A DNA stretch of 64,000 nt from Liolophura sinensis (lineage: Eukaryota > Mollusca > Polyplacophora > Chitonida > Chitonidae), in the NCBI RefSeq assembly GCF_032854445.1, contig NC_088297.1:9758163-9822162 (forward strand), given 5' to 3'. This document shows, piece by piece, positions 1-64,000 of the stretch; the stretch's first letter is position 1, and each line of letters starts with the position of its first letter. A program made the position numbers and the translations under genes. The notes beneath the pieces were generated by a model, which saw only the letters and a program-made list of their open reading frames with translations, had not been told where the DNA came from and ran no database searches.

Positions 1-188
1 CAAAGTCAGCCCTTGAAACCACGTGCGTTTATACAGAATTTGACCCGGTTAGATCTGCTCTCTTTTACCGTGCCGTGTGGCTGTCTTCCCACACGATTCA
101 GGTTTGTGGAGCAATCCTGAATAAACGGTTTATAGCCTGTCAAAGAGCAGCCAACAAATACAGCTGACGACTTACCGATGCCATCAAG

Positions 189-225
189 ATGCCGTGGCAA
201 GGTTTTACTTGGTGTTTCGTTGTAG
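189..225 (+). CDS. FReD gene exon 1 (signal peptide start)
   Basis: The ATG at 189 opens twelve codons ([12 protein letters not shown]) and ends one nucleotide into a codon at a strong donor (TAG|GTAAGA, 226). The leftover G plus GA from exon 2 makes Gly and continues a hydrophobic leader. It is chosen because start, donor and phase all fit; an exon outside the window cannot be excluded. Confidence 0.5.
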
Positions 226-3200
226 GTAAGAGCTTTTTACACCTTAAAGGTGGATTTTGATTTTGTAAAATTTTTCAGTTAAATGACGACGAGTGGGGGG
301 GGAGGGCGGGGGGATTACATGTGTATACCTTTACTGTTTTTTTGTGGCAGGGCGAGTCCATGCCGCCAAAGTTATTTATATTTTAATCAAATAGCTATTC
401 AAAGATGATGAATACGTGCCACAAGGCGTTTGTTTTTCTTTCCACAATTTGCTCCAAACGATACATTTCAACATCGTTAGACATTCCACTCTAAACAGTT
501 ATATAAGAGAATTGGCCCGGGGATAGGGGTAGGCTGTGGGTGAATCAATGACCCACGAGCTTGTCACCAATGCGGTCACTGTGTTCCAGTCCTCCGTTGA
601 ATATCTCGTTGTTATTTAGTTGTTACAATTAATTTAGCCGTTGCATGGATCGTGCATAAGCGGTTGTAAGCACTTAACTGTTAAAAGCTAAAAAAAAAAA
701 AAGGAAAATACTCGCCCTGTCTTATTATTTAGTGGCAAATCCAACCTGCTGACTATCTTTCCGGTCGTTCGTGGGGGGGTCTTCCAGGAACATGTGAATG
801 GTCCGTGGGTTTCCCCCCGGTTTCCTACCACTATTATGCTGGACGTCGTCGTATAGGTGACACATTCTTGACTACGACCCAGAACACCAGTCAAATAAAT
901 AAATAATAAGAACTGGGGGTGGGGGGGGGGGGACACGGGAATGAACGGCAAATTTCACAACTTGGATCGTCGTCATATGACTGAAAAATTGTTAAGCACG
1001 ATGTTAAAACCCCATGCAAGCACTCACTCACTTACTCGCTCATTCACAACTTGGACCTGAGTAAAATTAAAACTGTAACTTGTAAATTTAGACGTACACT
1101 GGCGTCTCTGTGTGTCAGACGTTAATTACCTCCGCGCACTAAAGAGGCTATATTTTGTCAGCATTTATATGTCTGTCTCTCTACCTCTGTACGTGTTTTT
1201 GTCTCTCCGCCAGCAACTTCACGGGATAAGTCGTGCAGGGATTTCTGGATGAAATTTTGTGCACAGGTTGGCATTAATAGGGCTATAAGGACGAATATAG
1301 TACATTTTGGTGGCGATACGAGTGGGGATTCGGATCTAGGAAGTTTTAACACCATTCTTCACCAATGACCAAAGGGCAGATACTTTTTTTGACCGCCCCA
1401 GATAGCACAGGTGGTAGAGTGTCCGCTTCGGGATCGGTAGATCCAGGATCAATCCTGGGTCGAGTCACAACTAAGAATTTGAAAGGGGAAGTTGTAACTT
1501 TCTCGCTTGACGTTCAGCATGAGGGGGATAATGCAACGACTGATTGACCCGTATCAGTATAACGGCTCGAGCGGGACAGCTTACTTGCCTTCGGTAAGCC
1601 GTCTCAGTGAAGCAGCACTAGATAAAAGAGCGGTGCAACTCCGTCCTGCGACAAGGAGGAACATTACATATACCCAAAGGATTCCTTCGTCGCCATATGA
1701 CTGAAAAAATTGTTGAGTACGACGTAAAACCCCAAACACTCGTTTCTCTGTATAGCAAGGACGAGTATTTGTACGTTAAAATAAGCTGTGTCGTGGGTTT
1801 GAACTCTCGGACAGTCATCGACGTAAAGTTATAAATCTGCATGATTTGTTTTCTCTATGTTTCCAGGAATGTTTATTGTTAGTAGCGCAAGCGTGATCAA
1901 GATCAGTAAGTATACAATACATAACAGAATATGTTAATGCTTAACATAATGATCAGGGATATGTCTATGCTTACAAATAATATTTTACTTGGTTTGTGTT
2001 TAACTCAATACTATATATTTCAATCATATGACGACATTCACTAGTTTTATGCATGGGTGGAGGAAAACTTCGGGGTTCGGGTTTTTTTTTTTTAGTTACA
2101 AATCAGGTTATCACTGTCAAAGTATTAAATCCTTATTAAGTCAGACTTTTTGTTGTTTTTTTTTTTTCGGACAATAATGTTTCATAATGACGAAATAACG
2201 ACGTGTATACTTGCCAGCAAAAGCTTCCATAGTAGAGCTAAAAATACACGCATTTTTTTACTGGGAGTTTCACACCCTAGACCCTGGGCCCTCCCCGATT
2301 GCTTTTTTCGCACTTTTTTTGGTCTTATCTGGGTGACAAATCTGCTCTGGGCCAAGTCGTGGGTACCAATGCACAAGTGTAACATTGAAGGGATGCGGAA
2401 TCGATTTCTGATTAGCTGGTGTGAAAGAGGCAAGTCCAGTTTATACATAAACTAAGCAGAATTTTTAGTATGGCAGATTTATTCAAGCGTGACCAAAGCT
2501 GAAGCCTTTGACCGAGGAAACCCCTATTTTCACTGTCAGCAATTCATCGTCGATTCTGTGTCCCTTTAAGCCGGCATGTTGTCATCAATGCAGAATCAAA
2601 GGGCAATGACTCCGACAGCACGGTACCCGCCTCTGACGGATTCCGGGTACCCTCGGGAGGACTGCTGCGATCTGATGCGATACTACGGCTTCCACGGAGA
2701 GCGGCCTGTACAGGATCNNNNNNNNNNNNNNNNNNNNNNNNNNNNNNNNNNNNNNNNNNNNNNNNNNNNNNNNNNNNNNNNNNNNNNNNNNNNNNNNNNN
2801 NNNNNNNNNNNNNNNNNNNNNNNNNNNNNNNNNNNNNNNNNNNNNNNNNNNNNNNNNNNNNNNNNNNNNNNNNNNNNNNNNNNNNNNNNNNNNNNNNNNN
2901 NNNNNNNNNNNNNNNNNCTCTCGTCGCCATATGACTGAAAAATTGTTGAGTACGACGTTTAACCCCAAACATTCATTTTCTCTGTATAGCAAGGACGAGT
3001 ATTCGTACGTTAAAATAACCTGTGTCGTGTGTGTTTGAACACTCGGACAGTCATCGACGTAAAGTTATAAATCTGCATGATTTGTTTTCTATGTTTCCAG
3101 GAATGTTTATTGTTAGTAGCGCAAGCGTGATCAAGATCAGTAAGTATACAATACATAAACAGAATATGTTAATGCTTGACACAATGATCAGGATATGTCT

Positions 3201-6200
3201 ATGCTTACAAATAATATTTTACTTGGTTTGTGTTTAACTCAATACCATATATTTCAACTCATATGACGACATTCACTAGTTTTATGCATGGGTGGAGGAA
3301 AAACTCCGGCGTTCGGGTTTTTTTTTTTTTTAAGTTACAAATCACGTTATCACTGTCAAAGTATTAAATCTTATTAAGTCAGACTTTTTTATTTTTCGGA
3401 CAATAATGTTTCATAATGACGAAATAACGACGTGTATACTTGCCAGCAAAAGCTTCCATGGTACAGCTAAAAATACACGCATTTTTTTACTGGGAGCTTC
3501 ACACCCTAGACCCTGGGCCCTCCCCGATTGCTTTTTTCGCACTTTTTTTGGTCTTATCTGGGTTGACAAATCTACTCTGGGCCAAATCGTGGGTACCAAT
3601 GCACAAGTGTAACACTGAAGGGATGCGGAATCGATTCTGATTAGCTGGTGTGAAAGAGGCAAGTCCAGTTTATACATAAACTAAGCAGAATTTTAGGTAT
3701 GGCAGATTTATTCAAGCGTGACCAAAGCTGAATCCTCTGACCGAGAAACCCCTATTTTCACAGTCAGCAATTCAGCGTCGATTCTGTGTTCCTTTAAGCC
3801 AGCATGTTGTCATCAATGCAGATCAAAGGGCAATGACTCCGACAGCACAGTACCCGCCTCTGACGGATTCCGGGTACCCTCGGGAGGACTGCTGTGATCT
3901 GATGCGATACTACGGCTTCCACGAGAGCGGCCTGTACAGGATCAGCCCGCAGTATCACTCTGATATGGTCGTGTACTGCGACATGACAACAGACGGCGGA
4001 GGCTGGACTCTGATACAAAGGTAAAATCTTAGTTTGTGTGGCATGCAGTCCTAGATACCTTCGCTCCTCTCGAAAACAACTTCATTAAATTACCTCCACA
4101 CAGGAGATAATGTTGGAAATTTGTTCGTTTTTTGTCGGCGTTTGTCTGTCTGTCTGTCTGTCTGTTGGCAACTGTACGAAAAAAAGTACTGGCCTTGTGC
4201 CAAGCACTAATACATTGAACTTTATGAAGCTGACCTAAATCCAGAATTTTTTATACGATCCCATTGTCAAACGGGATTTTCTCATCACCACATCGAAACC
4301 CGTTAACTGCTTCATGGTTTGCACATGCCTGTTCTCGCCACGAAATGGCTGAAATATTGCCGACGTGACGTAAAGCCACTATTAGTGTAATTCATTCATT
4401 GTCAAAACCTCTGTCAGCAGTTTACAAAAAAAAAAAAAAATACCCCCCCCCCAAGATTTTGCACAGATCTTTATGAACTTTGTACACAGATCTTTATGAA
4501 ACTTTGCAACCATTCTGGTAGATCTTGATACAGACCTGGCTCTGGATTCGGATCTGAATTCGGGTCAGGATTCGGATCCAGCAATTTTCCAAACGTTTCT
4601 TCACCATTGTTACCAATTAAGCTTACGGAAAAAATAAGCATGGATTCTGATGAAAGCAACAATCAGTTATGCTTTGGTTGTCATCCCTTGAGCAATTGAG
4701 TGTCATTTTCAACACTTTTTGTGTTGTACAAATTTCCTAGCCCACGCATAATACAATAAGGGTAAATTTACATCCTTTGACTTGTAAGGCACAAATACAA
4801 GAAGAAGTTTGTTTTTACCATGAAGAAATAGCGATATATCACTGAAAACAAATATCCAAGGCGTCCATTTCATAATTGAGCTGATGATCATGAAGCAAAT
4901 GCAGGATCGTGCGATTCAAATTTAATACCCCTTGATCATGTGACGTGACTTCACGAGATCTTTTTATATTGCATCACCGTCTCAGCGATGGAAGTATGGT
5001 CGATCAGACTTTAAGATACCTCCGGGTGTTGCATATCCCGTCGACATATAAAGTGAGCGCATCTTTATTTATTTATGTATTTGTCTGAAAGGTGTTTCAC
5101 GTCGTACTCAAGAATATTTCAATTATATGACGACGGACAGCATTATGGTGGGAGGAAACCGGGCAGGGCCCGGGGGAAACCCACGATCATCCGCGGGCTG
5201 TTGGCAGACCTTCTTACGTACGACCGGAGAGAAAGCCTGCATGAGCCAGACTTGAACTCACAGCGACTGCACTGGTGAGAGGCTCCTCAGTCATTGCACC
5301 GCGTTGGCACGCTAATCCCATGGCCACGGAGGCCCTCTGTGTATGTTATGTTTGACCGAGAAATCAAACAAGTCATGTATAAAGAGCATCATTAAATGGG
5401 ATGAACCTCCAGTGATACGACAGGCCGATCATTTTACTTGGTCATCACACCATATATGCTCGATAATTCCAAGTTTGAACCAATGATCCAACAAAATGTC
5501 CGCTATAGCTTTTCTATCGTCATTGCTTTCTGCCTGTCTTCATCCCGGTAAAAAGATGTTTATGATTATTTTATAACATACATATGAAAACAATTCTACC
5601 TGTATCGAATATATTGGCTTGAAATTTCCAGCCACCAAAAACGTGTTGAAAAATACACTAGATGGCCACCAGTGTGGCACAGGCCAAGCAAGTCCTCGAT
5701 CTAACCCGGAAGCCATGCAGAGGCACAGATGCATTTTCTTCAGAAGTTCAGAGTGTAGCTGCGGGCATTGAACCAATTTGTCCTTGAGTGGAGATTGATC
5801 ATGGCCATGCCACAGTGAATGAGGCCACACTTAGGCATTTCTTCTTAAAAAGCACATAGCACGTGATATAGGGAAAAATTGTTAACTGATTGACCCATAG
5901 CCGTTTTACGCCGTGCTCAGGAACTTTTCTTTTTTGTGGTAGCGGCCAGGTTTGTTGTTTGGTTGGATGAAACAGGAGTGCACGAAGTACACCCTCAGCC
6001 TTCGCCAGTTAACGACAGACAAACCTCTTGTGTTAAAGTCGTAGCCGAAAAAGCCAGAGCTAGAACACACGATCTTGTTGTTCAAGGGCCTGGTATGCTG
6101 TGTAAAAGCCATCCATTGAAGATTTGTGCAGGTAACAGCTGCATGGTATTGTGTTCAAATGTTCTTTTTTGCTTATTCCATGTTTTCTTGGAAACAAAAC

Positions 6201-9023
6201 TCAGGCGGTATAATGGCACTGTGGACTTCAACAGAGACTGGAATGACTACACCCACGGGTTTGGTGACGTCACAGGTGAGTTCTGGTATGGCAACTCCAA
6301 GGTCAAGATCATCGGGGACATTGATCAAATGCAGCTCCGGGTGGACATGACAGACTGGGACGGTGGCTCGGCGCATGCGCTGTACGATCATTTCGAACTC
6401 AGCAGCGCCAACGACAGTTTCCGAATACAGATTGGCGCTTACAGCGGTGATGCTGGTGACGCTTTCTTTCCAGAAGAGTGAGTATGATTCCACAGCTACG
6501 GTATTCGACATACACTATTGCTTTCTGGCGGCTCATTTTTCGAATTGTTTGTCACGCGCAAAAGCCAGTATTGCGAAGTGAGAATTGGTCTATCGGGAGA
6601 AAAAAAAGGGACAAAAAATCAAAATGTGATTACATTAACACTGGACTCAATTAAGTTATGACCTGCTTTTTGCGATAGAAACCTCTACGATATTTAAACA
6701 TGCCTTTAGTAATTAATTTACTCTAAAAAAAAATTTAACAGAATATCTGTTATCTTAGTGATGCTAGAATGTTTAAGTGTATTTAATTGGTACGAGTGTA
6801 ATTAATTTTTAACTCCTGCTACACTAAAAAAAAATTAATTTTACCAGAATACGTGGGAAAGTCTGCCAGCAACCTGCGGGAGGTCGTGGGTTTCGCCCGG
6901 GCTCTGTCCGGTTTCCTCCCACCATAATGCTGGCCACGGTCGTTTTAGTGAAATATTCTTGAGTACGGCGTAAAACACTAATCAAATAAATCAATAAATA
7001 AACAAATTTTACCACAAAGTCCGTTGCCTGAGTGATGCTAGGATGTATTCTGTTATTATAATATAACACTGTTTCATATTCAACATAATATCTTCTTACT
7101 CTAATAGAATCTTTATGCTGAATTAGTAGAACATGTGAGTTACATTTTACCGCGCTGTTAGTTGCGGGCTGCGTGCAAATATACATATTAAATAGAGATG
7201 ACCTTTCAAACAACATCGAGTGTGTCACGCAACACACCGGCCGGTACGTGTACCTCCCCGAATAATGTCACAAATAAAAGAATTTGAGTTTGTCTTGTTG
7301 TTATATTTGCTACTTGATTTACATAAAAGTGAACATTCAGAATTTCCTTGAGTGATAAAAGTGTTATTTCGCACAGTTTATAGATATCGCTTTTGTTTTT
7401 ACATATTTTATGTAAAATTTTATTTTTTTCGGTATGACGTAATAATACATGCATACTAAACTTTTACATTTCTACGTCACGCAACAATAAGAAACGACAT
7501 CACAGCTTTGACCTATTCAGGTCAACTGCTTTGGCCTAAACTTGTAGTCGATTGTCCAGGGAGTAAAACAGAATCGCGGGGTGAAATATTCAGTTTTTCC
7601 GCATTCTCGGGATTTGACTCGGTATCAAACAAGGTTCAGCGGTATCGGGCTACACAATAAACTCCCTTACGACGATGTTAAACCCTTAACTTGACAGAAT
7701 AATCCGTTGCAATAGCAGAATACATTGTAACATCACTCAGACAACAGACTTAACTGTTAATTTTTTTGACTGTACGCCATGACACTTCAGTGGAATAATC
7801 GGCTGAGGGTCCACGTGGGAATAAAAACTATATCAATGAACACACATACAGTTGTGTCATATGTACACATTTCAGAACTGTGTCCTGGACAGGCCTTAAC
7901 AACATGATGTTTACAACCCGTGACCATGACAACGACAAGTATGTAGAGAACTGCGCCACGCGCGGCAAGGGCGGCTTCTGGTATAATGACTGCTCCCTTG
8001 CCAACCCCAACGGCGTCTACTCCAAGGATGCTACTAAAGTGGTAACATAGTAGTCTTTATAAATGTATTGCATTACTCAGTTATCCACGGATGGGTGTTG
8101 GGAGTGGAGACAGCACACAGTATATACATGCACGCATTTTTTGAGAGAGATTTTTGTTTTAATGGTAAACCAGCTATATATTAAGTTAACATGGCGTATT
8201 AATTGATTCATTTATTCAACACAATTGAAAGCATCTGAAAAAAATAGGTTATGCTTGACTCTTATTATGTGGTACACTCAAACAGACCAGTTCTTGCAGT
8301 ACCAACCGACCCCAGGGGCAGTCACCCACCCCCACTCCCCCACCCAGGAATGCACTGCGGAAAACGCTTCATGGCGTAACTGTGCATCCTTAGAGCATAA
8401 ACCACAATCTTGGAAATGTATCATACATTCAAGTGGGGTTAACCAATCGTATACTGTCGTGAGTAAATATGAATATCGGGGAACCGTAAAGTTTATGGTG
8501 CTGTCTCTCTAATCTAGATATGATATGATTGTTAAAAGTCGGTTTTTCATTGAGCACCTGTCATATTCTCCAAACCACGTCAGCAAAACAGCAATCTAAA
8601 CTTTACAACTCCCGGGGCCTCCGTGGCTCAGTTGGTTAGCCTCTTACCAATGCGGTCGTTGTGAGTTCAAGTTCATCTCATGCTGGCTTCCCCTCCTCCC
8701 GTAAGTGAGAAGGTCTGCCAGCAAACAGCGGATCGTCGTGGATTTCCCCCGGGCTCTGCCCGGTTTCCTTCCACCATAATACTGGCTGCCGTCGTTTAAG
8801 TGCAATATATTTTTGAGTACGGCGTAAAACACCAATCAAATAAATAAATAAATTTACAACTCCCTAAATATTGTACGCCTTTTTCCATTCTTTCCAGGAT
8901 TCCGCCTATTCCAACGTTTTCGGGTGGCCATGGAAGAAGAACTATTATCCCCTGAAATCCATCGAGATGAAAATACGTCAGCACTACTGCAAGGCACTAC
9001 ATCCTGTAGCAACGAGTGCTTAG
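189..9023 (+). CDS. Secreted fibrinogen-related protein (FReD/ficolin-like), six exons
   Basis: The spliced model is 189-225, 3101-3139, 3822-4020, 6205-6477, 7876-8041 and 8898-9023: 840 nt, 279 residues plus stop, with every intron GT-AG and all phases agreeing. Residues 1-25 are hydrophobic (MPWQGF, WCFVV, FIVSSA) and resemble a signal peptide. Residues 48-275 are one fibrinogen C-terminal domain: EDCCDLM, then [21 protein letters not shown], a calcium-site-like RDHDND, the paired cysteines of YVENC and YNDC, NPNGVY and the closing SIEMKIR. In this family the domain binds acetylated sugars or proteins outside the cell, and single-domain members often serve in innate recognition; the ligand cannot be read here. 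No collagen-like or coiled-coil segment is present. Exons 3-6 are secure. Exons 1-2 rest on splice motifs and phase only. Exons 2-3 have a second copy at 1867-2717 beside an assembly gap. Confidence 0.85.
757..908 (+). mobile_element. SINE family A fragment
   Basis: It has the body and tail of the commonest repeat here (GGTTTCC, ACCACTATTATGCTGG, CACCAGTCAAATAAATAAAT). A diverged piece of the 5' part (CACCAATGCGGTCACTGTG) lies at 548-600, so the element is broken. Confidence 0.7.
1391..1743 (+). mobile_element. SINE family B, near full length
   Basis: The tRNA-like head (GATAGCACAG, GGTAGAG, CCGCTTCGGGATC) is followed by the body with GTATCAGTATAACGG and CGTCTCAGTGAAGCAGCAC, and the tail CATATGACTGAAAAA...ACCCCAAACACTC. 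It lies in intron 1 of the FReD gene. A separate tail fragment of the same family lies at 973-1047. Confidence 0.85.
1867..1905 (+). pseudogene. Second copy of FReD exon 2 (probable assembly duplicate)
   Basis: It is identical to exon 2 at 3101-3139, with the same TTCCAG acceptor and GTAAGT donor, and lies inside the duplicated block left of the gap. It should not be counted as a separate exon until the gap is resolved. Confidence 0.7.
2594..2717 (+). pseudogene. Truncated second copy of FReD exon 3
   Basis: It encodes the same start of the fibrinogen domain ([13 protein letters not shown]), but an extra G near 2699 shifts the frame after FH, and another extra A sits beside the acceptor. The exon is then cut by the N gap. 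This looks like low-quality contig-end sequence or an allele, not a second gene. Confidence 0.75.
2718..2917. other. Assembly gap of 200 N
   Basis: There are exactly 200 undetermined bases, so the length is probably a placeholder. Because the two sides overlap by about 1 kb, the true gap may be zero or negative. Confidence 0.98.
3101..3139 (+). CDS. FReD gene exon 2 (39-nt microexon)
   Basis: The acceptor is TTTCCAG|GA and the donor ATCA|GTAAGTAT. In frame it encodes [12 protein letters not shown] with split codons at both ends that join exon 1 (Gly) and exon 3 (Asn). It finishes the signal-peptide-like leader; SSA|S is a plausible cleavage region. Confidence 0.6.
3822..4020 (+). CDS. FReD gene exon 3 (start of fibrinogen domain)
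   Basis: It runs from the acceptor ATGCAG (3816-3821) to the donor AAG|GTAAAA. It encodes a Pro/Thr-rich linker, then the domain start [11 protein letters not shown] and [14 protein letters not shown], the strongest fibrinogen-domain signature. It ends in phase 2 and joins exon 4 through a split Arg codon. Confidence 0.92.
4136..4165. repeat. (TCTG)n microsatellite
   Basis: Short run of tetranucleotide repeats in FReD intron 3. Confidence 0.8.
5064..5334 (-). mobile_element. SINE family A, near full length
   Basis: Read on the minus strand it begins with a tRNA-like head ending GGCCTCCGTGGCC and closes with an AT-rich (AAAT)n tail. It lies in FReD intron 3. Confidence 0.85.
6205..6477 (+). 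CDS. FReD gene exon 4 (middle of fibrinogen domain)
   Basis: Acceptor CTCAG (6200-6204) and consensus donor GTGAGT at 6478. It encodes [19 protein letters not shown] and [12 protein letters not shown], the central beta-sheet part of the domain, and ends two bases into a Glu codon completed by exon 5. Confidence 0.95.
6826..7140 (-). mobile_element. MITE copy split by a SINE
   Basis: The sequence AAGTCCGTTGCCTGAGTGATG and the AT-rich stretch after it match the interior of the 10084-10310 MITE in opposite orientation. A family A SINE interrupts it. Confidence 0.65.
6847..7004 (+). mobile_element. SINE family A insertion with target-site duplication
   Basis: A 5'-truncated family A SINE is flanked by a perfect direct repeat AATTTTACCA (6837-6846 and 7005-7014). 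It has inserted into an older MITE, which gives the order of events. Confidence 0.85.
7690..7772 (+). mobile_element. MITE end fragment
   Basis: It contains ACATCACTCAGACAACAGAC and CTGTTAATTTTTTT, resembling the right end of the 10084-10310 MITE. Only one end is present. Confidence 0.5.
7876..8041 (+). CDS. FReD gene exon 5 (calcium site and cysteine pair)
   Basis: Acceptor TTTCAG, donor GTG|GTAACA (an alternative GT lies three bases earlier, also in frame). It encodes [30 protein letters not shown] and NPNGVY. The DHDND acidic cluster and the two cysteines match the usual calcium-binding loop and second disulfide of fibrinogen domains. Confidence 0.94.
8613..8852 (+). mobile_element. SINE family A
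   Basis: It starts at the tRNA-like head GGCCTCCGTGGCTCAGTTGG and ends in (AAAT)n, with a short internal deletion after the head. It ends only about 45 bp before FReD exon 6. Confidence 0.88.
8898..9023 (+). CDS. FReD gene exon 6 (C-terminus)
   Basis: Acceptor TTTCCAG, in phase 0 with exon 5. It encodes [23 protein letters not shown] and a short tail ending in TAG at 9021. The EMKIR motif is the usual end of a fibrinogen domain. Confidence 0.95.
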   Translation, partial: DSAYSNVFGWPWKKNYYPLKSIEMKIRQHYCKALHPVATSA

Positions 9024-9267
9024 ACAATACCAATCTGCGCATGCACCGATCAAGCTGGCTACAAATGGGAGCCAACGCATTTTAAGGAGCATTTCATGAA
9101 ATGTATACATCAGCATACTGTGCTGTGTATGTTATGCAATTGTGAACGGTTCCGTCAAACTATAATATATATATACTTAATTAAAGTCTTTACACTAAAT
9201 GTTTTGTTAATTGTGTATTTTTGCGTATATAATGTATACTTATCCTCACTCTGTACACAATGAAAAG

Positions 9268-10065
9268 TCTTCCAGCAACCTGCGAGTTTCCCTCGGGCTC
9301 TCCCACCATAATGTTGGCCGCCGCCATGTAAGTGAAATATTCCTGAGCATATGGGGTAAAAACCATTCCAGTAAGTAAGTAATATTCCTGAGTATGGCGT
9401 AAACACCAATCCAGTAAGTAAGTAATATTCCTGAGTATGGAGTAAACACCAATCCAGTAAATATGTAATATTCCTGAGTATGGCGTAAACCCCAATCCAG
9501 TAAGTAAGTAATATTCCTGAGTATGGCGTAAACACCAATCCAGTAAGTAAGTAATATTCCTGAGTATGGAGTAAACACCAATCCAGTAAGTAAGTAATAT
9601 TCCTGAGTATGGAGTAAACACCAATCCAGTAAATATGTAATATTCCTGAGTATGGCGTAAACCCCAATCCAGTAAGTAAGTAATATTCCTGAGTATGGAG
9701 TAAACACCAATCCAGTAAGTAAGTAATATTCCTGAGTATGGAGTAAACACCAATCCAGTAAATATGTAATATTCCTGAGTATGGAGTAAACCCCAATCCA
9801 GTAAGTAAGTAATATTCCTGAGTATGGAGTAAACACCAATCCAGTAAATATGTTATATTCCTGAGTATGGCGTAAACACCAATTCAGTAAATAACTAATA
9901 TTCCTGAGTATGGAGTAAACACCAATCCAGTAAATATGTAATATTCCTGAGTATGGGGTAAACCACAATCCAGTAAGTAATTAATATTTCTGAGTATGGC
10001 GTAAACACCAATCTAGTAAAAAAGTAATATTCCTGAGTGTGGCGTAAACACCAATCTAGTAAATA
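9268..10065. repeat. 43-bp minisatellite grown from a SINE A tail (~17 units)
   Basis: A family A SINE starts at about 9268. Its tail (AAATATTCCTGAG, TATGG, GTAAA, CACCAATCCAGTAAGTAA) is then repeated in tandem at a 43-bp period to 10065. Two alternating variants (GTAAGTAAG and GTAAATATG) form higher-order blocks. Long ORFs across it are by-products. Confidence 0.9.
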
Positions 10066-10083
10066 TACACAACAGTCCGAAGA

Positions 10084-10310
10084 TTAATCTGTTAATTTTA
10101 ACAGAAAGTCTGTTGTGTTGCATTCGGTATTGCAGCAAATTGTTCTGTTAGATATAGGCCATGCATATATTCTATTTATTCAACATAAAGATTCTGTTAG
10201 ACTATAACAGGATATTATTTTGAATATCACAGAATATTATATTATAATAACAGAATACATTCCAACATCACTCAAACAACAGACTTTGCTGTTAAAATTA
10301 ACAGATTAAT
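10084..10310. mobile_element. MITE with ~27-bp terminal inverted repeats
   Basis: The left end (ATTAATCTGTTAATTTTAAC, then AG) is the reverse complement of the right end (CTGTTAAAATTAACAGATTA, then AT). There is no coding capacity. Related copies lie at 6826-7140 and 7690-7772. Confidence 0.75.
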
Positions 10311-10489
10311 TCTTTGAGTGAATGACGCGTTGGTGACATTAAACGTTCTACCCTTTTTACAGTCTTGCCTTACTGGAAGACCACTTGCCTTCTGCAAATA
10401 TGACGCTAAAAGCACATGCCACACGCTGGAGAGCTCATGAGTAAGTTGCCCTTGCAAGGTCCGCAATGGTTTACCCCGTGCGCTTCTGT

Positions 10490-11130
10490 TTCGTCTGCCT
10501 CTGACGCGCTCCTGTTCCCTCTACCTCTGAAGCGCTCCTGTTTCCTCTACCTCTGAAGCGCTCCTGTTTCCTCTGCCTCTGAAGCGCTCCTGTTTCCTCT
10601 ACCTCTGAAGTGCTTCTGTTTCCTCCACCTATATATGGAGCGCTTCTATTTCCTCCACAGTGAAGCGCTCCTGTTTCCTCCACCCATGAAGTGCTCCTAT
10701 TTCCTCCACCTCTGATAGGCTCCTGTTTCCTCCACCTATGAAGCGCTCCTGCTCCCTCCACCTACGAAGCCATCCTGTTTCCTCCACCTCTAAAACTCTC
10801 CTGTTTCCTCCACCTCTGAATCGCCCCTTTTCCACCACCTATGAAGCGCTCCTGTCCCCACCACCTATGAAGCCATCCTGTCTCTTCCATCTTTGAGCCC
10901 TCCTGTCTCCTTCGCCTCTGAAGCGCTCCTGTTTCCTCCACCCGTGAAGCGCTCCTGTCTCCTGCACCCTTGAAGCAATCCTGTTCCCTCCACCTCTACA
11001 GCTCTCTTGTTTTCTCCGCCTCTGAGGTGTTCCTGTTTCCTCCGCCTTTGAAGCGCTCTTGTTTCCTCTGCCTATGGGGCACTTCTTTTTCCTCCACCTA
11101 TGAAGCAGTCCTGTTTCCTTCGCCTATATA
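10490..11130. repeat. Degenerate ~24-bp minisatellite
   Basis: The motif GAAGCGCTCCTGTTTCCTCC plus a few variable bases repeats about 26 times with many substitutions. The minus-strand ORFs (GNRSAS-like repeats) are translations of this array. Confidence 0.88.
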
Positions 11131-12681
11131 AAGCTGACCGCCATCACAATTGAAGTGAAGACAATTTTGAGTATGACGTTACAATCGGTCATATCAACCA
11201 GTCATTTGTTCGACACTGTAACCGGTTAAGAATAATATAGGACTGTATGGCAGTGGCTTCCATACATTGTAGGCAAATCTTGCTACTTGGGTTAATTTGG
11301 ATTTCTTTTATATGAATGTGCGAGACTGCATGGGCCTCATATACCAGGTAGAAACAGTATTATGAAAAGAAACCAAATTAAGCTATTGCCCTCGTCAAAT
11401 TCCTGACGGCCCCCCTGACCCAAAACCGCACATAAAACGGTTCGAACTCGCGACATCCTTATTACATGCATGGTTTGGTTGATGGGTAATCCTGATTGAT
11501 GTAAAGTGATGTTATCCCAGAATCCAACTCACAGAGGGTCCAGTATTCGTAGTTCAAATCTGCGTTGTCTGGCGAGACTTGTGTTGATTCGGCCATTCCC
11601 AGGCTGATGCAGAGCTTAGGTTACTGTCTCCATCTTAATGTTGGGGGAATTTTAAACTTGAGGGTGATGTCATGTGGTAAAGTGACGTCAATTCATTGAA
11701 GAAATACCTTCTCACAGTGAACATCAGACAAGTTCATTGACTAACAATAGGGTCACCCTAGTCTTTACTAATTACAATCAGATCACCCTCTAGCCAGAAC
11801 ACGTCTCTATATATAGCGCATGTTGAAGTGCCCAGTAGGAGAGAATATTTCAGGAACAGATTGGCCTCCGTGCATGACGTGACAGAGAAGGTGTGTAACA
11901 TGAAGATCGTCCGATAAAACAATCATTCAGATTTTCTAGTGTACAAAGGAAAGTAACAAAAAACGTGTAGACTTAATGAAATTCGATTAATCCAATAAAA
12001 TATCAATTCAGCGGGAATAACTCTTACATGATACAATCAAAGAACGTTATTCAACATCATGCTACAACAGCTCTATGTATCATTTAAATCACTGCACTAC
12101 CCAAGCCATTTAACGAATAACGCGATGGCGCAAATGAAATAAGTTAAACATGGTTGCCGCCAGGGCGAGGCTTGCAAAGGGTTGAACAAGCCAGCGATGG
12201 ACACGTTGCACTGTATAGTCACTCTCATTTTCGAACACACGTGAACAGTCGGGTATTGGTAACCTGTTACCATGGAAAAAAGGCTACACTGAAGACGGTA
12301 AACCCAGAGGACAGTGTGATAGATGGCAAATGGTCACATGTATAAAATGGTTGAAATCTAGTGTTTTATCAGTCTACCTCACCTGTAGGGTTTTACTCTA
12401 ACCATGGAAATGCTTAAATAGTAGCGACGGTTTAAAGGCCCCCCTAGCACCATGACTTAAGCAGAATTAGGCAAGAGAAACAGCAGTGACGTTAGACGTC
12501 GCCAATCTAGAATCGTTGTTTTGTCATTTAAAATACAATCACCTGAGTGTTAGACCTTGGTTTACCTGCACGTGTTGTGTCGATTTCAGTCAACGTCACA
12601 AGTTAGTGGTGCAAAAACTGTAGTGTCTCAGGGTTATTCCATCAAGCGTTTTACAATGAGTACATAATTCTCTTGTAAGTG
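11131..12681. other. Intergenic stretch, no gene recognised
   Basis: I see no exon-like sequence. It holds a 318-bp dispersed repeat (11511-11828) and otherwise unique AT-rich sequence. Confidence 0.5.
11511..11828. repeat. Dispersed 320-bp repeat, copy 1
   Basis: It is nearly identical to 15623-15942 in the same orientation. It ends with CTATATATAGCGCATG, a TATA-like string. Diverged relatives of its middle part (AAGTGAAGTCAATTC) occur near 27340-27440. The family is unknown to me. Confidence 0.85.
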
Positions 12682-12957
12682 TGGGGCCTCCGTGGCTCAG
12701 TCGGTTAGCGTGCTAGCGCAGCGTAGTGACCCAGAAGCCTCTCACCAATGCGGTCGCTGTGAGTTCAAGACCAGCCTATGCTGGCTTCCTCTCCGGCCGT
12801 ACGTGGGAAGGTCAGCCAGCAACCTGCGGATGGTCGTGGGTTTCCCCCGGGTTCTGCCCGGTTTCCACCCACCATAATGCTGGCCGCCGTCGTATAAGTG
12901 AAATATTCTTGAGTACGGCGTAAAACAACAATCAAAAAAAAAAAAAAAAAAAAAAAA
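12682..12957 (+). mobile_element. SINE family A, full length with poly(A)
   Basis: One of the best copies: the tRNA-like head GGCCTCCGTGGCTCAGTCGG, a region ending TGAGTTCAAG, the central GGATGGTCGTGGGTTTCCCC, the 3' part GAAATATTCTTGAGTACGGC and a run of A. Confidence 0.92.
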
Positions 12958-13324
12958 TCTTGTAAGTGAATATGGAGAGGGTGTCCAGAATCTCTGGCAC
13001 TGTGCTTCCTAATTGTGTCTAATTCGTCTTATTCCGGGACTGCGTGGAGGCTGTGTATTCATGGTATTGAATTAGATCGTCACGATGAATATATGACCAT
13101 TTGCAATCAGAGCATAACGTAGGCCTATATATACTACACCATCTGAATACTGATTCACCAAGAACATATACCTTGTTCTTTTCCAGCGTCGTTGAAAGCT
13201 GCTGACTGCTTCTCTTTGCATGATTCCGTCCTAATTATGTGCTTTATATGCATGTACTTTCTTACTCTTTTGGTGGTTTGTGTTAAACGTTGTATTTGGC
13301 CTTATTGACTTGGAACATCCATAC

Positions 13325-13546
13325 TGGTTGACGGCTATGACGGTAGATATCATTACGAATGCCTGTTTGGACGTATGGCTTGGTTGACGGCTATGACGGT
13401 AGATATCATTACGAATGCCTGTATGGACGTACGGTTTGGTTGACGGCTATGACGGTAGATACCATTACGAATGCCTGTTTGGACGTATGGCTTGGTTGAC
13501 GGCTATGACGGTAGATATCATTACGAATGCCTGTTTGGACGTATGA
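13325..13546. repeat. 56-bp minisatellite, four units
   Basis: Four nearly perfect copies containing GGTTGACGGCTATGACGGTA and CATTACGAATGCCTGT. The string CTATGACGGTAGATA recurs inside the SINE B copy at 14037, suggesting local exchange. Confidence 0.88.
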
Positions 13547-13657
13547 CTAGATTTCATTAAGTCCACAAAACAACATTTTCATGTTGTAAAAGATACAGGT
13601 ACATGCAGGCCTGTATAAAATCTTACTGAAATCAGAAAAGATTAGGTCAAATAAACA

Positions 13658-13985
13658 TAGACCGTTTTGATGGTTAGAATGTCCGCCTCGAACTCTGGAG
13701 ACCCAGGACCAAAGCCAGGTCGGGTCATATTAAAGACTTTAAAAATGGCCCTCGCTTGATGGTCAGCTCTGTATGAGAGCTTGGGGCAAGGAAACAGGAC
13801 TGGTTGCCCGTGTGTCAATACCATGTGACTGAGTATGCCGTCAGGTCTGGTGTTTCGCCATGATTCTTCAGCGACGGCAACACTTAGGCGGCATGGACTC
13901 GGCCTGCCACGAGAAGGCACAGTATACACACACACTTTGTAGTCACATGAGTGAAAAGTTCTTCAGTACGAGGTAAAAGCCCTAC
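13658..13985 (+). mobile_element. Diverged tRNA-headed SINE, B-like
   Basis: The head (GATGGTTAGAATGTCCGCC) and the tail (GTGAAAAGTTCTTCAGTACG) match the layout of family B, but the middle differs, so it may be a separate subfamily. Confidence 0.55.
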
Positions 13986-14036
13986 CATAAATTACAGATG
14001 CAAAACTTTCTGGAATTACTTTCAACTTAAGACAGA

Positions 14037-14357
14037 CCGGCCCCTATAGCACAGTTGGTAGAGCTATGACGGTAGATAGACAGCAGCAGATCCAGGGCCA
14101 ATCCTGGGTCGAGTCACACCTAAGACGTCAAAAGGGGAAGTCTTAACTTCCTCGCTTGACGTTCAGCATGAACGAATGGTTAACCTGCACTGGTATAATA
14201 GCTCGAACGGGGCGACTTGCCTTCAGTAAGGCGTCTCAGTGAAGCAGCACTAGAAACAAGGAGGCACATTACATGCACTCTAAGGATTCCTTCGGCGTCA
14301 TATGACTAAAAATTGTTAAGTGCGACGTTAAACCCCAAGCACTCATTCACTCACTCA
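14037..14357 (+). mobile_element. SINE family B
   Basis: Head CCTATAGCACAGTTGGTAGA, body with GTCTCAGTGAAGCAGCAC and a tail ending ACTCATTCACTCACTC. Part of the head region is replaced by CTATGACGGTAGATA, as in the 13325 minisatellite. Confidence 0.85.
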
Positions 14358-15300
14358 ACTTAAGCTATACATGCAGATACACGGCCTGTTTTTCTGACCG
14401 AATCGGTCAAAGAAAATCTGGCCCTTTTTTGCTCACTTAAGCAATCAATTAAATTCCCGCAATTTTTTTTTCTTGTCAAGTCAAATTGAATATATGTTAT
14501 AAACTATACAGAATTTGACTGAGCCTTCGATGACAATAAATGATCGACCACATCTGTATGACTTAGCCGAATGAGCGGTCTAATATTCCTTGCAGATCAC
14601 TTGTGTTCCACCATCCAATACGATGTGTATCCGTATATATACATCATGCATGGAAAGCTTTGTCAGTTCCAAATTAATATTGGTGTCAGCAACCTAGCTG
14701 CCGAGGGTCGTGCATGGGTTTAATTCCTCTTCCCGGTTTCTCCCCACAATAATATAATTTAAATTTCCCATTATTGACGGTAAAATTTGCATAAAACTGA
14801 GGATTTGTAGTAAGCAATCTCCAGTCTGATTGGCTGCGGTGAACCAAGTTTAAGTATTAGGTCTCTAGGGCCTACAGGTGTTTATTTATTTGAGGTTTAC
14901 ACGGCGGAAGTATCAGTAGGCCTATAGTACCGTAGCGTGCGTGGATCATAAAGGCTGTATTTGTCTTTGATGGGTTTTTATGTTTAACTCCGTGCACAAG
15001 GTTTTTTTTGTTTTGTTCTTTTTGTTGTTTTTTTTTTGTTGTTTTTTGGGTGTTTTTTTTTTCATGGCAGCCATCAGGTTTAGGCCTGTTAATTAAGCCA
15101 ATCCTGAGCTCACGGATTGCATTACTGACCTTCGTCAGGTACCGGACATACTTCTTTACTCAAAGCCGTAGCCGAAACAGCGAACGCTGGCTTCGAACTC
15201 GCGTGCGTGGGGTATTATTGCCCCATATGTTTTACGGCTTTCTAAAGCAGGGATCATGGCGGCTGTGTGTCAAACGAGCGTATCAACAGAGAATGCAATG
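14358..15300. other. Intergenic stretch, no gene recognised
   Basis: AT-rich sequence with T-runs near 15000-15062. I found no coding signal. It lies just upstream of the MIC27 promoter region. Confidence 0.45.
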
Positions 15301-15309
15301 CATCTAAAA

Positions 15310-15426
15310 TACCTTGACAGTAGGAAACACAATTATTGCTCCAAACCACGTGGGCTCGGTCTCTTTTTCGTATTTTAAATCCATAAGGACGAGCATCAAT
15401 TTGATGCACCCCGCGTTGACCGGAAA
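15310..15426 (+). promoter_or_regulatory. Putative MIC27 promoter/5' UTR with CACGTG box
   Basis: The 120 bp before the proposed start codon include a palindromic CCACGTGG (15346-15353), the core of bHLH/E-box sites. No clear TATA box is seen. The assignment depends on exon 1 being right. Confidence 0.35.
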
Positions 15427-15438
15427 ATGGCGTCGAGA
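15427..15438 (+). CDS. MIC27 exon 1 (four codons, MASR)
   Basis: ATG in good context (GAAAATGG), then GCG TCG AGA and a consensus donor GTAAGT at 15439. Phase 0 joins exon 2 to give MASRKVLGIGRTHL. It is chosen because exon 2 has no suitable start and this is the best phase-matched ATG-donor pair upstream. Confidence 0.55.
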
Positions 15439-18400
15439 GTAAGTTGAGAAAGTTTGATAGAAAGCGCTATTCAGCTCGATGGCAGTTTCGTAGGAAATCA
15501 AAAATGAGTTTGTTATATTGCAAGAGAGGCGTTGAAGCCCAATGTTTGTAATCATTCCAGAATGCTGGCCTGCTAGTGTTTTCCTACTGTAATGTGCAAA
15601 ACTCGTTCGCTCTTACCCAGAAGTTATCCCAGAATCCAACTCACAGAGGGTCCAGTATTCGTAGTTCTAACCTGCGTTGTCTGGCGAGACTCTTGTGTTG
15701 ATTCGGCCATTCCCAGGCTGATGCAGAGCTTAGGTTACTGTCTCCATCTTAATGTTGGGGGAATTTTAAACTTGAGGGTGGTGTCATGTGGTAAAGTGAA
15801 GTCAATTCATTGAAGAAATACCTTCTCACAGTGAACATCAGACAAGTTCATTGACTAACAGTAGGGTCACCCTAGTCTTTACTAATTACAATCAGATCGC
15901 CCTCTAGCCAGAACACGTCTCTATATATAGCGCATGTTGAAGCTAGCGGTATGGGCTTCGATGTATATCTGTGATCTTACAGTGTTCAACATATATATGG
16001 CCTATAAAAGTTGTTAAAAGTTGCTATTGTAAAATACACATTCTAAAATTATTCCTGTACTGATAGCATGTAAATATGATGATTGTTGCATAGAGAAATG
16101 AACATGGCAATCTGTTGTGGACATGATATTTCTGACAAAGATTATACAGTTAGTCCTACTGATATTTGTGATGTACTTCCAAAAATACCTAGGCGTACAG
16201 GGATGCATGCACGACACTCGCTGACTGACCAGTGTTGTTGTTGTAGACCGTCAACTCTACACACTTTGGACCCCTGACGTTTAGGTAGAAGGTGTTTAGT
16301 TAGAGGGCGTTTTGACCTGACCCTGTCTTTACAGCTGCCAGTGTTTGCCCTTTATCCCATTCTCAGATGCTCATTGTACAAAACAGGTTCATTTGAAAGT
16401 AGAAGTTGCTCTAGTCCTAGCCTCAAAAGACTCCTGAACAAAGACAATCATTCGTTGAGTATGAAATTAATACTGTTAGTGTTGAGACTCCAACGACGCT
16501 AGGCCAATGTAAGAAAAGGAGTTGGGATCTTTCAGGGCTACTCTAGTCCAAGATTTCTCTGACATTAGGTTGGGCAATTTCCAAGGCGGCTTGGATCCGA
16601 GATTTTTAGGTGATGCTTAAAGGTTTTTAAATGAGCACTCTCTGTCGTTGTTTTGGGCTATGCTTTTCCTAGTCACAGCAGTGTCGGACGAAAGTAGCAT
16701 CAATTCATTCAAGAATCAGTTTTTGACTATGTACATCTAAGAAGGGGCTTATTGACAAACAACACGACAAAGCTTATCTTTACAACTGCCAGATTGTTCA
16801 ATGAACTTACAAATCCCTAGGAACCTGCGGATGGTCGTGGGTTTCCTCCGGGCTGTGCCCGGTTTCCACCCACCATAATGCTGGCCGCCGTCGTATAAGT
16901 GAAATATTCTTGAGTACGGCGTAAAACACCAATCAAATAAATAAATAAATACAAATCCCTAGGAGCCTCCGTGGCCAAGATGGTTAGCGTGCCAGTGTAG
17001 TGCAATGACCCAGGAGCCCCTCACAATGCGGTCGCTGTGAGTTCAAGTCCAACGTATGTTGGCTTCCTCTCCACCAGTATTTGGGAAGGTCTGTCTGCAA
17101 CCTGTGGATGGACATGGGTTTTCCCTCGGACTCTGTTCAGTTTCGTCCCATCATAATGCTGGCCAACGTTTTATTAGTGAAAGAGTCCTGTGTAAAACAC
17201 CAGTCAAATGGAAGAAATAAATGCAAATCCCTCGTTAAATGTTGATGATTTATTTGTTATATCTGACTGGTGCAGCCGACCCGGTGAACGTCAGAATGGA
17301 AAAATAAGGAGGGAAGACATTTAACTTGCTGAATTAAACTAATCCACTGCACTATTCTAATGTACTGCCTGCTTTTAATAGTATTAAGAGGTAGATATAT
17401 AACATTTTCAGGGCTTTATCATGTTTATGAAGGCAGCCTGTAGACCTCTTAAATAGACTCAGATTGTATTTGAATTCAAGAAACGCACGCTTATGTGATT
17501 GAACTCGATCTTAAGTAATTCAAAATGTTTGCTCTGTTGCTTATTTGGGCATATCCATTCAGAATGCATCATTCAAAGATGATATCAGAATGGGACAACT
17601 TGAACAAACAGCTGCACACATGCCACCCTGTACTTTCAATTTTGCATTTTAATTATAAAAATTCATTTATAATTTTATACAGGAAGAATTTTTTTTTTTT
17701 TGTTGTGTTACAGAAAGTTCTGGGAATAGGCCGTACTCACTTGGTGATGTTAGCCGGGGTTCCCATGGCAACATATACGGTGTATGCAGCGGAGGGGAGC
17801 TCACCAAAGTCAAGGAAAATTAAAGCTAACGAGGTAACAAATGAAAATAAAGGTACATTTTGATTTCAAGATAAGATATCAAGTGTGTCAATGGAAATGG
17901 TCTAATCTCTTCTGTTGCTATCACTTCTCATGGAGATAAACCTGAATGCAGTGAACAAGCAGTTAAATTGTCAAACATTTTTGCTAGAATCTAGAGTTCA
18001 ATCCTGAGACTTATATATTGATCCTGTCGTAAGTGGGAAGGTCTGCCAGCAACCTCCGGATGGTCGTGAGTTTCCCCCCAGGCTCTGCAAGGTTTCTTCC
18101 CACCATATTGCTGGCTGCTGTTGTATAAGTGAAATATTCTTCAGTACGGCGTAAAACACCAATCAAATTAATATATATATATATATATATTGATCATTTT
18201 GGTACTTAAGGCTTGATGCTCAGTTTAAGAGGATAGAAGATATAGGACAAACACAAGTCAGCTTGGTATAAATGTACAGTGACCAGATGGATTTTGGCAT
18301 TCTCTTTGCTTTTATCAAAAGAACATGTTCAGATGTAATACTTACATGATGCATTTATAAATTGAATTTTAATGTTCTTACTTGTGTGTGATATTTACAT

Positions 18401-21400
18401 CGTACATGTAATCTTATTCCTCTATTTTTCCATCTATTTTTCAGCTACCTTTGTATGGGAATCCAGAAGTTGACAACCAGTACGAGTTTGTTCCAGAGCA
18501 GATATCTCCGTTCAGGGCGAGCATATCTTCCATACGGCAGAGTGTCTGGAAATACCTGGACTCGATAAAGGTGACGCCACTTTGACTGCTGAGGAGATTT
18601 AGTGTCAGTCTTGCAAGCTAAAACACACAGGTTGAATGCCAACTAAGATCAGGCCAAAGGCTTCAGAAGTCTTCTAAATTGTAGACCACTTAATTTCAGC
18701 ACAATACATTGTTACCACAGCTTCTCCCTTTGTCTAGACAACAAGGGGAGGTAACTGACTTTAACAAATTCAGTCTTTCTAAATACAGCGACTTGAGAGA
18801 GTTGACGGTCGAAGGGAAGCCACAGATAAAACTGAACATTAGATTGTTCACTCATGTTAGGTACATGTCAGTAGACATCTGGAAGTCTCAACTTTCTGTA
18901 AATGACATCTAAAATAGCAGCACAATTTTTGCGTCATTATCGGTACTTCCCTTTAACATGACTAACACCTAAACGTACTCAGACTGTCGGCGAGAAGGTC
19001 CGTCCCAGAAATTTCTTATTAAAATTTGCCTCTGTATTTCAGGAAACAACAGATTACGTGGAGCATGTGTACCAGACAGGGAAAGCACATACGCTAGGTA
19101 AGAACTGCTGGTACTGAGCATTTGTAGGGGGAAAGCACATACGCCAGGTAAGAACTGCTGGTTGTGAGCATTTGTAGGGAAAAGCACATACGCCAGGTAA
19201 GAACTGCTGGTCCTGAGCATTTGTAGGGGAAAGCACATACGCCAGGTAAGAACTGCTGGTCGTGAGCATTTGTAGGGGAAAGCACATACGCCAGGTAAGA
19301 ACTGCTGGTCCTGAGCATTTGTAGGGGAAAGCACATACGCTAGGTAAGAACTGCTGGTCCTGAGCATTTGTAGGGGAAAGCACATACGCCAGGTAAGAAC
19401 TGCTGGTTGTGAGCATTTGTAGGGAAAAGCACATACGCCAGGTAAGAACTGCTGGTCGTGAGCATTTGTAGGGGAAAGCACATACGCCAGGTAAGAACTG
19501 CTGGTCGTGAGCATTTGTAGGGGAAAGCACATACGCCAGGTAAGAACTGCTGGTCCTGAGCATTTGTAGGGGATTGCACATACGCTAGGTAAGAACTGCT
19601 TGTCCTGAGCATTTGTAGGGAAAAGCACATACACCAGGTAAGAACGGCTGGTCCTGAGCATTTGTAGGGGAAAGCACATACACCAGGTAAGAACTGCTGG
19701 TCCTGAGCATTTGTAGGGGAAAGCACATACACCAGGTAAGAACTGCTGGTCGTGAGCATTTGTAGGGGAAAGCACATACACCAGGTAAGAACTGCTGGTC
19801 CTGAGCATTTGAAGGGGAAAGCACATACGCCAGGTAAGAACTGCTGGTCCTGAGCATTTGTAGGGAAAAGCACATACGCCAGGTAAGAACTGCTGGTCCT
19901 GAGCATTTGTAGGGGAAAGCAGATACGCCAGGTAAGAACTGCTGGTCCTGAGCATTTGTAGGGGAAAGCACATACGCCAGGTAAGAACTGCTGGTCGTGA
20001 GCATTTGTAGGGGAAAGCACATACGCCAGGTAAGAACTGCTGGTCGTGAGCATTTGTAGGGGAAAGCACATACGCCAGTTAAGAACTGCTGGTCGTGAGC
20101 ATTTGTAGGGGAAAGCACATACGCCAGGTAAGAACTGCTGGTCGTGAGCATTTGTAGGGGAAAGCACATACGCCAGGTAAGAACTGCTGGTCCTGAGCAT
20201 TTGTAGGGGAAAGCACATACGCCAGTTAAGAACTGCTGGTCGTGAGCATTTGTAGGGGAAAGCACATACGCCAGGTAAGAACTGCTGGTCGTGAGCATTT
20301 GTAGGGGAAAGCACATACGCCAGGTAAGAACTGCTGGTTGTGAGCATTTGTAGGGGAAAGCACATACGCTAGGTAAGAACTGCTTGTCCTGAGCATTTAT
20401 AGGAGAAAGCACACATGCTAGGTAAGAACAGCTGTTAAAGAGCATTTGAAGGGGAAAGCGCACATGCTAAGTAATAGCAGCTGGAAACAAGCATTTTAGG
20501 AGAAAGCACACATGGTAGGTAAGAACAGATGGTGCTGTGAGTAGAAGCATGGTTGGCATGGTGCTATAGAGTGGCACAGGATGGTAGTGGAAGTGATTAG
20601 ACATTTGGGGACTGGTTTCCTTAACTGGGCAAGTACTGTCATGGTCGCCCACAATTCAGTGTTGTTGATTCATTCAGGTGTAAGAGAGAAAATGCATGTG
20701 GGGTGGCCTCACAGGTTTTTATTTATTTATTTTTTTTTTAATTCTTTTTAATTGTTACATACAAGTGGTGTTGGTTCAGCGTGGCCTTTATCTTAGGAGA
20801 TTTATCATGTACTTGATAAAAGTTGGTTGTTTACTCAGGGATCAACTTAATCCTTCTCCTTCTGTCATTGAATCTGACTGTCTACGTATATGTACATGTG
20901 ATAAATTGAGTACATAACGTAAGTCAGTTTGATAAAGAAGTGGTATGCTTTGTTTTTGCCCCCAGGTTTTATTGACTATGTTCAGTCTGACCCCGGAATT
21001 CTCCCCCGGGCGGGCGTCATCACCGTAGCTGGGTTGGGAGGCATCGTGGCAGGCTACAGAGGTATGCACAGGAGTACATGTATTTACACTGTTGATATGC
21101 AGGCTTTCTCTCTGATCGTACGTGAGAAGGTCTGACAGCAACCTGCGGATGGTCATGGGTTCTTCCCAGGCTCTGCCTGGTTGCCTCCCACCATAATGTC
21201 GGCTGCCGTCATATAAGTGAAATATTGTTTTGTACAGCATAAAGCACCAATCATAGAAATAAATCATGGAAACAGTTGGTATCTCGATGGTTTTGCACAA
21301 AGAGTTTGTCTGGTGCCCAGCGCCTTGCTGTGGTTTCTGCCAGCTTTGATCCAATGATGAGCTCAGTCAGTGTGGTATGAGTGGAATGCTCCTCGGGGTG

Positions 21401-23651
21401 ATATTGAGTGCCATTCAAAGAAATGCGATGTTGATGATGAATTCGAAAAACTGGGGGCCTCTGTGGCTCCATTGGTTAGCGCGCTAGCGCAGCGTAATGA
21501 CCCAGGAGTCTCTCACCAATGTGGTCGCTGTGAGTTGAAGTCCAGCTCATGCTGGCTTCCTCTCCGGCCGTATGTGGGAAGGTCCGCCAACAACCTGTGG
21601 ATGGTCGTGGGTTCCCACCGGGCTTTCCCCGGTTTCCACCCACCATAATGCTGACCGCCGTATAAGTGAAATATTCTTGAGTACGGCGTTAAACACCAAT
21701 CAAAATCAAAATAAATCTGAAAAATGAGAAATCTGTATGCAGTCTTCACAGCAAAAATCTGATATACTTTATTTCGTCAAAACTTTTTGGTGAAGTTTAG
21801 TTAATAGTCTTATCCGAAACATGAAGGTGTTGGTGTCAAAAGTGTCATTTTAAGGCCCCTATGTGCTTCTGAAAGCGACATTTTACCGGCCAAAGATAGA
21901 AATTCTGTACTGGTGCAAATACATGTTGAACTATTGTGAACAAAGTAGCAGTCATGTCAGTAAAATCCGTGTGTGGTACATGCAGGTGGTATCCTGAGGA
22001 AGGTGACATACAGCAGCGTGGCCATGCTATCAGCCGCATCTCTCTGCTACCCTGACAAAGCCGTGGAGATCACAACATCAGCATACGACACGGTTGTCCG
22101 GGAGGCGCGTGGACTCTGGAAGGGTAAGGGTGGTCAAGTGTAGGAGGAAACTTACGAATGTTGATTTCCACCAGAGGGATCGTGAATAGAGAATGTACTA
22201 GATAGGATATGTTCTCTGGTGGCATGACTGCTCGGCAGTTCCCACCAATCTATTTTTTCTAATTTTTGGGACACCCGGTCAGCTAGTTTTAGCCAGTATA
22301 TATGTACATGTAATTGTAGCAGGAATATTGCGTTCCTTTTTTCTCACATGGTTAGACCACCTAATGAACAACATACTTATATCTTTACTCTTCCAAAAGG
22401 CTGGTAAAGAAATGTAATATTCTTATTTTAACATTACTAGTATCTGTCCCAGAAATGAGAGGATGAGGATGAGACACCTGCTGGTTATATTCTCTGTTAA
22501 ACGAATAATTTTCTGATGTTACTCTACAGTGCTTGTTAACTACCTCTTTTCTCTTTGAGCACATTTATACAGAAACACTGATGTATGGCTGAAAAGAACA
22601 ACCAACATAAAAAAAAACAAAAAAAACAAAAATACACGGTTCGGATGATCTTATTTTATGGCGGAAATTTTCCCAGCTAAACGCCATTTCAAATAAATCA
22701 ATTCATTCACAAAGGTGAAATATCAAACTTTCCCTGTTTTGATTCTGGCTTCATGTCAAGATGCTTGCCAGGCTCTTGATGAAAGACCATAGTTTCCTCC
22801 CTCCTTGATACCAGGCTGCCAACATGTAGTTTTAGTAATGCCTTGAACACCAATGGACATGTAAGTAAATATAAGCGAATATGTAGCCTCTCATCAGTTC
22901 AAGTGTAGGTTTAAAACAAGTAAGAGAGATGGTTATCATTAACTACATGTAAGTACATGTGCTAAATATACCTTGTGAAAATGAAAATAGCTTTTCTTCA
23001 AATTTCACACTTCTTCTGTTTTCTATTTTCATACTTCATTTGGTCTCATTGTCCTCTTTAGGCTATAGTTGTTCAGTTATTCTGACAAATCACAATGTAT
23101 ACAAATTTTCATAATTTTTTCATTTTTTTCAAAGGGGAAGACTCTAAGATAGTGGAAACTGTAAAGGTAGGTTGTTTGCACAGTAAAGCCCAGTTTTATT
23201 GTAGTTTGTAAAAAGTTGCAAGTAATTTTTTGGCAAAGTGTATTTCATTTTAATTTTTCAGCTCTTTGCTGTGAGATTGTTGCGTATTTAAAGAAATGTA
23301 GTTTATGTTTAAAACTATACATGTATATTTTTTTCCTGTCAGTCTTGAAAGTACATTTTTCACAGTGACAAAGTATACCTGTGTCTTATATATATCAGAC
23401 CCTTTCTGGCTCAGATATTTTCATCTTTACACCAACCTGTTAATCATGCCTTAGTAGTTTGTAAAAAGACTTTTCTTTTCTTCGTCTTTTAACAGTCTGA
23501 AATCCCAGCTGAGATCAAACAACCTGATCGTCAGATTCTGAAAAAAATAGAGGAAATAGAAACTCATGTGCTGCAGAAACCGTCAAAAATTGTGGAGGAT
23601 TTCGGACAGAGTAAACCTGAAGACAAGGACATGTACACCACGAGGAGTTAA
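15427..23651 (+). CDS. MICOS complex subunit MIC27/MIC26 (apolipoprotein O family), eight exons
   Basis: Exons are 15427-15438, 17714-17833, 18445-18570, 19043-19097, 20966-21061, 21986-22123, 23135-23166 and 23496-23651: 735 nt, 244 residues plus stop, phases all consistent. MIC26/MIC27 are inner-mitochondrial-membrane proteins of the MICOS complex that shape cristae junctions. Family marks seen: a hydrophobic N-terminal stretch (residues 14-24), YEFVPEQ, Y-QTGKAHT, DPGILPRAGVITVAG and RGGILRKVTYS, leading to SLCYP (two membrane-spanning hairpin segments around 120-135 and 145-159), a charged C-terminal region and the ending PEDKDMYTTRS, very like the vertebrate APOOL ending. Which paralogue it represents is unsure. 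A 49-bp minisatellite carrying the exon 4 donor fills intron 4. ASPH lies downstream in convergent orientation. Confidence 0.92.
15623..15942. repeat. Dispersed 320-bp repeat, copy 2
   Basis: It matches 11511-11828 with few changes and lies in MIC27 intron 1. Confidence 0.88.
16812..16951 (+). mobile_element. SINE family A, 5' truncated
   Basis: It contains GGATGGTCGTGGGTTTCC through the (AAAT)n tail and is followed at once by another family A copy in the same orientation. Confidence 0.88.
16960..17221 (+). mobile_element. SINE family A, older full-length copy
   Basis: Head GAGCCTCCGTGGCCAAGATG, diverged body and a GTCAAATGGAAGAAATAAA tail, directly behind the 16812 copy. Confidence 0.85.
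17714..17833 (+). CDS. MIC27 exon 2
   Basis: Acceptor TTACAG after a T-run, donor GAG|GTAACA. The 40 codons encode KVLGIGRTHLVMLAGVPMAT, then YTVYAAEGSS and a basic stretch. The hydrophobic part may act in mitochondrial targeting or membrane insertion. Confidence 0.88.
18028..18170 (+). mobile_element. SINE family A, 5' truncated
   Basis: Body and tail in MIC27 intron 2, ending in AATTAATATATAT; a (TA)n run follows to 18190. Confidence 0.8.
18445..18570 (+). CDS. MIC27 exon 3
   Basis: Acceptor TTTTTCAG, donor AAG|GTGACG, phase 0 at both ends. The 42 codons encode LPLYGNPEVDNQYEFVPEQI and RQSVWKYLDSIK, the conserved region before the TG motif of the family. Confidence 0.92.
19043..19097 (+). 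CDS. MIC27 exon 4, whose donor seeds a minisatellite
   Basis: Acceptor ATTTCAG, donor CTAG|GTAAGA. It encodes ETTDYVEHVYQTGKAHTL and ends one base into a Gly codon completed by exon 5. The last 17 nt plus the donor form the start of every unit of the following 49-bp array, so 28 or so further copies of this exon end follow downstream. Confidence 0.92.
19081..20533 (+). repeat. 49-bp minisatellite carrying the exon 4 splice donor (~29 units)
   Basis: Each unit reads GAAAGCACATACGCCAG|GTAA, then GAACTGCTGGTCCTGAGC and ATTTGTAGGG. The first unit contains the true end of exon 4 (with CTAG), and nearly all later units keep an intact AG|GTAAGAA donor. Units are nearly identical up to about 20380 and decay after that. 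The array occupies most of the 5' part of intron 4. Confidence 0.95.
20966..21061 (+). CDS. MIC27 exon 5
   Basis: Acceptor CCCCAG, donor AGAG|GTATGC. It encodes FIDYVQSDPGILPRAG and VITVAGLGGIVAGYR, the first membrane segment after the PG-x-x-PR motif. Split Gly codons join both neighbours. Confidence 0.95.
21105..21264 (+). mobile_element. SINE family A, 5' truncated
   Basis: Body and tail copy that starts about 45 bp after the exon 5 donor of MIC27. Confidence 0.82.
21455..21714 (+). mobile_element. SINE family A, near full length
   Basis: Head GGCCTCTGTGGCTCCATTGG to tail CACCAATCAAAATC; MIC27 intron 5. Confidence 0.88.
21986..22123 (+). CDS. MIC27 exon 6
   Basis: Acceptor CATGCAG, donor AAGG|GTAAGG. 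It encodes GILRKVTYSSVAMLSAASL, CYPDKAVEITT and REARGLWK. The CYP motif ends the second membrane segment, as in vertebrate APOO/APOOL. Confidence 0.95.
23135..23166 (+). CDS. MIC27 exon 7 (32 nt)
   Basis: Acceptor TTCAAAG, donor AAG|GTAGGT. It encodes GEDSKIVETVK and restores phase 0. It is supported mainly by phase and splice motifs; the region is variable in the family. Confidence 0.75.
23496..23651 (+). CDS. MIC27 exon 8 (C-terminus)
   Basis: Acceptor TTTTAACAG, 51 codons and TAA. It encodes a helical charged segment (ILKKIEEIETHVLQK) and the terminal SKPEDKDMYTTRS, the best single marker that this is APOOL/MIC27-like. Confidence 0.93.
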   Translation, partial: SEIPAEIKQPDRQILKKIEEIETHVLQKPSKIVEDFGQSKPEDKDMYTTRS

Positions 23652-24521
23652 GGGCAGGGAGAATTTAGTCATTTATGAGTTTGTTAAACAACAGTGAAAT
23701 GTATACAATTAATAGATATTATAATTACTGTGACGTGTCACTTCCTCTACTAGTGAGAAGTAGGGGTGTATTTCAGTGTGCCTGGAAAACTGCAAAAGGG
23801 AAGTGTTCAGCAACCATCAGAGTACCTGTAACCTCTACCCCCTGGCATTCGCAATGTGTTCACCTGTGACCTTTGGTTTTGGAGGTCATTGGTTTTTGCA
23901 TGCCTTGAATCAGTGGTATGCGATATTTTGAAATGTTTGTCCTAATTTGCGATGTTCAAGTTTTATTACTAGGGCCCCAAATTTCAAAAAGCCATTTCTG
24001 ACTGAAGTCCAAATTTAAATCCTTAGGACAAGATTGTAGTAATAATTATTGGTACTGAAGTTGATATTTTTGTACTAATTATTTAAAGAGAGTATTTATG
24101 AGTTGATGGAAATTTTACTTTCCAATGCCCAAAAGTAAGCTCTAAAATCATATTTCACATATTGATTTAATTAAGTCAGAAATCGTTTTGTGGTGTGCCC
24201 CCTTCTCCCTACAAGGGTCTTAAACTGAGGATGGTTGTTTACGATGACTGGTGAAAAACAGTGATTTTTGTCTCTCACAGTGCTCTTGGCTTTTTGTTTT
24301 GGCCAAATTCTGGGCTTTTTAAACATTTTCCACAACTGTAATATTAGGGTGTGTGCTAGGGAATTGGTTTGACCCCAAGAAAATATTATCTTATAGCTTT
24401 GTTAAACACTTGAAAAACAATTGTCCTGGGGTGCAGCTGCTAAAGAAACGTGTTATTTATAAAGTTTGTGATATACAAAATTAAATGATTCTGAACATAT
24501 AAGAGTTGGTTTTTATTTGTT
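23652..24521. other. Probable MIC27 3' UTR and flank
   Basis: AT-rich sequence without a coding signal. No clean AATAAA was found before the SINE at 24522, so the poly(A) site is not placed. Confidence 0.4.
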
Positions 24522-24756
24522 TGGGGGAATGCATGGACTAGTGGTTAGTGCAGCGCAGTGGCTCAGGAACTTACCAATGCAGATGCCGTGAGTTCACGTC
24601 CAGCTCATGCTGGCCTCTTCTCCAGTCTTAAGTGGGAAGGTCTGTCAGCAACCTGCAGATGGTCATGGGTTTTCCACCCACCATGATGCTGATCGCTTTT
24701 GTATAAGTGAAATATTCTTGAGTACGGCGTGAAACACCAATCATGTAAATAAATAT
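24522..24756 (+). mobile_element. SINE family A, diverged
   Basis: Modified head (ATGCATGGACTAGTGGTTAG) with the normal body and AAATAAATAT tail. Confidence 0.78.
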
Positions 24757-24829
24757 GTTTCATGTGCTGTTGGTGCGATACAGTTGTCAGTCAAAGCTTT
24801 TTCGAGCCCTTTCTGGATCATTAAGGGAT

Positions 24830-25095
24830 TGGGCGCAGCAGAGTGGTTAAGTTGCTTGCCATTTAATTACTAAGTGTACATTACTAGACATGGGTTCATG
24901 GCATCCACGACCTTTTGACCTTGGTGACAGTAAATTGGGATGGTGCTTTCTGGTGTGGTCTTACATGGAGGTCATCTGGAGACCCATTTGTGTGACCTAT
25001 ACTTTTATCCCATGGGAGGTCATAGGTTCAAATCCAGCTCTTGCTACATGGTTCTATGAAGCTTTAATTTTGCTGGTTTACTATGAACAATCCGA
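24830..25095 (+). mobile_element. Third tRNA-headed SINE type (family C), copy 1
   Basis: It has CAGAGTGGTTAAGTTGCTTG and AGGTCATAGGTTCAAATCCA, i.e. tRNA-like A and B boxes, then CTTGCTACATGGTTCTATGA. A minus-strand relative lies at 27168-27335. Confidence 0.55.
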
Positions 25096-25133
25096 TTTTC
25101 CTTCACCAATATCATAAAAGTACATAAAACCTT

Positions 25134-25366
25134 GGGGCCTCTGTGGCTAGCATGCCAGTGCGGCAAAATGACCCATGAGTTCAAGTCCAGCTAATGTTAG
25201 CTTCCTCTCTGGCTGTATAAGGGAAGGTCTTCCAGCAATCCGCAGATGAAGAAGGGTAACCCACGAGCTCTGCTCGGTTTCCGCCCACTATAAATATTGT
25301 CCACGGTTATATAAGTGAAATATTCTTGAGTACGTCATACAACACCAATCAAATAAATCAGATAAG
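25134..25366 (+). mobile_element. SINE family A
   Basis: GGCCTCTGTGGCTAGCATGC head with a deletion, normal 3' part and tail. A short diverged fragment with the same tail lies at 25480-25506. Confidence 0.8.
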
Positions 25367-25871
25367 TAAACATTTGATTGAAGGATTGATGTTAAATGCC
25401 ATGCACAAGTACTTTTTAAATTTTTATGACTGCCATCAGGTTTATGCCTGTTCCGAGCTCGATTCAGGGGTACACCACGTAAAACACCAATCAAACAAAT
25501 AAACACATCAATCAGAAACCCCCCCAAAAAGGTGTTTTTCTTTCTGAATCTGAATAACCAGTTGAGAATGGGAGAATGTCCTGGGTTTGAACCAGAGACT
25601 GCCAGGTATCATCTACAGTTGGCATAGAACTATAGGCCAGCTGACATGATGTGACTTTGATCTTCTGCCCATAGACCAGAGCAAAAAACAGAAAGAAGAC
25701 AGTGTTGCAGATTTGCCATGTTAACCTGCAGTGACAAGTTTCAGACAGTCTTACACAAAGTCTGTTTGTCAAATTTTGAGAATTTTTCTGGCCATCAGGT
25801 GAAAACCATAACTTCAAAACTTTGAAGTTAGGAAAACCTAATCCTGTGACAGAGGAGGTCTCAGAAATGTT

Positions 25872-26002
25872 TTTGATTGATCCAGCATTATGGTTAGCAG
25901 AAACCAGGCAGAGCTTCGGGCAAACCCACAACTATCCGCAGATTGCTCGCAGACCTTCCAACGTACTGCCCAAGAGGACGCCAACATGAGCTGGACTTAA
26001 TG
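25872..26002 (-). mobile_element. SINE family A fragment
   Basis: Minus-strand body (CAGCATTATGGTTAGCAG to GAGCTGGACTTAA) lacking both ends. Confidence 0.7.
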
Positions 26003-26587
26003 CCCTATTGTAAACAAATGTGAAATTTCAAATCAAAGGTTAAGGAAAAACTGGAAACAATATATCATCCAAAAATATTTTTAATTACACAAAATACTGA
26101 GTAGTAAACTGTAGCTCATGCTTAACGAATAAATGGTAACATAACTGTTATAGGATATTTCAACTGTCATATGTTGCAGGATAACTGATCTGCATTATAA
26201 TATAGTATGGCTGAATACAGGGTGCAAAGACTGCTGAGCATGCATTCTTCTACAAATGGTTTTCTGAGATACACACACCACCCTTTATAGTAAAACAGCA
26301 GATTTAATCTCACAGATAAGAAAAAACTGATGTTTTCTCATGTCAAATTTACAATATGACATTATGAAATTGTATTACGAAATACCTTAGAGCATAGATG
26401 AGTTTATGTTATTAATCTGCACGTTGTCTATATAGGTCCAATGCTTACACATAGCATTATGTCAAATTATAATTATTATAATATATAAATGTACATGGAT
26501 AAGTGAAATAGTAAGTGCACTGTGCTAAAGAGTTTACCGAATATACATGTGGTCATTTACTGAACTCCATCCGAGTCACGTCTTAAA

Positions 26588-26868
26588 TAATATTTATTTA
26601 TATATTTGATTGGTGTTTTACGCCGTACTCAAGAATATTTCACTTATACGACGGCAGCCAGCATTATGGTGGGTGGAAACCGGGCAGAGCCCGGGGGGAA
26701 ACCACAACCATCCACAGGTTGCTGGCAGACCTTCCCATGTACGGTCAGAGAGAAAGCCAGCATGAGCTGGACTTGAACTTTAGAGCTTGACATGCGACCG
26801 CATTGGTGACAGACTGCTGGGTCATCACGCTGCACTAACGTCCCTAACCAACAGAGCCACGGAGGCCA
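26588..26868 (-). mobile_element. SINE family A, full length
   Basis: Tail TTTATTTATATATTTG through the head ending AGAGCCACGGAGGCC on the plus strand. Confidence 0.9.
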
Positions 26869-26889
26869 CTCTTAAATAATAAAGGCATT

Positions 26890-28560
26890 ATGGTAATGAG
26901 TTTATCAAATAGGCTTGCTCACTGCGTTTTGAGACAAATCATAAATATGTACGCGAAATACAGAAGGTATTTTGGTGAGGAGTTTTGCACACACATGTAC
27001 ATATATCCTACTGTTTACATACAGCATGGTGGTAAACTGTGATATATGTACTTAACACTACACAGCAAATAGTGGACAATTACACACGTCAAAATCAAAA
27101 TAGCACAATGTTTGTTCATTTATTTCACTAAGGCTTAAAGATAAACTTCATAATTTTTAAAATTTTTTTTTTCGACGGCAGTCAGATTTCATTGGTGAAG
27201 AAAACCAGAATAAAGCACTGGCCTTGGCAAAATTAAAGCTTCACAGAACCGTGTAGCAAGAGCTGGATTTGAACCTATGACCTCACTGGTTGTGGACTCA
27301 TTGGCCATGGCAGCTGTTGTAAAGACTAGGTTGGTGTAAAGTTAAAGTGAAGTCAATTCCTGGCAGAATGTCCTTTTCATAATGAATATCTGAGAAATGG
27401 ATCATCGGCCAACAAAGCATTATTGTGTTTCTAAACATGACAAATTGTCCTGTACCATAAAGGGATAACACAAAAGCTGTTATACAGCGTAAGTCGAATC
27501 AGCATTTCGGAAGTCTTGAAGAATTACGCAGGTTTGGACGGGACAGGCTGAGGGACTCTCACAAACTAACCTGCCTAAAAGGTGTTATTTTACGGCATTT
27601 CCTGAATATACACACGTCTATCTCACGGTCAGATTTGTCGACCCAAGGACGCCGTCAGCAGGTACCCACCTTATCTTGCCAAAACCTGTGTGAACTCATC
27701 TAACCACTGAAATGCAGACTCAGCTTATTCAACAAATCTGCTTAATAATGTTTACTGATCTAAACTACTTTCATATACATATTACAGCACCTGTATAAAA
27801 TAAGAAGTTTGAACAATAATCATAACAGCACTCGACATGTTTTTAAAAAGGAATCAACTGTAACCTGTTTATAATTAACATAAAGATTTATTGCCTAAAC
27901 CTGTGTGACAACACTTCAGTGTAACAAATGAGTGTCACAAGCCTGTGTGTCACAACACTTCAATGTGACAAACGAGTGTCACAACACTTGAAACACCAAT
28001 GAAAGAACACTGCACACTATCTTCAAACTGCTCGCACTCGTACATCACACAAAAACAACCACAATTAAAAAGAAAACACATAAATATTTTAATACTAGGA
28101 GTAATATCGCATGTTGTGTAGATTTGGTGTCAAACATTAAACATTAAACATTAAAGCTACCAGGGTTGGAAGGATATATTAACCACTCGCATGTATTCTT
28201 TAAAAAAAAAAAAAAAATCATAAATTCAGCAGACCAACTGAAACCCACTGCTGTTTCACTCACATGTGTATACACATTCAAGAGTTTATCCCTGTTTGCA
28301 CAAAAATACACATGCTTTTACACCTGAATTTATGTGTAATTCACGCTGCAAATACGTTCCCAATTGCATCAAAAATTCACAAATTTCTTGTCACCTGACA
28401 GCCACAACTATGATGGTGGTAGTCTAATTGGAATCCGCACGGTGCATGACTGTCAGACAGTAAGTTTATAAGTGGATTACTGTCACAATAAGTTTACTCT
28501 AAACAAGTACTCATTCCAATGAGTTTTCTTCTGATTTCTTGTTACATGTAACTTGATATT
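26890..28560. other. Convergent intergenic region, no gene recognised
   Basis: AT-rich sequence between the 3' ends of MIC27 and ASPH. It includes a family C SINE (27168-27335, minus strand) and a short tandem of ~38 bp at 27900-28000 (GTGTCACAACACTT). No exon was seen. Confidence 0.5.
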
Positions 28561-28604
28561 TATCCTCCTGATATTCAAATAAAAGAGGTACGGCAAAACT
28601 GACT

Positions 28605-28975
28605 TTTGAAGTTTCACCAACTGAAAGGCATAATTAAAGTATGGCAAAACTGAGTTTTGAAGTTTCACCAACTGAAAGGCATAATTAAAGTATGGCAAAA
28701 TTGACTTTTTGAAGTTTCACCAACTGAAAGGCACAATTGAAGTTTCACCAACTGAAAGGCATAATTAAAGTATGGCAAAATTGACTTTTTGAAGTTTCAC
28801 CAACTGAAAGGCATAATTAAAGTATGGCAAAATTGACTTTTTGAAGTTTCACCAACTGAAAGGCATGATTAAAGTATGGCAAAATTGACTTTTTGAAGTT
28901 TCACCAACTGAAAGGCCTAATTAAAGTATGGCAAAATTGACTTTTTGAAGTTTCACCAACTGAAAGGCATAATTA
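28605..28975. repeat. 52-bp minisatellite, about seven units
   Basis: The unit contains GAAGTTTCACCAACTGAAAG and TAATTAAAGTATGGCAAAA. One unit at 28725-28750 is shortened. It lies beyond the ASPH stop codon, possibly in the 3' UTR or flank. Confidence 0.9.
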
Positions 28976-29659
28976 ATAATTATGTTAATCATAAACACTG
29001 TTACAAGGTAGCTATAACAAAACCCTCTTGACTCAGCCTGTGATATAACTACAACACATTGTACAATTGCTACAATGTTTGTATACAATAACAAAAGCGT
29101 GGGATAAATGTTTGTATATAAATGAATACACATTTTGTATACAGCTATAGGAGCATATATACCACTCCAGATATGTAACCACATCAAGATGCAATTTGAA
29201 CCATATGGGAGGATACAAAAATGCGTCACATATTAGAACTTGGAAAGCAAAAGAAAGTCAAACATGCTAGATGCCCACATAAAAAAAGTCTTTGTTTTAA
29301 TAAAAAATACCTCCATCAGACCACCCCCACCCCGAAAAAAAAAATGACTTAAAAGATTAGAGCTATATGATGAAAGATGCGTTAAAAAACATATAATCTT
29401 ATGAACACAAATGATCACCCAGGCTACATACATACCAGTAATGGTTCTCACAGATGTATAAATCTAACATGCACTTACTGACAGGAACAAGCACTAAATT
29501 TTCAAGTATGAAAAAAGGTATGACAAGTGTCTTTTTAAGACACTTTTTTTTTCACAGGTAACAATGGAAGAATATCAAAACAGAAAATTAATCTCTCCAC
29601 TGACAGCACACAAAACAGCACATCTAAAACTGGAGGAAAAGAAAAAAAAAAAGGGTCAT

Positions 29660-29810
29660 TTAAATTGGAGAGAGATTCGCTTTCTCGTGGTCAGACAACT
29701 CCGGATGCCAGAAGTCCACTATAAGCACCAGCCGGAAAGAGTTGCCATCATGCCAGACTTCATGCTCAAACGAGTCGTCAAATATGATGAACTTCCCTTC
29801 TACCCATTTC
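29660..29810 (-). CDS. ASPH: ASPH exon 12 (C-terminus, second iron His)
   Basis: Minus-strand acceptor GTTACAG, stop TAA at 29662-29660. It encodes KWVEGKFIIFDDSFEHEVW, then FRLVLIVDFWHPEL and the ending LSPI. His526 and Arg536 lie here. Confidence 0.97.
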
Positions 29811-32800
29811 CTGTAACAGAGCCAGAGCAGCAAATGTAACGAAATGAAAGCAAGTGCTATACCATGCTGGCAAGGTTTAAAATGTCAATTTCTTACCTTT
29901 ATTTATTTATTTATCTCTGTACTCATACAAGTAAATTTTTCGCCTATATAATGGCCGTCACATTTACGGGTGGAGGAAACTGGGATGCCAGGAGGAAACT
30001 GAACTGGAATGGCAGGAGGAAACTGGAATGCTAGGAGGAAACCAGAATGCCAAGAGGAAACAACTGACCTTCACTAGGCACCTGACAGTTGCCCGAGTTG
30101 CCTGTGCCAACTCTTTGACTGCAAGGAATCAGTATAAAGGGTAAGATCTGAATGGTTATTTCTTAACTGTGCAAGAGAAATTTCTGCCTGATCCAGGCAA
30201 ATTCGTCAAATGGTTATTGATGTCACTGAGTAACTAAAATAATAACAATCATACAATTGAAAGATAACTAAACACAGAACCCACCCCTCTTGGCCCGCCA
30301 CAGAGATTCTGGGTCCGTCGGGCACAACGAGGCCCAAATGGGCTCGGATGCGACAGTTTGTGGGCCCACAGTGGGGCCATACATGGACCCCTGGCTGCAT
30401 AACGGAGTACTTCACCTGGGGAATGTAGAAATATAGGAAAGTTAAGATATAAGGAATAAAAAGAAAGGTTTAAAATATTAATAATGACACAACAATTAAA
30501 ACTTTCATGAGGATTAAAAAATGTAAAGCTTGAAGAAGACATAAAAACACCTTAAAGGATACATCAAACACTTAGGTTTTATTTCTTAATGTGTAGATTA
30601 TCATGTGTAATAAAATATAACATTACAAACAAATTTTTCATCTTTCACTTTGGAGGCTAAAAATGGCTTCAAAGTACAGTTTTCTTAAGGCCCCAGCGGT
30701 CAGTCCCGACAGGGAGGAGCGCTAAGCTGGCCCAAAGAAGCCTTGAAGTATCTGTGTACATGTCATCTTGCCCACGACATGGTTCACCCGACTCGGGGCA
30801 CTTTGGGGGTGTTCACTGAATTCCGAGCAAGTTTAACGATGACTTAATTTCTAAAAAAATCTTACTGATGATGGAAAATATGCATAATATAGAGGGGTTA
30901 TGAAAAGTTCTTAAAATAACCCCAATTTTTTTTCACTTGGCATGGAAACATAATCCTTGTTTTATGGTTCATTTTCATGCATCCCTCAAAGAAAAATCAA
31001 AACTTATCAACTTGCACAAGATACAAATTAACACAAATGAAAATTTCATATAAATAAAGTTATGAAAATGGAATACATAATGAACTAATATAGTGAACTT
31101 ACTTTTTCCACTGTTTAGCATTTTGAATTCAGCACAAACACACAAAAAATTGCCTGAAAAAATGCAAATTAGAACAGAACGAAACCTTACCTGACCACGC
31201 TTACAGCCTTTAGCAGCAGGAATCTGATCTATCAAGGCACACGTTTTGGGCACTTTTTGACAGTTTTTCTTGTTCTTTTGACCTAAATTAAGAAAATAAT
31301 GTCTCAGAATACCCTAAATGATCTAAAATTTCATCTACAAAAGTGCATTTTTAGAAGCAAATAATCATCACAAAATATTATTTTTGGTGCTGAAAGATAC
31401 AAATATCATTCCATGTTCCAAGCAAACCTCAAAACACCTTTCTAAAATCAATAGAACTCTCAGAATCAGGAAAAATGGGCAAGTTAGTCATGGACAAAAG
31501 TTATGGTCATTTAAGGTAATTAAAAACATTTACAGAAATGCTAATAATTAATTGTACAAAGGTATCTTTTGGTCTTAGTTACAAATTCAACCCAATTATC
31601 ATAATGCAGATATAAAATCACACCTGTACTATCATGGCTTCAGCATAAAATTGAAACAAAACTACCAGTACTGTATTTCACCTGAAGTTTGGTATGTAAA
31701 AATGGTATTTCAAAAGCACATAAAGGGCTTAAAATGATACTTTTGCAAACACTAGGTTATCTAATAAGAAATTAATCAAACTTCCGACAAAAGTCTTAAG
31801 TACCCCTACAAAGTGGATAAAGTGAGTGAGTGCTTGGGGTTTAACGTCGTACTCAACAATTTTTCAGTCAGATGACGACGAAGGAATCCTTAGGGTGCAT
31901 GTACGTGTAATGTGCCTCCTTGTTGCAGGACGGATTTCCACCGCTCTTTTATTTAGTGCTGCTTCACTGAGACGACATACCGAAGGCAAGTAAGTCGCCC
32001 CGCCCGAGCCATTATACTGATGCGGGTCAACCAGTCGTTGCACTATCCCCTTCATGCTGAATGCCAAGCGAGGAAGTTACAACTTCCTCTTTTAAAGTCT
32101 TAGGTGTGACTCGATCAAGGATTGTTCCTGGATCTATCGGTCCCGAAGCGGACGCTCTACCAACTGTGCTATCGGGGCCGGTCAAAGTGGATAAATCCAT
32201 CAGAATCTAGCAAAAGTGTTCCTTGAAGAATGTGAACCTTGAGGTGAAATGCAGTACGTATCTATTAAACTTAAAGCACTACAGGTTTGTTGAAGGCTTT
32301 GATACACACTTCTAGCTAACCTGTCTCTCACACTCCTTACAGCGCATGTGCCGCTCTCTATGCTTGCTTCACATTACTGCCCTCACTAGAAAAACTTGGT
32401 CTTTTTTTTTTTTTTTTTTGATTGGTGTTTTACGCCGTAATCAAGAATATTTCACTTATACGACGGCGACCAGCATTATGGTGGGCGGAAACCGGGCAGA
32501 GCCCGGGGGAAACCCACGACCATCCTCTGGTTGCTGTCAGGCCTTCCCACATACGGCCGGAGAGGAAACTTGGTCTTTGGAACATATGCGATGGACGTAT
32601 GTTTGTTTAGGCTTAGTCTCACCACATTTGTCCTTGCTGTAACTATTTAATCAGCTTTCATCAATAAAAATTTTTCAGGTGTTGGTCAGAATTATGCTGT
32701 ACAAGCTATAGATAAAGAGATTTTGTGTGTATAAAGTATTATTAGAAACAGGTTGAGATAGAGTTTTTGTATTTTCTGACATCACTTCCTGCCTCACCAC

Positions 32801-34742
32801 ACTGACCCCAGTGACCTCTGCACAGTTCAAAATTTGCTAGCGCTGGCAGTAAAACGAGCATGGGGAGTATTGCACGCGCTGTGAGGAGTCTGTCTGCCTG
32901 TCTCTTTGTTTAATCACATACTTTACCTTGTTCCCAATTTATTTATTTATTTATTTGGTTGATGTTTTACACTGTACTCAAGAATATTTCACTTATATGA
33001 CGGCAGACCTCCCCACTTACGGCCAGAGAGGAAGCCAGCATGAGCTGGACTTGAACTCACATGTTCCCAATTTGATCGAGTTCCTACTACAAAGTAACCA
33101 AATCATTTTCCTTCTTTTTCTCACTCAATCCTATCAACATGTAGAGCTTGAAACTATTTCCAACACATTTCATGTGAACATATGTGATGTAGCCTGGATT
33201 TAAATAGCTATGTTAGATCCCCAGCATAAAAGTAGGCTAGAGTTGCTCCCCTTGCTCTCACCTCTTTGATACAATGTGAACTGTTTCCAATCTCCTTTTT
33301 CTCTCAGGTTTTCTTCTTCAGGTAGGAAAGCTCCACTTTTTAAGTCCATCTGAGCCAGTCCTTCATCCCTGATCACCTTCCAGTTGTCCTCCAACAACTG
33401 GAAATGAGCATCCACACACAATTTATTCATTAATAAAAACACATCTATGGATTCCAAAATGAATAATTCTTTATCACAGCAATCATTCAATGATAAAAAT
33501 TATTTATCCACAGTGTTAGCAGTCCCATTTTCAAAGCCATTCTATGTACATGTTATTTTCAGAAGAAAGGGAGATTATGCTATATGATATAACAAATGAT
33601 CAACTTAGGTTTCACAAAAGTAATAATCGTGCAATCTATTTTGCTTATTATTGTTAAACTAAAAGTAGGGCAACAGGCTAAGCTACGATGATATGGAATA
33701 ATTTCTTGCTTTCCGAAAATAAAATTGTGTGAATATACTTCAGCAACATTTAACAAAATATATCAGCATACTCTTTGATAAAACTTGACTGAATATTTGC
33801 TTATTTCCCTGGTGTTTTATGTCGTACTCAAGAATATTTCACTTATACCATGGACTTGACTTGAAACTGGGACTTGACCAAATAGGCATGAAACTTTTCC
33901 AGACTTCCAGGTGTGTCTTTACATTAGGATGTTTCTTTTCCTGTTGTTTTTTTTTTTCTGTGAAAGTATATGCTAAACTAAATAGTACAAGTGGAATACA
34001 AGCATCCTGTTAACTATCTTATTAAACAAACAAAATTACAACACCTTATTAAACTTTATTAAAATAAACTTAATTAATTATACACCTTGAGATATTTCTT
34101 GTATGTCGTTTGTTCCGGGGTCCACCATGGTCTACCAGTTAAATGATCAACATTGTACAGTGACCTCTGGTACATTGACAGGAACAGCCCAAGGTCAGCA
34201 CCAGCCTTGTACACTTCATATGCCTGTAATGAAGACAAGGAAAGAGAGAGAGAGAGATGAACTGTTACTGATTGACTGATTGACATTGTACAGTGACCTC
34301 TGGTACATTGACAGGAATAGTCCAAGGTCAGCACCAGCCTTGTACACTTCATATGCCTGTGAGGGAGAAAGAGAGAGAGAGATGAACTGTTACTGATTGA
34401 CATTGTACAGTGACCTCTGGTACATTGACAGGAACAGCCCAAGGTCAGCACCAGCCTTGTACACTTCATATGCCTGTGAGGGAGAAAGAGAGAGAGAGAG
34501 ATGAACTGTTACTGATTGATGACTGACATTGTACAGTGACCTCTGGTACATTGACAGGAACAGCCCAAGGTCAGCACCAGCCTTGTACACTTCATATGCC
34601 TGTAATGAAGACAAAGAGAGAGAGAGAGAGATGAACTGTTACTGATTGACTTTGTACAGTGACCTCTGGTACAATGACAGAAATAGTCCAAGGTCAGCAC
34701 CAGCCTTGTACACTTCATATACCTGTGTGAGTGAGTGAGAGT

Positions 34743-34801
<59 letters not shown>

Positions 34802-37800
34802 GAATTGTTACTGATTGATGACTGACATTGTACAGTGACCTCTGGTACGTTGACAGGAACAGCCCAAGGTCAGCACCAGCCTTGTACACTTCACATACCT
34901 GTGTTGGACAGAGAGAAACACGGAGAGGATGTGTTCCTGATTGATTAATTGAATTCATTTAAAAAGACAAGACAATGATAATTACAAACTTGCCTATTTG
35001 GAAAGCTTTCTTCCAGTATAATGTAACAATCACAAACAAACAAACATTACACAGAAGGCCAACCATGTCAAATTCAGGTCAGATAGGAATGGGAGCAGTA
35101 TAGCAGATAAACCAGTGAACACAGCCCAGGACAACAGCTGGATTTGGAGTATACTATAAATCTGAAACATCTGTACCATATTGTTATCGGTGACATGTGT
35201 TTGCCACAATACACACCCCCACTCCTAAGTGCATATACATACATAGCTGTCAATACTTTCCTGAAACAAACTGCCCCAAGCAAATAATATGGATGTGACA
35301 TCGCTGATATCCCCTGGGCCCCAACAAAGCACCGTAGAATGTTATGTTTTAAAACCATTTACTAGATTGAAAATATTCTAAAGAAAAAAACAAACAAAAA
35401 AAAAACTTCATTTTACCAGACAGTGTTAATTGGTCTTCCATATATTTCCTTTCTGATGTCTTCTTTGCCTTTAGCAGCTATGGTAGATACTATTTAACTA
35501 TTTAATTTTGTCACACCAATATGTCGTGTACAACTGACCTCTTCCTTCTGTCCAACCCTCTGCAAGGAATCCCCTAAGTGAAAATAGAACCTTCCATCCA
35601 CAGTGCCCTCTGCCTTGGTGTTGATTCCCTCTCTGAGTAATGGGATGGCCTTAGCCGGGTCATTGTCTGCAGTCTTGTAGATGAAGCCGAGATGTACCAA
35701 AGCAAATCCATTCTTAGGATCAATCTCTAAAGCCTGAAAAATGTAACAATTCAAAACAGGGTACAAAATATCGCAACATCACAGGTATGTTATATGTGGT
35801 CTGTTCTCGGTAAACGATCATGTTCATCATTAAAATGGAATCTTTTTCACCCCCTTTCTTATTTGATCAAGAACAGCAGTTTGGAACATGGATGACCAAA
35901 GATTTACTTTAGTTATAATTCATCTGTTTACTTATTTTGATAAGTGTTTCACATCGTAAGAATATTTCACTTATACAATTGCAGCCAGAAGTGTGGTAGG
36001 AGGAAACCTTGCAAAGCCTGGGAGAAATCGATGGCCATCCACAGGTTCCTGTGAGATCTTCCCACTTACAAGAGGAGGCGAGCATGAGATGGACTTGAAC
36101 ACACAGCATTGGTGGGAGGCTCCGGAGTCATTTCACTGAGCCGCCATGCTAACTATCTCGGCCCCAATGGTACTCACAGCTTTGAATACAGGCCGAGCCT
36201 CCTCAGTCTTCCCCACCATGAGATAGGCCACGCCCAGTTCATTCTTCAGAGCCACATTTTGGGGGAACCTCTGGGTGAGACCACGAAGGGTCTTTACTGC
36301 CTTAGCTGACCAACCTGACATTGCAGAAATTAAGAATTTTCTTTTTTTTTTGCAGAAGTCCATAGCAACCTTCCATAATAACATTTGTCAACAGACGAAA
36401 AGGGAAAAAAGAAAAAAGGAAACAGTTTTGCTATTACCGATTGTATAAAAATTTCAATTAAATCAGTGAAAATAACTGCACTCAAGAATATTTCACTTCT
36501 ACAAAGACAGCCAGCAATGTGGTGGGAGGAACCCGGGCAGAGTTTCAGGGAAGCCCATGGCCATCTGCAGGTTGCTGCCAGACCTTCTGAAGCATAGCCA
36601 GAGAGGAAGCCAGCATGAGCTGGTCTTGAAGTCACGGCAACAGCGTCCCCACTAATGATGTCGTGAATGTGGTAGAAGCATGATATTAAAACAACACAAT
36701 TCAATCAGCAACATAGCATCATTCAAAGTGTCCATTCTCAAGCCTTACTTTTCCATTTTCTCACATCCGGTCACCTACCTCTGAAATTCATGCGCTCAGC
36801 AGCTCTACGGCCTGTTTGTATCACAAGGTCATCTGGGACATTTTCAAGGTCAAGCACAGTGAGGAACGTCTGTATGGCTTCCTCCAGGTAAGTGTTACTC
36901 TGTTTCTTCTCTGCCAGCTTGTCCAGGTTTTCTGCCTTGCCATAAAGAGCACGAGGACTCTTGGGATAGCGCTTCAGTATGGCATTGTACTTCTCCATGG
37001 CCTTTTCAATTTGGCCCTAAATGGAAAAAGAAAGTGAAACAGTATAATTTTTTTTCTTTATTTGATTTGTGTTTTATGCCATACTCAAGAATATTTCACT
37101 TATAGGACTTAGGTCAGCATTATGGTGGGAGGGGCAAACCCACGGCCATCCGCAGATTGATAACAGAACTACAAAGCCGGAGAGGAAGCCAGCATGAGGA
37201 TGAGCTCACATCGATCGCACTGGTGAGAGTTTCCTAGGTCATAGCGTTGAACAATCAAAATATTAAAATGTTACAATGAATGAAGACTGTAAAATCTCAT
37301 ACTGACAGCATGTTTGTTTCATTTATTTATTTATTTATTTGATTGGTGCTTTATGCCATACTCAAGAATATTTCACTTATAAGACAGCGACCAGCGTTAT
37401 GGTGGGAGGAAACCGGGCAGAGCCCAGGGGAAACTGACGACCATCCGTAGGTTGCTGCAACACCTTCCCACGTCAGTTTTATTAACAGTAACAGTAACAA
37501 AGAACATACCAATCAACCGAGCAATTATAACCATAAGCTATGAGCTTAACGCACCAGGGGCAACTTCCACAAAGGAACTGTAAACTGTGTTCATTACAAA
37601 TCACTAGGATCCTGATGATTCTGGACATTGCCATGACATTACTCCATAGTCTTATGATGCTGAGCAATGAAAGGGTTAATATGCAAAATATCGCAGGTTA
37701 ACTTGATTGTAACCATGTAGTTACAACCAACCTTGGTCTACCATGGTTTTATGCCAAAGGTCTCTGATGTCTACCTTTTCTCGGTAACTATCCGCATCAT

Positions 37801-39546
37801 CCAGCTCAGATCGTATCTTTTTATCAGCGCTGTTTGTGATAGACGATTTGGTGTAAGATGTCTTTTTAGGTTGCCGCTGTGTTTGTTCCCTCTGGCCAGC
37901 ATCTTCAGCGGGATTTGAACCAGTAAACTGGAGGAAGTCGGGTATCCCATAATGCAACAGGGTAGAATCTGGGGAACAAAAAAAAGGAAATGATGCCCGG
38001 CTCATACTAAGTCGTGAGTTCGAGTCTCACTTGAGCCAGAATTTTCACTGGTATCAAGACAGTCATTTCAGTGTCAAAAATACAAAAACAAAAATTTAAA
38101 AGCATTATAAACTTGAACCAACTAACTATTTGCCTCTTTACATTTTATCTAAATTTTACACTGAAGACTTCCTGTTTAGACTTTGGAATAAGTTGACATG
38201 CTTTCCAATAACTGAAGATCGGTTTTTATTTTCTTTATGACTTCTTTCTAACATGACTAAGAAAGTTCAGATATCTCAACAAAAACTCTGTGTGCAATGT
38301 TAGAGATTTCAAGAAAGGCACGAGATTATTCAGTTTCTCCACATTCGGCCTGTTTTCCACTCCCCAAACTATTCGGCCTGTTCCCACACCCCCAACCCCT
38401 ATTCGGCCTGTTTGCCACACCCCCACCCCTATTCGGCCTGTTTCCCACACACCCACCCCTATTCGGCCTGTTTCCCACACACCCACCCCTATTCGGCCTG
38501 CCACAACCCGACCCCTATTCGGCCTGTTTGCCACACCCCCACCCCTATTCAGCCTGTTCCCCACACCCCCACCCCTATTCGGCCTGTTCCCCACACCCCT
38601 ATTCGGCCTGTTCCCCACACCCACCCCTATTCGGCCGGTTTGCCACACCTCCACCCTTATTCAGCCTGTTTGCCACACCCTCACTCATATTCAGCCTGTT
38701 TTCCACACCCCCACCCCTATTCGGTTTGTTTCCCACATGCCCACCCCTATTCGGCCTGCTTCCCACACCCTGACCCTTATTCGGCCTGTTTGCCACACCC
38801 CCACCCCTATTTGGCCTGTTTCCCACACCCCCACCCCTATTCGACCTGTTTCCCACACCCCCACCCCTATTCGGTCTGTTTCCCAAACCCTCACCCCTAT
38901 TCGGTGTGTTTACCACACCCCCACCCCTATTCGGTCTGTTTCCCACACCTCCTTCCCTATTCAGCTTATTTGCCACACCCCCACCCCTATTCAGCCTGTT
39001 CCCCACACCCCCGCCCCTATTTGGTCTGTTCCCCACAGAGTTCTCTTTAAACAAGCTTGTCACCGCTGCAAGCTAATTAATTTCCGCAGGGACCTTAAGA
39101 AAACTGTACTTTAAAGCCAGTTTTATCCTTCAAAGCAAAACTTGAAAAATTTCTTTGTACTGTTATATATTATTACACATCATAATCTGCACATTAAGAA
39201 ATAAAACCAAAGTATTTCATGTATCCTTTAATGTAATTTTCACATGGCATCTGGGTTATACTGTGATAAGGTCATGTTATAATTACAGTGCAAGTCATTC
39301 AAATGTAAAAAAAAGTTTACGAAAATTTTTTGAAAGTAGGCCTACTTGTAAAAAAAAAAGAATTCTCCAAATATGCCTTATTTATAAATATGCCTTATTT
39401 ATAAATATAAACATACATGCGTATAAATGGTGAATAGATCATATACTTAAATTGCTTGTATCTAAATAACCAGGTTTTATGAAATTTCTTTGGTTTTTTC
39501 CCCTTTAGCAAACGTGTCTTGCTTAAGCAACACAATATTATATTAT

Positions 39547-39589
<43 letters not shown>

Positions 39590-42500
39590 TGACTTTTTTC
39601 GAGAAATACTCCATGTGGGACAAAAAACAACTGACAATAGCAATTTACTGAGCTTGAGAAGATTTGTGAAACTGTGCACAGATGTTTCATACTCACGTAT
39701 CACAGATGCTTCATACTCATGCATCACAGATGTTTCACACTCACATATCACAGATGTTTCACACTCACGCATCACAGATGTTTCATACTCAGGTATCACA
39801 GATGTTTCATACTCAGGTATCACAGATGCTTCACACTAAGGTATTACATGTTTCATACTCACATTTCATACTCACGTATCACAGATGTTTCATACTCACT
39901 TATCACAGATGTTTCACACTCACATTTCATACTCACATATCATAGATGTTTCATACTCACATGGCACAGATGTTTCATACTCACGTATCACAGATTGGGC
40001 ATCTTCATTGAGAAAGTAAGCAGCCACAAGACCACCTGTTGCCACGGTAACCACAAGCAGACATAATTTCAAGGGGGACAACCCAGCAGGACTCTCAGTG
40101 GTCCCAGAGTGCCGGTCTCCTCTACTGTGATAACTGCTGCCATTCCTTAAAGCCTTCCCAGAATCATTTTCTGTGCAGAAACATGAAAATGTGCAGAAAA
40201 TGAATTACATGTACAAATTAATGTGGTTGATATAAACATGTATTACGGTCTCGCAGAGAAGAAAAATGACTCCATGTCACACTACATGTAGAACTGACAA
40301 CAATTCTGCAAACTTATGCCTGAGCATAGCAAAACCAACCATAGCAGGTCAGGGCCACAGGCTATCTCAAAACACATTTAACATTCCACGCCCCAAACTG
40401 TGACATTGTGGCTGTTCATAAAGAACTTCTGAAAATGAAAGTCAAATTGGTGAATGAAAGAAATCCGTATGTAATCTTGCCTTTTTATTGGTAGACCATA
40501 ATATTTTTGTTTAATTTACTTGTTAGTTTTAATTAATACAGCTTGTTTAGTTTGAGCAGCCAACCATTTGGGTTCCAAACATTCTCCAGAACTGAAATGA
40601 TTCTAAGAATGGACATACAGGTGCCAGAATTTGGTGACAAACATTTGTCACAAATGTACCAGTCTGTATGTATACTTGCATGTAGGTTTTGTTTCTTGTT
40701 TGCATTTAGGAACATACTACCTATTGGTAAAATATTCTGGTATCTAGAAGTGGCATTATAGGTATACATGTATCTGTAAACCCGTAATCGTATTATAAAG
40801 ACTGATTGAATTTTGTAGGCTGCATTTTCTTGCCACTACGGTCATGATCAGAGTAATTTTGTAGGTTGCATTTTCTTACCACTACTGTCTTGACCAGAGT
40901 AATTTCGTAGGCTGCATTTTCTTACCACTACTATCATGATCATAGTAATTTTGTAGGCTGCATTTTCTTACCACCACTACCATGATCAGAGTAATTTTGT
41001 ACGCTACATTTTCTTACCACTACTGTCATGATCAGAGTAATTTTGTAGGCTGCATTTTCTTACCACTACTGTCATGATTGGAGTAATTTTGCAGGCTGCA
41101 TTTTTTTACCACTACTGTCATGATCAGGGTAATTTTGTAGGCTGCATTTTCTTACCACTACTGTCATGATCAGAGTAATTTTGTAGGCTGCATTTTCTTA
41201 CCACTACTATCATGATCAGAGTAATTTTGTAGGCTGCATTTTCTTACCACTACTATCATGATCAGAGTAACTTTGTAGGCTGCATTTTCTTACCACTACT
41301 ATCATGATCAGAGTAATTTTGTAAACTGCATTTTCTTACCACTACTATCATGATCAGAGTGATTTTGTACATACCATTTTCTTACCACTACTATCATGAT
41401 TGGAGTAATTTTGTATGCTGCATTTTCGTACCACTACTATCATGATCAGAGTAATTTTGTACATACCATTTTCTTACCACTACTATCATGATCAGAGTAA
41501 TTTTGTAGGCTGCATTTTCTTACCACTACTATCATGATCGGAGTAATTTTGTAGGCTGCATTTTCTTACCACTACTGTCATGATCAGAGTAATTTTGTAA
41601 ACTGCATTTTCTTACCACTACTATCATGATCAGAGTGATTTTGTACATACCATTTTCTTACCACTACTATCATGATTGGAGTAATTTTGTAGGCTGCATT
41701 TTCGTACCACTACTATCATGATCAGAGTAATTTTGTACGTACCATTTTCTTACCACTACTATCATGATCAGAGTAATTTTGTAGGCTGCATTTTCTTACC
41801 ACTACTATCATGATCGGAGGAATTTTGTAGGCTGCATTTTTTTAACCACTACTGTCATGATCAGAGTAATTTTGTACGTACCATTTTCTTACCACTACTA
41901 TCATGATCAGAGTAATTTTGTAGGCTGCATTTTCTTACCACTACTATCATGATCAGAGTAATTTTGTAAGCTGCATTTTCTTACCACTACTGTCATGATC
42001 AGAGTAATTTTGTAGGCTGCATTTTCTTACCACTACTGTCATGATCAGAGTAATTTTGTAGGCCGCATTTTCTTACCACTACGGTCATGACCAGAGTAAT
42101 TTTGTACGTACCATTTTCTTACCACTACTGTCATGATCAGAGTACCTTTGTAAGCTGCAATTTCTTACCACTACTATCATGATCAGAGTAATTTTGTATG
42201 CTGCATTTTTTTACCAGTACTGTCATGATCAGAGTACTTTTTTAGGCTGCATTTTCTTACCACTACTGTCATGATCAGAGTAATTTTGTACGCACCATTT
42301 TCTTACCACTACGGTCATGACCAGAGTAATTTTGTAGGCTGCATTTTCTTACCACTACTGTCATGATCAGAGTAATTTTGTACGCACCATTTTCTTACCA
42401 CTACTGTCATGATCAGAGTAATTTTGTAAGCTGCGTTTTCTTACCACTACTATCATGATCAGAGTGATTTTGTACATACCATTTTCTTACCACTACTATC

Positions 42501-45500
42501 ATGATTGGAGTAATTTTGTAGGCTGCATTTTCTTACCACTACTATCATGATCAGAGTAATTTTGTAGGCTGCATTTTCTTACCACTACTATCATGATCAG
42601 AGTAATTTTGTAAGCTGCATTTTCTTACCACTACTATCATGATCAGAGTGATTTTGTACATACCATTTTCTTACCACTACTATCATGATTGGAGTAATTT
42701 TGTAGGCTGCATTTTCGTACCACTACTATCATGATCAGAGTAATTTTGTAGGCTGCATTTTCTTACCACTACTATCATGATCAGAGTAATTTTGTAGGCT
42801 GCATTTTCTTACCACTACTATCATGATCGGAGTAATTTTGTAGGCTCCATTTTCTTACCACTACTGTCATGATCAGAGTAATTTTGTAGGCTGAATTTTT
42901 TTACCACTACTGTCATGATCAGAGTAATTTTGTACGTACCATTTTCTTACCACTACTATCATGATCAGAGTAATTCTGTAGGCTGCATTTTCTTACCACT
43001 ACTATCATGATCAGAGTAATTTTGTAAGCTGCATTATCTTACCACTACCATCATGACCAGAGTAATTTTGTAGGCTGCATTTTCTTAGCACTACTATCAT
43101 GATCAGAGTAATTTTGTAGGCTGCATTTTCTTAGCACTACCATCATGACCAGAGTAATTTTGTAGGTTGCATTTTCTTACCACTACCATCATGACCAGAG
43201 TAATTTTGTAGGCTGCATTTTCTTAGCACTACTATCATGATCAGAGTAATTTTGTAGGCTGCATTTTCTTACCACTACCATCATGACCAGAGTAATTTTG
43301 TAGGTTGCATTTTCTTACCACTACCATCATGACCAGAGTAATTTTGTAGGTTGCATTTTCTTACCACTACCATCATGATCAGAGTAATTTTGTAGGTTGC
43401 ATTTTCTTACCACTACCATCATGATCAGAGTAATTTTGTAGGTTGCATTTTCTTACCACTACCATCATGATCAGAGTAATTTTGTAGGTTGCATTTTCTT
43501 ACCACTACTGTCATGATCAGAGTAATTTTGTAAAGAACACTGTTCTACAGTTTTAAATGCAGCAGAGTTTATACATTTTGGTTTTTGATTGGTACAATGT
43601 GAGTAGGTCTGAACTATCAAGTATATTTGGGTGAGTTTTTGAATAGGCGTTGTCCCTGACCACAAAAATAAAAATGAGGAAAGGTTATATTTGTTTTACA
43701 TATATTAACACCTAGTTTTCTCAAGAAATATGGCCGGTCATATAAATATACAATTAGCATACAGTAAGCACATGTAGACTTGCATACAACATGTATGTGT
43801 CTATGTCAACTTTGTGCCAATTTATATGTATATGGAATATAAAATATGAAATAATAGGAAGCACAATTTAATAATCAGAATACATGAATATTCATCATGT
43901 TAATCAGAATACATGAATATTCATCATGTTAATCAGAATATTATTCCTCAACCTTTTTGACCCGTATCAGTATAATGGCTCAGGCGGGGCGGCTTACTTG
44001 CCTTCGGTAAGGCATCTCAGTGAAGCAGCACTAGATCAAAGAGCGGTGGAAATCCGTCCTGCAACAAGGAGGCACATCACATGCACACTAGGGATTCCTT
44101 CGTAGTCATATGACTGAAAAATTGTTAAGTAAGACTTTAAACCCCAAGCACTCAATCACTCACTCCTCAACCTTTTCATATATGCAAGACCAAGTGCAAT
44201 TTATGCATACTGTTAATTTGATCTTGGAGACAAAACTACATTGGTTGGAGTGGCCAATTTCAGGGCTTCACCAAAAGTATATCTTTTTATCAGTGATCAC
44301 AAAATAATAACCTCAGAATTTGCTAGAATAACACCTTGCAAAGGTTGAAGAAAAGGTTGAAGAATTACAGTAGGTGCGTTTATACAGATAGGCCATGTAC
44401 TTATAGTTAGATGTCACAAAACCTACTTGTATATACGTAAGTATTTCTTCCCAGCCAGAGTTATTAATAATAACCAAAAGCCTAGGATATAACATATCCC
44501 AGTATAAACACATACATATACTTGAACATGTTCCTATTAACATGCACATGTTGTGAATTACCTCTGACCCATAAACAGATTATTATCAGTGGCAGCTCAG
44601 TGTGTAGCTAAGACTTCTCATGACAAGTACATCCGAGAATGCTATGCCGTGTTGCACAATATCTGCATGAAGTGGAACTCGCTAGCAAATTTTAAGAGAG
44701 CTGCAGAGGCACAGGAAGTTTTTATCTTGAATATATGTACGCTTTCGCTGAGTTCAGTATGTTCAGAATAGGACTCGGGCACTATTAGAGTGAAAATTAC
44801 ATGGAAGACTGAAAGCTTTTCCGTATAAACACGTTTATTTTCTTGCACATACATACTGTATAATACTGTTTTTAAGGGAAGGAAATGCGGCTCGGTAGAA
44901 ATGACGCCAAATTGCTGAACATCAGGTTATGGGTTCGGTATCAGTTTTGGAATAAGTCAGTACCAGTCATGGGATATATGCCAGTACCAGTCACCGGATA
45001 TGCCAGTACCAGCCATGGGATATCCTAGTACCAGTCATGGGATATGCCAGTACCAGCCTTGGGATATGCCAGTACCAGTCATGGGATATGCCAGTACCAG
45101 TCATGGGATATGCCAGTACCAGCCTTGGGATATGCCAGTACCAGCCACGGGATATCCTAGTACCAGTCATGGGATATGCCAGTACCAGTAATGGGATATG
45201 CCAGTACCAGTCATGGGATATATGGCAGTACCAGTCATGGGATATATACCAGTACCAGTCACAGGATATGCCAGTACCAGCCACGGGATATGCCAGTACC
45301 AGTCATGGGATATCCCAGAACCAGTCATGGGATATGCCAGTACCTGTCATGGGATATGCCAGTACCAGTCATGGGATATGCCAGTACCAGTCATGGGATA
45401 TGCCACTACCTGTCATGGGATATGCCAGTACCAGCCACGGGATATCCTAGTACCAGTCATGGGATATGCCAGTGCCAGTCATGGGATATATGCCAGTGCC

Positions 45501-48500
45501 AGTAATGGGATATATGCCACTACAAGTCATGGGATATGCCAGCACCTGTCATGGGATATGCCAGTACTAGTCATGGGATATGCCACAGCCTCACTTCCTT
45601 GTAATTTATTTCCATTTTCATACATTTTCAGGAGACATCAATCTCTCCATGCCGTCAAATAACACTTCTGCTTTTTGTGAAGATACCAATGTCAATGTAT
45701 ATTTTATATTACTACAATACTTGACTCAAAAAAATGGCATTCCAGTGATTCCCCTGATATATGCCATAACCGAACCAGTTACATTTCATTTATTATACTT
45801 ACCTGATACAATATATAATTGGGCCTTCAATGTACATGTCCAGGTATATTACTGTTCGCTACCAGAGGTGTACATTGGATTCTTTGAGCAGAATTTCATA
45901 AAACCACACAAAATTTGTCATAGTTAAGTGAAAATGTTAAAAAGTAGGATTTTACAAATTGAACAGGCAGACCGCCTGACCGACAGAGTGACATATGCAG
46001 GTGCTTGTCAAAGCCCAAAAAACATAACTAATCAAACATTCTTTTCTCCCTTATTCCCATGTTCAGAGGTGTTCAGAGATGAACTGGCCTGACAGTCACT
46101 ACTAACTATAATACCCCTGTTTAATAATTCACCACAAAAACAATTAAATATACTGTACATGTACATGACTTATAAATATCTGATACCAGAGTCAAGGACA
46201 CTGGATACATACATATATGTATATATACAGACATAAAAAAGCGTAGAAAGAATTAGAAGTACTATTATGCATTGTACAAATCAATAGAACATGCTTGTAC
46301 ATTATGCACATACTAAGCCTGTAGACATATGCCATCTTATTTACACGTCCATGTTCAAACTTCAGACCTTCGTGTACACACACACGAATTATTATCACTG
46401 CACGATTCATTTACACACGTGAACATGTACAATGTAAAGTCACATATAAAGCCAGACCACAACGTCAGGATAAATTTGTTGCCCTCGAACATGTGGGGTA
46501 GGACAGAAGGTAAAAAAAAAAAATAACATTCAATGTCATTGATGGGAATAAATTACAAATGTTATCGATGGCCTGTTGATGACTTTCTATATTTTAAATC
46601 CAAGAAAACTGATTTTCTTCAAGTGCCCCCGAAGTTAGATTTCCCGGTTATATACTGCAAATTCTGAAGATAGGGAGGGGAGAGCGATTCGGAAACAGCA
46701 ACATACTTGTACATGGACCCTGTATGTCTTAATCAAGCTGGGTTAACTTAGCTATGTTCTTGCTTATTAATACACTAGTACTGTACCCTAAATGACCCTA
46801 AATGACCATAAATTTCGTCCGTGACTAACTTGCCCATTTTTCCTCGTCCTAGGAGTTCTATTGATTTTGGAAAGGTGTTTTGAGTTTTGCTTGGAACGTG
46901 CGATGGTATTCTACTGGGAAAACGTTTCAGCACCAAAAATAATATTTTGTGATATTTATTTTCCGTTTAAAATTGCATTTTTGGGGGGTGAAAGTTTTAG
47001 GTCACTAAGGATAATTGTGTAGGAGTTTTGTTTATTTACATGTAATAGATTGTTTACCACTGTACTCAAAAATATCTAATTTATTTGAGTGAATGAGTGC
47101 TTGGGGTTTAACGTCTTACTTGTAATTATCTGACGTTGGACAGGTACATGTATATGGGTAAAAGAACTATAAATCAAGGGCATATAAAAAAAATATTAAA
47201 ATAAATAAATAAATAGATAAAAGAACCGCACTGATCTGGAGTAAAAACCAATATGAGGTACATCTACATTCGCACATTTATTTATTTATTTATTTATTTG
47301 ATTGGTGTTTAACGCCGTACTCAAGAACATTTCACTTATACGACAGCGGCCAGCATTATGGTAAGAGAAAACCGGGTAGAGCCTGGGGAAACCCACGACC
47401 ATCCGCAGGTTGCTGGCAGACCTTCCCACGTACGGTCAGGGAGGAAGCCAGCATGAGCTGGACTTGAACTCACAGCGACTGCATTGGTGAGAGGCTCCTG
47501 GGTCATTACGCTGCGCTAGTGCGCTAACCAACTGAGCCACGGAGGCCCCCCCCATTCGCACATTCAATGCCTTTTGTAATTGAACAGCCGTCAGATGGAA
47601 GAAATGTTTGCATGAACTGACTTAGTCCGTGAGGGCATGACCCTTATCAATGCATTGTATTTACTAGATACAGATGTTTAGGTGCCTAAAATTTTTATCC
47701 CCTCACCCCTAACACTATAAAAGTCTTATTTTTGAATGCCTCTGAAAGATACACATCTGTTGACCCTGTGACCCAGAGTGTTAACGCCGGAGATGATCTC
47801 TTTTCAACTTGAGATGAAACAACGTGAGTCACCTGAGTAAAATAACAATGCACTGATCAGCTTTGATTTTAAAATTCAAAGGTCATCGCCATGGTTTCCA
47901 TAATCTCCCCTTGAAGGATATTATAAACTACAGCCCACAGCATCTTATCCCCTTCTCACAATTCACACAGCTGAGTTAAAATGGAATAAAAATAAAACTG
48001 AAAATCCAGCTTTATAGTTTGTCCGATCTTTCAGTTTTCAAGGTTTTCCAAATTGTGTCAGTATGCCTTCAGCAAGAAAAATTGCTGGGGTAATCCACAT
48101 TTCGCACAAATCAGTTAACATTTTTATTTTTATACTCCCCTCTGACAATAAAATCAGATTTATTCAGCCAGTAAAAACAACAATTTAAATTAGAGTGACC
48201 TTGGCAGCACTTGTAAACAAGATCACTGACACGGTTGATTGCTGCTTTTCTAGTGATATACCCTATGTACAGTTTAGTCCTGATTCTACCAATGCTGCTC
48301 CACCTCTGCTTCTAACATAACACATATATATATGTACTTAGCTATACAAGAATCAGGACAATACTCTCGTCTGACAATGAAATCCGATTTACTAGTGTTC
48401 TGCCTGTACACACAACAATTTAAATTAGAGTGGCCTTGGCACCACTTGTAAACAACATCGCTGACATGGTTGACTGATGCTTTTCTAGTGAAATACCCGC

Positions 48501-51500
48501 CTAATGTACAGTTTAGTCTTGACTCTACCAATGCTGCTCCACATCTGTTTCTAACATAACACATATATATGTACATGACTACACAAGAACAAAGACATGT
48601 ACATACAAAAGCTAAGAGAGCAGCCATACATTAATATACCAGTTTGTTTTTGCTATCTCACAGCTACATGTATAAACTTTGACACATCTCCATTCATAAA
48701 CACAAAGCTATCCTTTACAACAAGTTTTTACATTATAACGGACCCATTTTTGTTCAAAATTAGAGGTTTTGTTTCCTAGTTTTTGTATTTTCGAGCCTAA
48801 AACATTTGATATCTCTGGAGCATTTGGGAGTCTCAGCTCATAAGCGAAACTTAAAATCCAGTCAAACAGTGGCTTGCGCTGCATTTTACGTTGATCTTAT
48901 GTTTACGAATGATCTTATTTTTACTTATGATCGATATCAACCATGTTTAAGGCTGAACTCTTATCATCATAATTTTACACACGCCAGTTCTTGATACGTT
49001 CATGTACATGCTACATTTCTTACTTGTATCTGATTTGATTGATTGGTTGATGTTTTACGCCGTACCCAAGAATATTTCACTTATACAATGGCGGCCAGGA
49101 TTATGGTGGGTGGAAACCAGGGAGAGCCCGGGGGAAACCCATGACCATCCGCAGGTTGATGGCAGACCTTCCCATGTACAGTCGGAGATGATTCTTATTT
49201 GTACATCTTCAAGTACAGTAGCTATCTTTTTCTTCCTATTACATACATGTTTTTTGTCAATAAACCCTGAATGCTTGAGAAAGTTAAACTCATTCTGCAT
49301 TAACTGCAGTTCATGCCTAATAAGGCTCGCTGGCCTAATATATCCATCATGCTTAAATAAACCGTTACCATGGTAACAGTACAGAAAGAAGTGAAATTAA
49401 TGCAAATGAGACAGCTTATGACATGCTGAGTGGAGTGAGTCACTCTACATGTCAACAATCAACACAATAGGAAGTATTCATTAATGCCCCAAATTATCCC
49501 CTTTGAAACAAAAATGACAGCAATTCTCCTGAACAGCATTAATAAAGCAGAATATAAGGGTGGCCACGCAGGTCAGGCACTTTCTTTTAATGGGCTAGCT
49601 TCCTTTAGGACCCAGAAACAACGTCATGCCGTTGCTGGCCAAGTTGTTCAAATGTGTATCATAGATGATAGTGGTAAATCTTAAAAAAAATATACAAATC
49701 ATATTAATTATATTATTATATAAATATTAAAAATTATAGCCAAATTCAGCACCCTATGCAGTAGTCAAAAGTAAAAATATAACAGGGGCAGATTTAGGTC
49801 ATATTTAACATACAGTTACGCAATCATTTTATGGTAAGTAAATTTTACTCACATCATTTTTCGGACATTTTAAGTTCTTTACTAGCAGACAATGATGACC
49901 TCACAATAACATACACAAAACACCATCGCACATACGCGCTATCAGAAAATAAAACAAGGAATTCATAGAGACCTCAAGACTGGTCTTCACTGGGTTGTAA
50001 ATGGTATTCAAGATTATTCTGTTCATGAATGTATTGGGGCAGTCAGTTTAATGGGTAGAGTAAACCAGAGGCTATGGAGGAAACCAGAGGCCGTAGAGGA
50101 AACCAGAGGCCATGGAGGGAACCAAAGGCCTCGAGGGAAACCAGAGGCTGTGGAGGACCCAAAGTATCACAGTGGGAAGATATCAAGACTTGGGTTTCAA
50201 GAACTTTCTCTATGCAATATACATGAATCTGTGCTTATATACTGCTTTCGATTCATAGTCGTATGTGACATCAGTGATAATAATGAAGTCAAAACTCACT
50301 GCCTAAATGTAAAAAGGTTTCATAAGCCTTCAAAGAGCTTCATTACATTTGACAAAGATCTCTCCAAGTGGGTCGAAAGCATGTGAAACCTTTAACTTTA
50401 ACTTTTGATGGGCTTCGACTTCGTTATTATCGTATCAATAGTAACCTATAAATGGAGACAGGATTTGGCTTAAATCTGCCGATAGTGTTCTTCATTGAGT
50501 TACCGCTGCTCCACCCCACATGGTTATTCAGGCCTTTAATCCAGATAGGTCATGCCATTAGTCTATTATGATCTTACTGACCCATCCCTCAGGTGAGTAT
50601 AATGATCAATAATGTTTAGTCAATACACCATTGGCACATATCGAATTGACAGCTATAATGCTCATTTTTGTTTACATAATAATATATATAATATTCATTT
50701 ATTTATTTGATTGATTGGAGTTTTAGGTTGTTCCCTAGAGTATTCACTTATACAGAGACGCCGGCCATCATTATGGTGGGAGGAAACCGGGTAGCGCCTG
50801 GGAAGAAACACCCCATCACCTGTAGGTTGATGCCAAACTTTCACCCCTTCCCAAATTCTTCAACCTTTTCAATCACCACTGCAAGCAAAACTTTGAAACA
50901 TTCTGAGAAAGCTATGGAGTGTAGAGAAATAATCGGCAGACTTTTTAAGCTTTCATCTTTTGTAACGCAAACAAATCATTTTTTGCGTCATTTTCATAAT
51001 AATTGTATGTATAAATTCCACTGGAAAAAGCGCTTTAGAGGTTGAAAAGGGGTAAGATTTACAGTGCTGGACTCGCGGTAGTCACATTTGTGAGACACTG
51101 CTTTAATAGTACAGATCATCGAATCAATTCTTCAACAATTACAGGTCCCACACTGAAATAAATGTCTTAGCGGCTTGGATGTGGCCATATGGCAGGAGTT
51201 TTGCTAAGTGTTTGGCGAGGTGCAGTTACCTTCATTTTATATCTGCCATCTTAAAGATGCCAACAGGGTGTAGCTATTCAAGAAAGAAACACTGTATGTA
51301 TGTATGTAACAAAAACTGATGGTCAGGCTCAATAAAGGTGGAGGAAAGTCACAGTGCCTGACTGTGTGTACATCACCCTGCCTTTGCTTTATTACAGTTA
51401 CCCCAGAGCCTTAGAACTGCACCACCAACACCCCCCCCCCCCCACCCTTACACCCAGATAAAAATCCCATGAAAAACAACACCTGGATTTGAACACATGA

Positions 51501-54500
51501 CTTCATACATTGTCCTATGGCTTAACCGACAAACCAAGCTAGCACCTTAACCATCTGACCCCAGCCGGTAACTGCCGTATTGAGGACAACCTCAATCCCA
51601 ATATTGATCAACGCACGCCCACAATGTAAATAAATCCATTCAAAACTTCAATAATAATCTGGCCATTATTAATCATGGTCACACCTTAAATTTCTGGCCA
51701 TTTTGTCAGCTGAAGTCTAGCGGAGCAAAAACTCAGAGGTCAGGGACAAACTGACTACATCACAACTGGAGAATGTTCAATAAATTAATACTAGATACAC
51801 TATAGAGTACCATCTGGTGGTTAAACCATTCACCAGCTGTTAAATCTGGACCTTCTACAAATCTTACAAATACAATGGTACAAGCTAGGACACTCATGTG
51901 ACTTATTTGTAACAAGATGAACGCTTCAAATAAATATAACATGTAACCTACATGCAGCCTGTAAAACTACCAGAGGCCAATTTTAGTTCAATAAACAGCT
52001 ATTGATTCTGTAAACTGAGTGAGTCGGCAGGTGTCTGAGGTACATGTATGATGTGGGTACTGTAATTCTTCAATCCTTCTCAGCATGTTTGCAAGGTGTT
52101 TCTACAAACATATTCTGTAGGCATTATTCCGTGTTGACTGACAAAATTATACTTTCTGTGAACCTCTCGCTGAAACTGGTGAATCCAACTAATGTAGCTT
52201 TGTCTCCAAAATCAAATCAAAAAAACTAAAAAAAATCAAATTTCACTGAAAGCTGCTCTTTAATATATATGTGAAGAGGTTGAGGAATTAGGGTACATGT
52301 GTATCTAAAGACTGCACAAATGGGATACCGGCCGAAGTGGGACCCATTACGCCATTTCTATTTATTTATTTATTCATTGATTTGATTGGTGTTTTACCCC
52401 GTACTCAAGAATATTTCACTTATACGATGGCGGCCAGCATTATGATGGGAAGAAACTGGGCAGAGCCCTGTGAAAACCCATGACCATCCACAGGTTGCTG
52501 CCTGACCTTCCCACATACGGCCGGAAAGAAAGCCAGCCTGAGCTGGATTTGAACTCACAGCGACTGCATTTGTGAGAGGCTCCTGGGTCATTACGCTCCG
52601 CTAGCACACTAACCAACTGAGCCACGGAGCCCCCCCCCCCCGCCCCCGATCTCATTACGGCATTTCAGTGTTTCTGGACATTCCACTGCAGCGACAACAG
52701 CGCGACGTCATAGTAGGCAGACAACAAACCCCACAAAATCCAGTCGCATCATGTTTCACGTTATACAACAAAAGACTTGTGACATGCAAGAGGAAAATCT
52801 TCCGCTACCCCATTACATGTACATATAACACAGAGAATCTGTACAGTACGTGGGAAGGTTTGTCAGCAACCTGCGGATGGTCGTGGGTTTCCCCCGGGCT
52901 GTGCCCGGTTTCCACCCACCATAATGCTGGCTGCCGTCGTATAAGTGAAATATTCTTGAGTACGGCGTAAAACACCAATCAAATAAATAAATAAATAAAT
53001 CTGTACAGTTTGTCTACTAAACATTTCACAAATGGGAACTGAGCCTTGGAATTCTTCTAACATGTTTATTTAACAATATTTTTTTACTTTTTTGATTGTT
53101 GTTTTAGAACACTATACTCAAATGTCATCAGTTTATTCTGGTTTCCTCCATCTGTTACATTGACCGTCCTTGCAAAGGTGAAAAATGTCTGGTGTATGAT
53201 GTACAAACAATAATCAAATACATAAATAACAAGCTTATGGCTCTACTGTATCAAGTTTACAAACGGCTCACATATTTCCAGATTCAGCAAATTGGCCCAT
53301 GTCTCTTGAACTTAGTACAGTGTTTAATGCACAGAAGAGCACACTAAAGTAAAACAGAATTAATTCAGTTTTCTACATTACTGCTCAGTGTTCACTTAAT
53401 ATGGTGCACTCCAAGATTATAATTATTAGAGGGACAAGACACTGTTACATGTATATAGCAGTGGGTGGAAGAAATATGCTTTCACCAACAATCCCCACCT
53501 ACAGACAGGAGATATACACCTGTATAGCTTTCTGTCTTAACATACCAACAATGCTGGAACAATTATGACTTTAATACTGTCATGTATAAAGCAAACCGCT
53601 GAAAACTGTGTACAGACTGCTTGGAAGCCGTAAAACTGCAAGCAGCTCTACTTTCTTCTGGAGATTATCCAACTAACACAACTGAAGTGGTAGATTTTCA
53701 CCTTTACGCTTCTCAGCTCTTAGGAACAATCCTTGAGTATTTTTTTTTCAACAAAGGATACATGAAAAGAGACTGTGAAATGAAGATGATGGTCTTAACA
53801 GCAATGAAGAAAGTTACGCCAAAGAAATTCATTTTTAAACTATTTTATATCTTTTAAAAACAAATCCGTTTTATATGCATATTTTTCATCAATGAAAATG
53901 ATATCATTGCTGAACTTAATGGACCACAAGGGAACATGGCTTAGGAAAACTGCAGCCTAAAGATATTTTTATGTCTTACGACGTAAGCTGAGAAGATTTT
54001 TGTACTTTCACATGTTGGGACACATCCTAAACTGCATGTTAAGGAAGAAAAACCAAATGTATGTTTCACGTGTCTTTAAAACTAAAACAGACTAAGTCTG
54101 CAGCAGACATTCTCCAAAAAGGTATTTTCCCAGACTTACACACATAATATACTTGTATTATATACTAGTTTAACCAATTGTACTTAAATAATATACAATT
54201 ACATTATAACTAGTTTGTATAAAACCTCCAACAATAAACTAACACCTTTATTGTGGTTGGCAGCATGCCAGCTGTATATTCATAAATATGGTAATATAAA
54301 TCAGAAATTTTTAGAGCCATTTGGAGCACTAAATGTTTTTTCTTTTTTAGAATTTCAGGCATACCCCAATTCTTCAACCTTTTCTACCATCAAGGGGACC
54401 ACCATTTTGAAATATTCTGAGAGAGCTATGGGATGTAGATAAACAACCTGCACAGTTTTATGCAGTTCCCGTCTTAAGTGATACAAACAAATCAGTTTGG

Positions 54501-56058
54501 CATCATTTTCATGATAATTGCATGCATACATTCCCTGGAAAAAGTGCATAGAGGTCAAAAACGCTAAAGGTTACAGTAAGCAAAGTCAGTGAGCAGCTTC
54601 CATTCACTAAACAGAGCTTTGCTTGATAAAAGGTTTTAAAAAATAGTACCACTGGGAACAGCACAGCTAGGGCCACTTTTTTTACAAAACTCGCTAAAGT
54701 CAGGAGTATTCCTGTAACTTTTTTTTTTTCAGGAAAAATGTTGTCTAGGTTAAACCTGTACCATCATACAGCAACATGATTTACAAGGGGTGTAATTAAG
54801 AAAATGGTTTACAAAGCTTTGTGAAAGCGCGGCCTGGTTGGCACGGGGCTTTTGTACTGCAAACCTAAAGATTCCTAATGACGACTTGAGAAAGACAGGC
54901 AAAAAATAGACAGTAATGAACGTACAGAAAGCTGACGTGGAACATTGCAATTTTTATCATTTCACCTGCACCTAAATTTAGTTTCTCCTCTTTCTGTAAA
55001 AATACATCAGTTAATGGAACAGCCATGTCTCAGGATGTCTGTCTATCAGGAATTAAAAATTACCTGAAACCTCGGCTTTGGAATGGGGGTGGGTGGGGGG
55101 TGGGGGGTGGCAGGGGTCTGAGGCTTGTTTGCCCTTCAGTAGTTAAGGATACATATACATTTAGTCCATCACATGCTGGCTTCTTTTCTCCTAAACTGAA
55201 GTGTCTGCCTGCAGCCTTTGCATAGTAGTGCCCCATACTCCCCTTCCTCAACACCATAAATCATATTTATTTAATTAATCAATTAATTGCAAAAGGAAAT
55301 ATTTACCCACTCACACCTGAATCCGTTCACATCACCCCTACCAACCTCACTTCCTCTACCCATCAAACATCCCTATTTTCACAGGCACTATTTCCTCGGA
55401 ACACTAAAATCATTTGTTTTGAGATCTTCCCATTCACTCAAAAACTGCTTTTGTCGCCAATGTCATATGCTTCAATGTAATATTGCATGTACAGTTATCA
55501 TGGTTATATGATAATGCCAGACGTGTCAAGCAGTGGAGTCTCACACAGAATAGACACTCAGCCTTAATACTCCTTCAAGGAAATATAAATACACTGTAAC
55601 TTAGGCTGAGTATCAAATTACTAGTTCACAGTACAAGATACATAAACTACATGTAGCTTGCATGTTCAAGCTTGCAGACATACAAGGGTATAAATGTATA
55701 TATGCAAGTCTAGCATGTATAGGCCGAAATACATAGGCCTAAATGCATAGGCCTATATCGAGGGCAATTATCATATTAATAGGTTATTCACATCTGCAAG
55801 CATTTATGCACTAAGTAGCATTTTAATTTTCTTTCAATAGCCACATTGTGCAAAAGGGATCGAACTTTCAATTTCATCTTTCTCTAAAATTGTAATTACA
55901 ATTTGCTATTACAGTTTAATAATACATGTAATGTAAATAACAGTAAGTCTGTGTGTGTGCGTGTGTATGTGTGTGTATGTGTTTTGCTGTTTTTTTTTAC
56001 TTAGGCCTAGTAACTTACCCCCGTCGTTCGCATGCCTTCTACGCGCAGCTTTCCCCAT
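29660..56058 (-). CDS. ASPH: Aspartyl/asparaginyl beta-hydroxylase, twelve exons
   Basis: Exons 5' to 3' on the minus strand: 56058-56019, 43544-43503, 40170-39985, 37968-37775, 37016-36779, 36314-36178, 35733-35539, 34223-34086, 33397-33262, 31282-31191, 30415-30285, 29810-29660; 1,680 nt, 559 residues plus stop, all phases agreeing. ASPH is a type II ER-membrane, Fe(II)/2-oxoglutarate-dependent enzyme that hydroxylates Asp/Asn in EGF-like domains in the lumen. Seen: a basic cytosolic start (MGKAARRRH), a membrane segment at 61-81, a TPR-like helical region about 155-345, and the catalytic domain about 390-559 with WPHCGPTN (His481), FDDSFEHEVW (His526) and FRLVLIVDFWHPEL (Arg536). By my recall of the human enzyme, these match the two iron histidines and the 2-oxoglutarate arginine. 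There is no third acidic iron ligand, as is normal for ASPH. It is shorter than human ASPH (758) because the acidic luminal linker is nearly absent. Confidence 0.95.
29902..30065 (-). mobile_element. Diverged SINE A fragment with short GGAGGAAAC tandem
   Basis: A TTTATTTATTTATTTATC tail and CTGTACTCATACAAG resemble family A. The GGAGGAAACTGG-like part is repeated several times from 29975. It lies in ASPH intron 11. Confidence 0.5.
30285..30415 (-). CDS. ASPH: ASPH exon 11 (first iron His)
   Basis: Acceptor CCCCAG, donor GG|GTGGGT. It encodes VKYSVMQPGVHVWPHCGPTN and CRIRAHLGLVVP. His481 in WPH matches the first iron ligand. The following loop is one residue shorter than in the human enzyme as I recall it. 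Confidence 0.97.
31191..31282 (-). CDS. ASPH: ASPH exon 10
   Basis: Acceptor AATTTAG, donor CAG|GTAAGG. It encodes a Lys/Asn-rich loop, then VPKTCALIDQIPAAKGCKRG, the Cys-containing stretch preceding the catalytic core in ASPH. Confidence 0.94.
31310..31510. repeat. Dispersed ~190-bp repeat, inverted relative to 46770-46990
   Basis: AAATGGGCAAGTTAGTCATGG and CAAAATATTATTTTTGGTGC occur here, and their reverse complements at 46770-46990, with moderate divergence. It lies in ASPH intron 9; the other copy is in intron 1. Confidence 0.75.
31821..32184 (-). mobile_element. SINE family B, full length
   Basis: Minus-strand element from head (GGCCCCGATAGCACAGTTGG on that strand) to tail (CCCCAAGCACTCACTCACTT). 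One of the cleanest family B copies; ASPH intron 9. Confidence 0.92.
32403..32567 (-). mobile_element. SINE family A, 5' truncated
   Basis: Poly(T) then GATTGGTGTTTTACGCCG through ACATACGGCCGGAGAGG; ASPH intron 9. Confidence 0.88.
32939..33063 (-). mobile_element. SINE family A with internal deletion
   Basis: The tail and the GAAGCCAGCATGAGCTGG part are joined directly, missing the central ~80 bp. Confidence 0.78.
33262..33397 (-). CDS. ASPH: ASPH exon 9
   Basis: Acceptor TTTCCAG, donor GAG|GTGAGA. It encodes LLEDNWKVIRDEGLAQMD and FLPEEENLREKGDWKQFTL, near-diagnostic for ASPH. Confidence 0.97.
34086..34223 (-). CDS. ASPH: ASPH exon 8, whose acceptor seeds a minisatellite
   Basis: Acceptor ATTACAG|GCATATG, donor AAG|GTGTAT, 46 codons in phase 0. 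It encodes AYEVYKAGADLGLFLSMYQR, SLYNV and PWWTPEQTTYKKYLK. Only this copy is complete; five partial copies of its 5' half with their own acceptors lie upstream (34240-34910). Confidence 0.96.
34240..34910 (-). repeat. ~117-180 bp tandem array of the ASPH exon 8 acceptor and 5' half (5 extra units)
   Basis: On the coding strand each unit has a (CT)n pyrimidine tract, a CAG acceptor and about 75 nt of exon 8 (AYEVYKAGADLGLF to SLYNV), then an intronic spacer with CAGTAACAG. Exon-like starts fall at 34356, 34473, 34599, 34722 and 34898; the last two read GTATATG and GTATGTG in place of GCATATG. The (GA)n tract at 34736-34799 (plus strand) is the expanded pyrimidine tract. Confidence 0.95.
34736..34799. 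repeat. (GA)n microsatellite
   Basis: About 60 bp of GA repeats with a few GTGA units at the edge, inside the exon 8 array. Confidence 0.95.
35539..35733 (-). CDS. ASPH: ASPH exon 7 (TPR-like)
   Basis: Acceptor TTTTTCAG, donor GAG|GTCAGT, 65 codons in phase 0. It encodes ALEIDPKNGFALVHLGFIYK and DGRFYFHLGDSLQRVG, highly characteristic of ASPH. Confidence 0.97.
35924..36158 (-). mobile_element. SINE family A next to ASPH exon 6 donor
   Basis: Diverged full-length copy whose head (GAGCCGCCATGCTAACTA side) ends about 20 bp from the exon 6 splice donor at 36177, so it abuts the splice region. Confidence 0.8.
36178..36314 (-). CDS. ASPH: ASPH exon 6 (TPR-like)
   Basis: Acceptor ATGTCAG, donor GCT|GTGAGT. 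It encodes WSAKAVKTLRGLTQRFPQN and NELGVAYLMVGKTEEARPVF, a tetratricopeptide-like helix pair. Confidence 0.95.
36479..36660 (-). mobile_element. SINE family A fragment
   Basis: Tail-less body from ACTCAAGAATATTTCAC to TGAGCTGGTCTTGAAG in ASPH intron 5. Confidence 0.78.
36779..37016 (-). CDS. ASPH: ASPH exon 5 (TPR-like)
   Basis: Acceptor CATTTAG, donor AGAG|GTAGGT. It encodes GQIEKAMEKYNAILKRYPKS, PRALYGKAENLDKLAEKKQS and AERMNFR. The YP-x-SPRA-x-YGKA motif is typical of ASPH. Confidence 0.95.
37054..37244 (-). mobile_element. SINE family A, diverged
   Basis: The tail and body are recognisable; the central part is shortened. Confidence 0.75.
37320..37474 (-). mobile_element. SINE family A, 5' truncated
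   Basis: (TTTA)n tail, GATTGGTGCTTTATGCC and body to CACCTTCCCACGTC; ASPH intron 4. Confidence 0.85.
37775..37968 (-). CDS. ASPH: ASPH exon 4 (luminal linker)
   Basis: Acceptor GTTCCCCAG, donor AAG|GTAGAC. It encodes TLLHYGIPDFLQFTGSNP and a polar Gln/Lys/Ser-rich linker ending ELDDADSYREK. Compared with vertebrate ASPH, this short linker stands where the long acidic region would be. Confidence 0.88.
38337..39045. repeat. 30-bp C-rich minisatellite (~23 units)
   Basis: The unit is CACCCCTATTCGGCCTGTTT plus CCCACACCCC. It lies in ASPH intron 3 and is G-rich on the transcribed gene's sense strand. The 30-bp period gives uninterrupted but meaningless ORFs on both strands. Confidence 0.95.
39551..39587. 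repeat. (TA)n microsatellite
   Basis: Uninterrupted AT dinucleotides in ASPH intron 3. Confidence 0.95.
39675..39995 (-). repeat. 24-bp minisatellite carrying the ASPH exon 3 donor (~13 units)
   Basis: On the coding strand each unit reads TCTGTGATAC|GTGAGTATGA plus AACA. The first unit is the true exon 3 end and donor. Most later units keep a GTGAGTATG-like donor; several have C-to-T or G changes at the junction. Confidence 0.95.
39985..40170 (-). CDS. ASPH: ASPH exon 3 (transmembrane exon)
   Basis: Acceptor CTGCACAG, donor ATAC|GTGAGT. It encodes a polar Ser/Arg/Gly-rich cytosolic stretch, then LKLCLLVVTVATGGLVAAYF, a single membrane span, and NEDAQSVI. The positive-inside rule agrees with a type II topology. 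Confidence 0.88.
40815..43525 (-). repeat. 46-bp minisatellite carrying the ASPH exon 2 donor (~58 units)
   Basis: On the coding strand each unit is CTCTGATCATGACAGTAGTG|, then GTAAGAAAATGCAGCC and TACAAAATTA. The unit at the high-coordinate end is the true exon 2 end. Nearly every unit keeps GTG|GTAAGAAAA intact. A recurring variant with a GGTATGTACAAAATCAC-type spacer forms higher-order blocks. It fills most of the 3.3-kb intron 2. Confidence 0.96.
43503..43544 (-). CDS. ASPH: ASPH exon 2, whose donor seeds the 46-bp array
   Basis: Donor GTAGTG|GTAAGAA; the best acceptor is CTGTAG before AACAGTG. In phase it encodes QCSLQNYSDHDSS with split Glu codons joining both exon 1 and exon 3. The 3' end is well supported. 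The 5' end is uncertain because the frame stays open further upstream. Confidence 0.6.
43959..44166 (+). mobile_element. SINE family B, 5' truncated
   Basis: From GACCCGTATCAGTATAATGG through the CCCCAAGCACTCAATCACTC tail; ASPH intron 1. Confidence 0.9.
44950..45590. repeat. 22-bp minisatellite (~29 units)
   Basis: The unit CCAGTACCAGTCATGGGATA plus TG, with variants. Because 22 is not a multiple of three, all three plus-strand frames read the same 22-residue cycle. It lies in ASPH intron 1 and is not anchored to any exon I can see. Confidence 0.95.
46770..46990. repeat. Dispersed ~190-bp repeat (inverted partner of 31310-31510)
   Basis: It contains GACTAACTTGCCCATTTTTC and CACCAAAAATAATATTTTGT, the complement of the intron 9 copy. 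Confidence 0.75.
47086..47142 (-). mobile_element. SINE family B tail fragment
   Basis: GAATGAGTGCTTGGGGTTTA is the reversed tail of family B; nothing else of the element remains. Confidence 0.7.
47278..47550 (-). mobile_element. SINE family A, full length
   Basis: An intact copy from (TTTA)n to ACTGAGCCACGGAGGCC followed by a C-run; ASPH intron 1. Confidence 0.93.
48133..48595. repeat. Tandem duplication of ~230 bp (two units)
   Basis: Both units contain ACAACAATTTAAATTAGAGT, GTACAGTTTAGTC and CTAACATAACACATATATAT, about 85-90% alike by eye. Minus-strand frames through the two units are partly open, but I recognise no protein. Confidence 0.8.
49036..49190 (-). mobile_element. SINE family A, 5' truncated
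   Basis: GATTGGTTGATGTTTTACGC through CAGACCTTCCCATGTACAG; ASPH intron 1. Confidence 0.85.
49364..49377. promoter_or_regulatory. Perfect RFX X-box palindrome
   Basis: GTTACCATGGTAAC is a 14-bp palindrome equal to the canonical RFX-factor site (GTTRCC-AT-GGYAAC). It lies about 6.7 kb downstream of the ASPH start codon in intron 1. Function is inferred from the motif only. Confidence 0.45.
50697..50835 (-). mobile_element. SINE family A, diverged fragment
   Basis: (TTTA)n, GATTGATTGGAGTTTTAGG and GGCCATCATTATGGTGGG; ASPH intron 1. Confidence 0.78.
50850..51060. repeat. Dispersed repeat, pair with 54365-54575
   Basis: AATTCTTCAACCTTTTC, TTCTGAGAAAGCTATGG, ACAAATCA, CATTTTCATAATAATTG and CTGGAAAAAG recur in the same order in the 54-kb copy at roughly 75% identity by eye. 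Confidence 0.75.
52362..52640 (-). mobile_element. SINE family A, full length
   Basis: (TTTA)n tail to CCAACTGAGCCACGGAGCC, followed by a C-run; ASPH intron 1. Confidence 0.92.
52845..53000 (+). mobile_element. SINE family A, 5' truncated
   Basis: ACGTGGGAAGGTTTGTCAGC through (AAAT)n. Together with 52362 it forms an opposite-orientation pair about 200 bp apart. Confidence 0.9.
53010..55990. other. ASPH intron 1, 5' part, nothing coding recognised
   Basis: AT-rich unique sequence with a dispersed repeat (54365-54575), a G-rich patch near 55085-55115 and a (GT)n run at 55951-55982. No exon-like signal convinced me. Confidence 0.5.
54365..54575. repeat. Dispersed repeat, pair with 50850-51060
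   Basis: Same ordered blocks as the 50.9-kb copy, including CTGGAAAAAGTGCATAGAGG. Confidence 0.75.
56019..56058 (-). CDS. ASPH: ASPH exon 1 (start codon, basic N-terminus)
   Basis: Minus-strand AACATGGGG start, 13 codons (MGKAARRRHANDG) and a consensus donor GG|GTAAGT. It ends one base into a codon that, with AA of exon 2, makes Glu. A short, very basic cytosolic start fits a type II membrane protein. It makes the total CDS an exact multiple of three. Confidence 0.7.
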
Positions 56059-56059
56059 G

Positions 56060-56370
56060 TTAGTCAACCACTTGCGCCGCCAAGCCACTGTCCTTTGAAA
56101 CTATCTGTTTTGTTCTTACATGCTACAGGCTCTATACCTTCACTTGACGGATTTCAGCAACAAAATTTGATGAATAGAAAGCTGAGTGAAACACGCCTTT
56201 CCCACCCGGAAATCAATATAGAACTACCGCTACATGTTGATCGTCATGCGTCAAAGACATCGGAAACGCTCGGTGGTTTCCGCGCTTAAGTTTGATTGGT
56301 CGATCGGGCGAAATAGGCGGGGCTTTCGCCGCACACGTGGGAATGCAGCTTCATCCGAAACACGTGGGTA
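56060..56370 (-). promoter_or_regulatory. Putative ASPH promoter and 5' UTR
   Basis: Upstream of exon 1 the sequence becomes GC-richer, with an inverted CCAAT box (ATTGG, 56295-56299), a GC box (GGCGGGGC, 56316-56323) and two CACGTGG E-boxes (56334-56340 and 56361-56367). No TATA box is seen, as is common for housekeeping-type promoters. Confidence 0.5.
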
Positions 56371-56945
56371 AACGAGTAAATGACACTTCACAACATGCCT
56401 CGACACCACAGTAATTCGACTGTTTAACTACAAAGTGATGTTTGAAGTTAATCTGTCGATCTATTCGCTTTTCGATGTTCCATGAGCAATATTCCTCAAA
56501 TGTTTTTGGTTTCCAACAAAATCTTGTGATATTCATAGTTTCGAGCACCCGGGTTCTTCGCGAGGAGCGGGAAAAATAACACCCGACTGAATGGGCGAAA
56601 TACTGATTTTTAAATGTTAAAGTTCTACTGAACATTGAAACTATGAAAGTTTTATTTTTCATATTTTTTCTAAATCACCTTCAATGCCTATTTTCTGGCT
56701 TAAATTCCATTTGTGTTCACCGTCAGCACTCACGTGACTATGCAGGGTGTTGACTACAAACCATGAACTCATGAAAAAGTTCTTAGTATCGATTATCGCT
56801 ACCTTGTTATGTATATGTATTTATTATATCTTATATTTCTTATATTCATAATCTACATTAATTTTTCATATGCCAAGTTAAGGTTTTTTAAGTGGTATAT
56901 ACATACACATGTACATATATAAAATGAATCCAATATTAAAACATC

Positions 56946-57077
56946 CGAGAACCTGTGGATGGTCGTGGGTTTCCCCCGGGCTCTGCCCGGTTTCCACCCA
57001 CCATAATGCTGGCCGCCGTCGTATAAGTGAAATATTCGTGAGTACAGCGTAAAATACCAATTAAATAAATAAATAAA
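56946..57077 (+). mobile_element. SINE family A, 5' truncated
   Basis: GGATGGTCGTGGGTTTCCCC through AATTAAATAAATAAATAAAA. Confidence 0.88.
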
Positions 57078-57231
57078 ACATCCGGGGAAATCACTGCTTA
57101 TTTTAATCGTTTGTTTATTTATTTTACTAATTTTTATTGCGTTATTTATTCTAATGGTAGTGGTTAAATCGTTCTGAACAATCGTTCGTTACTTTAATGT
57201 AAAGTCTTAAGTAATAAAAAAGTAAGAAATT

Positions 57232-57774
57232 TAAAGGAGAAGAAAACTTAAAATTATGACACTATAGGCTGAAAAGAGCGCATTTTTTTTTATTTGGTGG
57301 TGCCTGCTGCATAATTTTGCGATTTTTCCTCGCCATACACGTAAAGCCTGAAAACGGCAAAGCTGGCATAAATCGCTTGAATCCATCACGTCCTCCTTCT
57401 TTAACACCCTGTAATTTATGCTGGCCGGGGGTGTGTTACCTCTCAGCCAATGAGAGTGGTTAAAACTGTCGGCTTGTTCGTCTAAACTGGGAAAAGCGGA
57501 AAACAAACTGTACTGTTCGCTACCTTTTGGGAAGAATAGTTCTACCAGAAATGTACGAACTGCAGTTCGGCGGTTTCTGATGGAAATTCCCCTCCTAACA
57601 CAGAAGACTAGTTCTTAGGCAAAATGGAGTCGCCCACAGCGGATTTTGGCGCTGACTTAATTTATAATTTATCAACTTGAGGTACATATTAGAATTTTTA
57701 TGGCATGCACCTGCGAAGAAATGCATACTCTTTTCAATGGTATTTGTTTGATATTTAAATATTCTTCTCCTTTA
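57232..57774. mobile_element. MITE with TAAAGGAGAAGAA inverted ends, copy 1
   Basis: The left end TAAAGGAGAAGAA (57232-57244) and right end TTCTTCTCCTTTA (57762-57774) are exact complements. The 540-bp interior matches 62476-63055 closely and has no transposase. The outer TA could be part of a TA target duplication, which is not proven. Confidence 0.82.
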
Positions 57775-57971
57775 TGGCGCCTTAGTGTGAAGGCTTCCAT
57801 CGAAATTATTCACAATAAATTGAAAGTGCCATAGTCCATCGAAATCACTGACAATAAATTTGCCATCAAGTTGTTCTCTTCTCGATAATTCATGGCAAAT
57901 GGCAATTCTATACCGTAAATTACCACTGTCACATGGCTTTAATAAAGATATAACTTCAGACCTCTCAACTC

Positions 57972-58042
57972 TCACGCATTCGGCGTGAGACTCACGCATT
58001 CGGCTTCAATCTCACGCAGCTACTTTAAAATCTCACGCATTC
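57972..58042. repeat. CTCACGCATTC subterminal repeats of the hAT element
   Basis: Four copies of CTCACGCA(TTC), at 57971, 57989, 58012 and 58032, near the left end, the usual layout of transposase-binding subterminal repeats. Confidence 0.75.
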
Positions 58043-58154
58043 TGAAGGTTTAGAGTAAAAAATAAAAAAAAAACACTGGTAATTGTTGGTTTGCTTATGA
58101 TATTCAACTGACCAAAGTACGGGTCGTGTCTTCAGTCATCCGAGGGAATTTCGC

Positions 58155-58728
58155 ATGTTTATTTTTAACCTCCCCAGAGTTGTCGTTCCTGCTTCACCTG
58201 AGAGTGGATTTGATGATATTGAATTCTTCGTTAAAAAATTTCCACACCATCTCCCCTCAACAACGAATGAGATCGAGAAGCTCCAAGAAGAGTTTGTGGA
58301 ATATCAAATGCTGGAAAAAAGTCACATTCCAGGACAAATCTGGGACAGCGCCCGCGTCAAACCTACTGAAGATGATAATGACCAGGAACTGGACGAGATC
58401 GACTTAGTCTTATTTCCGGATGGATGTCATTTGGGGTCATCTTTCCTCTCTTAAATTAGTAGACGGCAGCTCTAGGTTTGGAAGGTTGAGTAAAGTGGCT
58501 AAATTGATACTTATCCTACCACATTCCAACGCTGGCGAGGAGAGGGTATTTTCAATGGTGAGAAAAAACAAAACCGCTTTTCGAGGATCGCTGGGAGTAG
58601 AGGGCACGCTGTCCTCTTTGATGACCATCAAACTAGCGAACTGTCACCAATTTGAACCACCAAGTGAAGTCTTAACCAGCGCCAAGAAGGCCATTCGTGA
58701 ATACAACTTGTTACACAAGAAAAAATAA
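58155..58728 (+). pseudogene. hAT transposase remnant with C-terminal dimerisation domain
   Basis: The first part (to about 58410) encodes a region with LPRVVVPASPESGFDDIEFF and DQELDEIDLVL. The second, in another frame (58420-58728), encodes RLSKVAKLILILPHSNAGEE, RVFSMVRKNKTAFRGSLG and LSSLMTIKLAN, the hAT C-terminal dimerisation domain. The change of frame and the missing catalytic N-terminal part mean it is not functional. Confidence 0.82.
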
Positions 58729-59379
58729 TCTTTTCAAATAATAAAAGAGCACTCACGAGTCACATTCTTGTAACCACTGGCAGTGTAATTGTTTTACCAC
58801 TAGACCTACCTCCGATCGATGATTCATTGGGCGTCGCCACCTGATTATAAATCTGTGTGCCACGTCACCTTATAAGGTTATAAACAGTCACAATGCCGTC
58901 TAGCTAGTGTAAATTGTTGCAGACTACTGGCTAATTACAAAGTGACTAATCTGATTATATTTTCATAAATATTTTACGAAGCCACTCCACGGTATTTAGA
59001 TCACGTCATGCATTGTACATTATCTTCGGTTTGTTGTGTGTTTGGATTGTTTCCACAATTTGAATAATTTCAGGGAAATACAGTTTCCAATCTGACAAAT
59101 GGTGTTGGTTATTAGTATTGATTTTCCCCACAAAATCTGTATAGATTTGCATCAAAGCGCCTAAAACGAGATCCAAAACGAAATAGAATACGGAAAGTTT
59201 CCTAACAATTCCACATTGTAATAGGGCCTACAGTAGGCCTAAGTTCACTCTTGGACTTCCAGTTTATTGTCTTAAGGAGAGAATAATATCAAAAGCAGTC
59301 CATATTTGCTGATAAATATGATGGTTATTCTTATGTAAAAATAGAAGATATTGTAAAAACCGTAAGTTAACATTGTCTA

Positions 59380-59635
59380 ATGATTTGCAGTTTTATTCTC
59401 CGGAAATGAGCTAGAATGCATCTCCGGCAATCTAGAACCCCAGAGCTTCCAGGGGCCGCTGTCTAATAATTTGCAGTTTTATTCTCCGGAAATGAGCTAG
59501 AATGCATCTCCGGCAATCTAGAACCCCAGAGCTTCCAGGGGCCGCTGTCTAATAATTTGCAGTTTTATTCTCCGGAAATGAGCTAGAATGCATCTCCGGC
59601 AATCTAGAACCCCAGAGCTTCCAGGGGCCCAGGCG
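59380..59635. repeat. ~86-bp tandem repeat, three units, inside the hAT element
   Basis: Three almost identical units containing TAATTTGCAGTTTTATTCTC, AGCTAGAATGCATCTCCGG and CCCCAGAGCTTCCAGGGGCC. Confidence 0.93.
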
Positions 59636-59719
59636 GCCCCTGGACCCTCGCCTAATTGGCTGGGATAGTAAGCCAATCTCACTCCTTGGGAACATTTTAG
59701 GTTGAGAGGTCTGTAACTT

Positions 59720-60360
59720 ACAGCTAGTGTGCAAAATGTTACTTGGTTGATGTTTCAAGGGGAAAAACTCCATTAAACAAAAAGTTTCTTCAAAAGGGAG
59801 ATAATTAAATCACAATATGAACGTGCATATTTGTACAGATTACAAGTTTGTCTATCTGCTATTCCATTTGTCTTCATAACCAAATGTGACGTTCTAAAGA
59901 TGTTTATACTCTCTCTAGGCCACCTCTCTTTATTGTTGTGCATGCACTTCGACCTTGACAAACAATGTGTGCATACCCGACTCCTGAGCCTTACTTAAAA
60001 CTCTCCTGCATGGTTTCCAAAATACCCTGACAGGAGAGCAGCAGGTTGACAGACCATTCCGCCGAATCACTGTCAACAAACAGAATAAAATGTGAAAAAT
60101 TACTTTTTTTCAACTGCTAAATCTAAAAAAACTGTATTCGAAATAGCTGTATGCGGTGAAAAAGTCGTGCATAGGCGAAATACTCAGGATCTAGAACAGC
60201 GCATAGTTATGGGACTATTTTTTCCCACGGACGGTTACGGCGTTGGCGGGGTTTTTAGGCTACGTCTCAAACTGGCCAGACGATCATGGCAGGCGGAATG
60301 TGGGAGCTTCGACTAATACACTGAATTTCATGGTGTGAATTGACTTACCCTGCTTCAACC
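59720..60360 (+). promoter_or_regulatory. Upstream region and 5' UTR of the NKAIN-like exon
   Basis: No gene is seen before 60361. The last 150 bp are GC-richer (TTACGGCGTTGGCGGGG). An 8-bp inverted repeat CTCTCCTG/CAGGAGAG lies at 60001-60038. The promoter role is inferred from position only. Confidence 0.35.
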
Positions 60361-60414
60361 ATGGCGTGCTGTTCAGCAAGGGGAGTTGTGATTACTTTGT
60401 GTGTGTTACAACTG
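60361..60414 (+). CDS. First coding exon of an NKAIN-family gene (partial)
   Basis: ACCATGG gives an optimal start. Eighteen codons encode MACCSARGVVITLCVLQL, then a consensus donor GTAAGT at phase 0. Vertebrate NKAIN proteins (small membrane proteins that interact with the Na,K-ATPase beta-1 subunit) begin with a very similar M-x-x-CS-x-R...C-LQL stretch, and to my knowledge their first intron falls at the same point. I find no second exon in the remaining 3.6 kb, which fits the very long first introns of this family. With only 18 residues the call is tentative; another secreted or membrane protein is possible. Confidence 0.6.
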
Positions 60415-62470
60415 GTAAGTAGTTCGTTAGTGAAAGACAACTTTCGAAGTTTCACCTGTTGGTGGGAATGTTGTCAAACAATGTTCGCGTGTTTTGTATG
60501 GTTGATGTCGAGATTCAAAAAGGTGATAAAATAATTGACAACATTGGAGGGTAAAAGTTTTACCTGTTATTTTGTCATTCAGTCGACGCTGGCAGAAAAT
60601 GACGACGTCGAATATCGACGGACTACATGGTTAATTTCTGTCTAGTTCAAGCAGAAGATACTTAAACATTGCTAGTGACAGTCTAGAGCTACATGTGACT
60701 CGTAACACATTTACAACGTTACCAGTAGAAATTTAAAGAAAAAAAAAGGAGCGTTGATCTTACATATTGTATTCCCCACAGCAAAGCTCAAGGAGATGAT
60801 CTTAACGGAATGTACGGGTGCCTCAGTTTTGTTGATATGCAGTGTGATATTGTGACATCAAATTCAGTGTTTACAATCTGCAGCCCTATATGCATTTACT
60901 TATCACACTTTTTGGATTTTCTTTTTCAATATTTTGTATCTAGGGAGTTGTGAAGAATTGGGTTGTATCACATGGCAGAGTGGCATCAAGTCATTGAAGT
61001 GTCTGCTTTTCACAATGAACTGAAACATCACCCAATGTTTCAAAATTACAGCTCCCAATATTTTTATTATTATTACTACTTTGTTTATTGTGCAATTATT
61101 TATATTTCCAGTTTCCTTTAATGTTACTACAAGCATGAAATGAACGAGTCAGAGGTGGTTTTCTATATTTCTACACAAGCTTGTCTCATTCTAGAACAGA
61201 TGGTTACATCTAAATAGTAATGAACGTGGACATTTAAGCACTAAGATGGTGATGCCTAATAATGTGTCCTGTCTGAACAAATTGGATGAAAAACAAAAAG
61301 GCAATGTCATGTAAGCCCTCCTCACTGTCGTCATAATAAGCCAAATATGTATTACGATGTCAGTCCATGATCCTCAGGAAAGTGAGGATACACATTGAAT
61401 GCCGAGCAGGGCAGTTTGAAGACAGAATTCTGTAAGACAAAATCGGATGATAGAGATCATGTGATCTCCTTAGTATCAAGTGGCGTGGGTGAAGAAAAAG
61501 GTTTTCCCAACGTTTTATTGCATAGGAAAATGCCTATTTTTCAATCACTGTCAGCAATCTTGTATCCGTTTGATTTGTATAATTGTCAGCTTTCCAGATA
61601 ATCTGAGTATTTCTGCAGAGCTTTCGTGATGTTATTTTGTACCACTAGGCCTTTACTGGTGGCTGGCGAAGTGGCAAAAAGGGACGTTTTCCTCAGTGCT
61701 TTAGCATTGGGCGGCCATTTTGTTTTAAACGCCAAAGGGTGGTTGCATGACGTCCAGCTTCTGACCTGTCTTACAATCTGCAAACACATGCAGTCTCCCA
61801 CCCTTCCATTTATTACCTCCATGTGTTGTGGGTCTCCCAGGTCCATGACTGTTTTTGATCTGACCTTCACACATGTATGTTGAATTAGGTCAGAGGTGTT
61901 AGCTATCACAGCCTGGACCATATGGATGTGAATCTGATAGATCTTGTGATGGGTGTTACGTCTTGGTCCATTCATAAACATTATCAGCACAGTCCTTAGT
62001 AACATAGTCTAGATGTAGTTTTAGTCTTCTTGATATTTTACCTCGCGTTCAGCAGCACATACACACATAGTGATACATGTCGTGTACGGGTACAAGTTGC
62101 AGGTACATGTACATGAAAGATATTAAATTGAATTAGACGTGGCCGAAATTTGACCCCTCTAATCTGGCCTTTAAAGCGGCCCCAGCTCATGTTAGAAGTA
62201 CATATATGTGTACTGATATACAGTAGATATGTATTTCGGTTTCCTTCAGAAGTATTTCATACATTCATGATCATACATTCACAGAAGTAAAGTGAGTCAA
62301 AGCGCATAAAAGTTTTTCAGTGTATATCATATTCTTATTTAAATGCTATTTTACATCATAATCAAGAATTTTTCACTTACATACGGGGATAAACCACCAA
62401 CTTCTGTCACATTAACGATGAATTTTTCCACACAGCCACCAAGATCACATGAATGGTGGAAGTGTGGGAA
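60415..62470. other. Downstream of the NKAIN-like exon, nothing coding recognised
   Basis: Probably intron 1 of the NKAIN-like gene. Overlapping ORFs on both strands at 61586-62005 match no family I know. Confidence 0.4.
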
Positions 62471-62475
62471 TTTTC

Positions 62476-63055
62476 AAAGGAGAAGAAAACTTTAAAAAAT
62501 TACACTATCGGCTGAAAAGAGCACATTTTTCATATCTGGTTGTCCCTGCTGCATAATTTTGTGGGTTTTCCTCGCCATACACGTAAAGCCTAAAAACGGC
62601 AAAGCTGGCATAAATCGCGGAGTCTATTGCGTCCTCCATCTTAAACACCCTGTAATTTATGATGGGGGTGTGTTGCCACTCAGCCAGTGGGAGTGGTTAA
62701 AACTGCCAGCTTGTTCGTGTAAACTCGGAACCTACGTCCAACATTCCGGTTCCCCCGATTGTCAAGCGTAAAAAGGAACTGTACTGTTTGCTACCTTCTG
62801 TGAAGAAAAGTTCTACCGGAATCATACGAACTGCAGTTTGGCAGTTTCCAATGGAAATATTCCTCCTAACACAGAAGACTTTAGGACTAGTTCTTAGGCA
62901 AAAAGGAGTTGCCCACAGTGGATTTTGGCGCTGACTTAATTTATAATTTATCAACTGGAGGTATATATTAGAATTTTTTTAATGTCATGCACCTGCAAAG
63001 AAATGCATACTCTTTTCAGTGGTATTTGTTTGATATTTAAGTTTTCTTTAACTTT
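62476..63055. mobile_element. MITE with AAAGGAGAAGAA end, copy 2
   Basis: Close relative of 57232-57774 over its whole length (CTCGCCATACACGTAAAGCC, CTGCAGTTTGGCAGTTTCC). The left end is intact; the right end is diverged (TTTCTTTAACTTT). Confidence 0.8.
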
Positions 63056-64000
63056 TTTTTCCCTCACTCTTTCAATTTAAATACAGTGCTTGCACATTTA
63101 TATACTTATACATTTAAGATTTTTTTAACACATGAACATTTTACTGGTGTGGTCAAAATAGACTACAATCACCACCTATCATATACATGTACCTGTACAT
63201 TAGTTAAAAGCTTATTTTAATAAGGGTGAGCTGCACCCTGCCCATAAACTGTGCATTGTTTTTGTTAGACACAGTGTTAATGAAGCCCATATTGCCCCCC
63301 CCCCCCCCATTTCTTTTTTTTTTTTTGCCCTTTTGGAGTTTATCTTTGCCCCATCACTCTCTTCATTTCAAGGCCTCTTAGCCAGCTGCCTGTATTGTCA
63401 TATGTATGGTTGTCTGGGACACTCTGTTTGTCTCAGTCTGATGTCCATGGCTGTTTCTACTAAGATGACCAGTTGACTCGCTGATGTGTGCAAATTCGGG
63501 TACTTGTATTTATACCTTTATTAGCAGCGAGAGAGTAATTACCATTATCCAGGTAGCTTTAGTGCTAATTACCTTACCTGTACCTAGTGAAGTTTAGCTG
63601 ATTAACACATTAGATAAATGACATTTGAGCTTTGTAACTGCTGTCCCCCGGAACTAGAAAAACAAGTTAGGTTGAGTTCAGGGCTTGTTTTTGTTAACTT
63701 TTTTTTATTTGTTGTCTTAAAATGAACATCTTTGTTGCATCTAAATTGTTTTCTTGTCTGCATGATGTCCTATATATGTTGTTGCCAGTCCCACTTCTTT
63801 GGTAGCTTCATGTTGCTTACAGGCAGCGTGCAAATCGGTAAAAAAATTCGATTCATTGTTTGTATATTCAGGTTTAGATCTGGAATTGCTGTACATCATT
63901 GTACCGTGTACATGTAGTACTAAACCAGGTGCTATTAAAACAAATTTCAGTGTTTTTGTCATTATACTACATGTACAATCAGTAAGCGCTGCAGCCTAGA
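63056..64000. other. Window end, nothing coding recognised
   Basis: AT-rich sequence with a C-run and T-run at 63295-63326. No exon or repeat family was identified. Confidence 0.4.

Follow-up and report, generated by a model that had tools for sequence, protein, structure and literature searches.

Tandem arrays spanning exon-intron junctions in the chiton Liolophura sinensis: frequency, donor-acceptor asymmetry and extra splice-site copies

The window, the whole 64,000-nucleotide stretch of Liolophura sinensis DNA analysed here, contains the genes MIC27 and ASPH, whose models we rebuilt from the sequence. The identities given to both genes in a preliminary description of the locus are borne out by Pfam, with the joined MIC27 exons matching ApoO (1.7e-17) and the joined ASPH exons matching Asp_Arg_Hydrox (3e-33), and, for ASPH, by matches of its exons to PDB aspartyl/asparaginyl beta-hydroxylase chains (1e-131). 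The source assembly was published as Liolophura japonica, as stated in the accessible text of the genome paper (PMC11068029), and the species was later corrected to L. sinensis (PMC12441733); the genome searched has 632 scaffolds and a total of 609,464,459. The same accessible text describes HiFi reads with a mean length of 8.3 kb, so the arrays of 0.3–2.7 kb discussed below should be resolved. Tandem arrays in the window were listed with Tandem Repeats Finder (TRF), and the features considered are as follows.

19043–19097, + strand: MIC27 exon 4, 55 bp, its final 19 bp within an array (TRF; Pfam ApoO on the joined exons)
19079–20537, + strand: 49-bp array on the MIC27 exon 4 donor, 29.8 copies (TRF and extra-donor count)
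34086–34223, − strand: ASPH exon 8, with 74 bp at its acceptor end within an array (PDB matches)
34150–34901, − strand: array of a 117–125-bp unit on the ASPH exon 8 acceptor (34150–34754 by TRF, one further copy to 34901 by eye)
38343–39037, unstranded: 30-bp array in ASPH intron 3, off-junction, for comparison (TRF)
39677–39995, − strand: 24-bp array on the ASPH exon 3 donor, 13.3 copies (TRF and extra-donor count)
39985–40170, − strand: ASPH exon 3, containing a hydrophobic, membrane-like segment, its donor side at an array edge
40809–43532, − strand: 46-bp array on the donor of putative ASPH exon 2, 59.2 copies (TRF and extra-donor count)
43503–43544, − strand: putative ASPH exon 2, in phase with exon 3, without homology
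44958–45585, unstranded: 22-bp array upstream of putative ASPH exon 2, off any known junction, for comparison (TRF)

The array on MIC27 covers 19 bp of exon 4, which ends at 19097 within the first repeat unit, together with the donor; that on ASPH exon 3, with a period that is a multiple of three, covers 11 bp of exon and the donor, and that on ASPH exon 8 covers 74 bp of exon and the acceptor. These three anchorings bear out in part the earlier proposal that four arrays in the window sit on splice junctions. The fourth, on ASPH exon 2, is less secure, since a search for homology to this exon found none; it has an acceptor and a donor and its phase fits exon 3, making it a plausible exon as judged from sequence. 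Periods of 49, 46 and 24 bp were recovered as described, the fourth unit being ~117–125 bp by TRF (~117–180 bp in that description). As to whether the units are related, the observed score was reached by 7 to 181 of 200 shuffles across the six pairwise comparisons, and the four are thus not clearly related to each other. All four arrays do grow into the intron, as had been emphasised, although this direction is partly forced because growth towards the exon would destroy it. As for the arrays said to lie away from junctions, the 30-bp and 22-bp arrays indeed lie off known junctions, but the 'degenerate 24-bp' array is probably that of ASPH exon 3 itself, the only other 24-bp entries from TRF being part of the 30-bp array (38566–38622) and a two-copy row (29978–30025).

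How common such a structure is was estimated from 198 exons of the same genome located by Pfam matches, in a design written down before any sampled DNA was inspected, with a replicate of 38 exons planned separately. The sample comprises 51 myosin exons (of 81 listed rows, in listing order, open frame <300 aa), 74 kinesin exons (of 132 rows, same rule, rows beyond the 85th left out), 55 kinase exons (open frame <150 aa, among the matches listed, 152 in total) and 18 dynein exons (the best 18 of 86 matches, three of them from a single long, intron-poor open frame); some genes contribute several exons, and some neighbouring stretches overlap. Arrays of at least 1.8 copies were kept, where a minimum of 2 had been planned, giving 53 merged TRF arrays in 46 loci for the first 160 exons. 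The loose criterion set beforehand, an array no more than 25 bp from the HMM match, returned 18 sides in 17 of the 160 exons. Seven of these sides (L020 on both sides, L031, L068, L141, L158 and L161) were dropped, the splice site being outside the array, and L021 was added, where the array lies beyond the 25-bp limit yet includes the splice site. The strict total, assigned by eye, is therefore 12 arrays whose unit includes a splice site, ten at donors (L014, L021, L037, L051, L070, L087, L103, L130, L148, L151) and two at acceptors (L026, L058). The replicate contributed two donors (L163, L167) and one acceptor (L215), for a total of 15 of 198 exons (7.6%, Wilson interval 4.6–12.1%), divided 12 to 3 between donors and acceptors (binomial P = 0.035). 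Rates are similar across the four gene families (myosin 5/51, kinesin 5/74, kinase 4/55, dynein 1/18).

The preliminary description had left a choice between seeding of arrays at splice sites and tolerance of arrays that happen to form there. To profile duplication independently of TRF we asked, in 30-bp steps, whether a 26-bp window recurs nearby, in the 180 myosin, kinesin and kinase exons; offsets run from the HMM match edge and may begin some bases inside the exon. On the donor side, windows were duplicated in 2 of 169 cases at 60 bp inside the match, 10 of 180 at the edge and 28 of 180 at an intronic offset of 300 bp; the corresponding figures on the acceptor side were 1 of 169 inside the match, 1 of 180 and 22 of 180. 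No peak of duplicated sequence is found at the exon edge on either side of these 180 exons. Duplication is more frequent at the 300-bp intronic offset than at the exon edge (donor P = 0.003, acceptor P = 3e-6), and at the edge itself it is more frequent for donors than for acceptors (P = 0.011). The near edges of arrays in 160 exons, counted per 50 bp with junctions taken as HMM match edges except where individually assigned, number 2, 1 and 8 within the exon and 11, 8, 4, 7, 4 and 8 going outward, so that exon-facing array edges are spread fairly evenly across the boundary. The profile thus points to tolerance more than to strong seeding, acceptors being the better protected, and of the two earlier suggestions it is tolerance that fits better, strong seeding being unsupported.

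Preferential seeding at splice donors, for example through nicks, R-loops or stalled forks at exon ends, is accordingly an explanation we regard as improbable, though it has more in its favour than the other rivals. If seeding were uniform, 6.6–8.8 junction-spanning arrays would be expected in the first 160 exons, compared with 12 observed (P = 0.04–0.18). Donors taken alone give 10 against 3.3–4.4 expected (P = 0.002–0.015, in a split chosen post hoc), while acceptors show no excess at all, with 2 against the same 3.3–4.4. Arrays that do not span the junction are divided evenly, 20 on the donor side and 21 on the acceptor side, and relative to this background the 10:2 ratio differs with P = 0.048 in the first 160 exons; adding the replicate gives 12:3 and P = 0.065, so the asymmetry against background weakens. 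By these cruder tests a two- to threefold excess at donors is still conceivable, and a moderate donor seeding bias is possible. The array excess over junctions that had been predicted, when looked for in the exon sample, therefore appears as no edge peak and, possibly, a modest excess on the donor side. Counts of a donor word, CAGGTAAG, also point towards donors: genome-wide it has 1248 triplet matches for 30137 singles, compared with 336 for 14616 for the reversed word, a ~1.8-fold difference after normalising by singles, although hits in the same array depend on each other. Contig C1 holds 10 donor-word and 2 control-word arrays in its first 4.3 Mb. Ten donor-word arrays (L183–L192) were checked by eye for exons, and ten control-word arrays (L193–L202) were taken through TRF only. 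A plausible exon stands at the 5' edge of just one of the ten donor-word arrays (L188), the other nine lacking a plausible coding exon there, and we therefore do not take the word counts as support for junction anchoring, since they measure something other than that. The picture that emerges is of frequent arrays that are filtered at exons, with the filter leakier at donors.

Each array at a donor multiplies the splice site, and we counted the extra copies in 15 donor arrays, 12 from the sample and three from the window. Of 165 extra donors, 150 carry GT and 116 both keep GT and equal or exceed the real donor in consensus fit; because the sampled loci end 400 bp from the HMM match, only part of the copies is counted in longer arrays there. 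Within the window, the MIC27 array has 29 extra donors (GT in 27, with 26 at least equal to the real donor in consensus fit), the putative ASPH exon 2 array 58 (GT in 54, with 48 at least equal to the authentic one) and the ASPH exon 3 array 13 (GT in 9). GT is kept at 0.891 in the extra copies compared with 0.872 for neighbouring dinucleotides (10 of the 15 arrays, those with at least five extra copies; P = 0.82), that is, about as well as other dinucleotides, and the extra donors therefore seem neutral. An apparent signal of selection preserving them (0.927 vs 0.720, P = 0.002) was set aside because its reference was the authentic copy, itself diverged, and it vanishes when the extra copies' own consensus is used. 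Extra acceptors in four arrays keep AG in 27 of 43 copies (12/12, 4/6, 6/20 and 5/5, the last being the five of ASPH exon 8). In L215, where the true site is TTTCAG, 10 of 14 copies among those listed have CTTGAT instead, a difference that may reflect selective loss or may go back to the founding copy.

That the arrays are functional, with alternative donors adding peptide repeats or regulating splicing, seems to us very unlikely. A precedent exists in the human G1P3/IFI6 minisatellite, where a 12-bp unit provides multiple splice donor sites and in-frame variants; as in the chiton, a donor site is repeated by the array. The ASPH exon 3 array comes closest to this arrangement, with 2 of its 9 GT-keeping extra donors predicted to stay in an open frame. 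None of the 27 in MIC27 would do so, however, and over all arrays an open, in-frame extension is predicted for just 5 of 150 intact extra donors, so that 145 of 150 differ from the human case in this respect; retention of GT no better than that of its neighbours likewise argues against function.

Chance in a repeat-rich window, with ASPH exon 2 wrongly called, is equally hard to favour as an account of the arrays. The window's excess is marginal: counting 17 exons (6 of MIC27 and 11 of ASPH, first exons left out), 4 of 17 against 15 of 198 gives Fisher P = 0.0495 and binomial P = 0.035 in a window picked for the feature, and 3 of 17, omitting exon 2, gives binomial P = 0.13. Yet 15 of 198 exons elsewhere show this structure too, which makes the class real even should chance explain the clustering in the window, and the window is best seen as a rich example of a common structure. 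Finally, the model in which introns are gained by tandem duplication across proto-splice sites (the Rogers model and Zhuo 2007, both as cited in the accessible text of PMC3087553, which discusses the model for amphioxus globins) resembles the chiton arrays in that a duplication spans splice signals, which the units do carry, but the model makes a new intron, and as nothing seen in the arrays requires one, births in progress across AG|GT are the least credible reading.

Junction-spanning arrays are, then, real and frequent, and they belong to a known kind of structure. In amphioxus, 'mirages' are tandem repeats spanning exon-intron boundaries, described in Adh3, the globins, TnC and PGBD5, with donors and acceptors both affected, unstable in length and spliced regularly by RT-PCR, as set out in the accessible text of two reports (PMC3087553, PMC3902484). 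The chiton arrays share with them, as far as that text describes, a minisatellite-like unit spanning the boundary, involvement of both boundary types (12 donors and 3 acceptors in the sample, 3 and 1 in the window) and splice signals that many copies carry and others lack (GT in 150/165, AG in 27/43). They differ in occurring in a mollusc, in their sampled frequency of 15 in 198 exons and in their donor bias, and they are known from the sequence of a single assembly. Tandem repeats that change gene structure have also been the subject of a human study (PMC2812944, accessible text). We found no earlier report of junction-spanning arrays in any mollusc, in a literature search that was thin on subscription journals, and no discussion of such arrays in the accessible text of two chiton genome papers (PMC11068029, PMC12005716). 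The arrays are thus known as mirages in amphioxus, and what looks new is how frequent they are in a mollusc, together with the donor-acceptor asymmetry.

We think it likely that the chiton arrays are mirages in this sense, arising where array formation takes little account of splice sites and retained through asymmetric tolerance. Tandem arrays would form very often throughout the genome, largely regardless of splice sites, as the flat profile suggests, and now and then the founding unit would happen to straddle an exon-intron boundary. Those that damage exons would be lost. An array running from an exon end into the intron would leave one complete exon and splice-site copy at its edge, and may be tolerated because removal of the intron takes the extra copies along. 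Tolerance would be greater at donors, probably because the true donor is transcribed first and lies next to a defined exon, and lower at acceptors, where every extra copy is upstream and so transcribed first. Extra donors would drift neutrally yet retain their strength, so that position and not strength would have to decide their use; given normal transcripts, sequence strength alone could not explain why the first donor is chosen. A bolder version is that mirages number ~10,000 or more per genome, that as a general rule the spliceosome ignores tens of equally strong downstream donors while upstream repeated acceptors are not tolerated, and that donor-specific seeding acts on top. We put this forward only tentatively; a rough extrapolation from the four sampled families, using the published number of genes and assuming exons of 170 bp, gives 10,000–27,000 mirages per genome.

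Models of splicing must account for the choice of one donor among up to ~60 near-identical ones, and chiton ASPH and MIC27 offer natural test cases of that choice, for which public RNA-seq from five chiton tissues exists (SAMN35319765–SAMN35319769; PMC11068029, accessible text). Annotation pipelines may misplace exon ends at such arrays. If the bolder version is true, it would amount to a natural genome-wide experiment on splice-site choice, and if the sampled frequency holds across the genome, mirages would be no oddity of amphioxus and would form a large reservoir for new introns and exons.

Within the window, the dispersed repeat AATATTC..TGAGTA..GTAAACACCAATC occurs several times, and its end resembles the unit of one of the tandem arrays listed here with the neighbouring features.

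2718-2917: gap of 200 N bases, adjoining the Fibrinogen_C matches
3722-6478, + strand: two Pfam matches to Fibrinogen_C
9336-10062: 43-bp array, unit similar to the end of the dispersed repeat
13325-13545: 56-bp array, 95% matches (TRF)

The likeness of the 43-bp unit to the repeat end suggests that repeat tails may be the starting point of some arrays. The 56-bp unit has one open, protein-like frame; an exon junction was looked for near this array and none was recognised. A MIC27 intron also contains a dispersed repeat (window ~18675-18960) that is present at many other places in the genome, and part of the query 18450-19080 matched 39 further genome places at 75–82% identity (40 scored of 444 candidates).

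Elsewhere in the genome, the first megabases of one contig (C1:0.49-4.3 Mb, L183-L192) form a minisatellite-dense stretch, where 10 arrays located by a repeated splice-donor word lie within less than 4 Mb, one of them longer than 6 kb with a unit of 54 bp. The 18 partly overlapping ~3.2-kb loci sampled around dynein heavy-chain exons (L203-L220, the best 18 of 86 matches) yielded 9 array rows, one array being counted twice, and by plain counts arrays look rarer there than at the myosin and kinesin loci. One of these dynein loci carries an array on the acceptor side of its exon, with the acceptor AG kept in only 6 of the 20 extra copies.

L215:91-1536: acceptor-side array

As entered in the published L. 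sinensis repeat table, simple repeats, microsatellites and RNA together make up 0.08% and unclassified repeats 14.04% (PMC11068029). Minisatellites are probably concealed within this unclassified fraction.
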